64,000 bases of DNA from the NCBI GenBank assembly GCA_947501445.1, contig CANMVS010000021.1, forward strand, positions 1 to 64,000, in the 5' to 3' direction. The translations under genes were made by a program, and so were the position numbers. Of this stretch, positions 1 to 64,000 are shown one piece after another. Below the pieces are notes generated by a model. The model saw nothing but the letters and a program-made list of their open reading frames with translations, did not search any database and had not been told where the DNA came from. The first letter of the stretch is position 1. Each line of letters opens with the position of its first letter. This DNA comes from an uncultured Rhizobiaceae group bacterium. Its GTDB lineage: Bacteria; Pseudomonadota; Alphaproteobacteria; Rhizobiales; Rhizobiaceae.

Positions 1-719
1 AAGAAGTCCTGACGGATATAGCGGAAAGGCCGCTCCACCTTGCCCTTGGTTTTGGCCCGATAGGGCTGGCAAGCTCGGGGCACACAACCGTAATGGTTGA
101 GCAGTGCCACCAGCGACTTGTTATAGATCACGACCCCGTTGCTGTCTTCGCCAATGACTGCGGTCTTCATTCGGTCATAAAGGATCTGCATCGGCGCACC
201 GCCCATGGCATCGAAGGCGGCAATGTGGCAACGCAGAACGCTCTGCAGGTCCTGACTGTAACAATACCGGCCCCAATGCCAACGACTGTGCCCCAGTATG
301 ATTGAGAACAGCCAGACCTTGCGGGGCCCATCGGGTTCATCGGTGAATTCAACCTTGAACTCGGCAAAGTCGACCTGGGCCTGCTTGCCGGGTGGTGTCT
401 CAAAACGGCGTTCGAACCGGGTTCTTGCCGGTGGGCGAACGTCGCGCAGAAAATCCGTCACCGCCGTGTAGCCGCCCTCATATCCAAGGCCCTTGATCTC
501 CCGCATCAGTCGTTTGGCCGACAGGTCGGCAAACTGCGCGGTCCGCTCGCGCAGATAATCCTCATAAGGTTCGATGAGGCGCGGTCTTTTTTGACGCGGT
601 CCATAGACGGGCGCTTCAAGGCCACGGTCGAGATATTTACGCACGGTTTTGCGGTCGAGCCCTGTTTTGCGCGAAATTGCTGCTACGCTCAAACCTTGCT
701 GCTTCAAATCATGGATCAT
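1..719 (-). CDS. istA: IS21-family transposase IstA, partial (C-terminal part off window)
   Basis: This is the DDE transposase of an IS21-type element, acting with the ATPase helper IstB. The frame is open for 239 codons from ATG at 719 to the window edge. The N-terminus has a helix-turn-helix (LSVAAISRKTGLDRKTVRKY, residues 10-29). The catalytic core follows, with candidate acidic residues Asp117 (in VDFAEF), Asp182 (in YDRMKTAV) and Glu229 (in KGKVERPFRY). A good ribosome binding site, GGGAGG, sits five bases upstream of the start. No frameshift is seen in the visible part, so the element may still be functional. The family assignment is secure; the subgroup is not determined. Confidence 0.85.
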   Translation of the reverse strand, partial: MIHDLKQQGLSVAAISRKTGLDRKTVRKYLDRGLEAPVYGPRQKRPRLIEPYEDYLRERTAQFADLSAKRLMREIKGLGYEGGYTAVTDFLRDVRPPARTRFERRFETPPGKQAQVDFAEFKVEFTDEPDGPRKVWLFSIILGHSRWHWGRYCYSQDLQSVLRCHIAAFDAMGGAPMQILYDRMKTAVIGEDSNGVVIYNKSLVALLNHYGCVPRACQPYRAKTKGKVERPFRYIRQDF

Positions 720-797
720 TACAACCTCCCTTACTATTAACACCGCACTGCCTCCTCAATTGCAGGAGTAGTATCTGGCGAAATTTACTTGCACTTG

Positions 798-831
798 CCC
801 ACAGTGGATTGGCATGCCAATCCACTGTGGG
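798..831. repeat. 34-bp perfect palindrome in the IS leader
   Basis: Both arms are 17 bp (CCCACAGTGGATTGGCA and its complement) with no spacer. It lies between the IS end and the istA start, about 80 bp upstream of the ATG. It could be a binding site for a dimeric protein or a cruciform/attenuator that limits transposase expression. Role inferred only. Confidence 0.8.
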
Positions 832-897
832 ACGCTCAGCACCCAAAACTGGGGACTTTTCAATCGGCACAAATGGGGAGTATTAATCCGGTAGTCA

Positions 898-1252
898 CAG
901 CAGTGACTCTCAGTATTTCCCGAGCGGCACACCGTGCCTCATCGAGGGCAAAAGAATTACCGCGAAGCGGCAAGCGCGAATGCGCGTCGGGGCTTATGCC
1001 CCGCCCCGTCTGGAGCCAGCGCCGCAAGGCGCGATACGGCGTGAAGACACTCATACAAAGGTACCGGTAATCGGGGTGCAGCGCAGATGAGATGTCCTGT
1101 GAACACGTGGGTTTGTCAGGCGGGGTTGATTTGTTTTCTATTCACGGCGCACCGGCGCTTTCGCGCCTGCCTCCATAGGGGGCGGCCAAGTTATTGGCCG
1201 GGCCACGGTCGTGGCCTGATTGAGTGCCATGCAGGCAGGTACCGGGTGCTGC
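898..1252. repeat. Hairpin-chain tandem repeat, copy 1 (355 bp)
   Basis: First of two head-to-tail copies with a period of 355 bp. The unit contains a series of short perfect hairpins with 3-4 base loops: 937-947, 960-970, 974-985, 989-1002, 1019-1032, 1154-1167, 1184-1199 and 1201-1216. Stems are 4-6 bp and G+C-rich, and one loop is GCAA, a GNRA tetraloop. Short open frames cross it on both strands but none has a ribosome binding site or a recognisable product. It may be a structured non-coding RNA or a DNA-level element. The left end coincides with the IS boundary, so it may be truncated. Confidence 0.8.
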
Positions 1253-1605
1253 CAGCAGTGACTCTCAGTATTTCCCGAGCGGCACACCGTGCCTCATCGA
1301 GGGCAAAAGAATTACCGCGAAGCGGCAAGCGCGAATGCGCGTCGGGGCTTATGCCCCGCCCCGTCTGGAGCCAGCGCCGCAAGGCGCGATACGGCGCGAA
1401 GACATTTATACAAAGCTATCAGTAATCGGGGTGCCGCGCAATTGAGCGTTCCTGTGAACAGGTGGGTTTTGCTGGCGGGGATGATTTGTTTTCTATTCAC
1501 GGCGCACCGGCGCTTTCGCGCCTGCCTCCATAGGGGCGGCCAAATTATTGGCCGGGCCACGGTCGTGGCCTGATTGAGTGCCATGCAGGATGGCAGCGGG
1601 TGCGG
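1253..1605. repeat. Hairpin-chain tandem repeat, copy 2
   Basis: Second copy of the 355-bp unit, nearly identical to copy 1 over its first 190 bases and with the same hairpin series shifted by 355. Differences cluster at 1395-1480 and at the end, where homology fades near 1600. It ends about 17 bp from the stop of the leftward ubiquinone hydroxylase gene, so on the minus strand it would be part of that gene's 3' region. Confidence 0.8.
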
Positions 1606-1622
1606 CAGTCACACCTGCGCAG

Positions 1623-2849
1623 TTAAATCGCCTCACCGCGCAACAATCGCGGGCCGTCCGGTCCGGCAAGACCCGATGCCTGCCGTATAAAAAACGACTT
1701 TAACGCGGGCATGCGATCAACCAGGCCGAGGCCGAGGTCGCGCAGGGCACGGACCGGCGTAACATCATTGGAAAACAGCCGGTTTAACACATCGCTGGTT
1801 ACGCCCATCTGGAAAGTATCGAAACGGCGCCAGACCTGATAGCGCTCAAGCACAGAAACAGAACCGATGTCCAGCCCCAGCCTGTCGGCTTCCACGACGG
1901 TTTCTGCCAGCGCGGCAACATCACGAAAACCCATGTTAAGGCCCTGTCCGGCGATGGGGTGGATACCGTGGGCGGAATCACCCACCAGTGCGAGGCGGGG
2001 CCGTATGAATTCGCGTGCAAGGGTCAGGCCGAGCGGAAAGGCCCGCCGGTCTCCCACCACTTCAATCTCACCCAGTTTATGGCCGAAGCGCCGTTCAAGT
2101 TCTGTTTCAAAAACCAGATCGTCCTCTGCCACCAGCTTATCGGCTTCCTCAGTGCGCTCGGTCCACACCAATGAGGATCGATTGCCGGTCAGCGGCAACA
2201 TGGCAAAGGGGCCTGATGGCAGGAAGTGCTCTTCCGCACGCCCATTGTGAGGGCGTTCATGGGCAACTGTCGTGACGATGCCCGACTGGCCGTAGGACCA
2301 GTGCACCGTCTTGATCCCGGCCATCTCACGCAGCCGCGAACGAACGCCATCAGCGGCAACAAGCAATCGGGTATGCATGACACGACCATCGGCAAATGTA
2401 ACGTCGGTTGATGTGTCGCCCGTTTCAAAATCGGTCGCGGCAACACCCTGTATAATCGCGACACCCAGCTTTTCAGCCCGTTCACGAACAGCGGCCACAA
2501 GCGCCCGGTTGGGCACCATGTGGGCGAAGGGTTCTCCGGGGGCGACATCGCCGTCAAATGTCAGGAAAACCGGCCGTACAGGGTCTGACGTGCGTGAATC
2601 CGTCACGATCATGTCCGTGATTGGCTGGGCCTCAGGCGCGATGTTCTGCCAGGCTTGCAACTGGGTCAGCATCCGGCTGGCTCCGGCAGCGATGGCCGAT
2701 GCGCGCTGGTCATTTTTCCATACGCCCTGCGGTGCTGCATCGACCACCTTGATGTTCAGGTGCGGCGCTGAGGTCTTTATCGCCACAGCAGCGGAAATAC
2801 CGATATAGCCACCACCGACGATCAGGACATCCAGAATTTGCTCGGTCAT
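1623..2849 (-). CDS. UbiH/UbiF/Coq6-family FAD-dependent ubiquinone biosynthesis hydroxylase
   Basis: Predicted flavoprotein monooxygenase that hydroxylates the aromatic ring of ubiquinone precursors at the inner membrane face. It is 408 residues, the usual family length. The N-terminal Rossmann dinucleotide site reads VLIVGGGYIGISAA (residues 8-21). The second FAD motif, LALVGDSAHGIHPIAGQG, lies around residue 285-302, followed by LNMGFRDV. Which ring position it acts on cannot be told from sequence alone, so no specific symbol is given. It is transcribed away from tesB across a 165-bp shared upstream region, with AAGGGATG before the ATG. Confidence 0.88.
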   Translation of the reverse strand: MTEQILDVLIVGGGYIGISAAVAIKTSAPHLNIKVVDAAPQGVWKNDQRASAIAAGASRMLTQLQAWQNIAPEAQPITDMIVTDSRTSDPVRPVFLTFDGDVAPGEPFAHMVPNRALVAAVRERAEKLGVAIIQGVAATDFETGDTSTDVTFADGRVMHTRLLVAADGVRSRLREMAGIKTVHWSYGQSGIVTTVAHERPHNGRAEEHFLPSGPFAMLPLTGNRSSLVWTERTEEADKLVAEDDLVFETELERRFGHKLGEIEVVGDRRAFPLGLTLAREFIRPRLALVGDSAHGIHPIAGQGLNMGFRDVAALAETVVEADRLGLDIGSVSVLERYQVWRRFDTFQMGVTSDVLNRLFSNDVTPVRALRDLGLGLVDRMPALKSFFIRQASGLAGPDGPRLLRGEAI

Positions 2850-3014
2850 GGTTTCATCCCTTGCTCAACAATGCTCGAATCGGCCTGCACATTCTATGTG
2901 CCTGTTTTCACCCATTATCCAGTCAGAAACATTTGCACACATTTTCTGAAACGGCCTATAAGGCAGATCATACAGGGCCCAATGCAGAACAAAAGGCCCA
3001 ACAGGAGTTTCATA

Positions 3015-3881
3015 ATGTCGCGTGCCATGGAAAATTTGCTGTCTATTCTCGATCTCGAGCGACTGGAGCTGGATCTGTTCCGCGGCACCAGCCCGGACAA
3101 TGGCTGGCAGCGGGTCTTCGGCGGTCAGGTCATCGCGCAGGCACTGGTGTCAGCGCAGCGTACAATCGCCGATGACCGGCATGTTCATTCCCTGCATTCC
3201 TATTTCATGCGACCGGGGGACCCGTCTGTGCCCATCATCTATGAGGTGGATCGGATCCGCGATGGCGCCAGTTTCAATACCAGGCGGGTGGTGGCTATCC
3301 AGCATGGCAAGGCCATATTCTCACTGTCCGCATCCTTCCAGCGCGATGAGCCAGGGCTTGATCACCAGGTGGATATGCCGGACGTGCCCATGCCCGAGGA
3401 TCTGCTCGGCGAAGGCGATCTGAAGGAAAAATACCTTAAAAACGCACCGGAAAACGTGCGGCGTTACTGGGAGCGGGAACGCCCCATTGAAATGCGGCCC
3501 GTATCACTGACCCACTATATTTCCCAGGAAAAGCTGGCGCCGGTGCAAAATGTCTGGGTGCGGGCCAATGGCGGTGTGCCCAATGACCGGCGAACCCAGG
3601 AAGCCGTATTGGCCTATCTGTCCGACATGACCTTGCTGGATACCTCGCTGTTTGCCCATGGATTATCTGTATTCAGCAATAAGATACAGGCGGCAAGTCT
3701 TGATCATTCCATGTGGTTTCACCGTCCCTATGCGATGGATGACTGGATGCTCTATGCACAAAACAGCCCGAACGCCAGCGGCGCACGAGGGTTGAACAAT
3801 GGCGGTCTTTATACCCGTGACGGTGTGCTGATTGCCTCTGTCGCTCAGGAAGGCCTGATCCGCCAGCGTACAAAGGCCTAA
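3015..3881 (+). CDS. tesB: Acyl-CoA thioesterase II
   Basis: Hydrolyses acyl-CoA to free fatty acid and CoA in the cytoplasm. The product from this start is 288 residues, matching E. coli TesB (286), with two hotdog domains. Typical stretches are DLFRGTSPDNGWQRVFGGQV near the N-terminus and LDHSMWFHRPYAMDDWMLY near the C-terminus, which holds the conserved Asp and the active-site region. The frame is open 59 codons further upstream, but ATG 3015 has CAGGAG about eight bases before it and gives the family length, so it is preferred. It is divergent from the ubiquinone hydroxylase. Confidence 0.9.
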   Translation: MSRAMENLLSILDLERLELDLFRGTSPDNGWQRVFGGQVIAQALVSAQRTIADDRHVHSLHSYFMRPGDPSVPIIYEVDRIRDGASFNTRRVVAIQHGKAIFSLSASFQRDEPGLDHQVDMPDVPMPEDLLGEGDLKEKYLKNAPENVRRYWERERPIEMRPVSLTHYISQEKLAPVQNVWVRANGGVPNDRRTQEAVLAYLSDMTLLDTSLFAHGLSVFSNKIQAASLDHSMWFHRPYAMDDWMLYAQNSPNASGARGLNNGGLYTRDGVLIASVAQEGLIRQRTKA

Positions 3882-4006
3882 AATTAAGGCAATATCAAAT
3901 TGACGCCTATTTAATGTGCAGTTGAAGATGATCAACTGGCGCTTTGTTGCAGTGCGTCAATAAAATAATCAATAAAACCAAATAGATACCTGTCAAATAG
4001 GTAAAC

Positions 4007-4022
4007 TGGCACGATCCTTGAT
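4007..4022 (+). promoter_or_regulatory. Sigma-54 (-24/-12) promoter for glnK-amtB
   Basis: TGGCACG-ATCC-TTGAT fits the RpoN consensus TGGCACG-N4-TTGCW with only the C of the -12 element changed. It lies 190 bp upstream of glnK, as expected for an NtrC-controlled unit. A 7-bp dyad (CAGTTGA/TCAACTG, 3919-3938) lies about 70 bp further upstream and might be an activator site, though it does not match the NtrC consensus well. Confidence 0.75.
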
Positions 4023-4133
4023 TGGATGGGGCAGAGTTGCGTCTCATCGGCTGATGTTTCGTGATTTTGCCGGATCCAATGCGGTGGGCGTGATTGTGGT
4101 GCGGTGAAGAAGGCTTTGTCCGGATGGAGATGA

Positions 4134-4550
<417 letters not shown>

Positions 4551-4553
<3 letters not shown>

Positions 4554-4652
4554 CGCAATTCAGGTTTTGGCGGAGACGGCAGGACCTGAATGCATCAATA
4601 AAATCCATGGCCGACACCGTTGTCCCGTACCTGACAAAACGTGAAACGGTCT
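4551..4652. repeat. Dispersed ~100-bp two-hairpin repeat, family 1, copy a
   Basis: One of six related copies in this window (others near 21963, 35853, 36607, 38470 and 58370). One end begins TAG-CGCAATTCAGGTTTTG and the other ends in ACAAAACGTGAAACGGTCT. The centre reads GCATCAA(C/T)AAAATC. The TAG is the glnK stop codon. In the better-preserved copies the two halves fold into separate hairpins. Here it fills almost the whole glnK-amtB spacer, so it is transcribed within the operon. Confidence 0.9.
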
Positions 4653-4673
4653 GGTGTTACAGGAGTAAACCCG

Positions 4674-6032
4674 ATGATTATGCCCAGAATTTTCAAAGCG
4701 AGCGCGGCACTGCTGGCGTTCGGCGCCACGGCACTGCCGGCCGCTGCTCAGGATGCGGCGGCACCCGGCACCGTGCCGACCGAATCAGTGTTCATCTTCA
4801 ATTCCCTGTTGTTTTTAATGTCCGGTTTTCTGGTCATGTTCATGGCGGCCGGTTTCGCCATGCTGGAAGCCGGCCTTGTGCGTTCAAAGAACGTATCGAT
4901 GCAATTGACCAAAAACATCGCGTTGTTTTCATTCGCAGCCATCATGTACTACCTGATTGGCTACAATCTGATGTATCCGCTCGGCAATTGGTCCATTGGA
5001 TCAGATGATACCGGCGGCTACCTTGGCGCATTCGGTGTCGCCGTGCTCGAGGCTGTCGGTGTTACATCGGACAAGGCTGATGATCTGTCCTATGCATCCA
5101 CCGGGTCGGACTACTTCTTTCAGCTGATGTTCTGTGCAACGACGGCGTCCATTGTGTCGGGCACACTGGCCGAGCGTATGAAACTGTGGCCGTTCCTGAT
5201 CTTCACGCTGGTTTTGACCGGATTGTTGTATCCCATTCAGGCGTCCTGGAAATGGGGCGGTGGATTTCTTGATACCCAGCTCGGCTTTCTTGATTTTGCC
5301 GGATCCACGGTTGTCCATTCCGTTGGTGGCTGGGCTGCGCTTACCGGTGCGATCATTCTGGGCGCCCGAAAAGGCAAATATGGTGCCAATGGTGCCATCC
5401 ATCCGATTCCAGGCTCGAATATGCCACTGGCAACCCTTGGAACCTTTATCCTGTGGCTCGGCTGGTTTGGCTTCAACGGCGGTTCGCAACTGGCAGCGGG
5501 TTCGATTGGCGATATTGCCGACGTTTCACGTATCTTTGCCAACACCAATGCGGGTGCCGCTGGTGGTGCCGTCGCAGCGCTGTTGTTGACGCAGATCGTT
5601 TACAAGAAGGTCGATATCACCATGGTTCTGAACGGTGCGCTTGCCGGTCTTGTGTCAATCACCGCTGAGCCTTTGACACCCGGCCTTGGCAGCGCGACAT
5701 TGATTGGTGCTGTGGGCGGCGTGATTGTTGTCTTTGCCGTTCCATTCCTGGACAAGCTAAAAATTGACGATGTTGTCGGTGCAATTCCAGTGCATTTGTT
5801 TGCCGGTATCTGGGGAACGATTGCGGTGCTATTCACCAACCCGGATGCAACCATCTACGGTCAGTTCGCTTCGATCATCATCGTTGGCGTATTCATGGTG
5901 GTATCTTCGGGCATTGTCTGGATGATCCTCAATGCCACGATGGGTCTTCGGGTCAGTGATGAGGAAGAGCAGGTTGGTCTGGACAAAATCGAGATTGGCG
6001 TCGAAGCCTATCCCGAATTCACCAAAATCTGA
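4674..6032 (+). CDS. amtB: Ammonium transporter AmtB with signal peptide
   Basis: Inner-membrane trimeric ammonium channel of 452 residues. An N-terminal signal peptide (SAALLAFGATALPAAAQDAA) is followed by 11 predicted membrane spans. The pore twin-histidine motifs are visible as DFAGSTVVHSVGGW and IPVHLFAGIWG, and the Phe-gate/recruitment region lies in FAMLEAGLVRSKN. ATG 4674 is chosen because AGGAG lies eight bases upstream; the frame extends 11 codons further into the repeat but without a ribosome site. It is co-transcribed with glnK and followed by a strong terminator. Confidence 0.93.
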   Translation: MIMPRIFKASAALLAFGATALPAAAQDAAAPGTVPTESVFIFNSLLFLMSGFLVMFMAAGFAMLEAGLVRSKNVSMQLTKNIALFSFAAIMYYLIGYNLMYPLGNWSIGSDDTGGYLGAFGVAVLEAVGVTSDKADDLSYASTGSDYFFQLMFCATTASIVSGTLAERMKLWPFLIFTLVLTGLLYPIQASWKWGGGFLDTQLGFLDFAGSTVVHSVGGWAALTGAIILGARKGKYGANGAIHPIPGSNMPLATLGTFILWLGWFGFNGGSQLAAGSIGDIADVSRIFANTNAGAAGGAVAALLLTQIVYKKVDITMVLNGALAGLVSITAEPLTPGLGSATLIGAVGGVIVVFAVPFLDKLKIDDVVGAIPVHLFAGIWGTIAVLFTNPDATIYGQFASIIIVGVFMVVSSGIVWMILNATMGLRVSDEEEQVGLDKIEIGVEAYPEFTKI

Positions 6033-6072
6033 TCGCTTCATTCTCACCAAACAGGGCGTATTGCGCCTGAAG

Positions 6073-6096
6073 AGGGCCCCTATATGGGCCCTTTTT
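6073..6096 (+). terminator. Rho-independent terminator after amtB
   Basis: A 7-bp perfect stem (AGGGCCC/GGGCCCT, 6073-6079 and 6086-6092) with a six-base loop, followed by a run of T. It lies 40 bp after the amtB stop and separates it from the second ammonium transporter unit. Confidence 0.85.
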
Positions 6097-6277
6097 GCTG
6101 GTTTATGCGCCGATTTACACAGTGACTGTTCCTGCCCGTAGCGGTGATGCCTATGAAATGAGCACGACAGGGCGGCTCGCCTAATAATGCATCAATTGGG
6201 CTGTGCACTGGATAAAAAATAGGCATTTGCACGAAAATCGACCTGCCTGCCCAGGAAAATGGCAGCAAATGCCGGGT

Positions 6278-6293
6278 TGGCATGAAAATTGAT
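6278..6293 (+). promoter_or_regulatory. Sigma-54 (-24/-12) promoter for second amt gene
   Basis: TGGCATG-AAAA-TTGAT matches the RpoN core with GG and the -12 element at the right spacing. A start of transcription would fall near 6305, about 25 bp before the ATG at 6330. Two TGCAC half-sites (6204-6208 and 6228-6232) lie upstream and are possible parts of an NtrC site. The upstream in-frame ATG at 6282 lies inside this promoter, so it cannot be the translation start. Confidence 0.68.
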
Positions 6294-6329
6294 TCTAACA
6301 GGCGAAACAGTCTGAAACGGAGTTTTTCC

Positions 6330-7553
6330 ATGGATCAATCACACGTTGGTGGTGATGTCTTTTTCGTGCTTATGGGTGCGATTCTGGTTTTTGCCATGCA
6401 TGGTGGTTTTGCCTTTCTCGAAGTCGGAACCGTGCGTCACAAAAACCAGGTCAATGCCCTGGTCAAAATCCTTGCGGATTTTGCAATTTCAACAATCACC
6501 TATTTCTTCGTCGGATTTGCTGTGGCCTATGGCGTCAGTTTTTTTGTCAGTGCGGCGACATTGTCGGGCGGGCAGAGCGGGGAGATATTCCTGCCACAGG
6601 GATTTACCCTGGTTAAGTTCTTCTTCCTGACCACATTTGCAGCGGCCATTCCGGCGATTATATCCGGTGGAATTGCGGAACGGATGCGGTTTCAACCGCA
6701 GTGCTTTGCCACGGTGGCGCTGGTTGGTCTGATCTATCCGTTTTTCGAGGGCATCGTCTGGAATGGTAATTTCGGATTGCAGGATGCACTGGAAGGCGCT
6801 TTTGGCGCACCTTTTCATGATTTTGCCGGTTCCATTGTTGTTCATGCCGTGGGCGGGTGGATCGCGCTGCCCGCGGTCATTTTGCTTGGTACACGCCTTG
6901 GCCGCTATACAAAATCGGGTAAATCGCATCCCTTCGCACCCTCTTCGCTTCCCTGGTTGGCGCTTGGATCCTGGTTGCTGTGTATTGGCTGGTTCGGATT
7001 TAATGTCATGAGCGCCCAATCGGTCGGTGGTGCCACGGGACTTGTCGCACTTAATTCACTGATGGCCATGGTCGGCGGCATTGTCGTTGCCCTGATCATT
7101 GGCCGCAATGATCCGGGTTTTGTGCACAATGGCGCTCTTGCCGGTCTTGTTGCCGTTTGTGCAGGTTCAGACGTATTTCATCCTATTGGTGCTCTGGTCG
7201 TTGGTGGTGCAGCCGGTTTGCTGTTTGTCAAAGGCTTCTCATGGTGCCAGGAAAAACTGAAGGTTGATGATGTACTGGGCGTTTGGCCGCTGCACGGTCT
7301 GTGCGGACTTTGGGGTGGCATCGCCTGTGGTATATTTGGCCTTGAGGCGCTGGGTGGCCTTGGTGGCGTATCACTGATGGCCCAGATTGTGGGCTCGGTC
7401 GGTGGTGCAATATACGCAGCCATCGGTGGATTTGTTGTCTACGGAATTTTGAAAACGACCACCGGATTGCGTATGAGTGAAGAAGACGAAATGCGCGGGG
7501 CTGACCTGTCGATCCACAAAATCGGCGCAAATCCGGAAGCGGAAATACGCTGA
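6330..7553 (+). CDS. amt: Ammonium transporter, second paralogue
   Basis: Inner-membrane ammonium channel of 407 residues without a cleavable signal peptide. It retains the family hallmarks: FAFLEVGTVRHKN, the first pore histidine in DFAGSIVVHAVGGW, FGFNVMSAQS, and the second pore histidine in WPLHGLCGLWGG. The start at 6330 has ACGGAG seven bases upstream and is placed just after a sigma-54-like promoter. It is shorter than and clearly divergent from the upstream AmtB and has no PII gene of its own. It is probably also nitrogen regulated, as a low-ammonium backup or sensor-like paralogue; that role is inferred. Confidence 0.88.
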   Translation: MDQSHVGGDVFFVLMGAILVFAMHGGFAFLEVGTVRHKNQVNALVKILADFAISTITYFFVGFAVAYGVSFFVSAATLSGGQSGEIFLPQGFTLVKFFFLTTFAAAIPAIISGGIAERMRFQPQCFATVALVGLIYPFFEGIVWNGNFGLQDALEGAFGAPFHDFAGSIVVHAVGGWIALPAVILLGTRLGRYTKSGKSHPFAPSSLPWLALGSWLLCIGWFGFNVMSAQSVGGATGLVALNSLMAMVGGIVVALIIGRNDPGFVHNGALAGLVAVCAGSDVFHPIGALVVGGAAGLLFVKGFSWCQEKLKVDDVLGVWPLHGLCGLWGGIACGIFGLEALGGLGGVSLMAQIVGSVGGAIYAAIGGFVVYGILKTTTGLRMSEEDEMRGADLSIHKIGANPEAEIR

Positions 7554-7739
7554 CAGCGGTCATGAATAAAGGCGCGCCGGTCGGACATTCCATTGGCGCG
7601 CATCACATATTGATGAACCCTGGACAATATCGTCCAAGTCTTATGCATGGTTAATGCGCCGTTAACTCCAATTCGACTAAACTCCAGCGCAATAGGGTGG
7701 TTGTAACAGCCCTCATGTGTTTCTGGTTGGAGTGTAGCC

Positions 7740-10409
7740 ATGCAAACGAGCAATCCAGTGGTGTTCGGCAGTCATTTTCTGTTGAACCTGAGGATTCCCG
7801 GATTTTTGAAGCGTCCCTTGCGGATTTTGCTGGCACTATTTCTGTTGTGTGTGCTGGCGATGGCCGTCGCGGCACTGGCAACCTGGAATATTGCCGATCC
7901 AAGTTTCAGTTATGCAACGGCCAATGCCCCTTCCAATGCGTTGGGCTTCACCGGCGCTGCCTTTGCCGACGCAACGATGCAGTTTTTTGGCCTTTCAGGA
8001 ATTTTGGCCCTTCTGCCACTGGTGATGTGGAGTGTCAGCCTGTTTCGCAATCGACCGGTTGATCGTATTGTTGCGCGTATGGCGGCATGGTTTTGCGGCA
8101 GCGTCCTCATGGCCTCGGTTTTTGCCTGCGTACCAGCACCGGACCGTTGGCCTCTGCCGACCGGGCTTGGCGGCGTATTTGGCGACATGATACTCAAAAT
8201 GCCGGCGGTTCTGATTGGCGATTACCCCTCGGGCATACTCGCTGTCGTACTGGGCGCGGCGCTGGCCATTCCAGCCGTATGGCTGATGCTCTTTGGTGCC
8301 TTGCTTGTTGCTGCACCCGAATATGAGTTGCAGGCCGACAAACGCGCGCCGGCAAGACGCGCTGCTGTTGAACCTGATGAGGCAGAGGATGATGAGCAGG
8401 AACGTGCCAGTACCGGCATGGTTTTCCTGGGCGCCCTCACCCACATGTGGTTTACGGCACGCGCACATTTCAGACGCCTGACCGGACGTGCACCTGATCA
8501 ATGGGCCTCAGGGCCGGACGAACCCTATGATTTCAATCAGGATGAATTCACCGGATTGAATGGGGATGCCGATTTTGCAGCAAACCCCGATTTCAACCCC
8601 GATGCAGACCACCCTGGTCACGGGCGCCATAACACCAATGAACGGATTGAACCGGCATTTGCGGCTGCAGATGATAGACAGGCGCCGCGTCAGCGTGTTG
8701 CCGATGATGATCTGCCGCCCTTTGACATGGGCAATGATCACGAGGATGACGCCGCCGCCGACTGGGCGCCGCAACCGGCACCGGCCCGTCGTGCAGCAGA
8801 GCCGGAAGGTCCGCGGGTTGTGGCACCGGTTAAACGTCCCGTTCCCGGCGCCCGAGTGCAACGCGAGGCACAATCATCAATGATCAGGAGCAAGGGGTTT
8901 GAACTGCCTCCCCTGCATCTGCTGTCCGCGCCGAAGAATGTCGTCAAGGATCCCTCTTTGTCAGCAGATGCCCTGGAGCAGAATGCAAGAATGCTTGAAG
9001 GTGTTCTGGAAGACTTTGGCGTGCGCGGCGAAATTATCCAGGTACGCCCGGGCCCGGTGGTCACATTGTACGAACTTGAGCCGGCACCGGGAATCAAATC
9101 GTCAAGGGTTATCGGCCTGGCAGATGACATCGCCCGCTCAATGAGTGCCATTGCTGCCCGTGTTGCTGTTGTTCCCGGGCGCAACGCCATTGGTGTTGAA
9201 CTGCCGAACCAGGGTCGGGAAACCGTCTATCTGCAGGAATTGCTGTCCAGCCGGGATTTTGAATCCAGCAAGGCGAAACTCGCCCTGTCGCTCGGCAAAA
9301 CGATTGGCGGTGGATCGGTTATCGCCGATCTTGCCAAAATGCCCCATCTGCTCGTTGCCGGAACGACCGGTTCGGGTAAATCAGTGGCCATCAACACGAT
9401 GATCCTGTCGCTGGTCTATCGCATGCCACCGGAAAAATGCCGCTTGATCATGATCGACCCGAAAATGCTGGAACTGTCTGTCTACGACGGCATTCCACAT
9501 TTGTTGACGCCGGTTGTTACGGACCCCAAGAAGGCGGTTGTTGCCCTCAAATGGACAGTGCGGGAGATGGAAGACCGCTATAAAAAAATGTCCAAGATCG
9601 GTGTGCGCAACATTGATGGTTTCAATAGTCGCATCGAGCAGGCCAGCAAAAAAGGCGAAGCGATTACCCGCACAGTGCAGACCGGGTTTGATCGCGATAC
9701 CGGTGAGGCTGTTTATGAAACCGAAGAGTTTGATCTGAGCCCAATGCCCTATATCGTCGTTATTATTGACGAGATGGCCGACCTGATGATGGTCGCCGGC
9801 AAGGATATTGAAGGCGCGGTACAGCGTCTGGCGCAGATGGCGCGTGCTGCAGGCATTCATGTGATCATGGCGACGCAGCGCCCGTCGGTTGATGTTATTA
9901 CCGGCACAATCAAGGCCAACTTTCCAACCAGGATATCCTTTCAGGTGACCTCCAAGATCGATTCGCGAACCATTCTGGGCGAAATGGGTGCCGAGCAGCT
10001 GCTGGGCATGGGTGACATGCTCTATATGGCTGGTGGCGGTCGTATCCAGCGTGTTCATGGACCCTTTGTTGCCGATGATGAGGTTGAAGAGATCGTCGCC
10101 TTTTTGAAAACGCAGGGTGTGCCCGAATATCTGGATGCCATTACCGAAGACGATGATGAGGATGGCGGTAGCGAGGGTGGCGGATCAGCCGGAAACCTGG
10201 GTGATTCGGATGACCCCTACGACCAGGCCGTGGCCGTGGTCCTGCGGGATGGCAAAGCCTCGACATCCTATATACAACGCCGGTTGGGCATTGGTTATAA
10301 CCGTGCCGCTTCCCTGATCGAGCGGATGGAAGAAGAAGGTGTCATTGGCCCGGCCAATCATGCCGGCAAGCGTGAAATCCTTGTTCCGACGGAAGAAGAT
10401 GTGTTGTAG
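7740..10409 (+). CDS. ftsK: DNA translocase FtsK
   Basis: Septal double-stranded DNA pump that clears and resolves chromosomes at division, 889 residues. The N-terminus has four predicted membrane spans (residues ~25-200). A long acidic, Pro/Ala-rich linker (~200-380) follows, then the motor domain with Walker A GTTGSGKS near residue 541, Walker [11 protein letters not shown] near 675, and [13 protein letters not shown]. The C-terminal gamma winged helix ([20 protein letters not shown]) binds the KOPS polarity sequences. GGAGTG lies just before the ATG. Encoded directly upstream of lolA. Confidence 0.95.
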
Positions 10410-10555
10410 GATGGCGCAAAGTAGACACGTGGGCCGTAAGCCCGGCGATTTTGCCCGATTATGATTGCATGGCCGGGATGCGACGAAATGCACAGGCGGT
10501 GCCACACTGGTGCCGCAGTTGATATCCAAATATCGCTGGCCATCAGGAGATGCCA

Positions 10556-11221
10556 ATGACTACGAAAAATTCACCGGCTCTGGCCGAATTGAAAACACGC
10601 CGCTCAGCCCTGCGCACAATTTGTGCTGCGGGAATGACCGGAATGTTTTTGACCATGGGTGTTGCTGCCGGACAGGCCAATGATGAGACGGCGCAGAAAA
10701 TCGCCAATCATTTTTCATCGGTCAAATCCATGACCGGTGAGTTTGTCCAGTTTGGTCCCACGGGCCAGCAGATTGGCGGCAAGTTCTTTATTGAACGGCC
10801 TGGCAAATTGCGTTTCAACTATGAAGAACCCTCACCCGTACGCGTCATTGCAGATGGCAAATCGGTGGTGATCGGAAACCGAAAATTGCGCACCTGGGAT
10901 ATTTACCCACTCTCCAAAACACCTTTGAGAATGCTGCTGTCAGAACAGATTGATCTGAAAAGCAAGATGGTCAAGTCGGTTTCAGTCGAACCGGACCTGA
11001 CAACAATTGTTCTGGGTGACCGCTCGGTTTTTGGCCGTTCAACGATTACCATGATGTTTGATTCCAAGGATTTTGAGCTGCGCCAGTGGACCATCACCGA
11101 TGCGCAGGGCAAAGATACGACTGTGATGATCTTCAACGTTCAAAATGATGTCAAATTTGCCAAGAATGTCTTCAAGGTACCCTACGATCAGGTGCACGCG
11201 TCCCGCGATATTGATCGTTAG
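10556..11221 (+). CDS. lolA: LolA-family outer-membrane lipoprotein carrier
   Basis: Periplasmic chaperone that ferries lipoproteins from LolCDE to the outer membrane, 221 residues from ATG 10556. A longer-than-usual N-region is followed by a hydrophobic signal (AAGMTGMFLTMGVAAGQA), then the LolA fold with MTGEFVQ and the GKFFIERPGKLRFNYEEP hallmark. An ATG six bases earlier directly abuts the AGGAG ribosome site and is too close to use, so 10556 is chosen. The ftsK-lolA order is common in Rhizobiales. Confidence 0.88.
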   Translation: MTTKNSPALAELKTRRSALRTICAAGMTGMFLTMGVAAGQANDETAQKIANHFSSVKSMTGEFVQFGPTGQQIGGKFFIERPGKLRFNYEEPSPVRVIADGKSVVIGNRKLRTWDIYPLSKTPLRMLLSEQIDLKSKMVKSVSVEPDLTTIVLGDRSVFGRSTITMMFDSKDFELRQWTITDAQGKDTTVMIFNVQNDVKFAKNVFKVPYDQVHASRDIDR

Positions 11222-11365
11222 ATCCACCAGGCGGTAGACAGACCGGCGTCATCCGGCAAATAAACTGTGATATCTGCATCTGTGCGCCGCATCGGCGCAT
11301 GTATCTTTGCACCTGCCGCGCTATCGTCACCGCATTGATTCGACGCAATGGCGAGGGAGACGGCT

Positions 11366-12175
11366 GTGGGTTTTACGGTTGCAACGTGGAATATTAATTC
11401 GGTGCGCTTGCGCCTGCCACTGGTGGCTTCACTGCTGGAGGCGTATCAGCCCGATGTTCTTTGCCTGCAGGAAACCAAATGTCCAAACGGATCTTTTCCG
11501 GAATCGGATCTGAAAAAGCTCGGCTACAAGCACATCGCGTTTCATGGACAAAAGGGTTATCACGGCGTAGCTATAATCTCCCGTGTGCCGCTGCGTGATG
11601 TTGAGCGTCGCGATTTTTGTAATATGGGCGACACACGCCATATTTCGGCAATTGCACAAGCAGGTGATCGCTCCATACGTATTCACAATTTCTATGTGCC
11701 AGCGGGCGGCGATGAGCCCGACCGTGAGGTGAACAGGAAATTCGCCCATAAGCTGGATTTTCTGGAGGAAATGAAAGACCTGCATGCGGAGGCGGAAAGT
11801 GATGACGGGGTTTCCTCCATTCTGGTTGGTGATCTGAATATTGCACCGCTGGAAACCGATGTGTGGTCCCACAAGAAACTGCTGAAGGTTGTCAGCCATA
11901 CTCCGATAGAAACCGATGGGCTGAATGAGGTCCAGGCAAAGGGTGGCTGGGTGGACCTGATGCGCCAGCATATTCCACCGGAAGAGAAAATCTTTACATG
12001 GTGGAGTTACAGGGCCCGCGAGTGGGATACCGCAGACAAGGGTCGAAGGCTTGACCACATCTGGTCATCGGCTGATCTGTCACCATCGCTGGATGATATT
12101 ACGGTCCTGCGTGAAGCCCGCGGCTGGGAACGCCCTTCCGACCATGTGCCGGTTTTTGCACGGTTTGCTTTTTAG
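11366..12175 (+). CDS. xthA: Exodeoxyribonuclease III / AP endonuclease
   Basis: Base-excision repair enzyme of the exonuclease III family, 269 residues. Catalytic motifs are visible: the metal ligand in LCLQETK, the catalytic Tyr region VPAGGDEPD, GDLNIAP, and the C-terminal SDHVPV. The start is ambiguous. ATG 11348 is in frame, but the ribosome-site-like GAGGGAG lies after it and eight bases before GTG 11366, and GTG 11366 gives the standard N-terminus FTVATWNINSV. GTG is therefore preferred. Convergent with the downstream GlxA-type regulator. Confidence 0.92.
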   Translation: MGFTVATWNINSVRLRLPLVASLLEAYQPDVLCLQETKCPNGSFPESDLKKLGYKHIAFHGQKGYHGVAIISRVPLRDVERRDFCNMGDTRHISAIAQAGDRSIRIHNFYVPAGGDEPDREVNRKFAHKLDFLEEMKDLHAEAESDDGVSSILVGDLNIAPLETDVWSHKKLLKVVSHTPIETDGLNEVQAKGGWVDLMRQHIPPEEKIFTWWSYRAREWDTADKGRRLDHIWSSADLSPSLDDITVLREARGWERPSDHVPVFARFAF

Positions 12176-12234
12176 CCCGAACCTGTTTGGACACATTATT
12201 CTGTCGAGGGTGGGGTTTTATCGATGCTTGAAAC

Positions 12235-13248
12235 CTATCGCCGTTTGGCAAGACGTTGTTCCCGGTAACTGCGCGGTGATTCTTCAAATTTGTTCTTGAA
12301 CCATCTGGAGAAATGGCTGCTGTCGGAAAAGCCGCATTCAAAAGCGATTTGAGTAATTGTGCGTTTTGAGTTCATCAGTCGCCATCGTGCATGCTGCAGC
12401 CGCATGTCACGCCACACCTCCTGTGGGGTTGCCTTGGCGTGTTGCAAAAATACACGATTGAGTTGGCGCACTGTGGATCCAAGCATTTGTGCCAGTTTCT
12501 CCGTCGTGTCCGGTTCACGCAGTTTTTGGCGCATGATCTTCACGGCTTGCTCCACACGCCAGTTTCCGCACTCTTCAAGATCCTGAAATGGCAGCCGACC
12601 GACTTCGTGTGCTGATCTGTGTTCATCCACCACAAGAGCAGTCAACCCTTTCATTCCGCGCGACCTGCCGCAATGTTCGATCAGAATCTCGACAGCAAGA
12701 TCAATGGCGGCCGTTCCACCCGGGCAGGTCACAATACCGCCATCGCTGACATAGAGTTCGTTTTCAATGGGTATGACGCCAGGGAACATTTCCTGGAACT
12801 CTAGTCTGTGATGGGCATGAATTGCCGCACGTCTACCCTCAAGTAATCCAGCCTTGGCGATGGCAAAACTACCGATGCAAAGGCCAACCAGCTTCACGCC
12901 CTTCGCGTGTTGGCGTCTCAGGAATTCAAATGTATCCTGATGAATTCCTTCCAGTTGATTGATCAAGCCTCCAACCACCACGATGTAATCATATTCCCCG
13001 GCATCCCGGTAGGTTTTCCAAGGCAATATCGACAATCCGGAGCTGGACGTTACGGGTTTAAGGTCATGTGACAATACTTCCCAATTGCAAAAGATCTGCC
13101 TACTGCGATCTGCCTCATCCGAGGAATGTCGCACCGCGTCGATGAAGCCTGCGAGTGGCAGGATTGTAAAAGCTGGAGTCAGAATAAAGGCAAATCTGAC
13201 ATCAGGATCAATTTCACCCAGCACCGTTGATTCAGCCAAATCCATCAT
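12235..13248 (-). CDS. GlxA-type AraC-family transcriptional regulator
   Basis: Two-domain regulator of 337 residues. The N-terminal DJ-1/PfpI (class I amidotransferase-like) domain has the nucleophile-elbow-like GLCIGSFAIAKAG. The C-terminal AraC domain has two helix-turn-helices (TEKLAQMLGSTVRQLNRVF and TQIAFECGFSDSSHFSRWF). Related proteins control arginine, carnitine or glycine-betaine catabolism. It is divergent from the racemase/TRAP/aspartase operon across only 90 bp, which strongly suggests it is that operon's substrate-responsive regulator. The inducer is unknown. Confidence 0.9.
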   Translation of the reverse strand: MMDLAESTVLGEIDPDVRFAFILTPAFTILPLAGFIDAVRHSSDEADRSRQIFCNWEVLSHDLKPVTSSSGLSILPWKTYRDAGEYDYIVVVGGLINQLEGIHQDTFEFLRRQHAKGVKLVGLCIGSFAIAKAGLLEGRRAAIHAHHRLEFQEMFPGVIPIENELYVSDGGIVTCPGGTAAIDLAVEILIEHCGRSRGMKGLTALVVDEHRSAHEVGRLPFQDLEECGNWRVEQAVKIMRQKLREPDTTEKLAQMLGSTVRQLNRVFLQHAKATPQEVWRDMRLQHARWRLMNSKRTITQIAFECGFSDSSHFSRWFKNKFEESPRSYREQRLAKRR

Positions 13249-13338
13249 TGCTTCACCAACCTCTTGTTAAATGTCCTATTTGTTCTATCAACAGTCTGCC
13301 ACGTCCCTCATTTTCATGCAAAGCGATAAGGAGAAAAC

Positions 13339-14394
13339 ATGCGCTGGAACCGCACAGTGACCGTCATCGGTGCGCACGCCGAAGGTGAAGTTGGCAGAGT
13401 TATTACCGGGGGGGTTTTGGACGTGCCTGGTCGCACGACACTGGAAAAATTGAGCTATCTTCGACAAAATGACAATTTGCGCAAGTTCGTAAATCAGGAG
13501 CCGCGGGGGTGCGCACAAATGACGACAAACCTTCTGCTACCGGCCAGTGACCCTGCCGCTGATGCTGCTTTCATCCCGATGCAGGCTGACGGAACACATG
13601 CCATGTCAGGATCGAACGCCATGTGCGTAACGACTGTCCTTTTGGAAACCGGCATATTGCCAATGCTGGAACCTGAAACAACTGTTGTTCTGGACACTGC
13701 AGCAGGGTTGGTGAAGGCTGTGGCGTCGTGCCAGGACGGCCGGGTAAATAAAGTTTCTCTCGAATTCTTCCCCGCTTATGCTGAACACCTGGATGCCATA
13801 CTGGAGGTTGAGGGGCTGGGCACGATTTCGGTCGATGTTGCTTTTGGGGGCGTTCATTATGTATTGCCAGCTGTGGAACAACTGGGATTTAGAATAGGAC
13901 CTGATGTTGCACAGGACATGGTCAAACTGGGCAATGAAATAAAGCAGGCCGCGCAAGAGCAGCTCACCGTGCGACATCCCGAGATAGCAGAATTCAACTC
14001 CATCGAATTTCTGATGTTTACAGACCATGTAAATGCCCGTGAGAACATTTATCGCAATGCGACCATTATGCCCCCTGGTCGCATAGACAGGTCTCCGTGT
14101 GGTACAGGAACCGCCGCCCGGCTTGCCGTTATGCATGCAAGGGGACAGGCCAGCGTTGGTGACGTTTTCGATATGCGATCAACGATCAATTCAAGCTTTG
14201 AAGCTTCGATTCTGGGTGAAACGACCGTTGGAGACGTGCCGGCTGTTTTGCCGGGTATCTCCGGCAGAGCATGGATTTATGCCACAATGCAATTGGGTTC
14301 CGACCCCACTGATCCCTATCAGCTTGGCTATACGATGGCAGACACCTGGGGCACGGGAATTGAGCACATAATACCCGGGACAAGCTCTTCGTAA
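13339..14394 (+). CDS. Proline racemase-family protein (Ser/Cys active-site type)
   Basis: Member of the proline racemase / hydroxyproline epimerase / trans-3-hydroxyproline dehydratase superfamily, 351 residues. The two catalytic positions are Ser90 in HAMSGSNAMC and Cys254 in DRSPCGTGT. The classical racemase and epimerase have Cys at both; the dehydratases have Thr at the second. The Ser/Cys pair alone does not fix the reaction. It is the first gene of a tight operon with a TRAP transporter, an asparaginase-like protein and an aspartase, so an amino-acid substrate of the aspartate group is possible. AAGGAG precedes the ATG. Confidence 0.82.
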   Translation: MRWNRTVTVIGAHAEGEVGRVITGGVLDVPGRTTLEKLSYLRQNDNLRKFVNQEPRGCAQMTTNLLLPASDPAADAAFIPMQADGTHAMSGSNAMCVTTVLLETGILPMLEPETTVVLDTAAGLVKAVASCQDGRVNKVSLEFFPAYAEHLDAILEVEGLGTISVDVAFGGVHYVLPAVEQLGFRIGPDVAQDMVKLGNEIKQAAQEQLTVRHPEIAEFNSIEFLMFTDHVNARENIYRNATIMPPGRIDRSPCGTGTAARLAVMHARGQASVGDVFDMRSTINSSFEASILGETTVGDVPAVLPGISGRAWIYATMQLGSDPTDPYQLGYTMADTWGTGIEHIIPGTSSS

Positions 14395-14607
14395 GTCTTG
14401 ATGGTGATAGCCTGGCCAGTGTGCCAGCCGACATCTTGTCAGGTCGATCCAGCAAAATACCAACCCTGAACGGGAGAAATTGGTCTGCCCTGTTATCAAA
14501 ATAGGCCATGCTGTTCATTTTTGGCGGCGATTGCGTTTCTATTCTGAATAATGCCAACGGTCCTGATGTCACTGACACAAGGATCAGGTTTAACAGGAGG
14601 ACCTCGC

Positions 14608-15630
14608 ATGTCATACTACATTAATCGCAGGTCGGTGCTTGGCGCCGCCGCAGCATTAACCCTCGGCTTTGCAACATTTGCCGCATCGGCGGCCGAAACG
14701 ACACTTCGCCTGTCGCATCTGTCTCCACCAGATTCGGATATGCATGCCTGGGCAAATAAATTTGCCGAGCGTGTGGCCGTGGAAACCGACGGTCGCGTCG
14801 AAATACGCCTGTTCCCGGCAAGTCAGCTTGGCGATTGGGAAGAAGTCTATGAGCTGCTGAGTCAGGGCTCGGTTGATCTGGCAATTCAATCGGTTTCAAC
14901 AAAATTTGACTCCCGGTTGGCGTTAACGTGGTTTCCATACACCGCTGTTGATTACGACAGTGCAAAGGAAGCATGGAATACCGGTGGATTTCTTTTCAAT
15001 ATCGTGGACGATCTTGTGGAACCACAGCAGATCAAGGCTTTGGCACCCTATGCCTTCGGCCTGGGTGGCGTTGCCGTGGGCCAACCTGTGGAAGATCCCA
15101 AAAACCCCGATGCAGATCATAGTGACCTGAAGATTCGCGTATGGCCATCGGGTGTCGGCACCCACAAACCACTGCTTGAGCGGCTGGGTTACTCAACCAC
15201 GACGATGCCATGGGCGGAACTTTATACCGGTGTACAGACCGGTGTGATCGACGGTATGGTCGGCGGTGTTCCGGAGAACGCTGTTCGTGACTGGAACGGT
15301 GTTGTGGACACCTGGTTGCAACTCAATGACCATTTTGAAATCAACTGGCTATTGGGTTCGGCACTCACGATGGAAAATCTGTCCGAAGAAGATGCAGCTG
15401 CAATCTCCAAGGTTGCAACTGAGCTTGCAACAGAGCGTTTTGATGCCGTCGAAGCAGCTGACAACCGCTACCTTCAGCAGTTGCGGGATTCCGGTGTGAC
15501 TGTTGTGACCTATTCGAAGGATGAAATCGAAGCTATGGCCGCTGCGGTTCGCGCGGATGCCTGGCCCCTGATGAAACCTGAGATTGGCAATGAGCTTTAT
15601 GAGCTGATCCAAGATCATTACGGGAACTAA
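14608..15630 (+). CDS. dctP: TRAP transporter solute-binding protein (DctP family)
   Basis: Periplasmic binding protein of a tripartite ATP-independent transporter, 340 residues. The N-terminus has an Arg-Arg signal peptide (INRRSVLGAAAALTLGF) ending at ASAAE, with a Tat-like look. The mature part shows the DctP signatures SQLGDWEEVYELLSQGSVDL and, around residue 180, LKIRVWPSG, whose Arg usually clamps the substrate carboxylate. AGGAGG is seven bases before ATG 14608; the 19 extra upstream codons lack a ribosome site. The ligand is probably a carboxylate; its identity is unknown. Confidence 0.9.
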   Translation: MSYYINRRSVLGAAAALTLGFATFAASAAETTLRLSHLSPPDSDMHAWANKFAERVAVETDGRVEIRLFPASQLGDWEEVYELLSQGSVDLAIQSVSTKFDSRLALTWFPYTAVDYDSAKEAWNTGGFLFNIVDDLVEPQQIKALAPYAFGLGGVAVGQPVEDPKNPDADHSDLKIRVWPSGVGTHKPLLERLGYSTTTMPWAELYTGVQTGVIDGMVGGVPENAVRDWNGVVDTWLQLNDHFEINWLLGSALTMENLSEEDAAAISKVATELATERFDAVEAADNRYLQQLRDSGVTVVTYSKDEIEAMAAAVRADAWPLMKPEIGNELYELIQDHYGN

Positions 15631-15696
15631 TCCCGCCCCCGGGCAGAGGGGCAGGGCTCGTTCCTGTCCCTCGTTTCGTCTGCAAGGGAGCAGGTC

Positions 15697-16230
15697 ATGC
15701 TTGAAGAACGAAAAACACAAATCCAGCATCCGCTCTGGCAATTCAAGTTGAAAATACAGCGGCTGGTGATGTTCATCACGAGCATCGCATTTACTGCCGC
15801 AGTATTCCTTCAGGTCGTTACACGGTACCTCTTCGACTATTCGTTATTTGGAATAGAGGAGTTTGCGAGCTTTGCCGGTGTCATCATGTATTTCATTGGT
15901 GCTGCCTATGCCACGCATGAGCGCAGCCATATCTCCGCAAGTCTGGTCGATACGATCTTCGGAGAGGGTCGAATAACTGCTGGTGTACACGCGTTCACGC
16001 GCCTTTTGGCCGCAATATTGACGATCTACATTCTGTATTCCCTTTGGGATCTGTTGGTGTTCACCGAAAGAATGGGCACCAGATCAACCGAATTGCGCCT
16101 GCCTATGCTGTGGATTTACGGAACAATGTTTGTTGGGCTGAGCCTGACAGCATTTTACTTCCTGCTCGAATTTTATGACAGCTTGCGTGACACAATCTGG
16201 CACACCCCTGTTGAGGAGGCCGACACATGA
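15697..16230 (+). CDS. dctQ: TRAP transporter small permease (DctQ family)
   Basis: Small inner-membrane subunit, 177 residues with four predicted spans, including FITSIAFTAAVFLQVVTRYL and FASFAGVIMYFIGAAYATHERSH. The RYLFDYSLFGIEEF stretch between spans one and two is typical of DctQ. GGGAG precedes the ATG. The stop overlaps the dctM start by four bases (ATGA), which implies translational coupling. Confidence 0.88.
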   Translation: MLEERKTQIQHPLWQFKLKIQRLVMFITSIAFTAAVFLQVVTRYLFDYSLFGIEEFASFAGVIMYFIGAAYATHERSHISASLVDTIFGEGRITAGVHAFTRLLAAILTIYILYSLWDLLVFTERMGTRSTELRLPMLWIYGTMFVGLSLTAFYFLLEFYDSLRDTIWHTPVEEADT

Positions 16231-17531
16231 GTACGTTGATCCTGCTGGATGTGGCTCTCCTTGTGACATTGATGATTCTAGGCGTACCCGTGGCAATGAC
16301 CTTCGTGGCTGCAGCGGCTTTCCTGGTGATTTTTGGTGACTACAACTCCACCACTTTCCTTATCACGTCCGGTTATTCCAAAGTGTCTTCAGTCGTCCTG
16401 CTCGCTATCCCGCTGTACATCCTGGCCGGGGGCATCATGACGCAGGGCGGCATAGCCAAGCGCCTGCTGGATCTGGCGGACAGTGTTTTTGGCCATCATC
16501 GGGCCGGTCTGGGTGTTGTTACAGTCGTAACGACGGCGATTTTTGGTGCGATCTCCGGGATGGCTTCATCTGCGGTCGCCGCAATTGGGTCCATCGCGAT
16601 CCCAAGAATGGTCGAACGCGGTTATGACCGTGGCTATGCAACCTCACTTGTCAGCTGCTCAGCAGTGCTGGCGCTGCTGATCCCGCCAAGTGCAACGATG
16701 ATCCTCTATGGTTGGGTAACCGGCACATCTATCGCGGCGTGTTTTCTTGCGCCACTTCTTCCAGCCTTACTGTTGATCGCTCTGTTCTCATTCTGGAATT
16801 CGGTACTCACCAAAAAGATGAACATTGAAGTGGATGAGCCACGGCCATTCAAAGTGCATGTGAAAACTGTTTTTCAAAGGACCAGAGAGGCAGGTTTCGG
16901 ATTGGCGATGCCGCTGATTATCCTCGGGTTCATCTATGGCGGTATCACCACGCCGACGGAAGCCGCGGCCGTTGCAGTTGTTTACGCCTTGCCGGTTGCC
17001 TTTCTTGTTTACCGTGAACTGACATTCAAATCCTTTTACGACGTTGTCTGGAAATCCGCACAAGTGACCGCTGTGCTGATGCTGGTAATCTTCACGGCAA
17101 ATATGTTGGCACGTGTTTTGACGTTGGAGGAAGTGCCCCAGCAGATTTTGGAATCGATGTTGGCAATCTCAAGCAATCCGATTGTGCTTATGTTGCTGGT
17201 CAACGCGTTCTTGCTGTTGATCGGCATGTTCATGGAAGACGTGTCAGGTATCTTGCTGGCAGCACCGCTTCTGTTGCCAGTGGTGACTGAAGCCGGCGTA
17301 CACCCGGTTCATTTCGCTGCAATCATTGGTACCAATCTGGGTATGGGCCTGATTACACCACCGACGGCGCCGATATTGTACTTCGGTACGCTGATTGGGC
17401 AAACCACACTTGCAAAAGTCGTCAAGCCGACTTTGGTCTTCGTATTTCTGGCCTATTTCCCGGTCGTTCTGATCACCACTTTTGTTCCGGCATTGTCTTT
17501 GTGGCTGCCAAGACTGGTGACCGGGCTGTAG
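16227..17531 (+). CDS. dctM: TRAP transporter large permease (DctM family)
   Basis: Sodium-coupled transport subunit, 434 residues with about 12 predicted spans. Recognisable stretches are the first hairpin AIPLYILAGGIMTQGGIAKR, the GAISGMASSAVAAIGSIAIP motif, and the second hairpin LGMGLITPPTAPILYFG. The 4-bp overlap with dctQ and 16 bp to the UspA gene place it in one operon. Confidence 0.92.
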   Translation: MSTLILLDVALLVTLMILGVPVAMTFVAAAAFLVIFGDYNSTTFLITSGYSKVSSVVLLAIPLYILAGGIMTQGGIAKRLLDLADSVFGHHRAGLGVVTVVTTAIFGAISGMASSAVAAIGSIAIPRMVERGYDRGYATSLVSCSAVLALLIPPSATMILYGWVTGTSIAACFLAPLLPALLLIALFSFWNSVLTKKMNIEVDEPRPFKVHVKTVFQRTREAGFGLAMPLIILGFIYGGITTPTEAAAVAVVYALPVAFLVYRELTFKSFYDVVWKSAQVTAVLMLVIFTANMLARVLTLEEVPQQILESMLAISSNPIVLMLLVNAFLLLIGMFMEDVSGILLAAPLLLPVVTEAGVHPVHFAAIIGTNLGMGLITPPTAPILYFGTLIGQTTLAKVVKPTLVFVFLAYFPVVLITTFVPALSLWLPRLVTGL

Positions 17532-17547
17532 AAAAAAGGATTGACCA

Positions 17548-18015
17548 ATGAAACTGCGCCTACTCGTACCCGTTGATGTGGAGGACAAACGCTCCTGGTC
17601 AGATGTATTGCCGCAGTTGCGGCAATACGCCAAGGGCAATGCTGTTGATTTAACGGTCGTGGCTGTTGTACCTGAATTGGGAACAGTAATAGCGCAAGCT
17701 GCGCAGGCCGCTCCCCTTACCTCGTTCTCGCCGACCGAACTGCGGGAAAAAGCGCTCAGTGTCGCCGCCGAACGCCTGTCCAACATTGTCAGCACTGATG
17801 AATTTGGAAAGATTCACCGGGTTGTTCGTTCAGGCTCCATATATTCTGAAATTCTGAATACCGCCGAAGAATTATCATCCGATCTTATTGTCGTGATGTC
17901 CCATATTCCCGACCTTGGTGATTATCTATTGGGACCGAACGCAGCGAAGATTGTTCGCCACGCAAGGTGTTCTGTACTCGTCGTTCGACCGGAATTGGCT
18001 GGTATCAAAAATTGA
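17548..18015 (+). CDS. UspA-family universal stress protein associated with TRAP transporter
   Basis: Cytoplasmic nucleotide-binding protein of 155 residues with the UspA beta-strand start KLRLLVPVDV and the ATP-site motif GPNAAKIVRHARCSVLVV near the C-terminus. UspA proteins encoded with TRAP permeases occur elsewhere (for example TeaD with the ectoine transporter TeaABC), where they modulate transport activity. A comparable role here is inferred from position. Its TGA stop overlaps the next gene's TTG start. Confidence 0.88.
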   Translation: MKLRLLVPVDVEDKRSWSDVLPQLRQYAKGNAVDLTVVAVVPELGTVIAQAAQAAPLTSFSPTELREKALSVAAERLSNIVSTDEFGKIHRVVRSGSIYSEILNTAEELSSDLIVVMSHIPDLGDYLLGPNAAKIVRHARCSVLVVRPELAGIKN

Positions 18016-18557
18016 CAGAAATTTCTGCAAAGACGGATGGAAATCGAGCCAATAAATTATCAGTTGCGGTGGTGATGACAGGCGGCACGATTGCCAAGAG
18101 TTATGACCCTTCAACGGCGCGGCTGCATAATTACCAACCCAAAATAAAAGACCTCATTGGTGAACTTCGAACGGACGACCTGGACCTGACATTTATAGAC
18201 CTGATGCATTTGGACTCGCTGGAGATCGGTGAGCAGGAGCGTGTCAGGATTGTAGAGGTTGTTGGCCAGCTCGCCGCAACATATGATGCGGTTCTTGTTG
18301 CGCACGGCACAGACAGCATGGCGGTCACCGCTGAACGTGTGTGTGCGTCTTTGGTCCCGACCGAAGTTCCAGTGATTTTCACAGGTGCGATGATACCATA
18401 CTGCGTCAAAGGTTCCGACGCTGTTCAGAATGTAACCGAAGCTCTACTGGCACTGCGCATTTTACCTGCCGGCGTATATATCGCATTTCACAATCGTATC
18501 TTGTCTTTGCCAGGTGTGCGCAAAGATCATGAAAATCTGACCTTCGCAAAGGGATAA
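18012..18557 (+). CDS. Asparaginase-like protein, N-terminal domain only
   Basis: 181 residues carrying only the N-terminal domain of the L-asparaginase family. The nucleophile loop TGGTIA (23-28) and the second catalytic motif HGTDSM (Thr100, Asp101) are intact, followed by VIFTGAM. Full-length asparaginases have about 330 residues with a second domain, absent here because the aspartase begins three bases after the stop. Start chosen as TTG 18012, which forms a TTGA overlap with the UspA stop; the frame is open 15 codons further upstream. It may hydrolyse asparagine or a related amide, or bind one without turnover. Confidence 0.8.
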   Translation: MTEISAKTDGNRANKLSVAVVMTGGTIAKSYDPSTARLHNYQPKIKDLIGELRTDDLDLTFIDLMHLDSLEIGEQERVRIVEVVGQLAATYDAVLVAHGTDSMAVTAERVCASLVPTEVPVIFTGAMIPYCVKGSDAVQNVTEALLALRILPAGVYIAFHNRILSLPGVRKDHENLTFAKG

Positions 18558-18560
18558 GTA

Positions 18561-19982
18561 ATGCCACGGTTTGAATCTGACAGCATCGGAGAACGTGAAC
18601 TTCCAGATGGTGTGCTTTATGGTGTAAACACGCTGCGTGGTGCGGAAAATTTCGACATTTCCTCTCAGAAAATTGGTTGCGAACCTGCTTTCATACGCGC
18701 ATTGGCGTTCATCAAAATGGCCGCAGCAAAGGCCAATGGTGAAATTGCGGCTATCAGCGAAACTCAATGCAAAGCAATTGTTGCGGCGTGTGAAGAAATC
18801 ATTGCCGGCCAGCATCACGAGCAATTTGTGGTGGATATACTCGAAGGCTCCGGTGGCACATCGATAAACATGAATGCAAATGAGGTGATAACAAATCGTG
18901 CCCTGCAGATAATGGGGTTTAAGGCCGGTGACTATCAGTACCTCAATCCAAATGACCACGTTAATATCTGCCAATCAACAAACGATGTCGTGCCTTCGGC
19001 CGTGAAACTGGCTGTGCTCGAAAAATCAACCGCACTGGTCGAAGCACTTGGATTTCTGGCGGACACGTTAAAAGCCAAATCGAATGAATTCGCTGATATT
19101 ATGAAAATCGGCAGAACCTGCATGCAGGCAGCTCAGCCAATGACGCTGGGCCAGGAATTTGGCGGCTATGCTGCTGCCGTATATCGTGCTCGCACCAAAT
19201 CACAAGACATCGTCACAGATTTGATGACATTGCCGCTTGGCGGGACAGCGATTGGCACCGGATTGGGAACGATGCCCGGTTACACAGAGGCTGTGTATCG
19301 TCACCTGTCGGCCGATGTGGGCATTCAATTCAAACCTGCGGAAGATATGTTTGATGGTATGCAGAATTCAGACAGTTTCGCCAGGGTTTCCTCCGAGTTT
19401 CGTATTGCTGCAGAGGTTATCGGTAAAATCAGCCTGGATCTGGTCATCATGTCGTCTGGCAGCCGATCCGGGATAGGCGAGATTTTGCTTCCAGCCGTGC
19501 AACCGGGTTCATCCATTATGCCAGGCAAGGTAAACCCGGTCCTTCCCATGATGATGCAACAGGTGGCTTATGCCGTGGTCGGAAATGACGCAGCTGTCTC
19601 ACTGGCCTCTCTTGGTGGGCAACTTGAGATCAATCATTTTGAGCCAATCATTGCGTCGCGCATGTTTGACACAATGGACCTTCTCACGCGAGGTAGCCGA
19701 ATTTTTACCCAAAAATGCATCATGGGAATCAAGGCCAATGAAGAAAAGGCTTTGGAAAACCTGCTGGGTTCTTCCGCCTTGGCAACGGTTTTCGTGCCTG
19801 CTTTGGGCTATGCCAAAGTGTCGAAAATCGTCAAAGCATCCGAAGCCAGTGGTCAGTTGTTTGTTGATGCGATCACCGAACTTGGTTTGATGACACGTGA
19901 AGATATTCAGTCTGCACTCAAAGAGGCAGCGGGCATTCCATCTGAACGTCAAACAGGGAACCGGCAGGTGTCGAAAATGTAA
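18561..19982 (+). CDS. aspA: Aspartate ammonia-lyase (aspartase)
   Basis: Fumarase/aspartase superfamily enzyme of 473 residues, expected to convert L-aspartate to fumarate and ammonia. Aspartase-like stretches are YGVNTLRGAENF, YQYLNPNDHVN, and QSTNDVVPSAVKL. The flexible catalytic loop GSSIMPGKVNPV spans residues 316-327 with the likely base Ser318. The conserved GRT(H/Q)LQDA site reads GRTCMQAA here, so the specificity could differ from a classical aspartase. It is the last gene of the TRAP operon, and its ribosome site AAGGGA lies inside the end of the preceding gene. Confidence 0.85.
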   Translation: MPRFESDSIGERELPDGVLYGVNTLRGAENFDISSQKIGCEPAFIRALAFIKMAAAKANGEIAAISETQCKAIVAACEEIIAGQHHEQFVVDILEGSGGTSINMNANEVITNRALQIMGFKAGDYQYLNPNDHVNICQSTNDVVPSAVKLAVLEKSTALVEALGFLADTLKAKSNEFADIMKIGRTCMQAAQPMTLGQEFGGYAAAVYRARTKSQDIVTDLMTLPLGGTAIGTGLGTMPGYTEAVYRHLSADVGIQFKPAEDMFDGMQNSDSFARVSSEFRIAAEVIGKISLDLVIMSSGSRSGIGEILLPAVQPGSSIMPGKVNPVLPMMMQQVAYAVVGNDAAVSLASLGGQLEINHFEPIIASRMFDTMDLLTRGSRIFTQKCIMGIKANEEKALENLLGSSALATVFVPALGYAKVSKIVKASEASGQLFVDAITELGLMTREDIQSALKEAAGIPSERQTGNRQVSKM

Positions 19983-20043
19983 ATACCCGGCATCGTCGAT
20001 ATCAGGTCAGAGCCGCAACGATATAACAATCGCGCATGGCGCA

Positions 20044-20502
20044 CTATGCGTCAAATTGCGGTGCGAGTGTATTGATCTGCGTGAGCATCATGGCAAGGTT
20101 CTCACGGATGCGGTCTGTCAGCATGACGGCAATTTCGGGATATTCCTCCATCATGCGTTTGAACATGGGCCGGTGAATGCGCATGACCTCGCAGTCTTCG
20201 AGGGCCATGGCAGTCATGCGCCTGTTGGAGGGCGAAATCAGCGCCAATTCGCCAAGCAGATCGCCGGTTTTGGCTTCTGCAATCTGATGAGGCTTTCCTT
20301 TGGTATCGCGTTGCAGGAGTTTGAATTTCCCGGATGTAACGACAAAGGCGCTGTCTGCTGTCGCGCCTTCATGAAAGAGCGGACGCCCTTTGGCGATTTC
20401 CTTGCGCTCTGAGCCAAAAGCAATCAGACGCAGCATTTCCTCGTTAAATCCCGAAAACAGCGGCACCGCAGACAGAAGGGAGATATCGTCGGTCAAAGCC
20501 AT
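20044..20502 (-). CDS. Cyclic nucleotide-binding domain protein without DNA-binding domain
   Basis: 152 residues that consist only of a CRP-type cyclic nucleotide-binding domain (LFSGFNEEMLRLIAFGSER, VVTSGKFKLLQ, GDLLGELALISPSNRR) and a C-terminal helix. There is no helix-turn-helix, so it is not a transcription factor of the Crp/Fnr type by itself. Nucleotide-binding residues in the GELAL cassette look conserved. It lies next to a response regulator gene, 100 bp downstream of it on the same strand. AGGAGATT precedes the ATG. Ligand unknown. Confidence 0.85.
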   Translation of the reverse strand: MALTDDISLLSAVPLFSGFNEEMLRLIAFGSERKEIAKGRPLFHEGATADSAFVVTSGKFKLLQRDTKGKPHQIAEAKTGDLLGELALISPSNRRMTAMALEDCEVMRIHRPMFKRMMEEYPEIAVMLTDRIRENLAMMLTQINTLAPQFDA

Positions 20503-20602
20503 GGTAATCTCCTTTCTATTGTCGGGTTTGGTTATTTTTCAGGATTGCACCATTCAGCCCATGAATGTCAATCGAGCCCGCACCGTATGCGGGCCGGATT
20601 GC

Positions 20603-21286
20603 TCAGGGGATGATCTTGTAGCCGCCACTTTCGGTCACAAGAATTTCTGCGTTGGAGGGGTCCCGTTCGATTTTCTGACGCAGACGGTAAACATGGGTTT
20701 CCAGTGTATGTGTCGTCACACCGGAGTTATATCCCCATACTTCCTCAAGAAGCACATCGCGGGTAACGACCTTCTCATCGGCCCGATACAAATAGCGGAT
20801 GATTGCCGATTCCTTTTCCGTCAGGCGGATCTTGCCACCTTTTTCATCAAGAAGCAGCTTCTGGCTTGGCTTGAATGTATACGGTCCGACAGAAAATGTG
20901 GCATCCTCGCTTTGTTCATGCTGACGCAACTGGGCGCGCACACGGGCAAGAAGAACCGCGAAGCGGAACGGTTTGGTGACGTAATCATTGGCACCGGCTT
21001 CAAGACCAAGAATGGTATCGGAATCCGTATCATGCCCCGTCAGCATGATAATGGGTGCCTTGAACCCACCCTTGCGCAATAATTTGACGGCTTCGCGCCC
21101 ATCCATATCAGGAAGGCCCACGTCCATGATCAATAGATCAATGTGATTGTTGCGGGCAGACTGGACGCCCTTCGTCGCTGAGGACTCCTCGATGATTGAA
21201 AATTCCTCGTAAAGAGAAAGTTGTTCAACGAGTGTTTCCCGCAGGTCATCGTCATCGTCGACGAGTAGGATTGTTCTGGCTGTCAT
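20603..21286 (-). CDS. OmpR-family response regulator
   Basis: 227 residues from ATG 21286, preceded by GGAGGG. The receiver domain has the acidic pocket VDDDDD, the phospho-acceptor Asp in LLIMDVGLPDMDG (~residue 55), and Lys in NDYVTKPF. The C-terminal winged helix contains LTEKESAIIRYLY and TLETHVYRLRQKIE. No histidine kinase is adjacent. It is divergent from an L,D-transpeptidase gene, an arrangement I believe recurs in Rhizobiales and which might indicate envelope control; I do not assign a symbol. Confidence 0.9.
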   Translation of the reverse strand: MTARTILLVDDDDDLRETLVEQLSLYEEFSIIEESSATKGVQSARNNHIDLLIMDVGLPDMDGREAVKLLRKGGFKAPIIMLTGHDTDSDTILGLEAGANDYVTKPFRFAVLLARVRAQLRQHEQSEDATFSVGPYTFKPSQKLLLDEKGGKIRLTEKESAIIRYLYRADEKVVTRDVLLEEVWGYNSGVTTHTLETHVYRLRQKIERDPSNAEILVTESGGYKIIP

Positions 21287-21407
21287 GCAGTCCCTCCAAA
21301 TGCGAATGTGCTTTGTCTGTCTTCCGGCTTTAGATAGTCCTGTTCGTCCAATAGTAAAAGTGCTGTACACGCATTGCACACTCAGCTGTGATCCCGGAGA
21401 TCAAATC

Positions 21408-21965
21408 GTGATTGACAAGATAGACAAGGATTGCGTCAAAAGCCAAGCACTTCAATCGGTTATTGTGCGTCGTCACCCACGTTTTATTACAAAAGCTATC
21501 ATAAATGCAGATGGCCGGGTATTTGTGGCAAGTCTGGGGCGAAGTGGAATTAATGCCTTCAAGCGTGAGGGCGATGGCGCAACACCATTGGCCGCCATGC
21601 GGATCACTCATGGGTTTTACCGGGCAGATCGGGTGCAAATACCGCCGACACGTTTGGACATGAAGCCAATCAGAGCAGATAATGGCTGGTGCGATGCACC
21701 GCATCACGCCAGCTACAACCGGCAAGTCAGGCTGCCCTTTGCGCACAGCAGTGAGAAATTGTGGCGTGCGGACATGCTCTATGACATTTGCCTCGTTCTG
21801 GACTGGAATTACCGCGCCCGCAGTCGCCATCGCGGCAGTGCCATATTCCTGCATATTGCCAATCCGAACGGAAAGCCAACAGAAGGCTGTATCGCCGTCA
21901 GTCTGAGGGACATGGTCCAGCTTTTGCACTCTGTCGGTCGCGATACAATTGTGCGCGTTGGCTAG
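21408..21965 (+). CDS. L,D-transpeptidase (YkuD) family protein
   Basis: About 185 residues with the YkuD active-site region near the C-terminus: FLHIANPNGKPTEGCIAVS, containing the conserved His and the catalytic Cys in GCIAV. Such enzymes form 3-3 crosslinks or attach proteins to peptidoglycan. No clear signal peptide is seen with this start. GTG 21408 is chosen because CCGGAGA lies eight bases upstream; the frame is open 41 codons further up, overlapping the start region of the divergent response regulator. The TAG stop coincides with the end of a dispersed repeat. Confidence 0.75.
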   Translation: MIDKIDKDCVKSQALQSVIVRRHPRFITKAIINADGRVFVASLGRSGINAFKREGDGATPLAAMRITHGFYRADRVQIPPTRLDMKPIRADNGWCDAPHHASYNRQVRLPFAHSSEKLWRADMLYDICLVLDWNYRARSRHRGSAIFLHIANPNGKPTEGCIAVSLRDMVQLLHSVGRDTIVRVG

Positions 21966-22064
21966 AGGAATTCATGTTTTGACGGCATCGGTAAAACCTG
22001 AATGCATCAACAAAATCAAAGGCCGACACCGTTGTCCCATTTCTGACAAAACGTGAAACGGTCC
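21963..22064. repeat. Dispersed ~100-bp two-hairpin repeat, family 1, copy b
   Basis: Begins with the TAG stop of the L,D-transpeptidase gene, continues AGGAATTCATGTTTTGACGG and ends ACGTGAAACGGTCC. Same orientation as copies a and d. The central GCATCAACAAAATCAAAGGC block is intact. It lies between the transpeptidase and the convergent DUF1761 gene. Confidence 0.9.
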
Positions 22065-22111
22065 AGAGATTGGCGAAAGTCAAATCTGCGTGTCGTCTGA
22101 TTTCATAGGAT

Positions 22112-22519
22112 CTAGACTCCAAGCCAACCGATTATCGCGCCCATGGTCAACAGGACCAGCAGCCAGTGGGTGCCATCGATCAGGGTAAGGCTCCAGCCGA
22201 AACCCTGATAGCGGTGATTGACTGCCATTGTCGTGGCGACAAATCCCAACCAGACAAAAAAGGCTGATACCAGTCCGTTGATCAGGGTTACCTGACCATC
22301 ACCCAGATGTCCGATCACGCCTGCCAGAAAGACAGCCATGATCAGTTCGCATACGATCGAATTGATCATCAAAATTGGCGACATTTTGGCCTCTTCCGGC
22401 CTGATGCGTGCGGCCTTCATCCAGGGACCACCCAGGATGGCGTAGTACATACCGCCGATGATGAAAGCTGCAGCGGTTGATACAAGAACGGCAATGATGT
22501 TGATACCGGCAAAGTCCAT
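22112..22519 (-). CDS. DUF1761 family membrane protein
   Basis: 135 residues with four predicted membrane spans (for example IIAVLVSTAAAFIIGGMYY and WLLVLLTMGAIIGWLGV). The GGMYYAILGGPWMKA stretch in the first loop and the VNHRYQGF stretch before the last span are typical of DUF1761. Function unknown for the family. AGGAGAGGTG precedes the ATG. Last gene of the leftward tsaD cluster, 81 bp after the methyltransferase remnant, so it may have its own promoter. Confidence 0.8.
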   Translation of the reverse strand: MDFAGINIIAVLVSTAAAFIIGGMYYAILGGPWMKAARIRPEEAKMSPILMINSIVCELIMAVFLAGVIGHLGDGQVTLINGLVSAFFVWLGFVATTMAVNHRYQGFGWSLTLIDGTHWLLVLLTMGAIIGWLGV

Positions 22520-22600
22520 GGTGCACCTCTCCTGAAGAATTTTGCAAGTTGAGACTACAGCAACTCAGAGGGGGCGAAAACAGACCTGATTCCAGTGCAT

Positions 22601-23026
22601 TCAGACATATTGCCAGACAAGTGTTCGTTTGACGTCAGCGTCTTCCAATTCCCGGACAACCGGAACCTGGTAGGTTGCAAGCAATTTCAGGCGTTGCTGG
22701 GGACAATAGGCGCGTCTGGGATCCCCAATAAGCACCGTCGCACCGCGTGTACTCAAGGCATCAAACCAGGGTATCAGATCAGCGGCCAGAGACGTATCAT
22801 AGAATACGTCTCCGGCCAGAATAACCTGCCAACCATCAAGGCCCTGACCGCCAGCCCATGCAAAAGCCCAGTAGGGTGACGCCAGCCCCAGTGCTTCCAG
22901 GGCTTCCTCACCCTTATGCCACAGCGTATCTTGCTGTGTTGCCAGATGAAGCCTGATTTCCGGCACATGGGGCGGTGATGAAATCGTGCAATTCCCGGCA
23001 ATAGATTTCTGCAGCTCAGGTTTCAT
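22601..23026 (-). CDS. Class I SAM methyltransferase with in-frame deletion of the cofactor-binding core
   Basis: 141 residues, while this nicotinamide N-methyltransferase-like family is normally about 215-220. The N-terminal part (PPHVPEIRLHLATQQDTLWH, then YWAFAWAGGQGL) runs directly into the C-terminal part (VILAGDVFYDTSLAADLIPW, GATVLIGDP). The missing 75-80 residues include the SAM-binding motif I (V-L-D-x-G-x-G-x-G) and the following strands. The join lies near 22840 and keeps the frame. The product is therefore unlikely to bind SAM and is probably a pseudogene that is still open. It sits 45 bp after the EVE gene in the tsaD operon. Confidence 0.75.
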   Translation of the reverse strand: MKPELQKSIAGNCTISSPPHVPEIRLHLATQQDTLWHKGEEALEALGLASPYWAFAWAGGQGLDGWQVILAGDVFYDTSLAADLIPWFDALSTRGATVLIGDPRRAYCPQQRLKLLATYQVPVVRELEDADVKRTLVWQYV

Positions 23027-23071
23027 GGCCGGTGTGTAGACATAAGCCGACGCAACACGGCACCCAAGGCC

Positions 23072-23500
23072 CTAGCGGGGTGGATTGTCCAGTCCTCCCA
23101 TCCGGCAGACTTCGAGATATTCATCTTCGCTGACGGGTTGAACGGATAGCCGCATGGAGGTTACCAGTGGCATTTTACTGAGTGCCGGATTGGCCTTTAC
23201 GTCTTTCAGCGTCACCGGGACCGGCATGTCACACACGGCCTTGATGTCCACGCATTCCCAGCGTTCATCATCTGTGGTTGAATCAGGATGAATTTCCTTG
23301 CAGACCTCAATAATGCCGACAACCGCCAGCCCTTCGTTGGAATGGTAGAAGAAGCCCCTGTCACCCAGTTTCATGGCACGCATGTTGTTGCGGGCCTGAT
23401 AGTTGCGGATACCGTCCCATTCTTCGCCGGCTTCACCCTTGGCTTTCTGGTGATCCCAGGACCATTTGAACGGTTCTGATTTAAACAGCCAATAGGCCAT
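23072..23500 (-). CDS. EVE domain-containing protein
   Basis: 142 residues forming one EVE (PUA-like) domain from the start MAYWLFKSEP to the end. Hallmarks are WDGIRNYQARNNMRAMKLGD and FFYHSN. EVE domains bind modified bases in DNA or RNA; the cellular target here is unknown. GGAGGGGT precedes the ATG, and the gene starts three bases after the YciI stop, so it belongs to the tsaD-gpsA-yciI operon. Confidence 0.9.
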   Translation of the reverse strand: MAYWLFKSEPFKWSWDHQKAKGEAGEEWDGIRNYQARNNMRAMKLGDRGFFYHSNEGLAVVGIIEVCKEIHPDSTTDDERWECVDIKAVCDMPVPVTLKDVKANPALSKMPLVTSMRLSVQPVSEDEYLEVCRMGGLDNPPR

Positions 23501-23503
23501 GCT

Positions 23504-23797
23504 TTACCCCTCCGGATTGTTGAAGACCCAGTTGTAGGGTCGGATTTCCACTGATGCAAACAGTCCTGCTATGGCATAGGGGTCCCTGGCCGCGATGGAC
23601 TGCGCTTGGGCCAAATCATCTGCCTTTATGATAACCAGACTGCCGCAAGGCTTTTCATCAGCATCCAGAAAAGGACCAGCGATTTTCAGGATGCCGCGAT
23701 CATTCAGGTCGGTGAGAAAGGCAACGTGATTCGGCCTCACCTTCATGCGCAGATCAAGACTGTCGGGTTTATCATTGCAGGTCAGTGCATAAAGCAT
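23504..23797 (-). CDS. YciI-like protein
   Basis: 97 residues with the YciI dimeric ferredoxin-like fold: YALTCNDKPDSLDLR, RPNHVAFLTDL, and the conserved catalytic-looking His in that stretch. The second half shows AGPFLDADEKPCGSLVII and ARDPYAIAGLF. Some relatives remove halogen or act in aromatic degradation, but most have no known role. It lies 10 bp after gpsA and 3 bp before the EVE gene, in a conserved operon. Confidence 0.87.
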   Translation of the reverse strand: MLYALTCNDKPDSLDLRMKVRPNHVAFLTDLNDRGILKIAGPFLDADEKPCGSLVIIKADDLAQAQSIAARDPYAIAGLFASVEIRPYNWVFNNPEG

Positions 23798-23807
23798 TGG
23801 CGGTTCC

Positions 23808-24812
23808 TTAACGGTGATTGGAATTTTCGGATTTCAGTGGTCTGCTCATCAGCGCATCAATCGCCTCCTCGACGCCGACGGATCCTTGCAGGACTGCCGC
23901 GATTGACCGGGTGATTGGCATATCAATGTTTTTTTCAAGGCTGATACGGGCAGCAACACCCGCGGTATAGGCACCTTCACTGAGCGGCGCATCGGGCACC
24001 GTCAATTCTTCATGTTTGCGACCCTTACCCAATGCCAGACCGAAGCGCAGATTGCGCGACTGATGGCTGGTTGCAGTCAGCACAAGATCGCCAAGGCCAG
24101 ACAGGCCCGCCATTGTGTCGGCTTTACCACCGTGCGCTGCGGCAAAGCGCATCAATTCCGCCAGACCACGGGCAATGAGTGCTGCACGTGCCGATTCACC
24201 GAGGCCACGGCCCTCTACGATGCCGCAGGCTATGGCCAGTACATTTTTGAGCGCGCCGCCGGTCTCAACGCCTTTGACATCATCGGAGGCATAAAGTCGA
24301 AACCTGTTGTTTGACAGTTTTGCAGCCAATCGGTCGGCCAACTGGATATTGCTGCAGGCAAGTGTCAGGGCCGTCGGCAGTTCGCGGGCAATTTCACCAG
24401 CAAAACCGGGACCGGAGAGCGCAGCAACAGGATTGTCGGGAAGTTGGCTTTCCAGCACATCGCTGAGAAACAGGCCGCTGGTCTGCTCAATGCCCTTTGC
24501 ACAGATAATGAGGGCAGCCTCAGAGGAAAATACTGTTTTTAACCGGGCTGCCGCATCGCGCAGTGATTGCGCCGGAACGGCGAAAAGAACAATTTGTGCG
24601 CCCGTCAGATCGGTCATGTCTGCGGTGATCGTCAAATTGTCCGGCAATGCCACGCCCGGCAATGCCGGTTCATTGCGGCGTGTGGCCTGTACCGTCTGCA
24701 TACGTCCACTGTCACGCCCGAAAAGGGTGACTTTCTGGCCGCTTCGAGCTGCAACACAGGCCAGGGCGGTTCCAAAGGCACCGGCACCGATGACAACAAC
24801 CGGGGCACTCAT
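23808..24812 (-). CDS. gpsA: Glycerol-3-phosphate dehydrogenase [NAD(P)+]
   Basis: Reduces dihydroxyacetone phosphate to sn-glycerol 3-phosphate for phospholipid synthesis. 334 residues. The N-terminal Rossmann motif is [13 protein letters not shown]; other marks are [16 protein letters not shown], the catalytic-lysine region [17 protein letters not shown], and [13 protein letters not shown]. The ATG at 24812 overlaps the tsaD stop (ATGA), which fixes the start against 20 upstream in-frame codons. Confidence 0.95.
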
Positions 24813-25900
24813 GCTTTTGCCCCGCGTTTGCCGTGTCCAATGATGGATGCAGAGCTGGAATCCAGTGGCCATCGCGGACGTGGCGCGACGTCAAGACCGT
24901 CCGGTGGCAGATCAATAGCCATTCTCTCAGCGCCCGCCCAGGCAATCATGACAGCGTTGTCGGTGCAAAGCTCCATGGGTGGCGCAACCAGTTCAAAATT
25001 ATGCTCACCACATAGTTCAACCAGCGCTGATCTGATTTGCTGATTGGCAGCAACACCGCCGGCTACAACCAGTTTTGGTGCAGGAGCGCCTTCCTCGGCA
25101 TTGAAGCGTTGAAGGCTTCTGCCAACCCGTTCTTTCAATGTGTTGGTGATGGCCAATTGAAATGAGGCACAAATATCGCAAACATCGCGATCATCCAGGG
25201 GAGCAATGGCCTGCGCCGTTTGTCTAACGGCTGTTTTCAATCCGGAAAAGGAGAAATCGAGGCGTTTTTCACCGCGCAAAGGCCGTGGCAAATTGAAGCG
25301 TCGCGGGTCCCCATCGCGCGCTGCAATTTCAACCGCCGGACCGCCAGGATAGGTCAGACCAAGCAATTTTGCTGTTTTGTCGAAGGCCTCGCCAAGCGCA
25401 TCATCGATCGTTGTTCCCCATCGTTGGTAATCGTTAACACCGCGCACCAGAACCATCTGTGTGTGACCACCTGAAACCAGAAGCAGCAGATAGGGGAATG
25501 CAACATCATCGGTCAGCCGGGCTGTCAGCGCGTGCCCCTCCAGATGGTTGATTGCATAAAGTGGCTTGCCCGTGGCTGTTGCCAAAGCCTTACCCGTCAT
25601 AAGGCCAACGATGAGACCTCCGATGAGACCTGGCCCTGAAGTGGCAGCGATTGCATCCATTTGGGAAAGCCTCATTTGGGAACCATGAAGGGCCTCTTCA
25701 ATCAAACCATCCAGCTTTTCAACATGGGCGCGCGCGGCGATCTCCGGCACAACGCCACCGAATGCCGCGTGTTCTTCCAGCTGGCTGAAAACGATTGAAG
25801 ACAGGATTTTTCCACTGCCATCTGCATTGCGACGAACGACGGCCGCAGCCGTTTCATCACAACTCGTTTCAATGCCCAGAATGTGTATTGGTGTTTTCAT
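24809..25900 (-). CDS. tsaD: tRNA N6-adenosine threonylcarbamoyltransferase
   Basis: Catalytic subunit for t6A37 formation on ANN-decoding tRNAs, 363 residues. ASKHA fold with the start [13 protein letters not shown], the metal-binding HLEGH (residues ~119-123), [26 protein letters not shown], and [18 protein letters not shown] 25900 gives the family N-terminus; the frame extends 55 codons upstream into hemC's leader without support. First gene of the leftward operon and divergent from hemC, 72 bp apart. Confidence 0.95.
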
Positions 25901-25972
25901 AACCCGTTTCAAAGATTGCAGAACGTGAAATTCCTGTTTACCTGTGCCTCTGGTAATAACGGAACCCGCAAG

Positions 25973-26902
25973 ATGCAAACAAAACCTTTTCGCATTGGTA
26001 CTCGAGGCAGCCCCCTGGCCCTGGCACAGGCTGTTGAAACCCGTGATCGTTTGATGGCCGCCCACGGTTTTGCCAAGGACCTGTTTGAGATTGAAGTTAT
26101 ATCCACCAAGGGTGACCGGGTGACCGATCGGGCGCTTTCAGAGATTGGTGGAAAAGGGCTCTTCACACAGGAGATTGAGGCTCAGCTGGCTGACGGGCGC
26201 ATTGATTTTGCAGTTCACTCGTCAAAGGACATGGCAACAACCTTGCCTGAAGGACTTTATCTGTCAGCGTTTTTGCCACGCGAAGATGTTCGCGATGCCT
26301 TTATTGGCGGTTCTGCAAAATCAATCAGTGAATTGCCGCATGGGGCCGTCGTCGGTTCATCATCATTGCGCAGGCAGGCACTGATCCGCGCCATGAGGCC
26401 GGATATTGAAGTGGTGATTTTTCGCGGCAATGTACAAACACGCATGCGCAAGCTCGAAGCGGGCGACGTTGACGGTACACTGCTGGCACTTGCCGGTCTT
26501 CGTCGTCTGGGTCTGGAAACCCATGCAACGGATGTGATGGATACGGCTGCCTTTTTGCCTGCGCCGGGCCAGGGCGCCATTTGTATTGAAAGCCGTCAGG
26601 GGGATGCGCGCATCGATGCAATGCTCGAACCGATCAATCATCCTGCAACCGAAGATGCGCTTGCATGCGAGCGGGCCTTTTTGGGTGCGCTGGATGGTTC
26701 GTGCCGTACACCCATTGCCGGGCTGGCGACAATCAAGGGTGACAAGTTGTCATTTAGCGGTCTTATTTTAACCCCGGATGGCAGCCAGCGATTTGACATT
26801 GAGCGTCAGGGATCTGCTGGTGACGCTGTTGAGATTGGCGCCCGCGCCGGAGCGGATATAAAGGCCGCCGCCGGTCCGGGATTTTTTGAAAGCTGGACCT
26901 GA
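25973..26902 (+). CDS. hemC: Hydroxymethylbilane synthase (porphobilinogen deaminase)
   Basis: Assembles four porphobilinogen units into hydroxymethylbilane in the cytoplasm. 309 residues. Marks are [54 protein letters not shown], and the dipyrromethane cofactor Cys near residue 244 in [11 protein letters not shown]. The ribosome site before ATG 25973 is weak (GGAAC). hemD starts two bases after its stop. Confidence 0.95.
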
Positions 26903-26904
26903 GT

Positions 26905-27657
26905 ATGCGCGTGCTTGTGACACGGCCGGAACCGGGTGCAAGCCAGACATCAGAAAAACTGCGCCGGGCGGGTCATGAGCCCGTTGTGTTGCCTTTGACG
27001 ACTATTACCGGCCTCGATCCTGCGCCTGGCCAATTATCCGCTGACACGATGGGTGCCATTGCTGTTACCAGCACATCGGCGATTCGCCAGTGGCAACAAT
27101 TGGGCATTGAGCCCGAGTGTCTGGAACGGCCGATTTATGTGGTCGGAGAGCGAACCGGGCGGGTGGCAAGAACCGCCGGTTTTCGCGATGTCAGGATCGG
27201 TGCGGGTACCGGTAATCAACTGGCGTCACTTATAGATCTGGACAGCCGAAGCCGCAAGCTTCAACCAGACACAGGCAAACCGCTTGTCTATGTTGCCGGT
27301 GAGGTGCGCAATCCCGACTTTGAAAGGGACCTGTCTCAAACATTGGTGCCAATACGTGTGGTCAATATCTACACAGTCAATGAAATAAGTTATTCAACTG
27401 ACTATCTTTCGGAATTCTTTTTAACGCATCCTGTGGATGTCGTTTTGCTCTATTCATCGGTTGCCAGTGATCTGTTTTTCAAAAAAACAAGCCAGCTGAA
27501 TATTGATAAGTATTTGAAAATATGCAGTTATCTTTGCATGAGCAGAGCAATTTCCGAAAAAATTCCGAAATGCTATGCGTCGCAAATACGCGTGGCGGCT
27601 AGTCCGGACGAGCAATCGCTGCTCTCGCTCCTGGGCGACAATAACGCACAGCTGTGA
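26905..27657 (+). CDS. hemD: Uroporphyrinogen-III synthase
   Basis: Cyclises and inverts ring D of hydroxymethylbilane to give uroporphyrinogen III. 250 residues with the start MRVLVTRPEPGASQTSEKLR, AIAVTSTSAIRQW, and IYVVGERTGRVAR. The family is poorly conserved, so position after hemC carries much of the weight. The last third (27370-27657) is markedly A+T- and Lys/Ser-rich compared with the rest of the gene and its neighbours. Confidence 0.88.
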   Translation: MRVLVTRPEPGASQTSEKLRRAGHEPVVLPLTTITGLDPAPGQLSADTMGAIAVTSTSAIRQWQQLGIEPECLERPIYVVGERTGRVARTAGFRDVRIGAGTGNQLASLIDLDSRSRKLQPDTGKPLVYVAGEVRNPDFERDLSQTLVPIRVVNIYTVNEISYSTDYLSEFFLTHPVDVVLLYSSVASDLFFKKTSQLNIDKYLKICSYLCMSRAISEKIPKCYASQIRVAASPDEQSLLSLLGDNNAQL

Positions 27658-27767
27658 ATAAATACCATATTCCACTCTTTCATAGCGTTTTTACTGACGT
27701 TAGATTTTTTTAAAGAAATTTAATCGTCCAGTTCAAGTATTCACCTGTCATTTCGAGAGGGTTCTCC

Positions 27768-29465
27768 ATGGCACAGGGCAGCAAGCCACGTCACTCACGT
27801 TCGACACGTAAACCCGTTACAATTGACCTGGAGCCAGGGGCGGTGAGCGCTCAAAAGGCTGATCAGGAGACGGCCGGGACCGGCAACAAAGGTGAGGCGG
27901 GCGTGTCCGGCTCCGCCGATACCGCAAAAAAAACCGCCAGCAAGACTTCGGGAACCACGGGTAAAACTGTTGCAGCAGCGTCTTCTGCGGATGGTGATAC
28001 AACAAAGTCGGGTCAAACCCACAAGACAACTGGTGATGAGGAAACCAAAGCCCAGTCCGCCAAGGCAAAATCGGTGCCGAACAGCAAGCCGTCAACCGAT
28101 GCTCCTTCCGGCAGCGCAACTACAAGCGGTGCAGCTGCAGGCAAGAGCCCGATCAAGGACGATGGTGTAAAGGCTTCCAAAGCATCATCTGGATCAGGCG
28201 CAACCACTCAGGGCAGTGGATCGGGTGATGGTGGTTCTGGAGGAAGCGGTACCGGAGGAAGCGATTCGAGTGGACGTAAATCCGGCGGCGGTCTGGGCTC
28301 ACTTGGCACCGGCCTGGCAGGCGGTGTTGTTGCCATTGCCCTATACGCCGGACTGCAGTGGGGCGGCGTGTTGCCCAATATTGGTGGTCAAAACAGCGCA
28401 ACATCTGTTTCCGGAGATTTGTCGGCGCAATTGGATACGCTCAAACAAACGGTTGCAAAACTGGAGACAAGTGCCGGTAGCAGCGCCAACGCAATCGACA
28501 AGGATGCCCGCACACGCCTTGATGCGCTTGAAAAATCGGCCGGCACGTCGGACGGTGGACAATCCACTGCGGCCTTAACGGCACTTGAAAGCAAGGTAGC
28601 TGAGCTGACATCTAAAGTCGCGACAATAAGCTCGGGAGCAGCGGATGATGTGTCGTCGGCTGTATCGTCCAAATTGACGGCAATCGAAAGTGCACAAACC
28701 ACACAGCAAACACTGACGACATCCCTGCAGACCGGGTTGACCCAGTTGAGCAATACAATTGCTGCGGATGAGAAAAAGCAGGATCAGCTGGTTGCAGAAC
28801 TGCAAACCCGACTGGCCAGCATTGAAAAAACACTTGATGGCCCGCGACAGGATATTAAGGTTGCCAAGGCCATTGCCGCTGCCAGTTTAAAAGCCGCCAT
28901 CGATCGCGGGGGATCATTCATGGCCGAGCTGGAGGCTTTTGCCAGTGTTGATGGTGATAGTGGGGCGGTCTCCCAATTACGTACATTTGCTGCAAGCGGT
29001 GTGCCGTCACGGGCAAAGCTACTGAACGAATTTCCAGCGGCGGCCAATGCCATGATCAATGCCGATGGTGGGGTAACATCAGACACCGGGTTCTTTGACC
29101 GGCTGGTGGATAGCGCCAGTTCACTGGTCAAGGTTCGACCTGTTGGGGAAGTGGCCGGAGACAGTGTTCAGGCCATTGTTGCCCGAATGGAAAGCCAGCT
29201 GAAGAACGGCAATTTACAGGGCGCTATGGATGAGTGGAAAACGCTGCCACAGGCATCACAATCAGCATCCGCACAATTCGAGAAAGATCTGCAGGCCCGT
29301 ATTCAGGTTGAAAAACTTGTCTCAGGAACGCTGAATGCGGCGCTGCCTTCTGACGTGACATCACCGACGGCGGCGGCTGCCGACGCCACGACAGCACCAG
29401 TCACGACCGGGACGAGCGATACATCCGGGCAAACCAAAACAACCGAAACCGGGAGCGCGAACTAA
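27768..29465 (+). CDS. Mitofilin-like inner-membrane protein (COG4223 type)
   Basis: 565 residues. The first ~170 are low-complexity, rich in Ser, Thr, Lys, Gly and Ala. One membrane span follows (GTGLAGGVVAIALYAGLQWG, ~185-205), then predicted coiled coil (~220-370), then a helical C-terminal domain (DIKVAKAIAAASLKAAIDRG onward). Alphaproteobacterial relatives between hemD and hemY are considered homologues of mitochondrial mitofilin/Mic60, which shapes inner membranes. That function is known from relatives, not shown here. Two bases separate it from hemY. Confidence 0.82.
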   Translation: MAQGSKPRHSRSTRKPVTIDLEPGAVSAQKADQETAGTGNKGEAGVSGSADTAKKTASKTSGTTGKTVAAASSADGDTTKSGQTHKTTGDEETKAQSAKAKSVPNSKPSTDAPSGSATTSGAAAGKSPIKDDGVKASKASSGSGATTQGSGSGDGGSGGSGTGGSDSSGRKSGGGLGSLGTGLAGGVVAIALYAGLQWGGVLPNIGGQNSATSVSGDLSAQLDTLKQTVAKLETSAGSSANAIDKDARTRLDALEKSAGTSDGGQSTAALTALESKVAELTSKVATISSGAADDVSSAVSSKLTAIESAQTTQQTLTTSLQTGLTQLSNTIAADEKKQDQLVAELQTRLASIEKTLDGPRQDIKVAKAIAAASLKAAIDRGGSFMAELEAFASVDGDSGAVSQLRTFAASGVPSRAKLLNEFPAAANAMINADGGVTSDTGFFDRLVDSASSLVKVRPVGEVAGDSVQAIVARMESQLKNGNLQGAMDEWKTLPQASQSASAQFEKDLQARIQVEKLVSGTLNAALPSDVTSPTAAAADATTAPVTTGTSDTSGQTKTTETGSAN

Positions 29466-29466
29466 G

Positions 29467-31281
29467 ATGATCCGCTTACTCATATATGTCGTCATTGTTC
29501 TGGTTTTGGGATTCGGGTTTGCCTGGCTGGCAGACAGACCAGGGGATATGGTTATCACCTGGCAGGGCCAGCGCATAGAACTGTCATTAATGGTTGGTGT
29601 CACGGCGGTTGTATCGCTGATCGCGCTCATCATGTTCAGCTGGTGGCTCATACGCAGTGTGGTTGCCTCACCGCAAATCGTGACACGTTATTTCAGGGCA
29701 CGAAAGCGCGACCGTGGCTATCAGGCACTTTCAACAGGCCTGATCGCCGCTGGTGCCGGAGATGCGGCAACAGCACGCAAAATGGCGCAGCGCAGCATGG
29801 GGCTTCTCAGTGCTGATCAGGAACCGCTTATTCATTTGCTTGATGCGCAAACAGCGATGATCGAGGGCAAAAATGATGAGGCCCGAACAAAATTCGAGGC
29901 CATGGTGGAAGATCCGGAAACGCGGGATCTGGGCCTGCGTGGTCTGTATCTGGAAGCGCGCAGGCTGGGTGCTGTTGAAGCCGCACAGCATTATGCTGAA
30001 CAGGCAGCAGAGCAAGCACCGCACCTGCCATGGGCGGCAGAAGCCGCACTGGGCTTTCGTTCAGCTGATGGTGCCTGGGACGATGCAATTCGTTTGCTTG
30101 AAAAACAACGTATGGCCAGGGTACTGGACAAGGCCGCCGCAGATCGCAAAAAGTCGGTTCTTTTAACCGCGAGGGCTATGGAAAAACTTGAAAAGGGTGA
30201 TGTATCCGGCGCACGCACCGATGGTGTCGAGGCTAACCGTCTGGCACCGGATCTCGTGCCAGCGGCGCTTATTGCTGCCCGAGCGCTCTTTCGTGAAAAC
30301 AATCTGCGAAAAGGCTCGCGGATACTGGAAAAATCATGGAAATCAAAACCCCATCCTGATGTTGCCGAGGCCTATGTCAGAGCCCGACCGGGCGATTCCA
30401 CCCATGATCGATTGAAACGGGCGCAGAAACTTGAAGGAATGAAATCCAATCATCGCGAGTCGCTGCATGCCGTTGCTCAGGCGGCACTGGATGCTCTGGA
30501 ATTCAAGCTGGCGCGCGAAAAGGCCGAAGCCGCGTCGCGCCTCGGTGCCCGCGAAAGCATCTACCTGCTGTTGGCCGATATTGAAGAAGCAGACACCGGT
30601 GATCAGGGCCGCGTGCGGCACTGGCTGGCACAGGCTGTTCGGGCGCCGCGTGATGAAGCCTGGACTGCAGACGGTTATGTAGCAGAACATTGGGCACCCG
30701 TTTCGCCTGTTACCGGCAAGCTGGATGCTTTCGAGTGGAAAATACCGGTTGAACAGATATCGGGTCCCGTGGAAGACGGAGAGGCTGTGCGGGCCAGTGC
30801 GGAACGCGCCATCGAATCATTGCCACCCGTTGCGGTGGCTGTGGTTGTTGAGGACACGATTGAGGTTGCCGCGCCCGTTGATCTGATTGTTGACGCGCCA
30901 CTGGATGAAAAAACTGCGGTACCAGATCGTCCGATCCCAAATGACACCCCGGTGTCAGATGCGCCGGTCGAGGCCGCGAAACCGGAACCGAAAGCGGAAA
31001 AAAATGCAGCGATTGAGGGCGAGGTGCTTGCTCCTGATGCTGATGTTGCCGCGAAAACTGAAGAGGTTATATCGAGCGATACACCTGCCAAAAAACCAAC
31101 GGATGATGGGGATGAGGCCAGCGCCACCCCTGAGGGCGAGACCCATATTGTCACCGATGCTGTGGATGAAAAAAAGGACAAGGAACGTGAGGCCGCGTTC
31201 CTGTCCAAGCCGCTGGATGATCCCGGTGTGGATGAAAATGTCACGGAAGATGAACCCAAATCACGGTTTCGCTTGTTTTGA
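29467..31281 (+). CDS. hemY: HemY-like membrane protein with TPR repeats and long acidic C-terminal tail
   Basis: 604 residues. Two N-terminal membrane spans (LIYVVIVLVLGFGFAWLAD and ELSLMVGVTAVVSLIALIMF), then the HemY_N domain (RYFRARKRDRGYQALSTGLI) and helical TPR-like repeats to about residue 420. The last ~170 residues are a low-complexity tail rich in Val, Ala, Pro, Asp and Glu, absent from E. coli HemY (about 400 residues). The protein is linked to haem synthesis mainly by gene position. The symbol refers to the E. coli-type TPR protein, not to protoporphyrinogen oxidase. Confidence 0.85.
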   Translation: MIRLLIYVVIVLVLGFGFAWLADRPGDMVITWQGQRIELSLMVGVTAVVSLIALIMFSWWLIRSVVASPQIVTRYFRARKRDRGYQALSTGLIAAGAGDAATARKMAQRSMGLLSADQEPLIHLLDAQTAMIEGKNDEARTKFEAMVEDPETRDLGLRGLYLEARRLGAVEAAQHYAEQAAEQAPHLPWAAEAALGFRSADGAWDDAIRLLEKQRMARVLDKAAADRKKSVLLTARAMEKLEKGDVSGARTDGVEANRLAPDLVPAALIAARALFRENNLRKGSRILEKSWKSKPHPDVAEAYVRARPGDSTHDRLKRAQKLEGMKSNHRESLHAVAQAALDALEFKLAREKAEAASRLGARESIYLLLADIEEADTGDQGRVRHWLAQAVRAPRDEAWTADGYVAEHWAPVSPVTGKLDAFEWKIPVEQISGPVEDGEAVRASAERAIESLPPVAVAVVVEDTIEVAAPVDLIVDAPLDEKTAVPDRPIPNDTPVSDAPVEAAKPEPKAEKNAAIEGEVLAPDADVAAKTEEVISSDTPAKKPTDDGDEASATPEGETHIVTDAVDEKKDKEREAAFLSKPLDDPGVDENVTEDEPKSRFRLF

Positions 31282-31379
31282 CCGTCCCGCTTGCTTTAGT
31301 TTGTCAGGCACATAACAACAAGATCCGGGCCATCTGGTCCGGGCGGTTAACCGGGATGCGCGCAAGCGGCAAAAACTGA

Positions 31380-31847
31380 ATGTTTGAACAACTGCAAAAA
31401 TTCATATCGTCGCTTGGCGGTGAAGAGCACACTGAACTGACCCGTAGTGATCCGCGTGTTGCGGCTGCTGCGTTATTTTTTCATGTTATTGACGCCGATG
31501 GGGTCGCAGAGCCCGCTGAGCGTGAAAAACTGCAACAATTGCTGGCCGAGCAATATGACCTTGATAAAGACGGCCTGCAGGAACTGATGGATGCGGGAAA
31601 GCGTGCTGAGGATGAATCGGTTGATTTCTACTCATCTACAAGCGTGCTGAAACGGTCGCTGGACGCTGAACAGCGCATTGGGTTTATCGAACTCATGTGG
31701 GAGCTCGTCTATGCGGATGGCGTACGCCATGAGCTGGAAGACAATGTTGTCTGGCGGGTGGCTGAATTGCTGGGTGTTTCTGACCGCGACCGCGTTCTGA
31801 TGCGGCGCAGAGTGGCTGCAAAGGCAGGTGCAGAGGACGAGCACTAG
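31380..31847 (+). CDS. TerB-family protein
   Basis: 155 residues with a TerB-like helical domain: DPRVAAAALFFHVIDADG, AEREKLQQLLAEQYDL and, in the second half, ELMWELVYADGVRHELEDN. The acidic DADG/YADG pairs may bind metal. Annotated in relatives as tellurite resistance family, but most housekeeping-context members have no tested function. The ribosome site is weak. Its TAG stop is the first three bases of an inserted repeat element. Confidence 0.82.
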   Translation: MFEQLQKFISSLGGEEHTELTRSDPRVAAAALFFHVIDADGVAEPAEREKLQQLLAEQYDLDKDGLQELMDAGKRAEDESVDFYSSTSVLKRSLDAEQRIGFIELMWELVYADGVRHELEDNVVWRVAELLGVSDRDRVLMRRRVAAKAGAEDEH

Positions 31848-32053
31848 ATCATGTCTTTTTCATACGGAACCATTTTCTGCCAGCCCTGACAGGGAGACGT
31901 TGTTGATATGCATAGACGAATGGGCCGGGCGATTTTGCCCCCTGACTGCGTTGGCTCGCACTTGTGGTGGGTTGGCACCACCGCGTGCAACCCGTCTTGT
32001 CAGAGACCAAAATCGCTTGGTCAAATGGTTCCGTATGAAAAAGATATGATCTA
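31845..32053. mobile_element. MITE-like element with 31-bp terminal inverted repeats, family 2, copy A
   Basis: The ends 31845-31875 and 32023-32053 are inverted repeats of 31 bp with one mismatch, starting TAGATCAT(G/A)TCTTTTTC. The inside (209 bp in total) has no protein gene. Both ends begin with TA, consistent with a TA target duplication as used by IS630/Tc1-type elements. The left TAG is the stop codon of the TerB gene, and the right end stops two bases before the next ATG. A larger relative lies at 55157-55550. Confidence 0.85.
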
Positions 32054-32055
32054 AT

Positions 32056-32832
32056 ATGCTCCACAATCCGGCCGTTGATGCATGCACACCCGAAAAAATC
32101 CTGATTGTTCTGCATCAGGAAAATTCCAGTGCCGGGCGGGTGGGGCAGATGTTGCAGCTGGCAGGATTTTTATTGGATATTCGCCGGCCGGTGCTGGGTG
32201 ATCCACTGCCCGATACGCTGGCCGATCACGCAGGGGCGGTTATTTTTGGTGGCCCCATGAGCGCCAATGACGATGATCAGGACTATGTGCGTCAGGAAAT
32301 TGACTGGCACAAAATACCCTTGAGAGAAAACAAGCCCTATCTTGGTATCTGCCTCGGCGCACAGCTGCTGGTGCGCCATCTTGGTGGCGATGTGCGTGCA
32401 CATATGGACGGGCTTACCGAAATTGGCTGGTATGGGCTTCGTCCGACAACCGATGGTGAGGCTTTGATGCAGTGGCCACACATGGTTTACCAGTTCCATC
32501 GCGAAGGTTTCAGCCTGCCTGATGGTGCAAAACTGCTGGCGACTGCAGACACCTACCCCAATCAGGCATTTCGCTATGGTGAAAACGCCTGGGGTATTCA
32601 ATTTCATGCTGAATTGACCCAGCTGATGATGCAAAGGTGGGTCGTGCGCGGTGCCCACCGTTTTGAAATGCCGGGCGCGCAGCAGGGACATGAGCATCTG
32701 CTTGGCCGACTGGTTCATGATGGTCATTTGCGTCTTTGGCTGGCGGAATTTCTGCAGCGGGTTTTTGGCCGGCAGGTGCCTGACAAAGCCTATGGCGTCA
32801 ATCAGCATTTGGGGCATGTTCAACACGATTGA
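32056..32832 (+). CDS. Class I glutamine amidotransferase-like protein (GuaA/YfeJ type)
   Basis: 258 residues with a class I amidotransferase fold: VIFGGPMSANDD, the nucleophile Cys in LGICLGAQLLVRHLGG (~residue 103) and the His of the triad in WGIQFHAELT. It stands alone without a synthetase domain, so it may hydrolyse glutamine or gamma-glutamyl compounds; the substrate is not known. A MITE-like element ends two bases before the ATG, and no ribosome site is visible there. The 3' end overlaps the convergent MFS gene by 35 bp. Confidence 0.83.
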   Translation: MLHNPAVDACTPEKILIVLHQENSSAGRVGQMLQLAGFLLDIRRPVLGDPLPDTLADHAGAVIFGGPMSANDDDQDYVRQEIDWHKIPLRENKPYLGICLGAQLLVRHLGGDVRAHMDGLTEIGWYGLRPTTDGEALMQWPHMVYQFHREGFSLPDGAKLLATADTYPNQAFRYGENAWGIQFHAELTQLMMQRWVVRGAHRFEMPGAQQGHEHLLGRLVHDGHLRLWLAEFLQRVFGRQVPDKAYGVNQHLGHVQHD

Positions 32833-34054
32833 GCGCCTGAATCCGCCGTAGCTGCGGGAACAGCAGAGCCCAGATACCAGCAACGCCAACAGCACCTATG
32901 CCTCCAATAACAACGGCGGGAACTGCACCAATCAGTGCCGCCATGCCGCCGGCGCGAAATTCACCCAACTCATTGGACGCACCGATAAACACCATATTGA
33001 CGGCACTGACACGCCCGCGCAGCTTGTCCGGCGTCCACAACTGGATGAGGGTTTGACGCACATAGACAGAGATCATGTCGGCAGCCCCCATGACAATCAG
33101 TGCTGTGACAGACAACCAGGCAATTGTCGAAACGCCGAATACGATAGTGGCCACACCAAAGAGTGCGACGGCAACAAACATGGCTGATCCGGCGTTTTTA
33201 CTGATCGGGTTTGCTGTCAGATAGATTGCCATGCCAATGGCGCCAATACCTGGTGCCGCCCGCAATATTCCCAGTCCCCAGGGTCCAAGCTCGAGAATGT
33301 CGCGGGCAAAAACCGGCATCAGTGCAATGGCGCCGCCCAGCAGCACCGCAAACATGTCCAGTGAAATGGCGCCGAGCACGATTTTCTCCCGCCAGATATA
33401 GCGAAATCCGGCCGATAGTGTTTCCCAGCTCTGATTGTGAACGCCGCGCTCCTGCGGTGGTTTGGGAATGGCAAAGACCAGAAGGGTTGCAACAGTGAAG
33501 AAAGCAAGGCTGCACCAATAGGGAACCGTATCGCCAAGTCCGTAAAGCAGGCCGCCAGCGACCGGTCCCAGAATAGTTGCTGCCTGCCAGGAGGTTGAAT
33601 TCCACGCGATGGCATTGGCAAGATCAGATTGTGGAACCAGGTTTGGCGCAAGCGAGGTGGATGCGGGTGCAAAGAAGGCACGCGCTATGCCAAAGACAAG
33701 CAGCACCGCAAATACCGGTAGTGGCGACGTCAGTCCGCGCATGGTCAGGTAAAGCAGGACAATCGCAGAACCAAGGCTGACGATTTCGCAAATGCCCATG
33801 ATCAGCCGTCGGCCAAATCGGTCAGCAGCAGCACCGGTAACCAGAATCAGGATCAGTGCAGGCAGGAACTGGACAAGGCCGATCAGTCCCAGATCAAAGG
33901 GATCGCGGGTCAGATCATAAATCTGCCAGCCCACCGCGACACTGATGACCTGCATTGCAAAGGCGGACAGGAAACGGGCAAACCAGTAATAGGTATAGGA
34001 TTTGTGCCTGAACGCATCAAAGCGTCCCGGCACATGGGCATCATTCTTCGACAT
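32798..34054 (-). CDS. Major facilitator superfamily transporter (EntS/DHA3-like)
   Basis: 418 residues and 12 predicted membrane spans. Marks are the loop 2-3 motif AADRFGRRLIMG, the internal repeat PDKLRGRVSAVNMVFIGASN typical of the EntS-like MFS_3 group, and IARAFFAPASTSLAPNLVP. It is predicted to be an inner-membrane exporter; the substrate cannot be told. The upstream region 34055-34300 is shared with the divergent YggT gene. Confidence 0.88.
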   Translation of the reverse strand: MSKNDAHVPGRFDAFRHKSYTYYWFARFLSAFAMQVISVAVGWQIYDLTRDPFDLGLIGLVQFLPALILILVTGAAADRFGRRLIMGICEIVSLGSAIVLLYLTMRGLTSPLPVFAVLLVFGIARAFFAPASTSLAPNLVPQSDLANAIAWNSTSWQAATILGPVAGGLLYGLGDTVPYWCSLAFFTVATLLVFAIPKPPQERGVHNQSWETLSAGFRYIWREKIVLGAISLDMFAVLLGGAIALMPVFARDILELGPWGLGILRAAPGIGAIGMAIYLTANPISKNAGSAMFVAVALFGVATIVFGVSTIAWLSVTALIVMGAADMISVYVRQTLIQLWTPDKLRGRVSAVNMVFIGASNELGEFRAGGMAALIGAVPAVVIGGIGAVGVAGIWALLFPQLRRIQALNRVEHAPNAD

Positions 34055-34300
34055 AGCTGTGTGCCATGGAGCAAAGGGCTATCGAATTGTGCATTGTGTC
34101 CTGTCAAATCACCCGGGGTCTGTGCTTTGTATCCGCTGCGATGATCTGAGGCAACGCATCTGCGGGATTGAATAATTTGAGATATTTCCGGGTTATTCAA
34201 TAAATCAGGATATCAGTAAAAACCCTGCGAATGAAAAGCATGGACTTGCCGCAGGGCGACGCAATGGCTACATGTCGAAAACAAATTATTGGAGACCGCG

Positions 34301-34591
34301 ATGATTGCCCTTTTTTCGACCATAGATCTGGCCCTGAACATCTATACGTGGATTATTATTGGCAGTGCCATTTTCTCCTGGCTCTATGCCTTTAACGTGG
34401 TCAATACAAGCAACCGGTTTGTTGGAGCGGTGGGTGAGTTTCTCTATAAGGCGACGGATCCTGTATTGAGGCCAATTCGCCGTATTTTACCGGATCTGGG
34501 CGGGTTGGATATTTCACCAATCGTTCTGCTGCTGATAATCTTCTTCATCCGCCGCTTCCTTTGGACGTCGATTGCTCCAATGTTCGTGTAG
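34301..34591 (+). CDS. YggT family membrane protein
   Basis: 96 residues with two predicted membrane spans. The hallmark between them is the conserved [20 protein letters not shown], followed by [15 protein letters not shown]. YggT proteins are inner-membrane proteins of uncertain role, often next to DUF167 (YggU) genes, as here about 900 bp downstream. ATG 34301 is preceded by GGAG six bases away and is preferred over a start four codons upstream. Confidence 0.88.
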
Positions 34592-34704
34592 CATCCACAT
34601 TTTGTTTGAGGTGCAGCACTGAGAACACACAGGAACGGACATCGTCGGTTGCGTCACTCCTAACGGGAGTTTGTTTGATGGAACGCTACGCAGGACCTGT
34701 TTTG

Positions 34705-35169
34705 TCATGAGCCAATTTTGTGCTGGTTGTACATGTCCACCACGATTTGCCATCTGTCACCGTCGTGTTTGAGTGTGAAATTGTATGTGCCGGTATAATT
34801 CAGGTCAGATTTTTCAACCACGACGGTCGCATTACCAATCATGACCGCTTGGGTGCCATCGGCGGAGACAAAAAGATACTCAATCGTGTGACTCAACCTG
34901 CCTTTGTTTTCGCGGAGAGTTGTGATTGCACCGCGCAACACTTCGTCCCGTCCTTGTATCGGTTTTGACCCAGGTGAAACCCAGAATGCATCCTTATCGT
35001 AGAGTGAAATCAGGCCTTCCAGGTTATAGTTCGCGGCGTATGTATTGAATGTATCATTTAAGGTGATGAGGCTCTCCCGACTGACATTGGAGATGTCATC
35101 GGTCAGTGCTTGGGTGGTTGTAATCACCAGGACTGCGATTGTGGAGGCAATTTTTAATGGAAAGCGCAT
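34705..35169 (-). CDS. Exported SnoaL/DUF4440-like protein
   Basis: 154 residues. A signal peptide (LKIASTIAVLVITTTQALT) precedes an NTF2-like cone domain: LITLNDTFNTYAANYNLEGL, LYDKDAFWVSPGSKPIQG, and the C-terminal FTLKHDGDRWQIVVDMYN. Such domains serve as binding proteins or small enzymes; no function can be assigned. AGGGGATGA precedes the ATG. It is inserted between YggT and the DUF167 gene on the opposite strand. Confidence 0.78.
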   Translation of the reverse strand: MRFPLKIASTIAVLVITTTQALTDDISNVSRESLITLNDTFNTYAANYNLEGLISLYDKDAFWVSPGSKPIQGRDEVLRGAITTLRENKGRLSHTIEYLFVSADGTQAVMIGNATVVVEKSDLNYTGTYNFTLKHDGDRWQIVVDMYNQHKIGS

Positions 35170-35498
35170 GAGTTCATCCCCTGTTTAACGTATCAAAATG
35201 GACATTCAGTTCGCGATATGGAACGTGCCGAAGCGCCTTCTGCTAGTCATAATTATCAAAAATACTATCAAGACTGTTATCGTTAGCCAATATGACATTC
35301 ATTGAGATTGATGAGGGGGATTTATACATGCGATCCTCGTGCGTTTCGAAAGCCGTCTGCAAAATGGAGGTATTGGCTAAATGATGGAAAACGCAATCTT
35401 TGCAACTGATATCTGGCTTGGCAGTCGCTTTGATGTTGAAAAGGATTAGTGTGTTTTGCCGACAAATTTTCCGTCGAAACAGCGTGAGCGGGTTATGT
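35170..35498. other. 329-bp stretch without a convincing gene
   Basis: It contains the divergent upstream regions of the exported SnoaL-like gene and the DUF167 gene. A 96-codon leftward frame at 35243-35533 overlaps the DUF167 start region and has no domain or ribosome site support. I see no clear promoter or repeat. Confidence 0.5.
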
Positions 35499-35855
35499 AT
35501 GATATGTGGCAGCGTATCGGGTTTGGTGGACAAAACCGTGCAGGATAGCTGGTGCCGTGCAAACCCGGCAGGCCTCCGGATAACAGTGAGGCTGACACCC
35601 GGCGCAAGCCGCGACGGGTTGGATGGACTGGAATTCGGGGCCGATGGACGAAATTATCTTAAGGCACGTGTCACCCGTGAGCCGGAAAAAGGCAAGGCAA
35701 ACAAAGCGCTGATCGCCCTTGTTGCAAAAATATGCCGGTTTGGGAAAACGTCCGTAAAGCTCGTTTCAGGCGAAACCAGCCGGATGAAGACGCTGTCTAT
35801 TGACGGTGACAGTGGCGTCCTGAAGCGCAAAATTTGTGATGCGATGGCTGATTAG
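35499..35855 (+). CDS. DUF167 (YggU) family protein
   Basis: About 118 residues with the DUF167 core: LRITVRLTPGASRDGLDGL, YLKARVTREPEKGKANKALI, and VKLVSGETSRMKTLSIDG. The domain is small, cytoplasmic and of unknown function. The start is uncertain: the frame is open from 35400, ATG 35499 is taken as the nearest upstream to the domain, and GTG codons slightly further in are possible. The TAG stop is formed at the edge of a family 1 repeat. Confidence 0.8.
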   Translation: MICGSVSGLVDKTVQDSWCRANPAGLRITVRLTPGASRDGLDGLEFGADGRNYLKARVTREPEKGKANKALIALVAKICRFGKTSVKLVSGETSRMKTLSIDGDSGVLKRKICDAMAD

Positions 35856-35953
35856 ACCGTTTCACGTTTTGTCAGAAACGGGACAACAGTGTCGGCCTTT
35901 GATTTTGTTGATGCATTCAGGTTTTGCCGCACCCGTCAAAACCTGAATTGCTC
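35853..35953. repeat. Dispersed ~100-bp two-hairpin repeat, family 1, copy c
   Basis: Best-preserved copy, opposite in orientation to a, b and d. Starting at the DUF167 TAG, the first half folds as CCGTTTC...GAAACGG (7-bp stem). The second half folds as TTCAGGTTTTG...CAAAACCTGAA (11-bp stem). The middle reads GTCGGCCTTTGATTTTGTTG. Both ends share the pattern TTCASGTTTTGWC in inverted orientation. Confidence 0.9.
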
Positions 35954-36005
35954 CGGAGCGGATGGCCATCCCCATTCGGGAAACAAATCCCCAAAAACCG
36001 CTACA

Positions 36006-36497
36006 TCAGTAATATTTCATTTTCTTCCTGAATTTCAGATATTTCGTCACCGAAAATACGATGCCCAGCAGGCTGAATCCAATCAGGAACATAAGCGTCA
36101 GTGAGACATAATAATCAATGCCGAAGTCCTCAAGCCTGTCGGGGAACATGAAATATTCGGGGTAATCCGGATTGTAGATAACCTCTACAGGCAATCCAAT
36201 CGCATTATCGACGTTCAGCTCACGGTCGCGAAAGATTTTTTCCCCGGCATGAATGTCACCCTTTTCATCCTCAAATTGAACCACTCCAATGTATGGTGCC
36301 CGGACATCCTCCTGTGTTTTTCGAATTTCGACTATCCGCGCTACAGCGTCCGTGCTGTCCATCTGGATCAATGCATATTTGAGGCCATTGATAAAACTGA
36401 TGTTGAGCATGACGTAGGACGTCACGGCCATGATGATAAATATCCCGATCGATAATATGTATCGGTCCGCTTGCGCCTCTTTTGGCGAAAACGTCAT
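36006..36497 (-). CDS. DUF3592 family membrane protein
   Basis: 163 residues with one membrane span at each end (YILSIGIFIIMAVTSYVMLN and VSLTLMFLIGFSLLGIVFSV) around a beta-rich extracytoplasmic region. DUF3592 marks are VARIVEIRKTQ, GVVQFEDEKGDIH, and GLPVEVIYNPDYPE. Function unknown. ATG 36497 is used, but its GGAG lies only one base away; a TTG at 36512 is an alternative start. Confidence 0.75.
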   Translation of the reverse strand: MTFSPKEAQADRYILSIGIFIIMAVTSYVMLNISFINGLKYALIQMDSTDAVARIVEIRKTQEDVRAPYIGVVQFEDEKGDIHAGEKIFRDRELNVDNAIGLPVEVIYNPDYPEYFMFPDRLEDFGIDYYVSLTLMFLIGFSLLGIVFSVTKYLKFRKKMKYY

Positions 36498-36606
36498 ACT
36501 CCAATATGCCAATCCATTACGCTGACCTCCCTTTCGCCCCAGGTAACTCAGGTTTCAATCGGTGGTTAAAATCAACGCTCAAAAGGCCTGATTTCGTTTG
36601 GCCGAT

Positions 36607-36708
36607 TAGCGCAATTCAGCTTTTGACGGAACCGGCAAAGCCTGAATGCATCAACAAAATCAAAGACCGACACCGCTGTCCCGTTTCTGACAAAACGTGA
36701 AACGATCC
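36607..36708. repeat. Dispersed ~100-bp two-hairpin repeat, family 1, copy d
   Basis: Same orientation as copies a and b. It begins TAGCGCAATTCAGCTTTTG and ends ACAAAACGTGAAACGATCC. Unlike the other copies its TAG is not the stop of a recognisable gene; 36513-36606 may be the decayed end of a former one. The following 36709-36985 shows a 63-codon frame (36782-36973) with no recognisable feature. Confidence 0.88.
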
Positions 36709-36985
36709 AGAACGAGATCAAAGTCACGCCGCATTACTTGTTCAAATTGCTGATACAAGTAAATAAATCAGAATCTTTCGTATGAATTATGTCAACTCAT
36801 CCGGGAAATACAAGTTTATTTTCTCTTTTCACGTGCGTAATGAAAGTGGGCTGAAAACCCTCAGACGGTTTGGCCCGGAAGCAGGTGAAAGTCCTGAAGC
36901 TGATGATTTTGCGTCCTGCGCAGATCAGAAATTCAACCATTCAATCCGGGTGATGGGTCAGGGTCAGGTCTGAAGTTCTGTAATC

Positions 36986-37011
36986 AAAGGGGCCGCACAG
37001 GCAGCCCCTTT
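36986..37011 (-). terminator. Probable terminator after ppa
   Basis: An 8-bp perfect stem (AAAGGGGC/GCCCCTTT) with a ten-base loop, 15 bp beyond the ppa stop. The T-run is short on the minus strand, so termination strength is uncertain. Confidence 0.6.
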
Positions 37012-37025
37012 GTCAATGTCACCGG

Positions 37026-37559
37026 CTACTGTGCGGATTTTGCCCGCTCAATGGCTTCAACAATCAGTGTTTTGGCCCGGTTTGAGTCCTGCCAGCCACC
37101 AATCTTGACCCATTTTCCGGGCTCAAGATCCTTGTAGTGCTCAAAGAAATGTTCAATTTGCTTCAAGGTGATTTCCGGTAAATCAGTAAATTCGCTCACT
37201 TTTTCAAAGCGCTGGGTCAAATGCGATGACGGTACGGCAAGAATTTTTTCATCCTGGCCGGCATTGTCTTCCATGATCAATACGCCGACCGGGCGCACGT
37301 TGATGACACAACCGGGTATCAGCGGTCTGTTGTTGCACACAAGTACGTCAATCGGGTCGCCGTCGTCTGATAATGTATGGGGTACAAATCCGTAATTGCC
37401 CGGATATGTCATTGGAGTGTAGAGAAACCGGTCCACCACGAGTGTGCCTGCGTCCTTGTCCATTTCATATTTGATTGGATGGCCGCCAACGGGCACTTCG
37501 ATAATGACATTGATGTCATCGGGTGGTGTATCGCCGATGGAAATAGCGTCGATGCGCAT
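37026..37559 (-). CDS. ppa: Inorganic pyrophosphatase
   Basis: Soluble family I pyrophosphatase, hydrolysing PPi to drive biosynthesis. 177 residues, the usual bacterial length. Marks are [39 protein letters not shown] (with the metal-binding Asp cluster DGDPID), and the C-terminal VKIGGW. ATG 37559 gives the family N-terminus; the 42 upstream in-frame codons lack support. Confidence 0.95.
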
Positions 37560-37776
37560 AATGGATCCTGTGTTTGTCTGGTATGGCGTGGGGATAGCGC
37601 TTTGTTCGCTGCAGCGCAACATGTCTTTGGTATAGTCTTCAAAGATCATGTGTTGCCGGTCTGCCGGGGGCAGGTGGCAGACCAAAAAAGGCAGCTGTTG
37701 CGGTAATTCCGCACTCAGGCCATCATCCGCGCCAAATTTACCCTATGGAAAATGCAAAGTGCTTATGCGGTTTTGA

Positions 37777-38283
37777 TCAGGGCCATACGAACGCGAGTTT
37801 TCGTATGGCCTTATTGTCGAAGTTCTCAGAACCTTCAGCGATATCAATACCACCGAGCGCTGTGTAGAAATTCACCGCACGCTCGTTTTCTTCCAGTGTC
37901 CACACAACCATGCCCTTGCACCCCAGAGAACTCAGCAATCGTCTGGCCTCCCCGAACAGTTTACTGCCAAGTCCTATCCCCTGATATTCAGGCTTGAGAT
38001 AAAGCTCATAGATCTCGCCCTCCTGGGGCAGGGATCGGGCGCGGTTGAGGCCCAGTGTCGCATAGCCGGTTATTACGCCCTCGACTTCGAGCACCAATAT
38101 GCTGGTTGAACCGCGAATGGCATTCATCCACCAGGTGTAGCTGCGTCGCTCCACCATCGCCATCAGTGTCTTGTAGGGGATCAGTCCGGAATAGGCATGC
38201 TGCCACGCGGCACGATGTGTCTCGGATATCGCCAGGGCGTCATCCGGTTCTGCACGTCTCACATCTATTGCCAGTGTCGTCAT
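37777..38283 (-). CDS. GNAT family N-acetyltransferase
   Basis: 168 residues of a GNAT domain. N-terminal VRRAEPDDALAISETHRAAW and the acetyl-CoA site YLKPEYQGIGLGSKLFGEAR (R/Q-x-x-G-x-G/A pattern) are followed by VWTLEENERAVNFYTALGG. The substrate is unknown. A 10-bp perfect inverted repeat (37781-37810) lies in the last codons and could act as a 3' hairpin. Confidence 0.88.
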   Translation of the reverse strand: MTTLAIDVRRAEPDDALAISETHRAAWQHAYSGLIPYKTLMAMVERRSYTWWMNAIRGSTSILVLEVEGVITGYATLGLNRARSLPQEGEIYELYLKPEYQGIGLGSKLFGEARRLLSSLGCKGMVVWTLEENERAVNFYTALGGIDIAEGSENFDNKAIRKLAFVWP

Positions 38284-38469
38284 GACGGAATCCTAACCGT
38301 TTCGGTCCGAAACGCGAAGTGCTCCATGACCCATGTCGGTACGGTACCCACAGGTAATATGCCCGCGGTACGGCAACAGATTAACGGATTGTTAAACGAT
38401 CAGGCAAGGGAAGAAACGTTTTGCCCCCAATCTGCTGCGCAGATCAAAAGCAAAACGCTTGAGATTATT

Positions 38470-38574
38470 CAGACCGTTTCACGTATTGCCAGAAATGCGG
38501 CAAGGGTGTCGGCCTTTTATTTTGTTGATGCATTCAGGTTTTGCGGGTTGCGTCAAAACCTGAATTGCTCTCTA
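38470..38574. repeat. Dispersed ~100-bp two-hairpin repeat, family 1, copy e
   Basis: Same orientation as copy c. It begins CAGACCGTTTCACG and ends CCTGAATTGCTCTCTA, whose last three bases are the TAG stop of the leftward typA gene. The 11-bp hairpin of the second half is preserved; the first hairpin is weakened by changes. The stretch 38284-38469 before it shows nothing recognisable. Confidence 0.88.
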
Positions 38575-40398
38575 GGCAATCTGTGCAGATTTGGATTTTG
38601 CAAGCCGCTTGCGATCAACCGGATCAAGATAGATTTTACGAAGGCGGATTGTTTTCGGCGTGACTTCAACAAGCTCGTCATCCTGAATCCATGACAGCGC
38701 ACGATCCAGTGTCATGCGTACCGGTGGTGTCAGCTTGATCGCCTCATCTTTACCCGATGCACGCATGTTGGTCAGCTTCTTGCCCTTGAGGACATTGACT
38801 TCCAAATCGTTGGAGCGTGTGTGAATGCCAACGATCATTCCCTCATAGACCTTCTCACCGGCATCGATGATCATCGGGCCACGGTCTTCCAGGTTGAACA
38901 TGGCAAAGGCAACGGATTCGCCATTGTCATTTGAAAGCAGAACCCCGGTGCTGCGGCCGCCGATATCACCTTTGTAGGGCTGATAATCATGGAAAAGACG
39001 GTTCATGATTGCTGTGCCGCGGGTGTCCGTCAAAAGCTCGGACTGGTAGCCAATCAGGCCACGTGTTGGTGCATTGAATACCAGACGAACGCGATTGCCA
39101 CCGGACGGGCGCAACTCGACCATCTCGGCCTTGCGCTCGGACATTTTTTGAACCACGACGCCGGAATGTTCTTCATCAACGTCAATAACCACTTCTTCGA
39201 TTGGCTCAAGAAGCACGCCATCGTCGCCCTTTTTCATAACAACCCGTGGGCGGGAAACGGCCAGTTCAAAACCTTCCCTGCGCATGGTTTCAATCAATAC
39301 AGCCAGTTGCAACTCGCCACGACCGGAAACATAGATTGAATCCTTGTCTGCCGCTTCCTCGATCTGAAGTGCCACATTCCCTTCCGCTTCCTTCATCAGG
39401 CGATCACGGATAACACGGCTGGTCACCTTGTCGCCTTCCGTGCCGGCAAGCGGTGAATCATTGACGATAAAGGACATGGTCACGGTTGGCGGGTCAATTG
39501 GTTGTGCCGGCAGCGCTTCCTTGACTTCTGGCGCACCATAGGTGTCGGCAACGGTGCCTTTGGTCAGTCCGGCGATGGCAACAATGTCGCCCGCGCGGCC
39601 TTCTTCAATCGGTTGGCGCTCGATGCCACGGAAAGCCAGTATCTTGGATACACGGCCCTGCTCGATGAGCTTGCCGTCTGCGTCCATGACCTTGATAGGC
39701 TGGTTTGGCTTGATGCTGCCTGAATGGATACGTCCGGTGATGATGCGGCCGAGAAATGGATTGGCTTCCAAAATGGTGCCGATCATGCGGAATGGACCTT
39801 CACCCACATTGGGTTCCGGCACATGTTTGAGAACGAGATCAAACAGCGGTGTAAGCATCTCTTCCTTTGGACCCTCAGGGCTGTAGTTCATCCAGCCATC
39901 GCGGCCTGAGCCATATACGATTGGAAAATCCAATTGTTCGTCATTGGCGTCGAGTGCCGCGAAAAGGTCAAAAACCTCGTTGATCACTTCATCGGGGCGC
40001 GCATCGAACCGGTCGATCTTGTTGATTGCGACGATAGGCTTGAGACCAACCTTGAGAGCCTTGCCAACCACAAATTTGGTTTGTGGCATGGGACCTTCTG
40101 CGGCATCAACAAGCACAATGGCACCATCAACCATGTTGAGGATACGCTCAACTTCGCCGCCAAAATCGGCGTGTCCGGGTGTATCAACAATATTGATACG
40201 CACATCATTGTGGACCACGGACGTGGCCTTGGCCAAAATAGTGATGCCGCGCTCTTTTTCCAACTCGTTGGAATCCATGATGCGTTCGGCAACACGCTGG
40301 TTGTCGCGAAACGCGCCGGACTGTTTCAAAAGTTCGTCAACAAGTGTTGTTTTCCCATGGTCAACATGGGCGATGATCGCAATATTGCGCATAGACAT
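38572..40398 (-). CDS. typA: Translational GTPase TypA/BipA
   Basis: Ribosome-associated GTPase of the EF-G group that acts in stress and cold ribosome assembly. 608 residues. G1 is AHVDHGKTT, the switch region contains [13 protein letters not shown]3 is [15 protein letters not shown], and G4 is NKIDR. The C-terminal part includes [19 protein letters not shown] and the TypA-specific [20 protein letters not shown]. The stop codon lies in a family 1 repeat. Confidence 0.96.
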
Positions 40399-40562
40399 GG
40401 TATATACCTGGAGTTTGGTGCGCGCTCGCAGCGTCGCTTCTACTGTGTTGAGGGGCTCTTACAGGGTTTTGTGCGTATGCGAAAGGGGGCGCGTGCCGAT
40501 TTGCGCCGATACGCACTCACACGGCCAGTCAGATCGAGCCATACAGCGGCTGCGACGACACT

Positions 40563-42605
40563 CTAACAGGTCGTCAGACCCTTCTTTTTCAGCATTGCCG
40601 AGGTATCGGGCATCTTGCCGCGAAAAGTCCGATAGGTTTCCTCGGGATCGACACTGCCACCGGCGGCATAAATGTGCTGGTAGAGCCTTTGTGCCATTTC
40701 GCCATCAAACACATCGCCACTTTCCTCAAAGGCGTTGAAGGCATCCGCATCCAGCACCTCAGACCACATGTAGGAATAATAGCCTGCCGAATAACCGTCA
40801 CCGGAAAAAACATGCAAAAAATGCGGTGTGCGGTGACGCATGACAATCGCATCCGGCATACCGAGTTCGGTCAGTTTTTGTGCTTCGAAAGCCAGCGGAT
40901 CATTGATTGATTCCGCATTGTGAAAAGCCATATCCACCAGTGCTGACGCGGTATATTCAACGGCAGAAAAACCAGCATTAAAATTACGGGCAGCCAGCAC
41001 TTTTTGCAGCAACTCGGGTGGGATCGGCTCACCGGTTTCATGATGCACCGCAAATTCGCCGAGCACCTTTGGTACTGTTAGCCAATGTTCATAAAGCTGG
41101 GACGGCAGCTCAACAAAATCACGCGACACCGATGTGCCGGCAATGGATGGGTGCGTGACGTCGGACAGGAGGCCATGCAGGGCATGACCAAACTCGTGAA
41201 AGAGTGTTCTGGCATCATCCAGCGACAATAGTGCCGGTTTGCCTTCGGCCGGTTTGGCAAAATTCATCACATTGTAGATGATCGGCAGCTGTCCATCATC
41301 CAGTTTATGCTGGCTTTGAAAACTGCTCATCCATGCGCCGGACCGTTTGCTCGATCGGGCAAAGTAATCCGCCAGAAAAAGACCGATGCGTGCGTTGTCG
41401 CGATCGCGTATTTCAAAAACCCTGACGTCGCTGTGGTAGCCTTCCAATTCTTTGCGCTCGTTGATTTTGAGACCAAACAGCCGATTGGCGACCGCAAAAC
41501 AGGCCTCAATCATGTTCTCGAGCTGCAAATAGGGCTTGAGTTCCGCTTCGGAAAAATCAAATTTGCGGTTGCGCAGTTTTTCCGAATAGTGACGCCAGTC
41601 CCAGGGCGCTACCATGTGGTTTTTGCCTTCCTCGGCAATTAACCCGGCTATTTCGTCCTCTTCCTTGCGCGCTTTGAGCAAGGCCCTGTCCCATACTTTC
41701 ATCAGCAGGGTATTCACCGCATCGGGTGTTTTGGCCATGGTGTCGTCGAGTTTGAATTCGGCAAAATTTGCGAAGCCAAGCAGGCGGGCTTTTTCACCAC
41801 GCAGCGCTAAAATACGCGAAATGATAATGGCATTGTCTGTATCGCCGCCATTTTCTCCGCGTGAAACCCAGGCGGTGAAAGCGTGTTCGCGCAGGTCGCG
41901 TTGCGCGCAAAAGGTCAAAAAGGGCTCAACAATGGACCGTGAAAGGGTGACGGCATAGGGACTGTCGAGTTGACGCTCGCGGGCAGCACCGGCCATGGCA
42001 TCCAGCAGAAATGGTGGCAGTCCCTTCAGATCATCCTGTTTGGACAGTTCCATGAACCAGGATTTTTCATCGGCCAGTACATTCTGGCTGAATTGTGCGC
42101 CAAGACCTGCCAATTCCTCGTTGATCGCTGCCAGCTGCGATTGATCCGTATCGTCCAGTTGCGCGCCGGCGCGGATAAAACTTTTCCAGTGTTTTTCCAG
42201 AACCCGACTTTGCTCGGCGCTCAGAGCAAGTCCGTCACGGGTTTGCCACAGTACATCAACACGCTTAAAAAGCGCCCTGTTCATGGCTATGGCCGAAAAA
42301 TGCCGCGACAGTTTGGGCGCGATGTCACGCTCCAGCGTGTGAATGGTATCATTGCTGTCAGCACCGGCCTTGTTCCAGAACAGGGCAGAAACCCGCTCCA
42401 GTGCCTGTCCGGCCTGTTCCAGCGCGACAATGGTATTTTCAAAGGTTGCAGCCGCTGTATTGGTTGCTATGCCATCTATTTGTCGCTCATGCCGGGTAAG
42501 GGCTTCTGCGAAGGCCAAAGCAAAATCATCATCCAAGATTTGGGAAAACTCCGGCAAACCCTGTGGGCCCTGCCAATCAAAGATATGATGGTTGAAACTG
42601 CTCAT
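40563..42605 (-). CDS. M3 family oligopeptidase (oligopeptidase A / Dcp-like)
   Basis: Zinc metallopeptidase degrading short peptides in the cytoplasm, 680 residues. The zinc-site motif LFHEFGHALHGLLSD lies around residue 465, with the third ligand Glu in the helix after it. The C-terminal YSYMWSEVLDADAFNAFEESG is typical of the M3A subfamily. ATG 42605 with GGAGG eight bases upstream is preferred over a start 21 codons earlier. It could be called prlC or dcp; sequence alone does not decide. Confidence 0.9.
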   Translation of the reverse strand: MSSFNHHIFDWQGPQGLPEFSQILDDDFALAFAEALTRHERQIDGIATNTAAATFENTIVALEQAGQALERVSALFWNKAGADSNDTIHTLERDIAPKLSRHFSAIAMNRALFKRVDVLWQTRDGLALSAEQSRVLEKHWKSFIRAGAQLDDTDQSQLAAINEELAGLGAQFSQNVLADEKSWFMELSKQDDLKGLPPFLLDAMAGAARERQLDSPYAVTLSRSIVEPFLTFCAQRDLREHAFTAWVSRGENGGDTDNAIIISRILALRGEKARLLGFANFAEFKLDDTMAKTPDAVNTLLMKVWDRALLKARKEEDEIAGLIAEEGKNHMVAPWDWRHYSEKLRNRKFDFSEAELKPYLQLENMIEACFAVANRLFGLKINERKELEGYHSDVRVFEIRDRDNARIGLFLADYFARSSKRSGAWMSSFQSQHKLDDGQLPIIYNVMNFAKPAEGKPALLSLDDARTLFHEFGHALHGLLSDVTHPSIAGTSVSRDFVELPSQLYEHWLTVPKVLGEFAVHHETGEPIPPELLQKVLAARNFNAGFSAVEYTASALVDMAFHNAESINDPLAFEAQKLTELGMPDAIVMRHRTPHFLHVFSGDGYSAGYYSYMWSEVLDADAFNAFEESGDVFDGEMAQRLYQHIYAAGGSVDPEETYRTFRGKMPDTSAMLKKKGLTTC

Positions 42606-42680
42606 AAGGATTGCCTCCGGGGATGGCTTTTCAAACTGCGATGTAGGCGGCGCGTCGCATTGATACAAGGCGCGGACAAA

Positions 42681-42705
42681 TAAAAACGCCCGGTTGAACC
42701 GGGCG
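42681..42705 (-). terminator. Rho-independent terminator after argG
   Basis: Stem CGCCCGGT/ACCGGGCG (8 bp) with a three-base loop, followed on the minus strand by a run of five T. It lies 30 bp beyond the argG stop and overlaps the leader of the downstream peptidase gene, insulating it. Confidence 0.88.
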
Positions 42706-42733
42706 CAATATCTTCAAAGCAGACCCACACAAG

Positions 42734-43951
42734 CTATTTTTTGCGTGCAGCCAGTGTGCGCAGGCGCAGTGCGTTCAACTTGATGAATCCAGCCGCGTCC
42801 TTTTGATCATAGGCACCCTGATCATCTTCAAATGTCACAAGTCGGTCAGAATAAAGTGTCGTATCGGATTCGCGACCAATCACAATGACATTGCCCTTGT
42901 ACAGCTTGAGGCGCACTTTGCCTTCAACTGCGCGCTGGCTGAGGTCTATGGCCGCCTGGAGCATCTCGCGCTCGGGAGAGAACCAGAAACCATTGTAAAT
43001 CAGTTCGGCATATCTGGGCATCAACTCATCTTTCAAATGAGCTGCGCCGCGATCCAGCGTGATTGATTCAATAGCCCGGTGCGCCGTCAGCAATATCGTA
43101 CCGCCAGGCGTCTCATAAACGCCCCGCGATTTCATGCCAACGAAGCGGTTCTCAACCAGATCAAGGCGTCCAATGCCATTGTCACGACCATAGTCATTAA
43201 GCCGTTCAAACAAAGTTGCCGGTGACAGGCGTTCGCCGTTAAGCCCGATTGCATCACCCTTTTCAAACTCGATTTCAATCGTCGTTGGCTGATCCGGTGC
43301 GTCCTCGGGGGCAATGGTCCGCTGGTACACATAGGAAGGTGGTTCAACCCACGGATCTTCCAGTACTTTACCTTCCGAGGAGGAATGCAGCATATTGGCA
43401 TCGACGGAGAATGGCGCTTCGCCGCGCTTGTCCTTGGGAATGGGAATCTGATGCTGTTCAGCAAAATCAATCAGATCGGTGCGCGATTTCAGCGTCCAGT
43501 CTCTCCACGGCGCAATGATCTTGATATCGGGATTGAGCGCATAGGCTGCCAGTTCGAAGCGAACCTGATCATTGCCCTTGCCGGTGGCACCATGCGCGAT
43601 GGCGTCTGCGCCGGTTTCACGGGCAATTTCAATCAGACGTCGTGAAATCAAAGGCCGAGCAATGGATGTGCCCAGCAGGTAGACACCCTCATAGACGGCA
43701 TTGGCGCGGAACATTGGAAAAACGTAATTGGCGATGAATTCCTCACGCAGGTCTTCAATGTGAATTTCCTTGATGCCAAGCAGTTCTGCTTTTTTGCGTG
43801 CAGGCTCGAGTTCATCACCCTGACCGAGATCGGCGGTAAAGGTAACAACCTCCGCATTAAGCTCGGTTTGCAGCCATTTCAGGATGATTGAGGTGTCCAG
43901 TCCGCCAGAATAGGCGAGGACGACCTTTTTCACATCTTTGAGAGCGCTCAT
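42734..43951 (-). CDS. argG: Argininosuccinate synthase
   Basis: Joins citrulline and aspartate with ATP to make argininosuccinate, the penultimate step of arginine synthesis. 405 residues. N-type ATP pyrophosphatase motif [48 protein letters not shown], and [13 protein letters not shown]. The start at 43951 gives the usual N-terminus [16 protein letters not shown] 43963 and 43987 are also in frame and none has a strong ribosome site. Confidence 0.95.
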
Positions 43952-44168
43952 TGTGTTATCCATTGTCCAGTATGGTGGTTTATGCATTTCAGCGACGTTG
44001 AAACCAACTCACAACGCGCTTTGTTATTTGTGAAATCGGCGGCACTTTAGTCGGAATGGCGCGCGATACAAGCCCGCATGTGAATTCCTCTATTGGCCGC
44101 TTGGAAAAGCAGGTGCAATTGGCCTATGTTTGTTCGGCTTACGCAGGCTGCAAAGAGGATATATTGTC

Positions 44169-44819
44169 ATGGGTTTTATGCCGGATCCAGCTGTTCTTCT
44201 GGCCTTTGCGGCGGCGAGTATCCTGCTCATTTTGACACCGGGTCCGGATATGACCCTATTGATCGGCCGGGCGCTGACATCTGGCCGTGGCGCTGCTTTG
44301 GCCTGTGTTGGTGGCACGATCATCGGTTTGGTTGTGCATACAATGCTTGTTGCACTGGGCGTTGCCGCATTGGTCGTCGCATCGCCAACGGCATTTCTGG
44401 TTCTGAAAACGGCCGGAGCGGCCTATTTGCTTTGGCTGGCGGTACAGGCATTGTTTCGCGGTTCAAAATTTCATGCCGGCATTCCAGATCAGACGGGCCA
44501 GAACCAGCGAAAAATGGTGGCAAACTGGACCAGTGGTCTGACGGTCAACCTGCTCAATCCGAAGATCATCATATTCTTCATGACATTCCTGCCGCAATTT
44601 GTGTCGGTTGATGATCCTCATATTCGTGGCAAGCTGATTACGCTCGGGCTGATCTATGCCTGTCTGTCGCTGCCAATTTCCATGTTGATGGTTCTGGCCG
44701 CAGGGAAACTGTCAAAATGGTTGAAACGCAACCCCAGGGCCATGCGCATTCTGGATTATGTCTTTGCGGGCGTTTTTTCCGCCTTTGCTGTCAGGATTTT
44801 TCTGACTGAGGGGCGCTGA
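44169..44819 (+). CDS. LysE family amino-acid exporter
   Basis: 216 residues and about six predicted membrane spans. The family signature appears as ILLILTPGPDMTLLIGRAL near the N-terminus and NWTSGLTVNLLNPKIIIFF in the middle. It exports an amino acid or homoserine-lactone-like compound; the substrate is not determinable. ATG 44169 is preceded by AAAGAGG. The 3' end overlaps the convergent membrane protein gene by 29 bp. Confidence 0.88.
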   Translation: MGFMPDPAVLLAFAAASILLILTPGPDMTLLIGRALTSGRGAALACVGGTIIGLVVHTMLVALGVAALVVASPTAFLVLKTAGAAYLLWLAVQALFRGSKFHAGIPDQTGQNQRKMVANWTSGLTVNLLNPKIIIFFMTFLPQFVSVDDPHIRGKLITLGLIYACLSLPISMLMVLAAGKLSKWLKRNPRAMRILDYVFAGVFSAFAVRIFLTEGR

Positions 44820-45282
44820 CGGTTTGATGTTGTTTATCATCGGGAAGCCAGTTTCCGGCGTTCCGACCTGAAATGAACCAATAGACAATACCGCTGATCA
44901 TGCCTGATGCGAGGCAAAGAAGGGTAAATTCGAAATCCGGTTGCCGCCGGGTGCTGCGGATCAGCAACAGGATCAGCGGCGCAGCGGCAGCAATTGCGCC
45001 GCCACTCAGCGCATAAAACAGCCAATCACGCCGTCTGGTGAATTCACCATAGAGTATGATGAGCATTGCCGGAAAAAATGCGACATATCCGGCAAGACTT
45101 GCCAGTGCAAATGCACCAATGACCAGTCCCACATCCAGACCGGATTGTGATAATTGGTTTGCCTCATGCGGCGTCAGAATTTTGGTGAGAAACATCAGCG
45201 CTATACCTGCCGTTATCGCCGCCAGCACAAAGCCGATAGTGATCATAACGAGACGCAGGAGCAAAAGCGCAAATCGATCCAC
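44791..45282 (-). CDS. Membrane protein of unknown function upstream-coupled to rlmN
   Basis: 163 residues with four predicted membrane spans: FVLAAITAGIALMFLTKIL, LVIGAFALASLAGYVAFFPA, FYALSGGAIAAAAPLILLLI, and LLCLASGMISGIVYWFISG. A charged RRRD loop separates spans two and three. I do not recognise a named family. It starts 19 bp after the rlmN stop on the same strand and is probably co-transcribed with it. Confidence 0.75.
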   Translation of the reverse strand: MDRFALLLLRLVMITIGFVLAAITAGIALMFLTKILTPHEANQLSQSGLDVGLVIGAFALASLAGYVAFFPAMLIILYGEFTRRRDWLFYALSGGAIAAAAPLILLLIRSTRRQPDFEFTLLCLASGMISGIVYWFISGRNAGNWLPDDKQHQTVSAPQSEKS

Positions 45283-45301
45283 GGGTTATTCCTCAGTTAT
45301 C

Positions 45302-46552
45302 TCAGGTTTCGCCGTGTCCGGCTATCATCATCGCTTCCAGGGCCAGTCGCTCGGTTTTGCGCAGACGCTCGGATTCAGATTTCAACTGACCACATGCAGC
45401 AAGAATATCGCTGCCTCTTGGCGTGCGGATGGGTGAGGCATAACCTGCGTGATTGACGAAATCGGCAAAAGTCTTGATGTGTTCCCAGTCGGAACATTCA
45501 TAACGGCTGCCTGGCCACGGGTTAAACGGGATCAGATTGATCTTGGCCGGTATTCCTTTCAGCAGGCGTACCAGATCTCTGGCATCCTCCAGCGAATCAT
45601 TGACACCTTTGAGCATGACATATTCAAATGTGATGCGCCGCGCATTGGACAGGCCAGGATAATCCCGGCAAGCCTGCAGCAATTGCGCAATCGGGTACTT
45701 GCGATTGATCGGCACCAGTTCATCACGCAGTTCATCGCGAACCGCATGTAGTGAGATGGCCAGCATAACGCCGATTTCTTCACCGGTTCGGTATATTTCG
45801 GGAACCACGCCGGACGTTGACAGGGTTATGCGTCGTTTCGACAGGGACAGGCCTTCATTGTCGGATGCAATGAGCAGGGCCTTTTTTACATTCTCGAAAT
45901 TATACAGGGGTTCGCCCATGCCCATCATCACAATATTGGTAATCTTGCGTCCTTCAGATGGAACAATTGCGCCCTGCGGCGTGTCTTTTTCCGGAAAATC
46001 ACCAAGACGTTCACGCGCCAGCAGCAATTGGGATATGATTTCCTCGCTGGTCAGGTTGCGAACCAGTTTTTGCGTTCCCGTATGGCAAAAAGTGCAGGTC
46101 AGTGTGCAGCCAACCTGACTGGAAATGCACAAAGTGCCGCGCCCGTCCTCGGGAATATAAACCGTCTCGATTTCAACCGGATTGCCGGCACCACGCGGCG
46201 GAAAACGCAACAGCCACTTGCGTGTTCCGTCGCTCGATATTTGTTCATCGACGATCTCGGGGCGCGCGATGGTGTAATGCTGGCTCAGCAGCGCGCGCAA
46301 ATCCTTGGAAACATTGAGCATCTCGTCAAAGTTTGAAACACCGCGCACATAAAGCCAGTGCCACAGTTGTTGTGTACGCATTCTGATTTGGCGCTCAGCG
46401 ATGCCGACAGCCTTTAACGCATCCCCCAGCTCTTCACGATCCATACCAATCAACGTTGGTTTTAAGTCGCTGTGCTGCGGGTTTGCCGCCTTTGCACGAA
46501 TGGCAAGCGCGTCACGCGTTTGAGTGTTTTTCAGGTCAATTGTTGCGGGCAT
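45302..46552 (-). CDS. rlmN: Dual-specificity 23S rRNA/tRNA C2-adenosine methyltransferase
   Basis: Radical SAM enzyme that methylates A2503 of 23S rRNA and A37 of some tRNAs. 416 residues. The iron-sulfur cluster motif is in [12 protein letters not shown] (C-x3-C-x2-C). [12 protein letters not shown] precedes the core, and the C-terminal methyl-carrying Cys is in [10 protein letters not shown]. The N-terminal ~25 residues are an extension compared with shorter homologues. A small hairpin (46611-46627) lies in its 5' leader. Confidence 0.95.
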
Positions 46553-46748
46553 GGAGCAGATCTTTCAGATCAAATTCAGTTTGACGGCGCGTCGAGACGT
46601 TTTTCCATCTTGTCTGCACTGCAGACAGGGGACAAAACGCACAAGCAGTCTGGCGCGGTGATCTATCACCAAACGACGCCTGCGTCACCCCGGCAAATTT
46701 TGTGCCCGGCAACTGATGTTTCGTGTGCTCTCTATATAGGTCACGACA

Positions 46749-46773
46749 AAAGGCCAGCGCAAGGCTGGCCTTT
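46749..46773 (-). terminator. Terminator after the IalB-like gene
   Basis: A 10-bp perfect stem (AAAGGCCAGC and its complement) with a five-base loop, followed on the minus strand by TTTTG. It lies 25 bp past the stop and upstream of rlmN. Confidence 0.78.
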
Positions 46774-46798
46774 CAAAGCAATCATTTATCCGATGATG

Positions 46799-47305
46799 TT
46801 ACCGGCAGTTTTCAATTTCTTTCAGTGCAGCCGTCACGCCGGAAAGCGAAAAATCGTAGGAGGTTTTTGTGCCGCGGCGCGATGTCGCCTTGATACTCAT
46901 TGATGATCCGGCGCGCATGGCACCCACCAGTGCTGGTTCTTCGGCGGCATTTTCGACCCAGGCAGAATCATTCTTGGTGAACAGTACAAAGTTCTTGCCG
47001 TCAACAATCACGGTGACTTTGGACCCATCCTGCAACGTGTAACCCATCTTTGCCTGAGGTTCGTAGCTGATGTTCTGACCTGGCCTTTGTGAAATCAGAA
47101 AGAATATGTCCCCGTGATTCACATTGGCAGGTGCCTTATTTGTCGGCAGCGACAGGATATAGCAAACCTTGCCATTGGGCGCCTGATAAGAATAGGCACC
47201 CCATGCGTTAAATTGCTTGATGAGCGTCGGCGCTGATTGCGCCATAGCAGCGCCTGCCATAGCGATTGACAGGACAAGTGCGGTCACTAACTTCTTCAAA
47301 ACCAT
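46799..47305 (-). CDS. Invasion-associated locus B family protein
   Basis: 168 residues with a signal peptide (LKKLVTALVLSIAMAGAAMA, cut before QSAP) and one IalB domain. Marks are WGAYSYQAPNGKVCYILSLP, FFLISQRP, and GSSMSIKATSRRGTKTSYDF with a C-terminal Cys that may pair with the earlier one. Named after a Bartonella virulence protein, but the family is widespread in free-living Rhizobiales as a periplasmic protein of unknown role. Start at ATG 47305; 24 extra codons upstream are unsupported. Confidence 0.88.
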   Translation of the reverse strand: MVLKKLVTALVLSIAMAGAAMAQSAPTLIKQFNAWGAYSYQAPNGKVCYILSLPTNKAPANVNHGDIFFLISQRPGQNISYEPQAKMGYTLQDGSKVTVIVDGKNFVLFTKNDSAWVENAAEEPALVGAMRAGSSMSIKATSRRGTKTSYDFSLSGVTAALKEIENCR

Positions 47306-47552
47306 AATAAACCTACCGGTTGTCTCCATTGCCTTCTTGCAGAAGGCCTTGCCTTGAACATGCTGATTTGGCAACAATTTGATTCAATTTGCGCAAATAC
47401 CGGTTACCAAACCGTCAACAGATGGCGCAATAGTTAAAGATTGGTCGGTATTTTGGGGATATTGAGGCGGATTTCAACCATACGACGAATACTTCGCTGC
47501 CGGTTTGGAGCGAATCGAACCATGGAAGCGTAATTCGGCAGATGCATATCGG

Positions 47553-47930
47553 CTATTGTTCGGCAGGCTCCTCAAGTGCCTGTCGGGCGGCAATGTAATG
47601 CGCGGGGGTCATGTGACTACGGACCGCTGCTATAGCCGCCGCCAAAACCGCCATATCATCCGAGAAGCCAACGAAGGCGAGAAAATCAGGTAGGGCGTCG
47701 AGCGGCAGGACAAAATAAGCCAGCGCGGCAAGTAAAATTCCGCGCACCCGGGTTGGTGTTTGCGGATCGAGCGCGCAAAAATAGGCGGCAACAACATCTT
47801 CGGAAAATGGGATTTGCTTTGCGGCGCGGCGCATCGTGTTCCAGAATCCGTCAAGAACCCGTTTCTTTTGCCCGTGCCTTGTTTGCTCATCACCCGGCAC
47901 AAGAATTTCGCCAATATTGACGTCAACCAT
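47553..47930 (-). CDS. YkvA-like DUF1232 protein
   Basis: 125 residues with the DUF1232 core: ALAYFVLPLDALPDFLAFVG (YFVLP-DxxPD hallmark) and FSDDMAVLAAAIAAV, which form one or two membrane-associated helices. Function unknown. The start at ATG 47930 has GAGG six to seven bases upstream; longer in-frame starts run up to 48014 and would come within 4 bp of phhB. Confidence 0.82.
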   Translation of the reverse strand: MVDVNIGEILVPGDEQTRHGQKKRVLDGFWNTMRRAAKQIPFSEDVVAAYFCALDPQTPTRVRGILLAALAYFVLPLDALPDFLAFVGFSDDMAVLAAAIAAVRSHMTPAHYIAARQALEEPAEQ

Positions 47931-48017
47931 CGCTCGCCTCATGTCAGTGTCTGCAACAATGCTTAAGGGACGTTGCATTCCATACAATATGGCTCCTATG
48001 GCCGGTTTGTTCAAGTT

Positions 48018-48317
48018 TTACGTGATGTTGGCGGCCCTGTTCATGGCTTTCGCCAGCTTGAAGTCGAGCGTGGTCAAACCACCGGTATCATGGGTCGTAA
48101 GCACAATGTCGACGCGGTTGTATACATTAAACCATTCAGGGTGGTGGTTGAGTTTTTCTGCCGACAGAGCACTGCGCGTCATGAAGCCGAAAGCCTCGCT
48201 GAAATTCCTGAATCGAAAAGTGGCCTGTATGGCCTTGGCATCATCGCGCAATGTCCAGCCTGCCAATTCGGCTAGTTGGCGTTGTGCCTCGTGCCGGTCT
48301 ATCTCAGTAAACTCCAT
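48018..48317 (-). CDS. phhB: Pterin-4a-carbinolamine dehydratase
   Basis: Dehydrates 4a-hydroxytetrahydropterin to recycle pterin cofactor. 99 residues, the family length. The active-site histidines are in [14 protein letters not shown] and [10 protein letters not shown]. No aromatic amino acid hydroxylase is seen in the window, so the partner is unknown. GAGGAG precedes the ATG. Confidence 0.93.
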
Positions 48318-48405
48318 GATAATTCTCCTCAGACTGGTGAAGCTGCCAATTCAAGTGCCGCTACAAATACGAGGACGCCACGCAATCTGGACACGCAAGA
48401 ATATT

Positions 48406-48837
48406 CTACTCAGGCCTGATCACGATTGGACTATCAACTGCGCCGATGAAAACAGCCAGAATACGCAAGGGAACAGATCCTGTGTTTTTGCCATTATGCC
48501 ACACATTGACAGCCTCCAGCATTGCTTCCCCCTGACGGTAGGTTTTCGAGACTTCATCAGGATAAGTGACGGTAACCTCCCCTTCCAGGACGTAACCGTA
48601 GGTGGGATTGGGATGCCGATGCATGCCTGTTTCTTCACCGGGCATCAGGCTGACGATCATTGATGTTATCTGTGCCTGATCATCCTGCGGATACTGAAGC
48701 GGTTGACCGAGGTTGGTTTTGGTTTCATCAAGCAACGGCAGCACTTTGACATAGTCTTCGGCGGCAACATATTGTGTCAATATGCCAAGTGCCAGCAAGG
48801 CAATTGTCATGCGTCGGAATATGGCGTTCAGGCGCAT
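48406..48837 (-). CDS. Exported cupin-domain protein
   Basis: 143 residues. A signal peptide (RMTIALLALGILTQYVAAED) precedes a single cupin barrel. The metal-site motifs are GMHRHPNPTYGYVLEGEVTV and the final His in VNVWHNG. Small exported cupins of this kind have no defined reaction. AAAGGAC precedes the ATG. Confidence 0.85.
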   Translation of the reverse strand: MRLNAIFRRMTIALLALGILTQYVAAEDYVKVLPLLDETKTNLGQPLQYPQDDQAQITSMIVSLMPGEETGMHRHPNPTYGYVLEGEVTVTYPDEVSKTYRQGEAMLEAVNVWHNGKNTGSVPLRILAVFIGAVDSPIVIRPE

Positions 48838-48858
48838 TATGGCGTCCTTTAATGTTGG

Positions 48859-49455
48859 TCAGTCGCCAGACGCCACTGTGTAGCTCTTGTCTGCGACAGC
48901 CTGGGGCACTGGTACAATGCCCTTCGACAGCGGATATATCTCTTCTGTGACATAGGGGCCACCACCGACCGCCTCCCGAGAAGACAGAACAACAAATTGA
49001 CCGACGGTAAAGGGGCCGACGTGAAAATTGCTCCGCTGGGACAGATATTCCACCACATCGCGTACCCGCGGATTTCTCAACCGCGCCAGCGTTACATGGG
49101 GGGTAAACCGGCGTGGATCGGGGCGCAGTTCAAGTCTTTGGCAAAGGCGCTCAATTTCCCCCTGCAATGCCATGAGATCCGGTGAAGCAGAGACACCAGC
49201 CCAAAGAGAATGCGGTTTTTTGGAACCGAATGAACCCATTCCGACCAGAGACAGCTCAAAGGCCGAGCGCCTTATACGATCGAGCGCATTGACAAGTTCA
49301 TCTGCTGTCGGTGCGTCCACATCGCCAATAAACCTCAATGTTATGTGGTAGTTTTCAACATCTATCCAGCGGGCGCCGTGCAGACCACCGCGTAAAAGCG
49401 ACAGGCTTAGCGCGGCTTCGCGCGGAATCTCGAGGGCAACAAACAAACGCGGCAT
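48859..49455 (-). CDS. thpR: RNA 2',3'-cyclic phosphodiesterase (2H family)
   Basis: 198 residues of the LigT/ThpR 2H phosphoesterase family, once called 2'-5' RNA ligase. The two catalytic HxT motifs are YHITLRF (~residue 44) and FTPHVTLAR (~residue 125). ATG 49455 has GGGAGG right upstream and is preferred over a start 13 codons earlier. It lies 21 bp before the cupin gene. Confidence 0.92.
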   Translation of the reverse strand: MPRLFVALEIPREAALSLSLLRGGLHGARWIDVENYHITLRFIGDVDAPTADELVNALDRIRRSAFELSLVGMGSFGSKKPHSLWAGVSASPDLMALQGEIERLCQRLELRPDPRRFTPHVTLARLRNPRVRDVVEYLSQRSNFHVGPFTVGQFVVLSSREAVGGGPYVTEEIYPLSKGIVPVPQAVADKSYTVASGD

Positions 49456-49579
49456 GGCAGCCTCCCCGATTCGAATATAGCCCCAGCGAATCACGAGTGC
49501 CCGCCAAGGGCAAGTCCTGTTCGCCGAGAAAATTCAATTTCCGGTCAAAACATTCGTGAGCAAAGAGTGAATATTTCGA

Positions 49580-50230
49580 CTATTGGGCACTTTGCCCATT
49601 TATCTTTTTAATCAATGCTTCAGCGTGCGGCAAAAAACGCGAAACCATTATATCCACACCCTTCGGGTTGGGGTGCATGCCATCACCGATGTCAAGGCCG
49701 GGTTCTGCTGCAACGCCATCCAGAAAGAAAGGATACAGGGGCACGTCATATGTCTGTGACAGCTCGGGATAGATCGGGTTGAAGCGCTCCGCATATTCGG
49801 CTCCCATGTTGGGTGGTGCCAGCATGCCAACCAGCAATACGGCAATATTGCGTTCCTGAAGTCTGGTGATGATTGTATCAATATTCTGGCGGGTCTTTTC
49901 CGGACTCAAACCGCGCAGTGCATCATTGGCTCCCAATTCGAGCAATACTGCATCGGTACCGTCGGGAACAGACCAGTCCAGTCGCGCCAGACCGCTGGTG
50001 GTGGTATCTCCAGACACACCCGCATTGTTTATTGTGACATCAAAGCCCCTGTTTTTCAGCGCGGCCTCCAGTTTTGCAGGAAAAGCGTCAGACTGGGCGA
50101 GTTGATATCCGGCCATCAAACTGTCGCCAAACCCAACAATCTTGACCGTTTTTGCCCATGCGGATGGGGCCACAACGATGGAAATTGCCCAAAATAAGGC
50201 GAATATTTGTAAAGCGGCTTTAATTTTCAT
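49580..50230 (-). CDS. tesA: Periplasmic SGNH arylesterase/lysophospholipase
   Basis: 216 residues with a signal peptide (LQIFALFWAISIVVAPSAWA). The SGNH blocks are visible: I as VGFGDSLMAGYQL with the catalytic Ser, II as the Gly in AGVSGDTT, III as LGANDAL, and V as DGMHPNPKG with the catalytic His. It is a broad esterase/thioesterase of the periplasm. It is divergent from the ABC/FtsX pair, an order shared with E. coli tesA-ybbAP. Confidence 0.92.
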   Translation of the reverse strand: MKIKAALQIFALFWAISIVVAPSAWAKTVKIVGFGDSLMAGYQLAQSDAFPAKLEAALKNRGFDVTINNAGVSGDTTTSGLARLDWSVPDGTDAVLLELGANDALRGLSPEKTRQNIDTIITRLQERNIAVLLVGMLAPPNMGAEYAERFNPIYPELSQTYDVPLYPFFLDGVAAEPGLDIGDGMHPNPKGVDIMVSRFLPHAEALIKKINGQSAQ

Positions 50231-50311
50231 TGCTGGGTCCCTAAATCAATTGGCAGTCCGGGGAAGATCAACACCGATGATATCCGTTGATACATATAGC
50301 GAGCATTTGCA

Positions 50312-51019
50312 TTGTCAAAACCCATCATAGAATTAAAAAGCGCTGATTTGACGTTGGGCGACGGTGCTTCGTCTGTTCATGTACTCAAAAAAATGAACCT
50401 TGTCGTTACCACCGGTGAATCCGTTGGTATCGTTGGTCCGTCAGGATCCGGAAAATCAACGCTCCTGATGGTGCTGGCCGGGCTTGAACGCATAGACTCA
50501 GGCGAGATATTTATATCGGAACAGCCGATCCATGCCATGAGCGAGGATCAGGTTGCAGAATTTCGCGGCCGTAATGTCGGTATCGTCTTTCAGTCCTTCC
50601 ATCTGATTCCCAATATGACAGCACTTGAAAATGTTGCGGTTCCACTGGAACTTGCCGGGCGGACTGACGCCTTTGCCATAGCCCGCGAGGAGCTGGCGTC
50701 CGTCGGTCTTGCCGAACGGCTGACACATTATCCCGGGGAGCTGTCCGGTGGTGAACAGCAACGTGTTGCCATCGCGCGTGCGTTGGCGCCTTCACCCGCC
50801 ATGCTCATTGCAGATGAGCCAACCGGCAATCTTGATACCGAAACCGGTTCACAAATTGCCGATCTTCTGTTTGCCAAACAGGCCGAGCGCGGCATGACGC
50901 TGCTGCTTGTCACCCATGACACATCGCTGGCACAACGGTGCAGCCGACAGGTTCAGGTCCGCTCCGGAGAAATTTTAAGCGATGAAGCGCATGCAGTTGA
51001 AAAGGCTGCAGTAGCGTGA
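50312..51019 (+). CDS. ybbA: ABC transporter ATP-binding protein (YbbA/LolD type)
   Basis: 235 residues. Walker A GPSGSGKST, Q-loop VFQSFHLIPNMTALENV, signature LSGGEQQRVAIARALA, and Walker B MLIADEPTGNLD. Translation appears to start at TTG 50312 with only a weak GCGAG upstream. Its TGA stop overlaps the GTG start of the permease gene. With tesA it forms the known tesA-ybbA-ybbP cluster, of unclear transport role. Confidence 0.92.
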   Translation: MSKPIIELKSADLTLGDGASSVHVLKKMNLVVTTGESVGIVGPSGSGKSTLLMVLAGLERIDSGEIFISEQPIHAMSEDQVAEFRGRNVGIVFQSFHLIPNMTALENVAVPLELAGRTDAFAIAREELASVGLAERLTHYPGELSGGEQQRVAIARALAPSPAMLIADEPTGNLDTETGSQIADLLFAKQAERGMTLLLVTHDTSLAQRCSRQVQVRSGEILSDEAHAVEKAAVA

Positions 51020-53589
51020 CTGATGCGAGGCAAAACAAACGCCAAAGTGCGATGAACGGCCGGTTGGCTTTTCGACTGGCATTGCGCGAAATGCGCGGCG
51101 GACTATCGGGATTTTACATATTTCTGGCTTGTATTGCCCTGGGCACTGCAGCGATTGCGGGGGTGAACTCCGTATCACGCTCGATAACCAGTGCCATAAC
51201 CCAGGAAGGCCAAACCATTCTGGGTGGTGATATCCGATTTGAAATCCAGAACCGCACAGCCAGCAATGAAGAACTGGCTTTTCTTGCCGGGCAAGGCACG
51301 ATGAGCGCGACAACCAGTCTTCGCTCAATGTCGCGTTTGCCCGATGGTTCTGATCAGGCACTCGTGGAAATCAAGGCCGTCGATTCCAGATATCCGCTTT
51401 ATGGTGAGCTGATCACCGCACCAGTGCGCGAATTCGATACGCTCTATGGTGAGGTGGATGGTCGTTTTGGGGTTGCTGTCGCGCCGCTGCTGCTTGACAG
51501 GCTTGGCGTTGCGCTTGGTGACACGGTTTTGCTGGGCAACGCCAAATTCGAGCTGAGAGCATTAATAGAAACAGAGCCGGATGCGCTGTCTGATGGCTTC
51601 GGGTTTGCCCCGCGTTTGTTGATGTCTTCAGACGGGCTGGAGGCTGCAGGTCTGGTGCAAACAGGCAGTCTGGTTGAATATGCCTACAAGATCAGGCTGG
51701 CCGATGGGACGAGTGAAAATCAGGTTGCACTTTTGCGAAGCGATGCGGAGCGCCAGTTTCCATCCGCCGGTTGGTCAGTGCGCAGCAGAAGCAATGCAGC
51801 GCCGGCACTCAGCGCCAATATCACCCGGTTTTCGCAATTTTTGACGCTGGTCGGACTGACAGCACTGATTGTCGGAGGTGTTGGTGTTGCCAATGCGGTG
51901 CGCGCCTATCTGGATTCAAAAAGAAGCGTCATTGCAACGTTCAAATGCCTTGGCGCGTCGGGACGTTTTGTCTTCGGCGTCTATTTGCTTCAAATCCTGA
52001 TCATCACCACAATTGGCATTGCAATCGGCCTTGTGCTCGGTGCAGCCATGCCTATCGCCGCGGCATCTGCATTATCGGAAATCCTGCCCGTATCCACTGA
52101 GGCTGCGCTTTATCCCGATGCCTTGCTGCTGGCGGCTGTCTTTGGCTATCTCACAGCGCTTGCTTTTGCTGTTTTACCGCTTGGTCGGGCACGGGATGTA
52201 CCGGCAACGGCTTTGTTCAGGGAACAGGGGTTTGATGCCTCCGGGCTACCCAAAGCGCGCTATCTGATTGCTGGCGCGGTCCTGATTGCCATCCTGGCAG
52301 CGCTGGCCATATACACTTCCTACGATCGCTTTATCGCCAGTATTTTTCTGGGTGCAATTGCCGTTTCATTTGTCATTTTACGTGCTGTGTCCGTGCTGAT
52401 CGAATTGATGGCGCGCCGTGCCCCTGTGGTGAAATCGACAGCCCTGCGGCTGGCCATTGGCAATATTCACCGGCCCGGTGCCCTGACACCATCGGTGGTC
52501 CTGTCGCTTGGTCTTGGTTTGGCTTTACTTGTGACCCTGGCTCTGATTGATGGAAATCTGCGCCGCGAAATCAGCGGCAGTCTGCCAGAACGGGCACCGA
52601 ATTTCTTCTTTGTCGATATTCAAAGTGCAGAGGTCGATGCCTTTACCGCCCTGCTGCAAAAAGACGCCCCAAACGGCACAATTCAGCGCGTCCCCATGCT
52701 GCGTGGCCGGATTTTGGCCTTCAATGGGGTCGATGTGCGTGAAATCGACGTGCCGCCCGGTGGCGAATGGGTTTTGCGTGGTGATCGCGGTGTCACCTAT
52801 GAAGCGGAAATTCCACCAAATGCAAAACTGTCCGAAGGGCAGTGGTGGCCTGAGGATTATGCCGGTGAACCGCTGGTGTCCTTTTCAGCCGAAGAGGCCG
52901 GTGAATTGGGGCTAGCGCTCGGCGATACCATCACCGTCAATGTACTGGGCCGCAATATTACAGCCAGGATCGCGAATTTGAGGCAGGTTGAGTGGGAATC
53001 GCTCTCAATCAATTTTGTCATGGTGTTCTCACCAAATACATTTGCCGGTGCGCCTCACGCATGGTTGGCAACACTCAGTGATCCGGCGGCAAGCAGCGCT
53101 GAGGAGGCAAATGTATTGCGGGCCGTGACCAATGCATTTCCGACAGTCACAAGCGTTCGGGTCAAGGATGCGCTCGACGTTGTCAATCGACTTGTCGGTC
53201 AACTGGCAACGGCAATACGCGCTGCGGCTGCGGTTGCCCTCATCGCTTCCATCCTGGTGCTGTCGGGCGCTCTGGCTGCCGGCAATCGGGCACGTGCACA
53301 CGATGCCGTTGTCCTGAAGACGCTTGGGGCCACACGGCGCACACTCATTCGGGCCTTTTCCTATGAATATTTGATTTTGGGACTGGCGACCGCAGTGTTC
53401 GCGCTGTTTGCAGGCGGAATCGCGGCCTGGTTCGTTGTTTCGCAGATCATGTCGCTGCCATCGCAGTTTCTGCCCGATGTTGCGGTTGCAACGATTGTTG
53501 TGGCGCTGTTGCTGACCGTTGGCATCGGCCTTGCAGGTACCTGGCGGGTTTTAGGACAAAAAGCAGCGCCAGTATTGCGCAATTTGTAA
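51016..53589 (+). CDS. ybbP: FtsX-like permease (YbbP type)
   Basis: 857 residues with about ten predicted membrane spans in two FtsX modules. The first span follows LALREMRGG, and the second module begins around residue 250 with FLTLVGLTALIVGGVGVANA. A large periplasmic region (~500-700) and a C-terminal block with VLSGALAAGNRARAHDAVV follow. It starts at GTG 51016, overlapping the ATPase gene stop (GTGA), so the two are translationally coupled. Related systems extract or release lipids; the substrate here is unknown. Confidence 0.9.
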   Translation: MTDARQNKRQSAMNGRLAFRLALREMRGGLSGFYIFLACIALGTAAIAGVNSVSRSITSAITQEGQTILGGDIRFEIQNRTASNEELAFLAGQGTMSATTSLRSMSRLPDGSDQALVEIKAVDSRYPLYGELITAPVREFDTLYGEVDGRFGVAVAPLLLDRLGVALGDTVLLGNAKFELRALIETEPDALSDGFGFAPRLLMSSDGLEAAGLVQTGSLVEYAYKIRLADGTSENQVALLRSDAERQFPSAGWSVRSRSNAAPALSANITRFSQFLTLVGLTALIVGGVGVANAVRAYLDSKRSVIATFKCLGASGRFVFGVYLLQILIITTIGIAIGLVLGAAMPIAAASALSEILPVSTEAALYPDALLLAAVFGYLTALAFAVLPLGRARDVPATALFREQGFDASGLPKARYLIAGAVLIAILAALAIYTSYDRFIASIFLGAIAVSFVILRAVSVLIELMARRAPVVKSTALRLAIGNIHRPGALTPSVVLSLGLGLALLVTLALIDGNLRREISGSLPERAPNFFFVDIQSAEVDAFTALLQKDAPNGTIQRVPMLRGRILAFNGVDVREIDVPPGGEWVLRGDRGVTYEAEIPPNAKLSEGQWWPEDYAGEPLVSFSAEEAGELGLALGDTITVNVLGRNITARIANLRQVEWESLSINFVMVFSPNTFAGAPHAWLATLSDPAASSAEEANVLRAVTNAFPTVTSVRVKDALDVVNRLVGQLATAIRAAAAVALIASILVLSGALAAGNRARAHDAVVLKTLGATRRTLIRAFSYEYLILGLATAVFALFAGGIAAWFVVSQIMSLPSQFLPDVAVATIVVALLLTVGIGLAGTWRVLGQKAAPVLRNL

Positions 53590-53764
53590 CTGGTCTGGGG
53601 GGCTTGTGGTTAACTACCGTACGTCTTTAAGACAAAATGCTGATAAAATTGCGACTTCAGGCCTTGCCGTTGCCGCAATGAACCCTCATATTCACTACAT
53701 CTGTGCCCGGTTTGTAACAAATCGTGTACGCAATCGATGAAACGAAGCTATTTGAGAGGTGAAA

Positions 53765-54508
53765 ATGGCAAATCCTCGTGACTATCAGGTGCGCAGCCAG
53801 CAGGCAGGAGCGCAATCTGGTACTGTGATCGACGAAGGCCTAAGGTCCTATATGCTTCGGGTTTATAACCTGATGGCGATGGGACTGGCGATAACTGGTG
53901 TGGCTGCCTATGCGACATCGGAAATGGCAATTTCCGGCGGTCAGTTGACCCAATTCGGAAATCTGATTTTTGTCAGCCCATTGAAATGGGTTGTTATGCT
54001 GGCCCCACTTGGGTTGGTGTTTTTTCTGAGCTTTCGCATCCAGAAAATGAGCGTCAGTGCGGCACAGACAACATTCTGGATCTATTCCGGAATGATGGGC
54101 CTGTCCCTGGCATCGATATTCCTGGTGTTCACCGGCGAAAGTATCGTCCAAACGCTTTTTGTCACGGCAGCATCCTTTGGTGCCCTGTCGCTTTGGGGTT
54201 ATACAACCAAGCGTGACCTGACCGGAATGGGTTCGTTCCTGTTCATGGGTCTGATCGGCCTCATTCTCGCGATGGTCGTCAATATATTCCTGCAATCCAG
54301 CGCGTTGCAGTTTGCAATATCGGGGATTGGTGTTTTGATCTTTGCAGGCCTTACGGCCTATGACACGCAACAGATCAAAAACATGTATTATGAAGGCGAC
54401 GACAAGACGGTCGCTGGCCGTAAAGCGATTATGGGTGCGCTGCGCCTATATCTCGACTTCATCAATCTGTTCCTGTTCATGCTGCAGTTCATGGGCAACC
54501 GCAACTAA
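53765..54508 (+). CDS. Bax inhibitor-1/YccA family membrane protein
   Basis: 247 residues with seven predicted membrane spans and the BI-1 C-terminal signature GLTAYDTQQIKNMYYEGDD followed by MGALRLYLDFINLFLFMLQF. In other organisms the family forms a pH-sensitive calcium leak channel or modulates FtsH. GAGGTG lies just before ATG 53765. Followed by a terminator. Confidence 0.92.
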   Translation: MANPRDYQVRSQQAGAQSGTVIDEGLRSYMLRVYNLMAMGLAITGVAAYATSEMAISGGQLTQFGNLIFVSPLKWVVMLAPLGLVFFLSFRIQKMSVSAAQTTFWIYSGMMGLSLASIFLVFTGESIVQTLFVTAASFGALSLWGYTTKRDLTGMGSFLFMGLIGLILAMVVNIFLQSSALQFAISGIGVLIFAGLTAYDTQQIKNMYYEGDDKTVAGRKAIMGALRLYLDFINLFLFMLQFMGNRN

Positions 54509-54528
54509 AACGAAATGTTTTGTTTGAA

Positions 54529-54556
54529 AAAGGCGGCCTGCGGGTCGCCTTTTTTA
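54529..54556 (+). terminator. Rho-independent terminator after the Bax inhibitor-1 gene
   Basis: Stem AAAGGCG/CGCCTTT extended by GC pairs across a mismatch, with T7 after it, 20 bp past the stop. Confidence 0.85.
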
Positions 54557-54593
54557 TTGTCTTTGGGCGGTGTGTTCATAAGTGGGCTGAAGA

Positions 54594-55151
54594 ATGAGCA
54601 TTCTGATATGTGATGCGGAACTGGCAGATATTGATGCAATCACGGCGATCTATCGTGATGCAGTGGACAATGGGGTTGCGTCATTTGAGTTGTCGGCGCC
54701 CGATACTGGCGAAATGACGCGGCGGTTCTCAGCGCTGCGCGAGCAGAATTATCCCTACATTGTAGCAAGGGACGAGAAGGGCTGTGTGCTTGGTTATGCC
54801 TATGCCGGTGCTTATCGAACGCGTCCGGCCTATCGCTGGACGGTTGAGGATTCTGTCTATATCGCACCCGAAGCCCGCGGAAAGGGTATCGGCAAAGCAT
54901 TGCTCGAGGCCATTATCGTGCGGTGTTGTGATTTGGGGTTTCGACAGATGATCGCAATTATCGGTGGCAGCCAACCGGCCTCAGTTGCCCTGCACGCAGC
55001 AACGGGTTTTGAGTTTAGCGGTACATTGCGGGCAACCGGGTTCAAACATGGCCAGTGGCTGGATACGACAATCTATCAACGTCAACTTGGCAGCGGTGAC
55101 AGATCTGATCCGGATCCGGACGTGTACCCCGGCACTTTATTGGCGCCGTAA
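54594..55151 (+). CDS. GNAT acetyltransferase (phosphinothricin acetyltransferase-like)
   Basis: 185 residues. N-terminal IDAITAIYRDAVDNGVASFE, then VLGYAYAGAYRTRPAYRWTV and the acetyl-CoA site YIAPEARGKGIGKALLEAII, then the Pat-like SVALHAATGFEFSGTLRATG. The family acetylates phosphinothricin or methionine sulfone/sulfoximine analogues and related amino acids. It is monocistronic, between a terminator and a MITE-like element. Confidence 0.9.
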   Translation: MSILICDAELADIDAITAIYRDAVDNGVASFELSAPDTGEMTRRFSALREQNYPYIVARDEKGCVLGYAYAGAYRTRPAYRWTVEDSVYIAPEARGKGIGKALLEAIIVRCCDLGFRQMIAIIGGSQPASVALHAATGFEFSGTLRATGFKHGQWLDTTIYQRQLGSGDRSDPDPDVYPGTLLAP

Positions 55152-55156
55152 GTGCA

Positions 55157-55550
55157 AGAGCCTGTCTTTTTTAAATGGAAACATTTGACCGGGTGATTTT
55201 GGTCACTGACAAGACCTATCTTCGCTTCCGCGAAGATAGGTCCCGATCCCTTTTTGGCGCATTGTCCTATCGGAATACTGTTTCACATTTTTCCGGAAAT
55301 GCTTAAGGCGGATTGCACGCAGTGGTGTCATCCCACCACAAGTGCGAGCCAACACTGTCAGGGGGCAAAATCACCCGGCCCATTCATCGTGGAATTTCAA
55401 CTGTTTCTGCCTGTCAGGGGTGACGGAAAGTCGGCCCATCAACGTCGTTGCGCCGCTTGCCCGATGCACCACATCGCGCTGCGCGACGCGCCTAGCCGAG
55501 TGGACCGACTTTCCGCCATCAAATGCTTCCATTTAAAAAAGATAGGTTCT
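55157..55550. mobile_element. MITE-like element with ~32-bp terminal inverted repeats, family 2, copy B
   Basis: The ends 55157-55188 and 55519-55550 are inverted repeats with three mismatches (AGARCCTRTCTTTTTTAAAT core). They closely resemble the ends of copy A. Internal blocks shared with copy A in reverse orientation include ATTTTGGTC...TGACAAGAC, CCACCACAAGTGCGAGCCAA and GGGGGCAAAATC. Copy B has two extra segments of about 100 and 75 bp. One carries a perfect 13-bp hairpin (55213-55242) followed by T5. The right end supplies the TAG stop of the DUF2794 gene. Confidence 0.85.
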
Positions 55551-55959
55551 AACCCCGAACGAGTTTGGCTGATTTGTCGAAGACCTTGAGAACATTTTCC
55601 AGTTCCTGGCCGCGTTTGACAATCAGTCCGCTGGCGGCAATCACGCTGAATGCACCCTGTTTTCGCGCCAGCCTGGGGTCTTTTTCAATGCGAAAAACCG
55701 GTACTTCGCTGCTGCGTTGAAATACAGAAAAAACAGCCTTTTCCTTGAGGTGATCGATCGCATAGTCACGCCATTCGCCCTCACCGACTTTTAGTGAATA
55801 TATACGCAGGATGGCGTCAAGCTCGCGTCTGTGAAAGGTGATAGGCAGTTGTTGTTTGTTTTTTCGGAACTCTTTGAGATCAACCAGTACGGATGATGAT
55901 CCCCGATTGTGCTGTCCCGAATTTCCGCCCATATCTGTACCCTTGTGATCCTGTGACAC
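55549..55959 (-). CDS. DUF2794 family protein
   Basis: 136 residues. A polar N-terminus is followed by the DUF2794 core FHRRELDAILRIYSLKVGEG, WRDYAIDHLKEKAVFSVFQR, and FRIEKDPRLARKQGAFSVI. It is found almost only in alphaproteobacteria and has no known function. Its stop codon TAG overlaps the terminal repeat of the MITE-like element, so the last codon or codons may have been changed by the insertion. Confidence 0.88.
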   Translation of the reverse strand: MSQDHKGTDMGGNSGQHNRGSSSVLVDLKEFRKNKQQLPITFHRRELDAILRIYSLKVGEGEWRDYAIDHLKEKAVFSVFQRSSEVPVFRIEKDPRLARKQGAFSVIAASGLIVKRGQELENVLKVFDKSAKLVRG

Positions 55960-56089
55960 CAGTGTGCCAGAAGAATACGGAATTGCAAGTGTGACAATGG
56001 TGGACGAGCGCGCGTGCCCAATGGCGCCGATTCAGGCTGTTATCTGCTGATCGGGTGTGGCACCGCCGGGAAGACAGATGTACCGGATT

Positions 56090-56848
56090 TCAGCTTGCAC
56101 CGTCGGTCATGACACTGGCTCCGATAATCGCGCCTGGTATTGTGTCGGACTTCATGGTTTGCAGCAAAATGGCACAGCCATCATAGCCTTTATTGCTTAC
56201 CATGGTGGCAGGCAGATCAACTTCCATTGCCTTGCCATCCCACATGCCTATCGTTTGCACATCGCGTACGGAGTGCCAATAGGTCAGTGCCTTACCGCGG
56301 TTCTCGCCGCGTTTGATCTGAATGGTGTTTTCGCTGTCAAAATAGACGATGACGATATTGGCTTTGCCTTGTCCTTCACCGACATTGATTTTGATCTTGT
56401 CACCTTCCAGTCTGGCTGAAACCGGGACGATCAGGCCGCGACCGCTTTTCTCGAACGCATCTATCTTGGCGTTGATGCCTTTTTTGTCTGCGCCATTGAT
56501 GTGGTCCCTGCCGTTGATGACCACCTGCGGTGTGTAAACGCTGCTGCGGCCCAGCGTGCGGGCATAATCGTACTGTCGGTCCGTGCTCTGCTTGGAGCTG
56601 AGCGTGTCCTTCCAGCCAAGATAGTTCCAGTAGTCTACGTGATAGGCCAGTGCCACCACATCACCCTGTTCGACGAGTTCACCCAATACGGCGTCAGCTG
56701 GCGGACAGGAGGAGCATCCCTGGCTGGTAAAAAGTTCTACAACACCCTTTGTTGCGGCATCCTCGGCTATGGCATTGGGTATGAAAACGGATGATATGAC
56801 AGTCGCTGCAACAATTGCACTGAGAAAATTTGTTAGATACCCCGTCAT
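56090..56848 (-). CDS. DUF1223 family thioredoxin-like exported protein
   Basis: 252 residues with a signal peptide (FLSAIVAATVISSVFIPNAIA). The DUF1223 domain has a thioredoxin-like fold with the CxxC site in FTSQGCSSCPPADAVL, and AYHVDYWNYLGWKD follows. The second half holds YTPQVVINGRDHINGAD. It is probably a periplasmic thiol protein; its redox partner is unknown. Confidence 0.9.
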   Translation of the reverse strand: MTGYLTNFLSAIVAATVISSVFIPNAIAEDAATKGVVELFTSQGCSSCPPADAVLGELVEQGDVVALAYHVDYWNYLGWKDTLSSKQSTDRQYDYARTLGRSSVYTPQVVINGRDHINGADKKGINAKIDAFEKSGRGLIVPVSARLEGDKIKINVGEGQGKANIVIVYFDSENTIQIKRGENRGKALTYWHSVRDVQTIGMWDGKAMEVDLPATMVSNKGYDGCAILLQTMKSDTIPGAIIGASVMTDGAS

Positions 56849-57148
56849 ACTTCACCTGCCCGTATCGGTCAAAATTGACCGTGAAATTGCATAGTTGTTT
56901 TACCGATGTGGCTGATCAAGATAAAGTCACGTTCCGGTGACAAAATCCACTGTGGCCAGCCAATATCCGGCAAAATTGTATCAATTGACCGACACGTCGT
57001 GATGAATTATTTATGTTGTTGATGGGCTCGGCGATGGCGTCGCCGGGCGAAAGACATCACAAATAGCAATGGATTGGCATCCTGCACGCCCGGATCACCT
57101 GCAGGGCGATTCCGTAGTCTTCGTCCTCAGGCAGATGGAGACCACGAT
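56849..57148. other. 300-bp divergent upstream region of DUF1223 and creatinase genes
   Basis: It should hold both promoters. I see no clear repeat, operator or small gene. The part 57074-57148 is open in frame with creatinase but lacks a ribosome site. Confidence 0.5.
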
Positions 57149-58372
57149 ATGACACAAGAAAACAGCAATCGACCGCAGTTTTTCAACCGCCAGGACGGCG
57201 GCAAGGCGCAATTGCCTTTTTCCCAAAGTGAATATGAGCGCAGGCTTGCCGCCCTGCGCAGTGACATGGATCGTATGGATGTCGAGGCGGTTTTATTCAC
57301 CTCGATGCACAATATTGCCTATTACTCGGGTTTTCTGTTTTGCAGTTTCGGCAGGCCCTATGCCTGTGTGGTGACCGCGGATCGATGTGTGACCATATCG
57401 GCCAATATCGATGGCAGTCAGCCCTGGCGTCGCTGTGTTGATGAAAATATTATCTACACGGACTGGCAGCGCGACAACTACTGGCGTGCCGTGCGTTCTG
57501 TCATCAAGGGTGACGGACGTTTGGGTATCGAAGCCGATCATCTGACCCTTGCTGCACGCGATGTGCTCCGTGTGTTCCTGGGTGCTGTCGAGCTTGTTGA
57601 CATGGCGCCAGCGGCCATGGCACAGCGGATGGTGAAATCCGCCGAGGAAATTGCACTGATCCGTGAAGGCGCGCGTGTTGCTGATATTGGCGGCGAAGCC
57701 ATTCGCGACGCCATCCGACCCGGAATCCGCGAGATTGATGTGGCCATGGCTGGCAGGGATGCAATGGAACTGGAGATAGCCAGAGCGCATCCGAACAGCG
57801 AAATGCGCGATAACTGGGTCTGGTTTCAGTCGGGCATTAACACAGATGGCGCCCACAATCCTGTTACAACCCGCCAGTTGGGTGTGGGCGACATTCTCAG
57901 CCTCAATACCTTTCCGATGATCTCGGGCTATTATACGGCCCTGGAACGTACGCTGTTTCTCGGCCAGCCCGATGATGCCTCACTGCACCTTTGGCAGATT
58001 AATGTCGGTGCGCATGAGTTGGGCCTTTCATTGATCAAACCCGGCGCAACCTGCTCTGGCATCTGTCGTGAAATCAACCGCTATTTCACAGATCATGGGG
58101 TTCTTGATTACCGCTCATTCGGCTATGGGCACTCATTTGGCATCCTGTCGCATTACTACGGGCGCGAGGCCGGTCTGGAATTGCGTGAGGATATTGATAC
58201 GGAACTGGTTGCCGGAATGGTTGTTTCAATGGAGCCCATGTTGTGGGTCCCGGAAGGCACAGCAGGTGCAGGTGGTTACCGCGAGCACGATATTCTTGTG
58301 ATCGCAGAACACGGCAGCGAAAACATTACCGGTTTTGGCTACGGACCTGAGCACAATATCATTTCTGCCTAG
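57149..58372 (+). CDS. Creatinase (creatine amidinohydrolase)
   Basis: Pita-bread fold M24-type hydrolase of 407 residues, predicted to split creatine into sarcosine and urea. It resembles Pseudomonas creatinase throughout: FTSMHNIAYYSGFLFCSFGR, WFQSGINTDGAHNPVTTR with the catalytic His236 (His232 in the P. putida enzyme), YYTALERTLF with Glu266, GYGHSFG, REAGLELREDIDT, and SMEPM. The metal ligands of M24 aminopeptidases are not preserved in the usual pattern, supporting creatinase over a peptidase. No creatininase or sarcosine oxidase is nearby. ATG 57149 has GGAG eight bases upstream. Confidence 0.87.
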   Translation: MTQENSNRPQFFNRQDGGKAQLPFSQSEYERRLAALRSDMDRMDVEAVLFTSMHNIAYYSGFLFCSFGRPYACVVTADRCVTISANIDGSQPWRRCVDENIIYTDWQRDNYWRAVRSVIKGDGRLGIEADHLTLAARDVLRVFLGAVELVDMAPAAMAQRMVKSAEEIALIREGARVADIGGEAIRDAIRPGIREIDVAMAGRDAMELEIARAHPNSEMRDNWVWFQSGINTDGAHNPVTTRQLGVGDILSLNTFPMISGYYTALERTLFLGQPDDASLHLWQINVGAHELGLSLIKPGATCSGICREINRYFTDHGVLDYRSFGYGHSFGILSHYYGREAGLELREDIDTELVAGMVVSMEPMLWVPEGTAGAGGYREHDILVIAEHGSENITGFGYGPEHNIISA

Positions 58373-58440
58373 ACCGTTTTACGTTTGTCAAAAACGGGAC
58401 AACGGTGTCGGCCTTTGATTTTGTTGATGCAATCAGGTTG
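58370..58440. repeat. Dispersed two-hairpin repeat, family 1, copy f (truncated)
   Basis: It starts with the creatinase TAG stop and continues ACCGTTTTACGTTTGTCA, then AACGGTGTCGGCCTTTGATT and TTGTTGATGCAATCAGG. The second hairpin of the full repeat is missing, so the copy is decayed or cut after about 70 bp. Same orientation as copies c and e. Confidence 0.85.
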
Positions 58441-58466
58441 CCGGCAGTTCAAAAAAATGCACGCCA

Positions 58467-58503
58467 ACCGCTGCATGGAACAACAAGTGCCCCATGCAGC
58501 GGT
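58467..58503. promoter_or_regulatory. 12-bp perfect inverted repeat upstream of the efflux genes
   Basis: The arms ACCGCTGCATGG and CCATGCAGCGGT are separated by 13 bases and lie about 120 bp before the membrane fusion protein start. No T-run follows on the plus strand. It could be an operator for a regulator of the RND pair or a leftover hairpin terminator for the leftward strand. Confidence 0.5.
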
Positions 58504-58622
58504 CAATTTACGACATTCCCATTGACCTGTGTCTTCTATGTGGTCAAATGCGCCGTCAATAGTATGGATGATCTCTTCTGATGATCTCCAGTTCTGGTTA
58601 GTGTGACCACGGGGATATTTGC

Positions 58623-59738
58623 ATGCGCAAACTGGTTGTATTTGGTCTGATGGTTGCAACACTGTCAGGCTGTGGTGAGGATGACAGTCGAACCGGGAAC
58701 ATTGAACCTGTTGTTCGCGGCTTGAAAACCTGCCTGGTTGAAGATGTCCAGCAGACAACGGTGCGTCACTATCCCAGTGTCTTGCAGCCTTCTTCCACCA
58801 CAACCCTTTCTTTTGAGGTCTCCGGGCGACTGGAAGAGGTCAAGCTTGATGTGGGACAGCGCCTCAACGCCGGTGATGTGATCGCTCAGATTGATCCCAA
58901 AACCCTGCAGATTCAGGTGGACAATGCTCAAGCTGCACTGGAACAGGCACAATCCACAGCGCGCAATGCAAAAGAGGACTATGACCGCAAAGCGCAACTG
59001 GTTGATCAGGGTGTTGTCACAAAGTCAGAAGCAGATCAGTCAAAAACCAATATGGAAACGAGCCAGGCGCAAGTGGTTCAGGCGTCCAAGCAGCTTGAAA
59101 ATGCGACGCAGGACCTCGACAAGGCTGTGCTCACCGCACCCTATGGCGGTATTGTAAATTCCGTTGATGTGGAATCCTTTGCAAATGTCACGGCTGGCAC
59201 GCCGATAGCGACGATTTACGCCGATGATCAGTTTGAAACCTCATTTACCGTTACATTTGATGTGGCGAGCCGTGTGGCTGTGGGCAAAGTGGCGACAGTG
59301 CGGTTGGCCGACGATCCATCGATTGTGCTTCCCGCGCACATCAGCGAATTGGGCTCGCGCGCAGACAGTATTTCGGCTTTTCCGGTGGTCGTCACGCTAG
59401 ACGAAACCAACCCGCTGTTGAAGGCTGGAATGGCTGTTGAAATAACACTGGAGTTTGCCGTGCCACGGGGTAGCGGCTACACGCTTCCGCTGACCGTATT
59501 GCCCATGAATTCCGAGATTGACGCTCCGGACAATCTGAGCGAAGCGGCCGAGGGAGAATTGTATGTGTATGATGAGGCGACAAGCACCGTGAAGCTGCGC
59601 ACTGTTCTGGTTGGTGGCATTCGTGACAACCAACTCATTGTAGTTGACGGCCTCAAGCCGGGAGAAAGGGTTGCCTGTGCCGGGGTGCCGTTCCTTCGTG
59701 ACGGCATGGCTGTCAAATTGCTGCCAGACGCTGAATAG
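58623..59738 (+). CDS. RND efflux periplasmic adaptor (membrane fusion lipoprotein)
   Basis: 371 residues. Lipoprotein signal with lipobox LSGC (Cys17). The lipoyl half-motifs are LSFEVSGRLEEVKLDVGQRL and LTAPYGGIVNSVDVESFANV around a coiled-coil hairpin (~100-165) rich in Ala, Gln and Lys. The beta-barrel and membrane-proximal domain follow. It bridges the inner-membrane pump encoded 9 bp downstream to an outer-membrane channel that is not in this window. Confidence 0.92.
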   Translation: MRKLVVFGLMVATLSGCGEDDSRTGNIEPVVRGLKTCLVEDVQQTTVRHYPSVLQPSSTTTLSFEVSGRLEEVKLDVGQRLNAGDVIAQIDPKTLQIQVDNAQAALEQAQSTARNAKEDYDRKAQLVDQGVVTKSEADQSKTNMETSQAQVVQASKQLENATQDLDKAVLTAPYGGIVNSVDVESFANVTAGTPIATIYADDQFETSFTVTFDVASRVAVGKVATVRLADDPSIVLPAHISELGSRADSISAFPVVVTLDETNPLLKAGMAVEITLEFAVPRGSGYTLPLTVLPMNSEIDAPDNLSEAAEGELYVYDEATSTVKLRTVLVGGIRDNQLIVVDGLKPGERVACAGVPFLRDGMAVKLLPDAE

Positions 59739-59747
59739 GGGCGGATT

Positions 59748-62700
59748 ATGGATTTTCTGACCCGTTTCGGCCTTTCAAAATCTCGTCTGACCATCCTCGT
59801 CATGATAGCACTTATCGTGCAGGGGTTGATCAGTTACGGCTCAATGCCCAAACGCGAGAATCCGGCCATTACCATTCGCAATGCTGTGATCAGTGTACAG
59901 TTTCCCGGTATGGCCCCGGACCGGCTGGAAAATCTCATCGTCAAACCGATTGAGCGCAAACTGCGTGAAATCGGTGAGATTGAGGATATCAACTCACTGA
60001 TATCCACCGGACAATCCGTTGTGACCGTGACAATCTATGATTATGTTACGTCGCAACAGCTCGATAGCGTGTTCGAAAATATCCGCAACAAGATGGATGA
60101 CCTTAAACCGAATTTGCCGGACGGCACAGAGGGGCCATTTGTCAATACGGACTACGGTGACGTTTCCATAGCCACCATTGCGGTTACCGGTGAGGGCTTC
60201 TCCAACGCGGAATTGCGTGATTCTGCCGATGATCTGCGGGAACATCTCTACGAAATTGAAGGCATTTCCAAAGTCTCATTGTATGGCGTTCAGGAAGAAC
60301 GCATCTGGCTGGAACTCGACACGCGAAAACTGGCGGCCATTGGCGTACAGCTTCAACAGCTTCTCAATGATCTGCAGGCACAAAATGTCATCATGCCTGC
60401 GGGTGAAATTGATGCCGATGGGGTCAACCTTATTTTGGAGGCCAATGGTGATCTTCAATCCGTTGAGGAAATCCGCAATGTTCTGACCAAAGTAAAAGGT
60501 GTGTCGGGCTTTATCCGTCTGAAGGATCTGATGGATGTGCGTCGCGGATATCAGGATCCGGTCGACAAGCCGGTCTATTTTGATGGCAGGCAGGCGGTTA
60601 TTGTCAGTGTTGAGATGAATGATGCCGAAGATATTCAAAAGATCGGATTGGCACTGGAAGAGGGTGTAAGCGAATTTGAGCAGACACAGCCAATCGGCAT
60701 CACCTACCAGTTCTCCACATTTCAGGAAACCAATGTAACCACATCGATCAACAATGCGCTGATGAATGTTTTGCAGACCTTTGTTGTCGTATTGGTCGTC
60801 ATGCTGATTTTTCTGGGTATTCGCGGTGCGCTTATCATTGCATGTATCGTTCCCTTTACGGTCGCTTTTGCGCTCATTGGCATGGGCCTGATGGGGATCG
60901 ATCTGCAGCAGATCTCGATTGCCGCCGTGATCATCTCCCTTGGACTGCTCGTTGATAACGGGCTTGTGGTTGTCGAGGATATCGAGGGGCGCATAGCGCG
61001 TGGATTGCCACCGGAAGAAGCCGCGCTGGGCGCCGGGCGGCAGTTTTTCGTTCCGCTGGCAGTTGCATCAATCACCACAGTTTCGGCCTTTATTCCAATG
61101 TTGATTCTGGAAGGAACCGAAGGTGAATTTGCATTTTCTCTGGGCGCTGTGGTCGGCATCATGCTCGCGGGCTCGTGGCTGACAGCGCTTTATATTCTGC
61201 CATCGCTTTGTGTCTGGTTCGCCAGAAAGAAGGCCAGCGAGCAAAAACCGCACAAACCCAATTTACTGGTGCGTGGTTATGGTTCGATTATTGGCAAGAC
61301 ACTGGTATTTGGCCCACTGATCATTGTGGCCAGCTATATTGCAGTCGCCGCATCCATCAGTCAGTTTTCCAATGTCAAAAGTGAGATGTTTCCCTTGTCC
61401 GAGCGGGCGGAATATCTGATCTATCTTGATATGCCCAAGGGCACGGCAATATCTGCGACCAGCAAAGAAGCTCTGGCCGTTGATCAGTGGTTGCGCGACA
61501 GCACCCAAAACCCGGAAGTGATCAATACGACTGTCTTTGTTGGTGACGGCGGTCCACGGTTCTATCTGGCGCTCAATCCTGCTGATACGGACCCGGCAAG
61601 TGCTTTTATTCTCGTCAACACTGATACATTTGATGGGGCAGTAACGGCTGCTGCCCGGGCATCACAATATCTTGTCAGCAATCATCCGGCAGCCCGCTAC
61701 AAGGTCAAGCGTCTGTCAATGGGTGGCGGTGAATCGGGTATCGTCGAAGTCAAGATTGCCGGTTCGGGCGCCGAAAAACTTCTGATGCTTGCAGATGAAG
61801 TGGAAGTCGCCTTCTCGAAAGTGCCGGGTATCGCACAAAATGAAAATGACTGGGGCAACAAGACCCTGAAAATAGTTATAGATGTGGATCAGAGCAAAGC
61901 CCGCGAATTGGGGATATCTTCGGAGGAGATATCTGATCTGATGGATACATTTTACTCCGGCTCATCCGTTTCCACCTACCGGGAAGGTGACCAGTCGATA
62001 CCTATTGTCGTGCGTGCCGCTGAAGGGTTTCGTGAAAGCCTGGAAGATCTTGCCGGACTGGTGATACCTGCAGAAGGTCGCCGCATATCCCTGGATCAGG
62101 TCGCCGTATTTGACCCAAAACTTGAATTTTCCCAAATCCGCCGGGAAAATCAGGTTCGATTGATCAAAATATCGGGCAAGAGTGAAACGCTGGCGGCCAA
62201 TCAGGTGTTGGCGCAGATCCGACCAACACTCGATCAACTGAACCTGGATGGAGGCTACCGCTTGACCATTGATGGTGAAACGGAAGCGAGCTCCGAGGTG
62301 AATGAAAAACTCTCGGGCGGCATGCCACTGGCTTTGATGGTGATGTTTGCAGCATTGATGTTTCAGTTTAATTCAATTCGCCGGGTCATTTTGACCTTTA
62401 TGACGGTGCCGCTGATCATCATCGGCGCGCCACTGGCGCTGCTTATAACCAATGAACCGCTTTCGTTCTTTGCCATCCTGGGAATGATTTCTCTGGCCGG
62501 CATCATTATCAACAACGCCATTGTGCTGATCGATCAGATCGATATCGAGCGCAAGACTTTTGATCTCAAGGAAGCGGTTGTTGAGGCGGCAAAAAAACGT
62601 GTCACGCCTATCGTCCTGACATCGCTGACTACCATTTTCGGCCTGCTGCCCATGGCAATTGCCGGCGGGGCGTTGTTTGAACCCATGGCGACCCTGATGA

Positions 62701-62831
62701 TTGGTGGTCTTTTGATCGCGTCGGTTGTCAGCCTGTTCTTTGTGCCTGGCACCTACTATCTGTTGTTCGGTGGTCTGTGGACATTTGGCAAGGCGAAATC
62801 CGCTGATGAGGCGGTGGCCGATACCGCGTGA
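59748..62831 (+). CDS. RND efflux pump, inner-membrane transporter
   Basis: 1027 residues with 12 predicted spans and two large periplasmic loops. Marks are AVISVQFPGMAPDRLENLIV near the N-terminus, SLGLLVDNGLVVVEDIEGR in TM4 with the proton-relay Asp, and LAGIIINNAIVLIDQIDIE in TM10-11. The single Asp pattern and overall form fit the multidrug (HAE1-like) branch rather than metal pumps. The substrate is unknown. Coupled with the adaptor gene; a convergent AraC regulator follows. Confidence 0.93.
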   Translation: MDFLTRFGLSKSRLTILVMIALIVQGLISYGSMPKRENPAITIRNAVISVQFPGMAPDRLENLIVKPIERKLREIGEIEDINSLISTGQSVVTVTIYDYVTSQQLDSVFENIRNKMDDLKPNLPDGTEGPFVNTDYGDVSIATIAVTGEGFSNAELRDSADDLREHLYEIEGISKVSLYGVQEERIWLELDTRKLAAIGVQLQQLLNDLQAQNVIMPAGEIDADGVNLILEANGDLQSVEEIRNVLTKVKGVSGFIRLKDLMDVRRGYQDPVDKPVYFDGRQAVIVSVEMNDAEDIQKIGLALEEGVSEFEQTQPIGITYQFSTFQETNVTTSINNALMNVLQTFVVVLVVMLIFLGIRGALIIACIVPFTVAFALIGMGLMGIDLQQISIAAVIISLGLLVDNGLVVVEDIEGRIARGLPPEEAALGAGRQFFVPLAVASITTVSAFIPMLILEGTEGEFAFSLGAVVGIMLAGSWLTALYILPSLCVWFARKKASEQKPHKPNLLVRGYGSIIGKTLVFGPLIIVASYIAVAASISQFSNVKSEMFPLSERAEYLIYLDMPKGTAISATSKEALAVDQWLRDSTQNPEVINTTVFVGDGGPRFYLALNPADTDPASAFILVNTDTFDGAVTAAARASQYLVSNHPAARYKVKRLSMGGGESGIVEVKIAGSGAEKLLMLADEVEVAFSKVPGIAQNENDWGNKTLKIVIDVDQSKARELGISSEEISDLMDTFYSGSSVSTYREGDQSIPIVVRAAEGFRESLEDLAGLVIPAEGRRISLDQVAVFDPKLEFSQIRRENQVRLIKISGKSETLAANQVLAQIRPTLDQLNLDGGYRLTIDGETEASSEVNEKLSGGMPLALMVMFAALMFQFNSIRRVILTFMTVPLIIIGAPLALLITNEPLSFFAILGMISLAGIIINNAIVLIDQIDIERKTFDLKEAVVEAAKKRVTPIVLTSLTTIFGLLPMAIAGGALFEPMATLMIGGLLIASVVSLFFVPGTYYLLFGGLWTFGKAKSADEAVADTA

Positions 62832-62871
62832 AGACAACTGGTACAGTGAATCAGTGGGAGCAGAATTAACT

Positions 62872-63639
62872 CTAACCCTCTGCCATGGCCTGCCTGCTTG
62901 ATTTTCGAATGGCGACCGGGCATTGGCCGTAATGCTTGTTGAATGCTCGGCTCAGGGCCTCGGAGCTTGCATAGCCCAACCGACGGGCAACCGACTGAAT
63001 ACGCTCGCCGGAGGCAATATCCTGGCGTGCCAGAATCATCCGCCAGCGCCGCAGGTACGATTGGGGCGTTTCACCGACATGGCCAACAAATTGTTCGGAA
63101 AACCGGCTCAGCGACATGCCGGCAACACCAGCAAGTTCCGCGTTGCGCCAGCTTTTACCCGGTTTTTCGTGCATAATGACAAGTGCGCGGCTTAGTTTTG
63201 CATGAGAAAGGCCAGACAGGAGCCCCGGTGTTGCTGTGCCAAGCTCAATTTGCCGGCGCAGCAGACGAATGATCAGCACCTCGCACAGGCGATTGAGTGC
63301 GGAGGCTGAGCCGCAACGGTTTCCCATGGCTTCGGCAACCAGCATCTGCAGCAACAGGGCAGTATTGTCGCTGCCTTCGGATTTCATGACCAGTTTTTCC
63401 GATAGCGCAGCCACCAGCGGATTGTCCCGCCCACCCCAGTCCGCACGGGCTTCAACCAATCGTTTTTCGGTGGGAATGTCACTGTCAGCGATGCTTTGTT
63501 GCGGCCAGAATTCCACGCCACAGGGGCTAATGGCTTCAGGATTTCCGAAAATTATCAGATTGCCCTCTCCGGGTTTGGTCATTTGTACCGACATCTGGAA
63601 ATGAGTCATCAGGGCGGACAGGCGATCAAATTTGCTCAT
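62872..63639 (-). CDS. AraC-family transcriptional regulator (cupin-6 type)
   Basis: 255 residues. The N-terminal part is a cupin-like sensor related to the AraC_binding_2/cupin_6 type (GVEFWPQQ, PLVAALSEKL). The C-terminal AraC domain has WRNAELAGVAGMSLSRFSEQ and IQSVARRLGYASSEALSRAF. Relatives control detoxification genes. It is divergent from a peroxiredoxin-like gene (100 bp apart) and convergent with the RND operon, so it more likely regulates the peroxiredoxin-like gene. Confidence 0.9.
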   Translation of the reverse strand: MSKFDRLSALMTHFQMSVQMTKPGEGNLIIFGNPEAISPCGVEFWPQQSIADSDIPTEKRLVEARADWGGRDNPLVAALSEKLVMKSEGSDNTALLLQMLVAEAMGNRCGSASALNRLCEVLIIRLLRRQIELGTATPGLLSGLSHAKLSRALVIMHEKPGKSWRNAELAGVAGMSLSRFSEQFVGHVGETPQSYLRRWRMILARQDIASGERIQSVARRLGYASSEALSRAFNKHYGQCPVAIRKSSRQAMAEG

Positions 63640-63736
63640 GGGCTTACTTTGGGTGTCTTGATCATATTAATCGGATTTTACAAACCATAACTTCTGCTAT
63701 GACAAAATCAAGAGATGATAATGAAAAGAGCACTTT

Positions 63737-64000
63737 ATGTTGATGCCACGCCAAAAAACGCCGGGCCTTCTGGTCCCTACATTATCTGGCAATACTTTTG
63801 ATTTATCTGCTGAAAAATCAGAGCGTGGCGTTGTCATTTGTTTCTACCGTGGCTTGCACTGTCCAATTTGTGCCAATTACCTCAAAGAGCTGGAAAAACA
63901 AACCCCTGCATTTGCTGAACGCGGTGTAACGACCATTGCTGTCAGTTCGGACGGCAAGGAGCGCACGCAGGCAATGGCCAGCAAAATTGAGGCGAATGCC
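63737..64000 (+). CDS. AhpC/TSA-family peroxiredoxin-like protein, partial (runs off window)
   Basis: 88 codons are visible and the frame stays open at the window edge. After a short N-terminus comes the thioredoxin-fold site VVICFYRGLHCPICANYLKE, with a C-x2-C pair where the peroxidatic Cys would lie, then ERGVTTIAVSSDGKERTQAM. It is a predicted thiol peroxidase or disulfide reductase. Two close ATG codons (63737 and 63743) are possible starts. Divergent from the AraC regulator. Confidence 0.82.
   Translation, partial: MLMPRQKTPGLLVPTLSGNTFDLSAEKSERGVVICFYRGLHCPICANYLKELEKQTPAFAERGVTTIAVSSDGKERTQAMASKIEANA

Follow-up and report, generated by a model that had tools for sequence, protein, structure and literature searches.

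Several families of short repeats described in bacteria come close to the element reported here. RUP is 107 bp long, is repeated 108 times and inserts at TA (PMC2229807). MITEPsy1 of Pseudomonas syringae, 100 nt long with terminal repeats of 18 nt, uses CTAG or YTAA as its insertion site and is tentatively labelled 'IS5?' by its authors (PMC3189936). In Brucella, the insertion sequence IS711 targets YTAR, whose TA it duplicates, and inserts preferentially in Bru-RS repeats (PMC2266754), which are intergenic and 103-105 bp long (PMC2267715). In the literature covered by our search, most subscription papers lying outside it, we found no description of a MITE that rebuilds stop codons in the manner proposed below, and the term 'stop codon' is absent from the main text of a 2024 MITE review (PMC10969869).

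Here we analyse a repeat family detected by a sequence-only reading of a 64,000-nucleotide stretch of DNA (the window) and followed through the genome to which it belongs. What that reading observed is partly confirmed, and its interpretation is partly supported. At a probability of about 0.8, we consider the repeat to be MITE-like, an element with YTAR as its target and a TA duplication on insertion, and whose residence at stop codons mostly results from filtered YTAR insertions rather than from recognition of the stop.

The repeat family and its copies in the window

The core unit is a non-coding sequence of 99 bp, normally flanked by TA, whose ends, as originally claimed, are imperfect inverted repeats (GAGCAATTCAGGTTTTGAC / GACCGTTTCACGTTTTGTC in the consensus). 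It shares with MITEs its short length, lack of coding capacity, inverted terminal repeats and occurrence as multiple dispersed copies. We estimate the family at some 500-660 copies in the 6.8-Mb genome, which is a draft assembly in 110 contigs and was read over about 36% of its length: a 16-mer from the core, with up to 2 mismatches, gave 499 matches versus 0 with a reversed control, and a profile search gave 238 matches in 2,463,739 bases, which scales to about 660 genome-wide. These 2.46 Mb contain 171 full-length copies, the remaining 67 of the 238 profile matches being partial, near a contig end or unclear in their ends. Since one of the 171 has no gene on one side, gene-context counts are given for n = 170; genes were predicted with our own hexamer-based caller. 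Rfam covariance models had no match at gathering scores across the window, nor any with copy 4 at E values up to 1.

All six copies reported in the window, in both orientations, were found as described (Table 1). The claim that in five of them the adjoining gene stops exactly at the terminal TAG held for four (P-II/GlnK, YkuD, DUF167 and M24/creatinase) and failed for typA, where the junction with copy 5, CCTAGA/GAGC, bears an apparent GA duplication.

Table 1. Copies of the element, two other elements of the window and the adjoining genes (domains from Pfam)
Feature	Positions	Strand	Core and flanks	Adjoining gene
Copy 1	4551-4653	+	core 4553-4651; right flank TG	left TA+G (4551-4553) is the stop of P-II (GlnK-type) gene 4215-4553
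Copy 2	21963-22065	+	core 21965-22063; right flank CA	left TA+G is the stop of YkuD L,D-transpeptidase gene 21285-21965
Copy 3	35853-35955	-	core 35855-35953; far flank CG in element orientation	right end meets DUF167 gene 35400-35855, stop is TA+G
Copy 4	36607-36709	+	core 36609-36707; intergenic	no ORF of at least 100 aa ends at the element (listed ORFs)
Copy 5	38470-38574	-	core 38472-38570	typA
typA	38572-40398	-		TAG stop 2 bp outside the core of copy 5
Copy 6	58370-58456	-	far (left) end shortened; profile positions 14-104 only	right end supplies the TAG stop of M24/creatinase-type gene 57074-58372
Second, different element	31845-32053	+	TAGATCATRTCTTTTTCATACGGAACC at either end	left TAG is the stop of TerB-domain gene 31380-31847
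Larger relative of the second element	55156-55551		left flank CA, no stop there	right end is the TAG stop of DUF2794 gene 55549-55959 (-)

Target site and residence at stop codons

Flanks most often read Y-TA and TA-R. Roughly one flanking dinucleotide in two has lost the TA, which persists on both sides in only 48 of the 171 copies. The one clean empty site that was found lies at the stop codon of a tandem paralogue and reads CATTA-GCAATAGACATTAAAT, versus CATTA-core-TA-GTAATATACATTAAAT at the filled site; the single TA of the former has become two, a target-site duplication. A longer duplication was rejected, with 1 case in 112 at 3 bp and none at 4-11 bp. Cross-species searches for empty sites at the nucleotide level mostly failed because the flanks are too diverged. 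Inverted ends, TA flanks and a TA duplicated at the paralogous site bear out the initial suggestion of a MITE-like element inserting at TA.

In 52 of the 171 full-length copies, the stop codon of a predicted gene consists of the target TA and the first G of the element, and none of the 171 lies inside a predicted gene. Tabulated genome-wide, the suspected enrichment at stop codons appears as a sharp peak at distance 0, where 54 of 342 ends (30 left, 24 right) coincide exactly with a stop, versus 13 ends at all distances of 1-10 bp together. The sequence-only reading was to be abandoned if copies showed no such enrichment or if relatives offered no empty sites; given this peak and the one paralogous empty site, it stands in this respect. 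A coding frame reads into 30 of 222 ends (111 copies) and terminates in 29 cases at the terminal TAG or TAA; shifted-frame readthrough into element ends (frames 1 and 2) accounts for 0/30. Of the 54 exact ends, 50 have a purine on the far side immediately past the second dinucleotide, as a split TAA or TAG predicts. At two convergent gene pairs whose stops apparently once overlapped, both genes now end in TAG, and it is from these two sites that the suggested conversion of TAA to TAG by insertion is inferred.

Under a first null, copies at stops numbered 33 of 112 where 16.2 were expected, and 52 of 171 where 23.8 were expected in the larger set. With a control matched for tetramer and gene context, the count was 37 of 134 versus 31.0 expected (z 1.3), which led us to reject the stop codon itself as the main cause, though the count over the full set of 170, without regard to the tetramer inferred for each copy, was still 52 versus 36.1 (z 3.15). 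The excess in the matched control is limited to convergent genes (27/53 versus 16.6 expected; 40/70 versus 19.7 with all copies), and tandem pairs have no enrichment (10/63 versus 14.4 expected). Convergent gaps contain 70 of the 170 copies, versus 30.1 expected. As to the target choice initially put forward, the element does lie inside stops and is enriched there, but its target is YTAR and probably not the stop itself; stop-codon residence is largely a by-product of YTAR insertion.

In the mechanism that we propose, a transposase acting in trans would cut at the core ends and join them to the TA of a YTAR site (CTAG, CTAA, TTAG or TTAA) with duplication of the TA. Each end of the core starts with G, so that when the TA hit belongs to a TAA or TAG stop, the stop would be rebuilt as TAG whichever side the gene lies on and whichever way the element points, leaving the protein unchanged. 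Insertions in coding sequences would be lost and those at stops and gene 3' ends would survive, so that stop residence would mostly amount to a filtering of YTAR insertions; the further excess between convergent genes may be ascribed to tolerance of insertion there. A bolder version is that of a lineage suited to stops, whose G-starting ends rebuild TAG on both strands and let it colonise even the shared, overlapping stops of convergent genes, the excess there arising because colliding transcription units are targeted or because the element is of benefit to them, and the habit being common to several element families of the genus. We view it as a possible extension, albeit an unlikely one.

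Truncation and transcript ends as alternatives

Orthologue pairs between this genome (G000) and its sister species G200 (at least 60% identity, element at one stop) complicate the simple model: the element-free partner ends in TGA in 6/6, which counts against it because it needs TAA or TAG just before insertion. In element-free comparisons with TAA or TAG in the would-be carrier, the partner has TGA in 13/27 (G000 side) and 4/18 (G200 side). In five of these pairs the lengths of the C-terminal tails are unequal, so that the two stops may not be equivalent codons; in the sixth (92% identity) both proteins stop at one and the same residue, the partner with TGA. If the element inserted close to the 3' end of a gene and the TAG at its terminus shortened the protein, the coincidence with stops would be a product of truncation, and the protein at the element indeed has fewer residues past the alignment than its partner in 4/6 pairs (by 1, 7, 7 and 8), while DUF167 orthologues align poorly at their C-end. 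Such truncation is nonetheless very improbable, as a duplicated TA followed by a purine (50/54) implies that the target codon in frame was already TAA or TAG, and frames 1 and 2, where truncation would be just as feasible, yielded no case in 30. Moreover, typA has 607-609 codons in seven relatives and in this genome (alignments), and P-II matches its own Pfam model to its end.

Selection might also hold the element at gene ends, and at the stop in particular, if its hairpins formed the 3' ends of transcripts or insulated convergent genes from each other. The excess at stops between convergent genes and the crowding of convergent gaps agree with such a role, as do the strong folds predicted for either strand (z -4.6 and -3.9), a weak bias towards one orientation in tandem pairs (52 to 30, P=0.02) and a T-rich stretch in the sequence that follows hairpin 2 on one strand. 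In stem counts, made on the 133 copies of exactly 99 bp and ignoring copy relatedness, hairpin 1 has 16 paired double changes versus 5.4 expected, a modest excess, whereas hairpin 2 has 5 versus 3.8, no excess, and paired cells are barely above independence in either hairpin; judged by paired changes, selection on RNA stems is weak at most. Against a selected role, both ends meet stops about equally, tandem pairs lack stop enrichment, and terminator-like sites between positions 35000 and 39500 of the window number 3 versus 4.9 in shuffles, one of them inside copy 5. We thus regard this explanation as quite unlikely, and the 3' hairpin function envisaged in the sequence-only reading is not supported so far, considering hairpin 2, the equality of the two ends and the weak orientation bias.

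Mobilisation, distribution and related elements

A repeat of the REP/BIME type, with a RAYT (Y1) transposase as its mover, would likewise be small, very numerous, hairpin-bearing and extragenic, and the genome has one Y1_Tnp match. This match is however weak (24.1 bits, cut-off 23) and contains an in-frame TGA, no intact RAYT was found in the genome, and inverted ends with TA duplication differ from the usual features of REPs, all of which makes this origin scarcely credible. As regards an IS630/Tc1-mariner derivation, the duplicated target is indeed TA; DDE_3 was not found in the element's own genome; it is present in 4/8 genomes of the genus, with no matching ends near the 7 DDE_3 loci scanned. 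A partner transposase would be expected between ends reading TA-GAGCAATTC or TA-GACCGTTTCA. No recognised transposase was found between lone element ends in the first 1.66 Mb, and a candidate 3.4-kb element between lone ends at 151428 and 154838 of contig C1 has genes that, judged from their first residues, are not recognised as transposases. As regards an IS5/IS427-type derivation, the flanks are YTAR-like, and DUF4096 occurs at four places in the genome, three of them above cut-off; the one insertion sequence with resolved ends has ends GGGCCYGTGGACATT, unlike those of the element. An IS5-type insertion shares its TA with an element copy.

The element is present in two of the eight genomes of its genus and in none of the other genomes among 397 sampled in the order; a contig scan gave at least 16 matches, all from one MAG among the matches listed. 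In G200, 13 of 25 matches are at stops, 12 of the 13 stretches having been chosen around best-scoring copies. Genome G199 has related elements, with 17 end pairs flanked by TA on both sides (a TA that the search pattern itself required) and 3 of 10 fetched elements clearly at stops.

The insertion of a TA-duplicating element at YTAR shows how hundreds of landings can occur in a compact genome with no copy seen inside a gene: stop codons would be safe ground, even when shared by two genes, because insertion duplicates TA and each end supplies a G. If this is right, stops are pushed towards TAG, gene junctions are widened by ~101 bp, and CTAG sites are seeded that later erode or take IS5-type insertions.

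Compared by description, the element resembles RUP, Correia/NEMIS and ERIC/RU-1 in its size class (~100-155 bp), inverted ends, terminal TA and stable stem-loops (PMC2229807). An IS630 partner has been proposed for RUP, whereas none was found for the present element, and fusion of RU-1 with a gene can deprive the latter of its normal stop (PMC2759123), whereas here the stop is rebuilt. MITEPsy1 duplicates 4 nt instead of 2 nt, and two of its six copies in strain 1448A interrupt loci (PMC3189936), in contrast with the hundreds of copies here, none of them seen in genes. With IS711 and Bru-RS, the latter again compared by description, the likeness extends to the IS5-type insertion at the TA of a repeat copy, observed here also.

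The repeat and its copies

All six copies of one repeat that a sequence-only reading had reported in the window were located (table). A 16-mer from the middle of the repeat, with up to two mismatches allowed, had 499 matches in the 6.82-Mb genome and none when reversed, and a profile search of the 2,463,739 bases read, window included, returned 238 matches, including 171 full-length copies whose ends are clear. The repeat unit has a 99-bp core, and the 133 copies of precisely that length show a median divergence of 7%. The core ends form imperfect inverted repeats, most commonly with pyrimidine-TA outside the left end and TA-purine outside the right one. Conservation is slightly higher in stem columns (0.932) than elsewhere (0.912); paired double changes number 16 in hairpin 1 against 5.4 expected, and 5 against 3.8 in hairpin 2, hardly an excess. 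A role as terminator is possible.

Repeat copies and second-family elements in the window
Feature	Position	Observation
Copy 1	start 4551	
Copy 2	start 21963	
Copy 3	start 35853	
Copy 4	start 36607	no gene terminates at the element
Copy 5	start 38470	
Copy 6	start 58370	
Second family (other ends)	31845-32053 (+)	meets the stop of a TerB-domain gene at one end
Second family (other ends)	55156-55551	meets the stop of a DUF2794 gene at one end

Element ends at stop codons

The same reading had seen TAG at the element end as the exact stop codon of a gene in five window copies; this holds for four of the six, typA being 2 bp off. Across the full-length copies, the flanking dinucleotide and first core base form a gene stop exactly at 54 of 342 ends, in 52 of 171 copies, while 13 ends in total lie 1-10 bp from a predicted stop; none of the 171 falls within a predicted gene. 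For 111 copies analysed earlier, a coding frame enters 30 of 222 ends and terminates at the end triplet in 29 of them (27 TAG, 2 TAA); one continues past the triplet in the same frame, and the count for a shifted frame is 0 of 30. Two lone left ends on contig C1 (163638 and 167560), the rest of the element being absent, start at a gene stop codon, so that truncated copies also show this habit.

Relative to all sites of the target tetramer YTAR outside coding sequence, copies at stops are in excess (52 versus 23.8 expected, P=2e-8); copies are also over-represented in gaps between convergent genes (70 of 170, expectation 30.1) and under-represented where the neighbouring genes diverge (18 of 170, expectation 52.4). 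When tetramer and context are matched, 37 of 134 YTAR copies lie at stops versus 31.0 expected (z 1.3), with 10 of 63 in tandem context (14.4 expected), 27 of 53 in convergent context (16.6 expected, z 3.2) and 0 of 18 in divergent context; for all 170 copies the matched figures are 52 versus 36.1 (z 3.15). Residence at stops is thus mostly passive, resulting from target choice and survival, with an additional part at convergent genes that we cannot fully explain.

Insertion, orthologous stops and erosion

A tandem pair of paralogues on contig C2 provides one filled and one empty site, the empty one reading CATTA-GCAATAGACATTAAAT and the filled one CATTA-[core]-TA-GTAATATACATTAAAT: a single TA has become two, at a stop codon, without base loss. 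In three convergent gene pairs, subtracting 101 bp leaves a gap of zero or less, and in two of these (C5 270601 and C4 208186) the joined junction is TTAG or CTAA, from which we infer an earlier state of overlapping stops. TAG now terminates both genes at each site, stops having apparently been rebuilt simultaneously on both strands. A purine follows the far dinucleotide in 50 of the 54 exact ends.

Orthologues call for caution. In seven relatives, typA ends within one residue of its length here, with TGA in five and TAG in two, and no element is present in the 40 downstream bases shown; the TerB-domain gene has TGA in six of six relatives, and DUF167 orthologues align poorly at the C-end. Among 51 reciprocal best pairs (identity at least 60%) with a sister species carrying the element, an element lies at the stop of one member in six, and the other member ends in TGA every time; in element-free pairs TGA stands opposite TAA or TAG in 13 of 27 cases counted from this genome and in 4 of 18 counted from the sister species. 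This is a warning, since the insertion model requires TAA or TAG just before insertion. The C-terminal tails are unequal in five of the six, by 1, 2, 7, 7 and 8 residues, and the two stops may therefore belong to different codons; in the sixth, both proteins end at the same residue.

In the bases read, CTAG reaches 0.355 of its expected frequency, and TA is mostly lost at element ends in this context. It is retained at 30 of 85 left ends preceded by C and at 31 of 92 right ends followed by G; the corresponding figures are 18 of 23 where A precedes, 33 of 58 where T precedes and 49 of 71 where A follows. The changed dinucleotide is mostly CA or TG, and the two ends change in a complementary way: the combinations CA...TG and TG...CA occur 18 times, CA...CA and TG...TG 3 times (P=0.002).

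Relatives and affiliation

The element is present in two of eight genus genomes, those of this organism and the sister species. Core matches among 199 family genomes number 499 here and 12 in the next highest, and a 21-mer search of an order sample of 397 genomes matched only this genome, its sole genus member. In the sister species 13 of 25 matches lie at stops, one of them at both ends (254 kb). Four orthologous genes (its loci L149, L155 and L159 against contig C3) have the element downstream in both species but not equally far away, a hint of hot spots or of shared copies that have shifted. Another genome, G199, carries related elements, roughly 213 and 300 bp long, that have terminal TAGAGCAATTC in common; they comprise 17 end pairs and a single lone end, and stops are clear at three of ten fetched copies and weak at one more. 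The second-family interior has many matching places in G199, G164 and G085.

No transposase with ends matching the element was found in the loci examined. IS5-type (DUF4096) places number four in this genome, two adjoining a repeat copy: one insertion (L115, 1404-2250) has the copy's left TA in common, and L114 shows flanks CCA and TGG. The family is a new, high-copy, MITE-like one of the TA-duplicating, YTAR-targeting kind, and the rebuilding of stop codons is its notable point.
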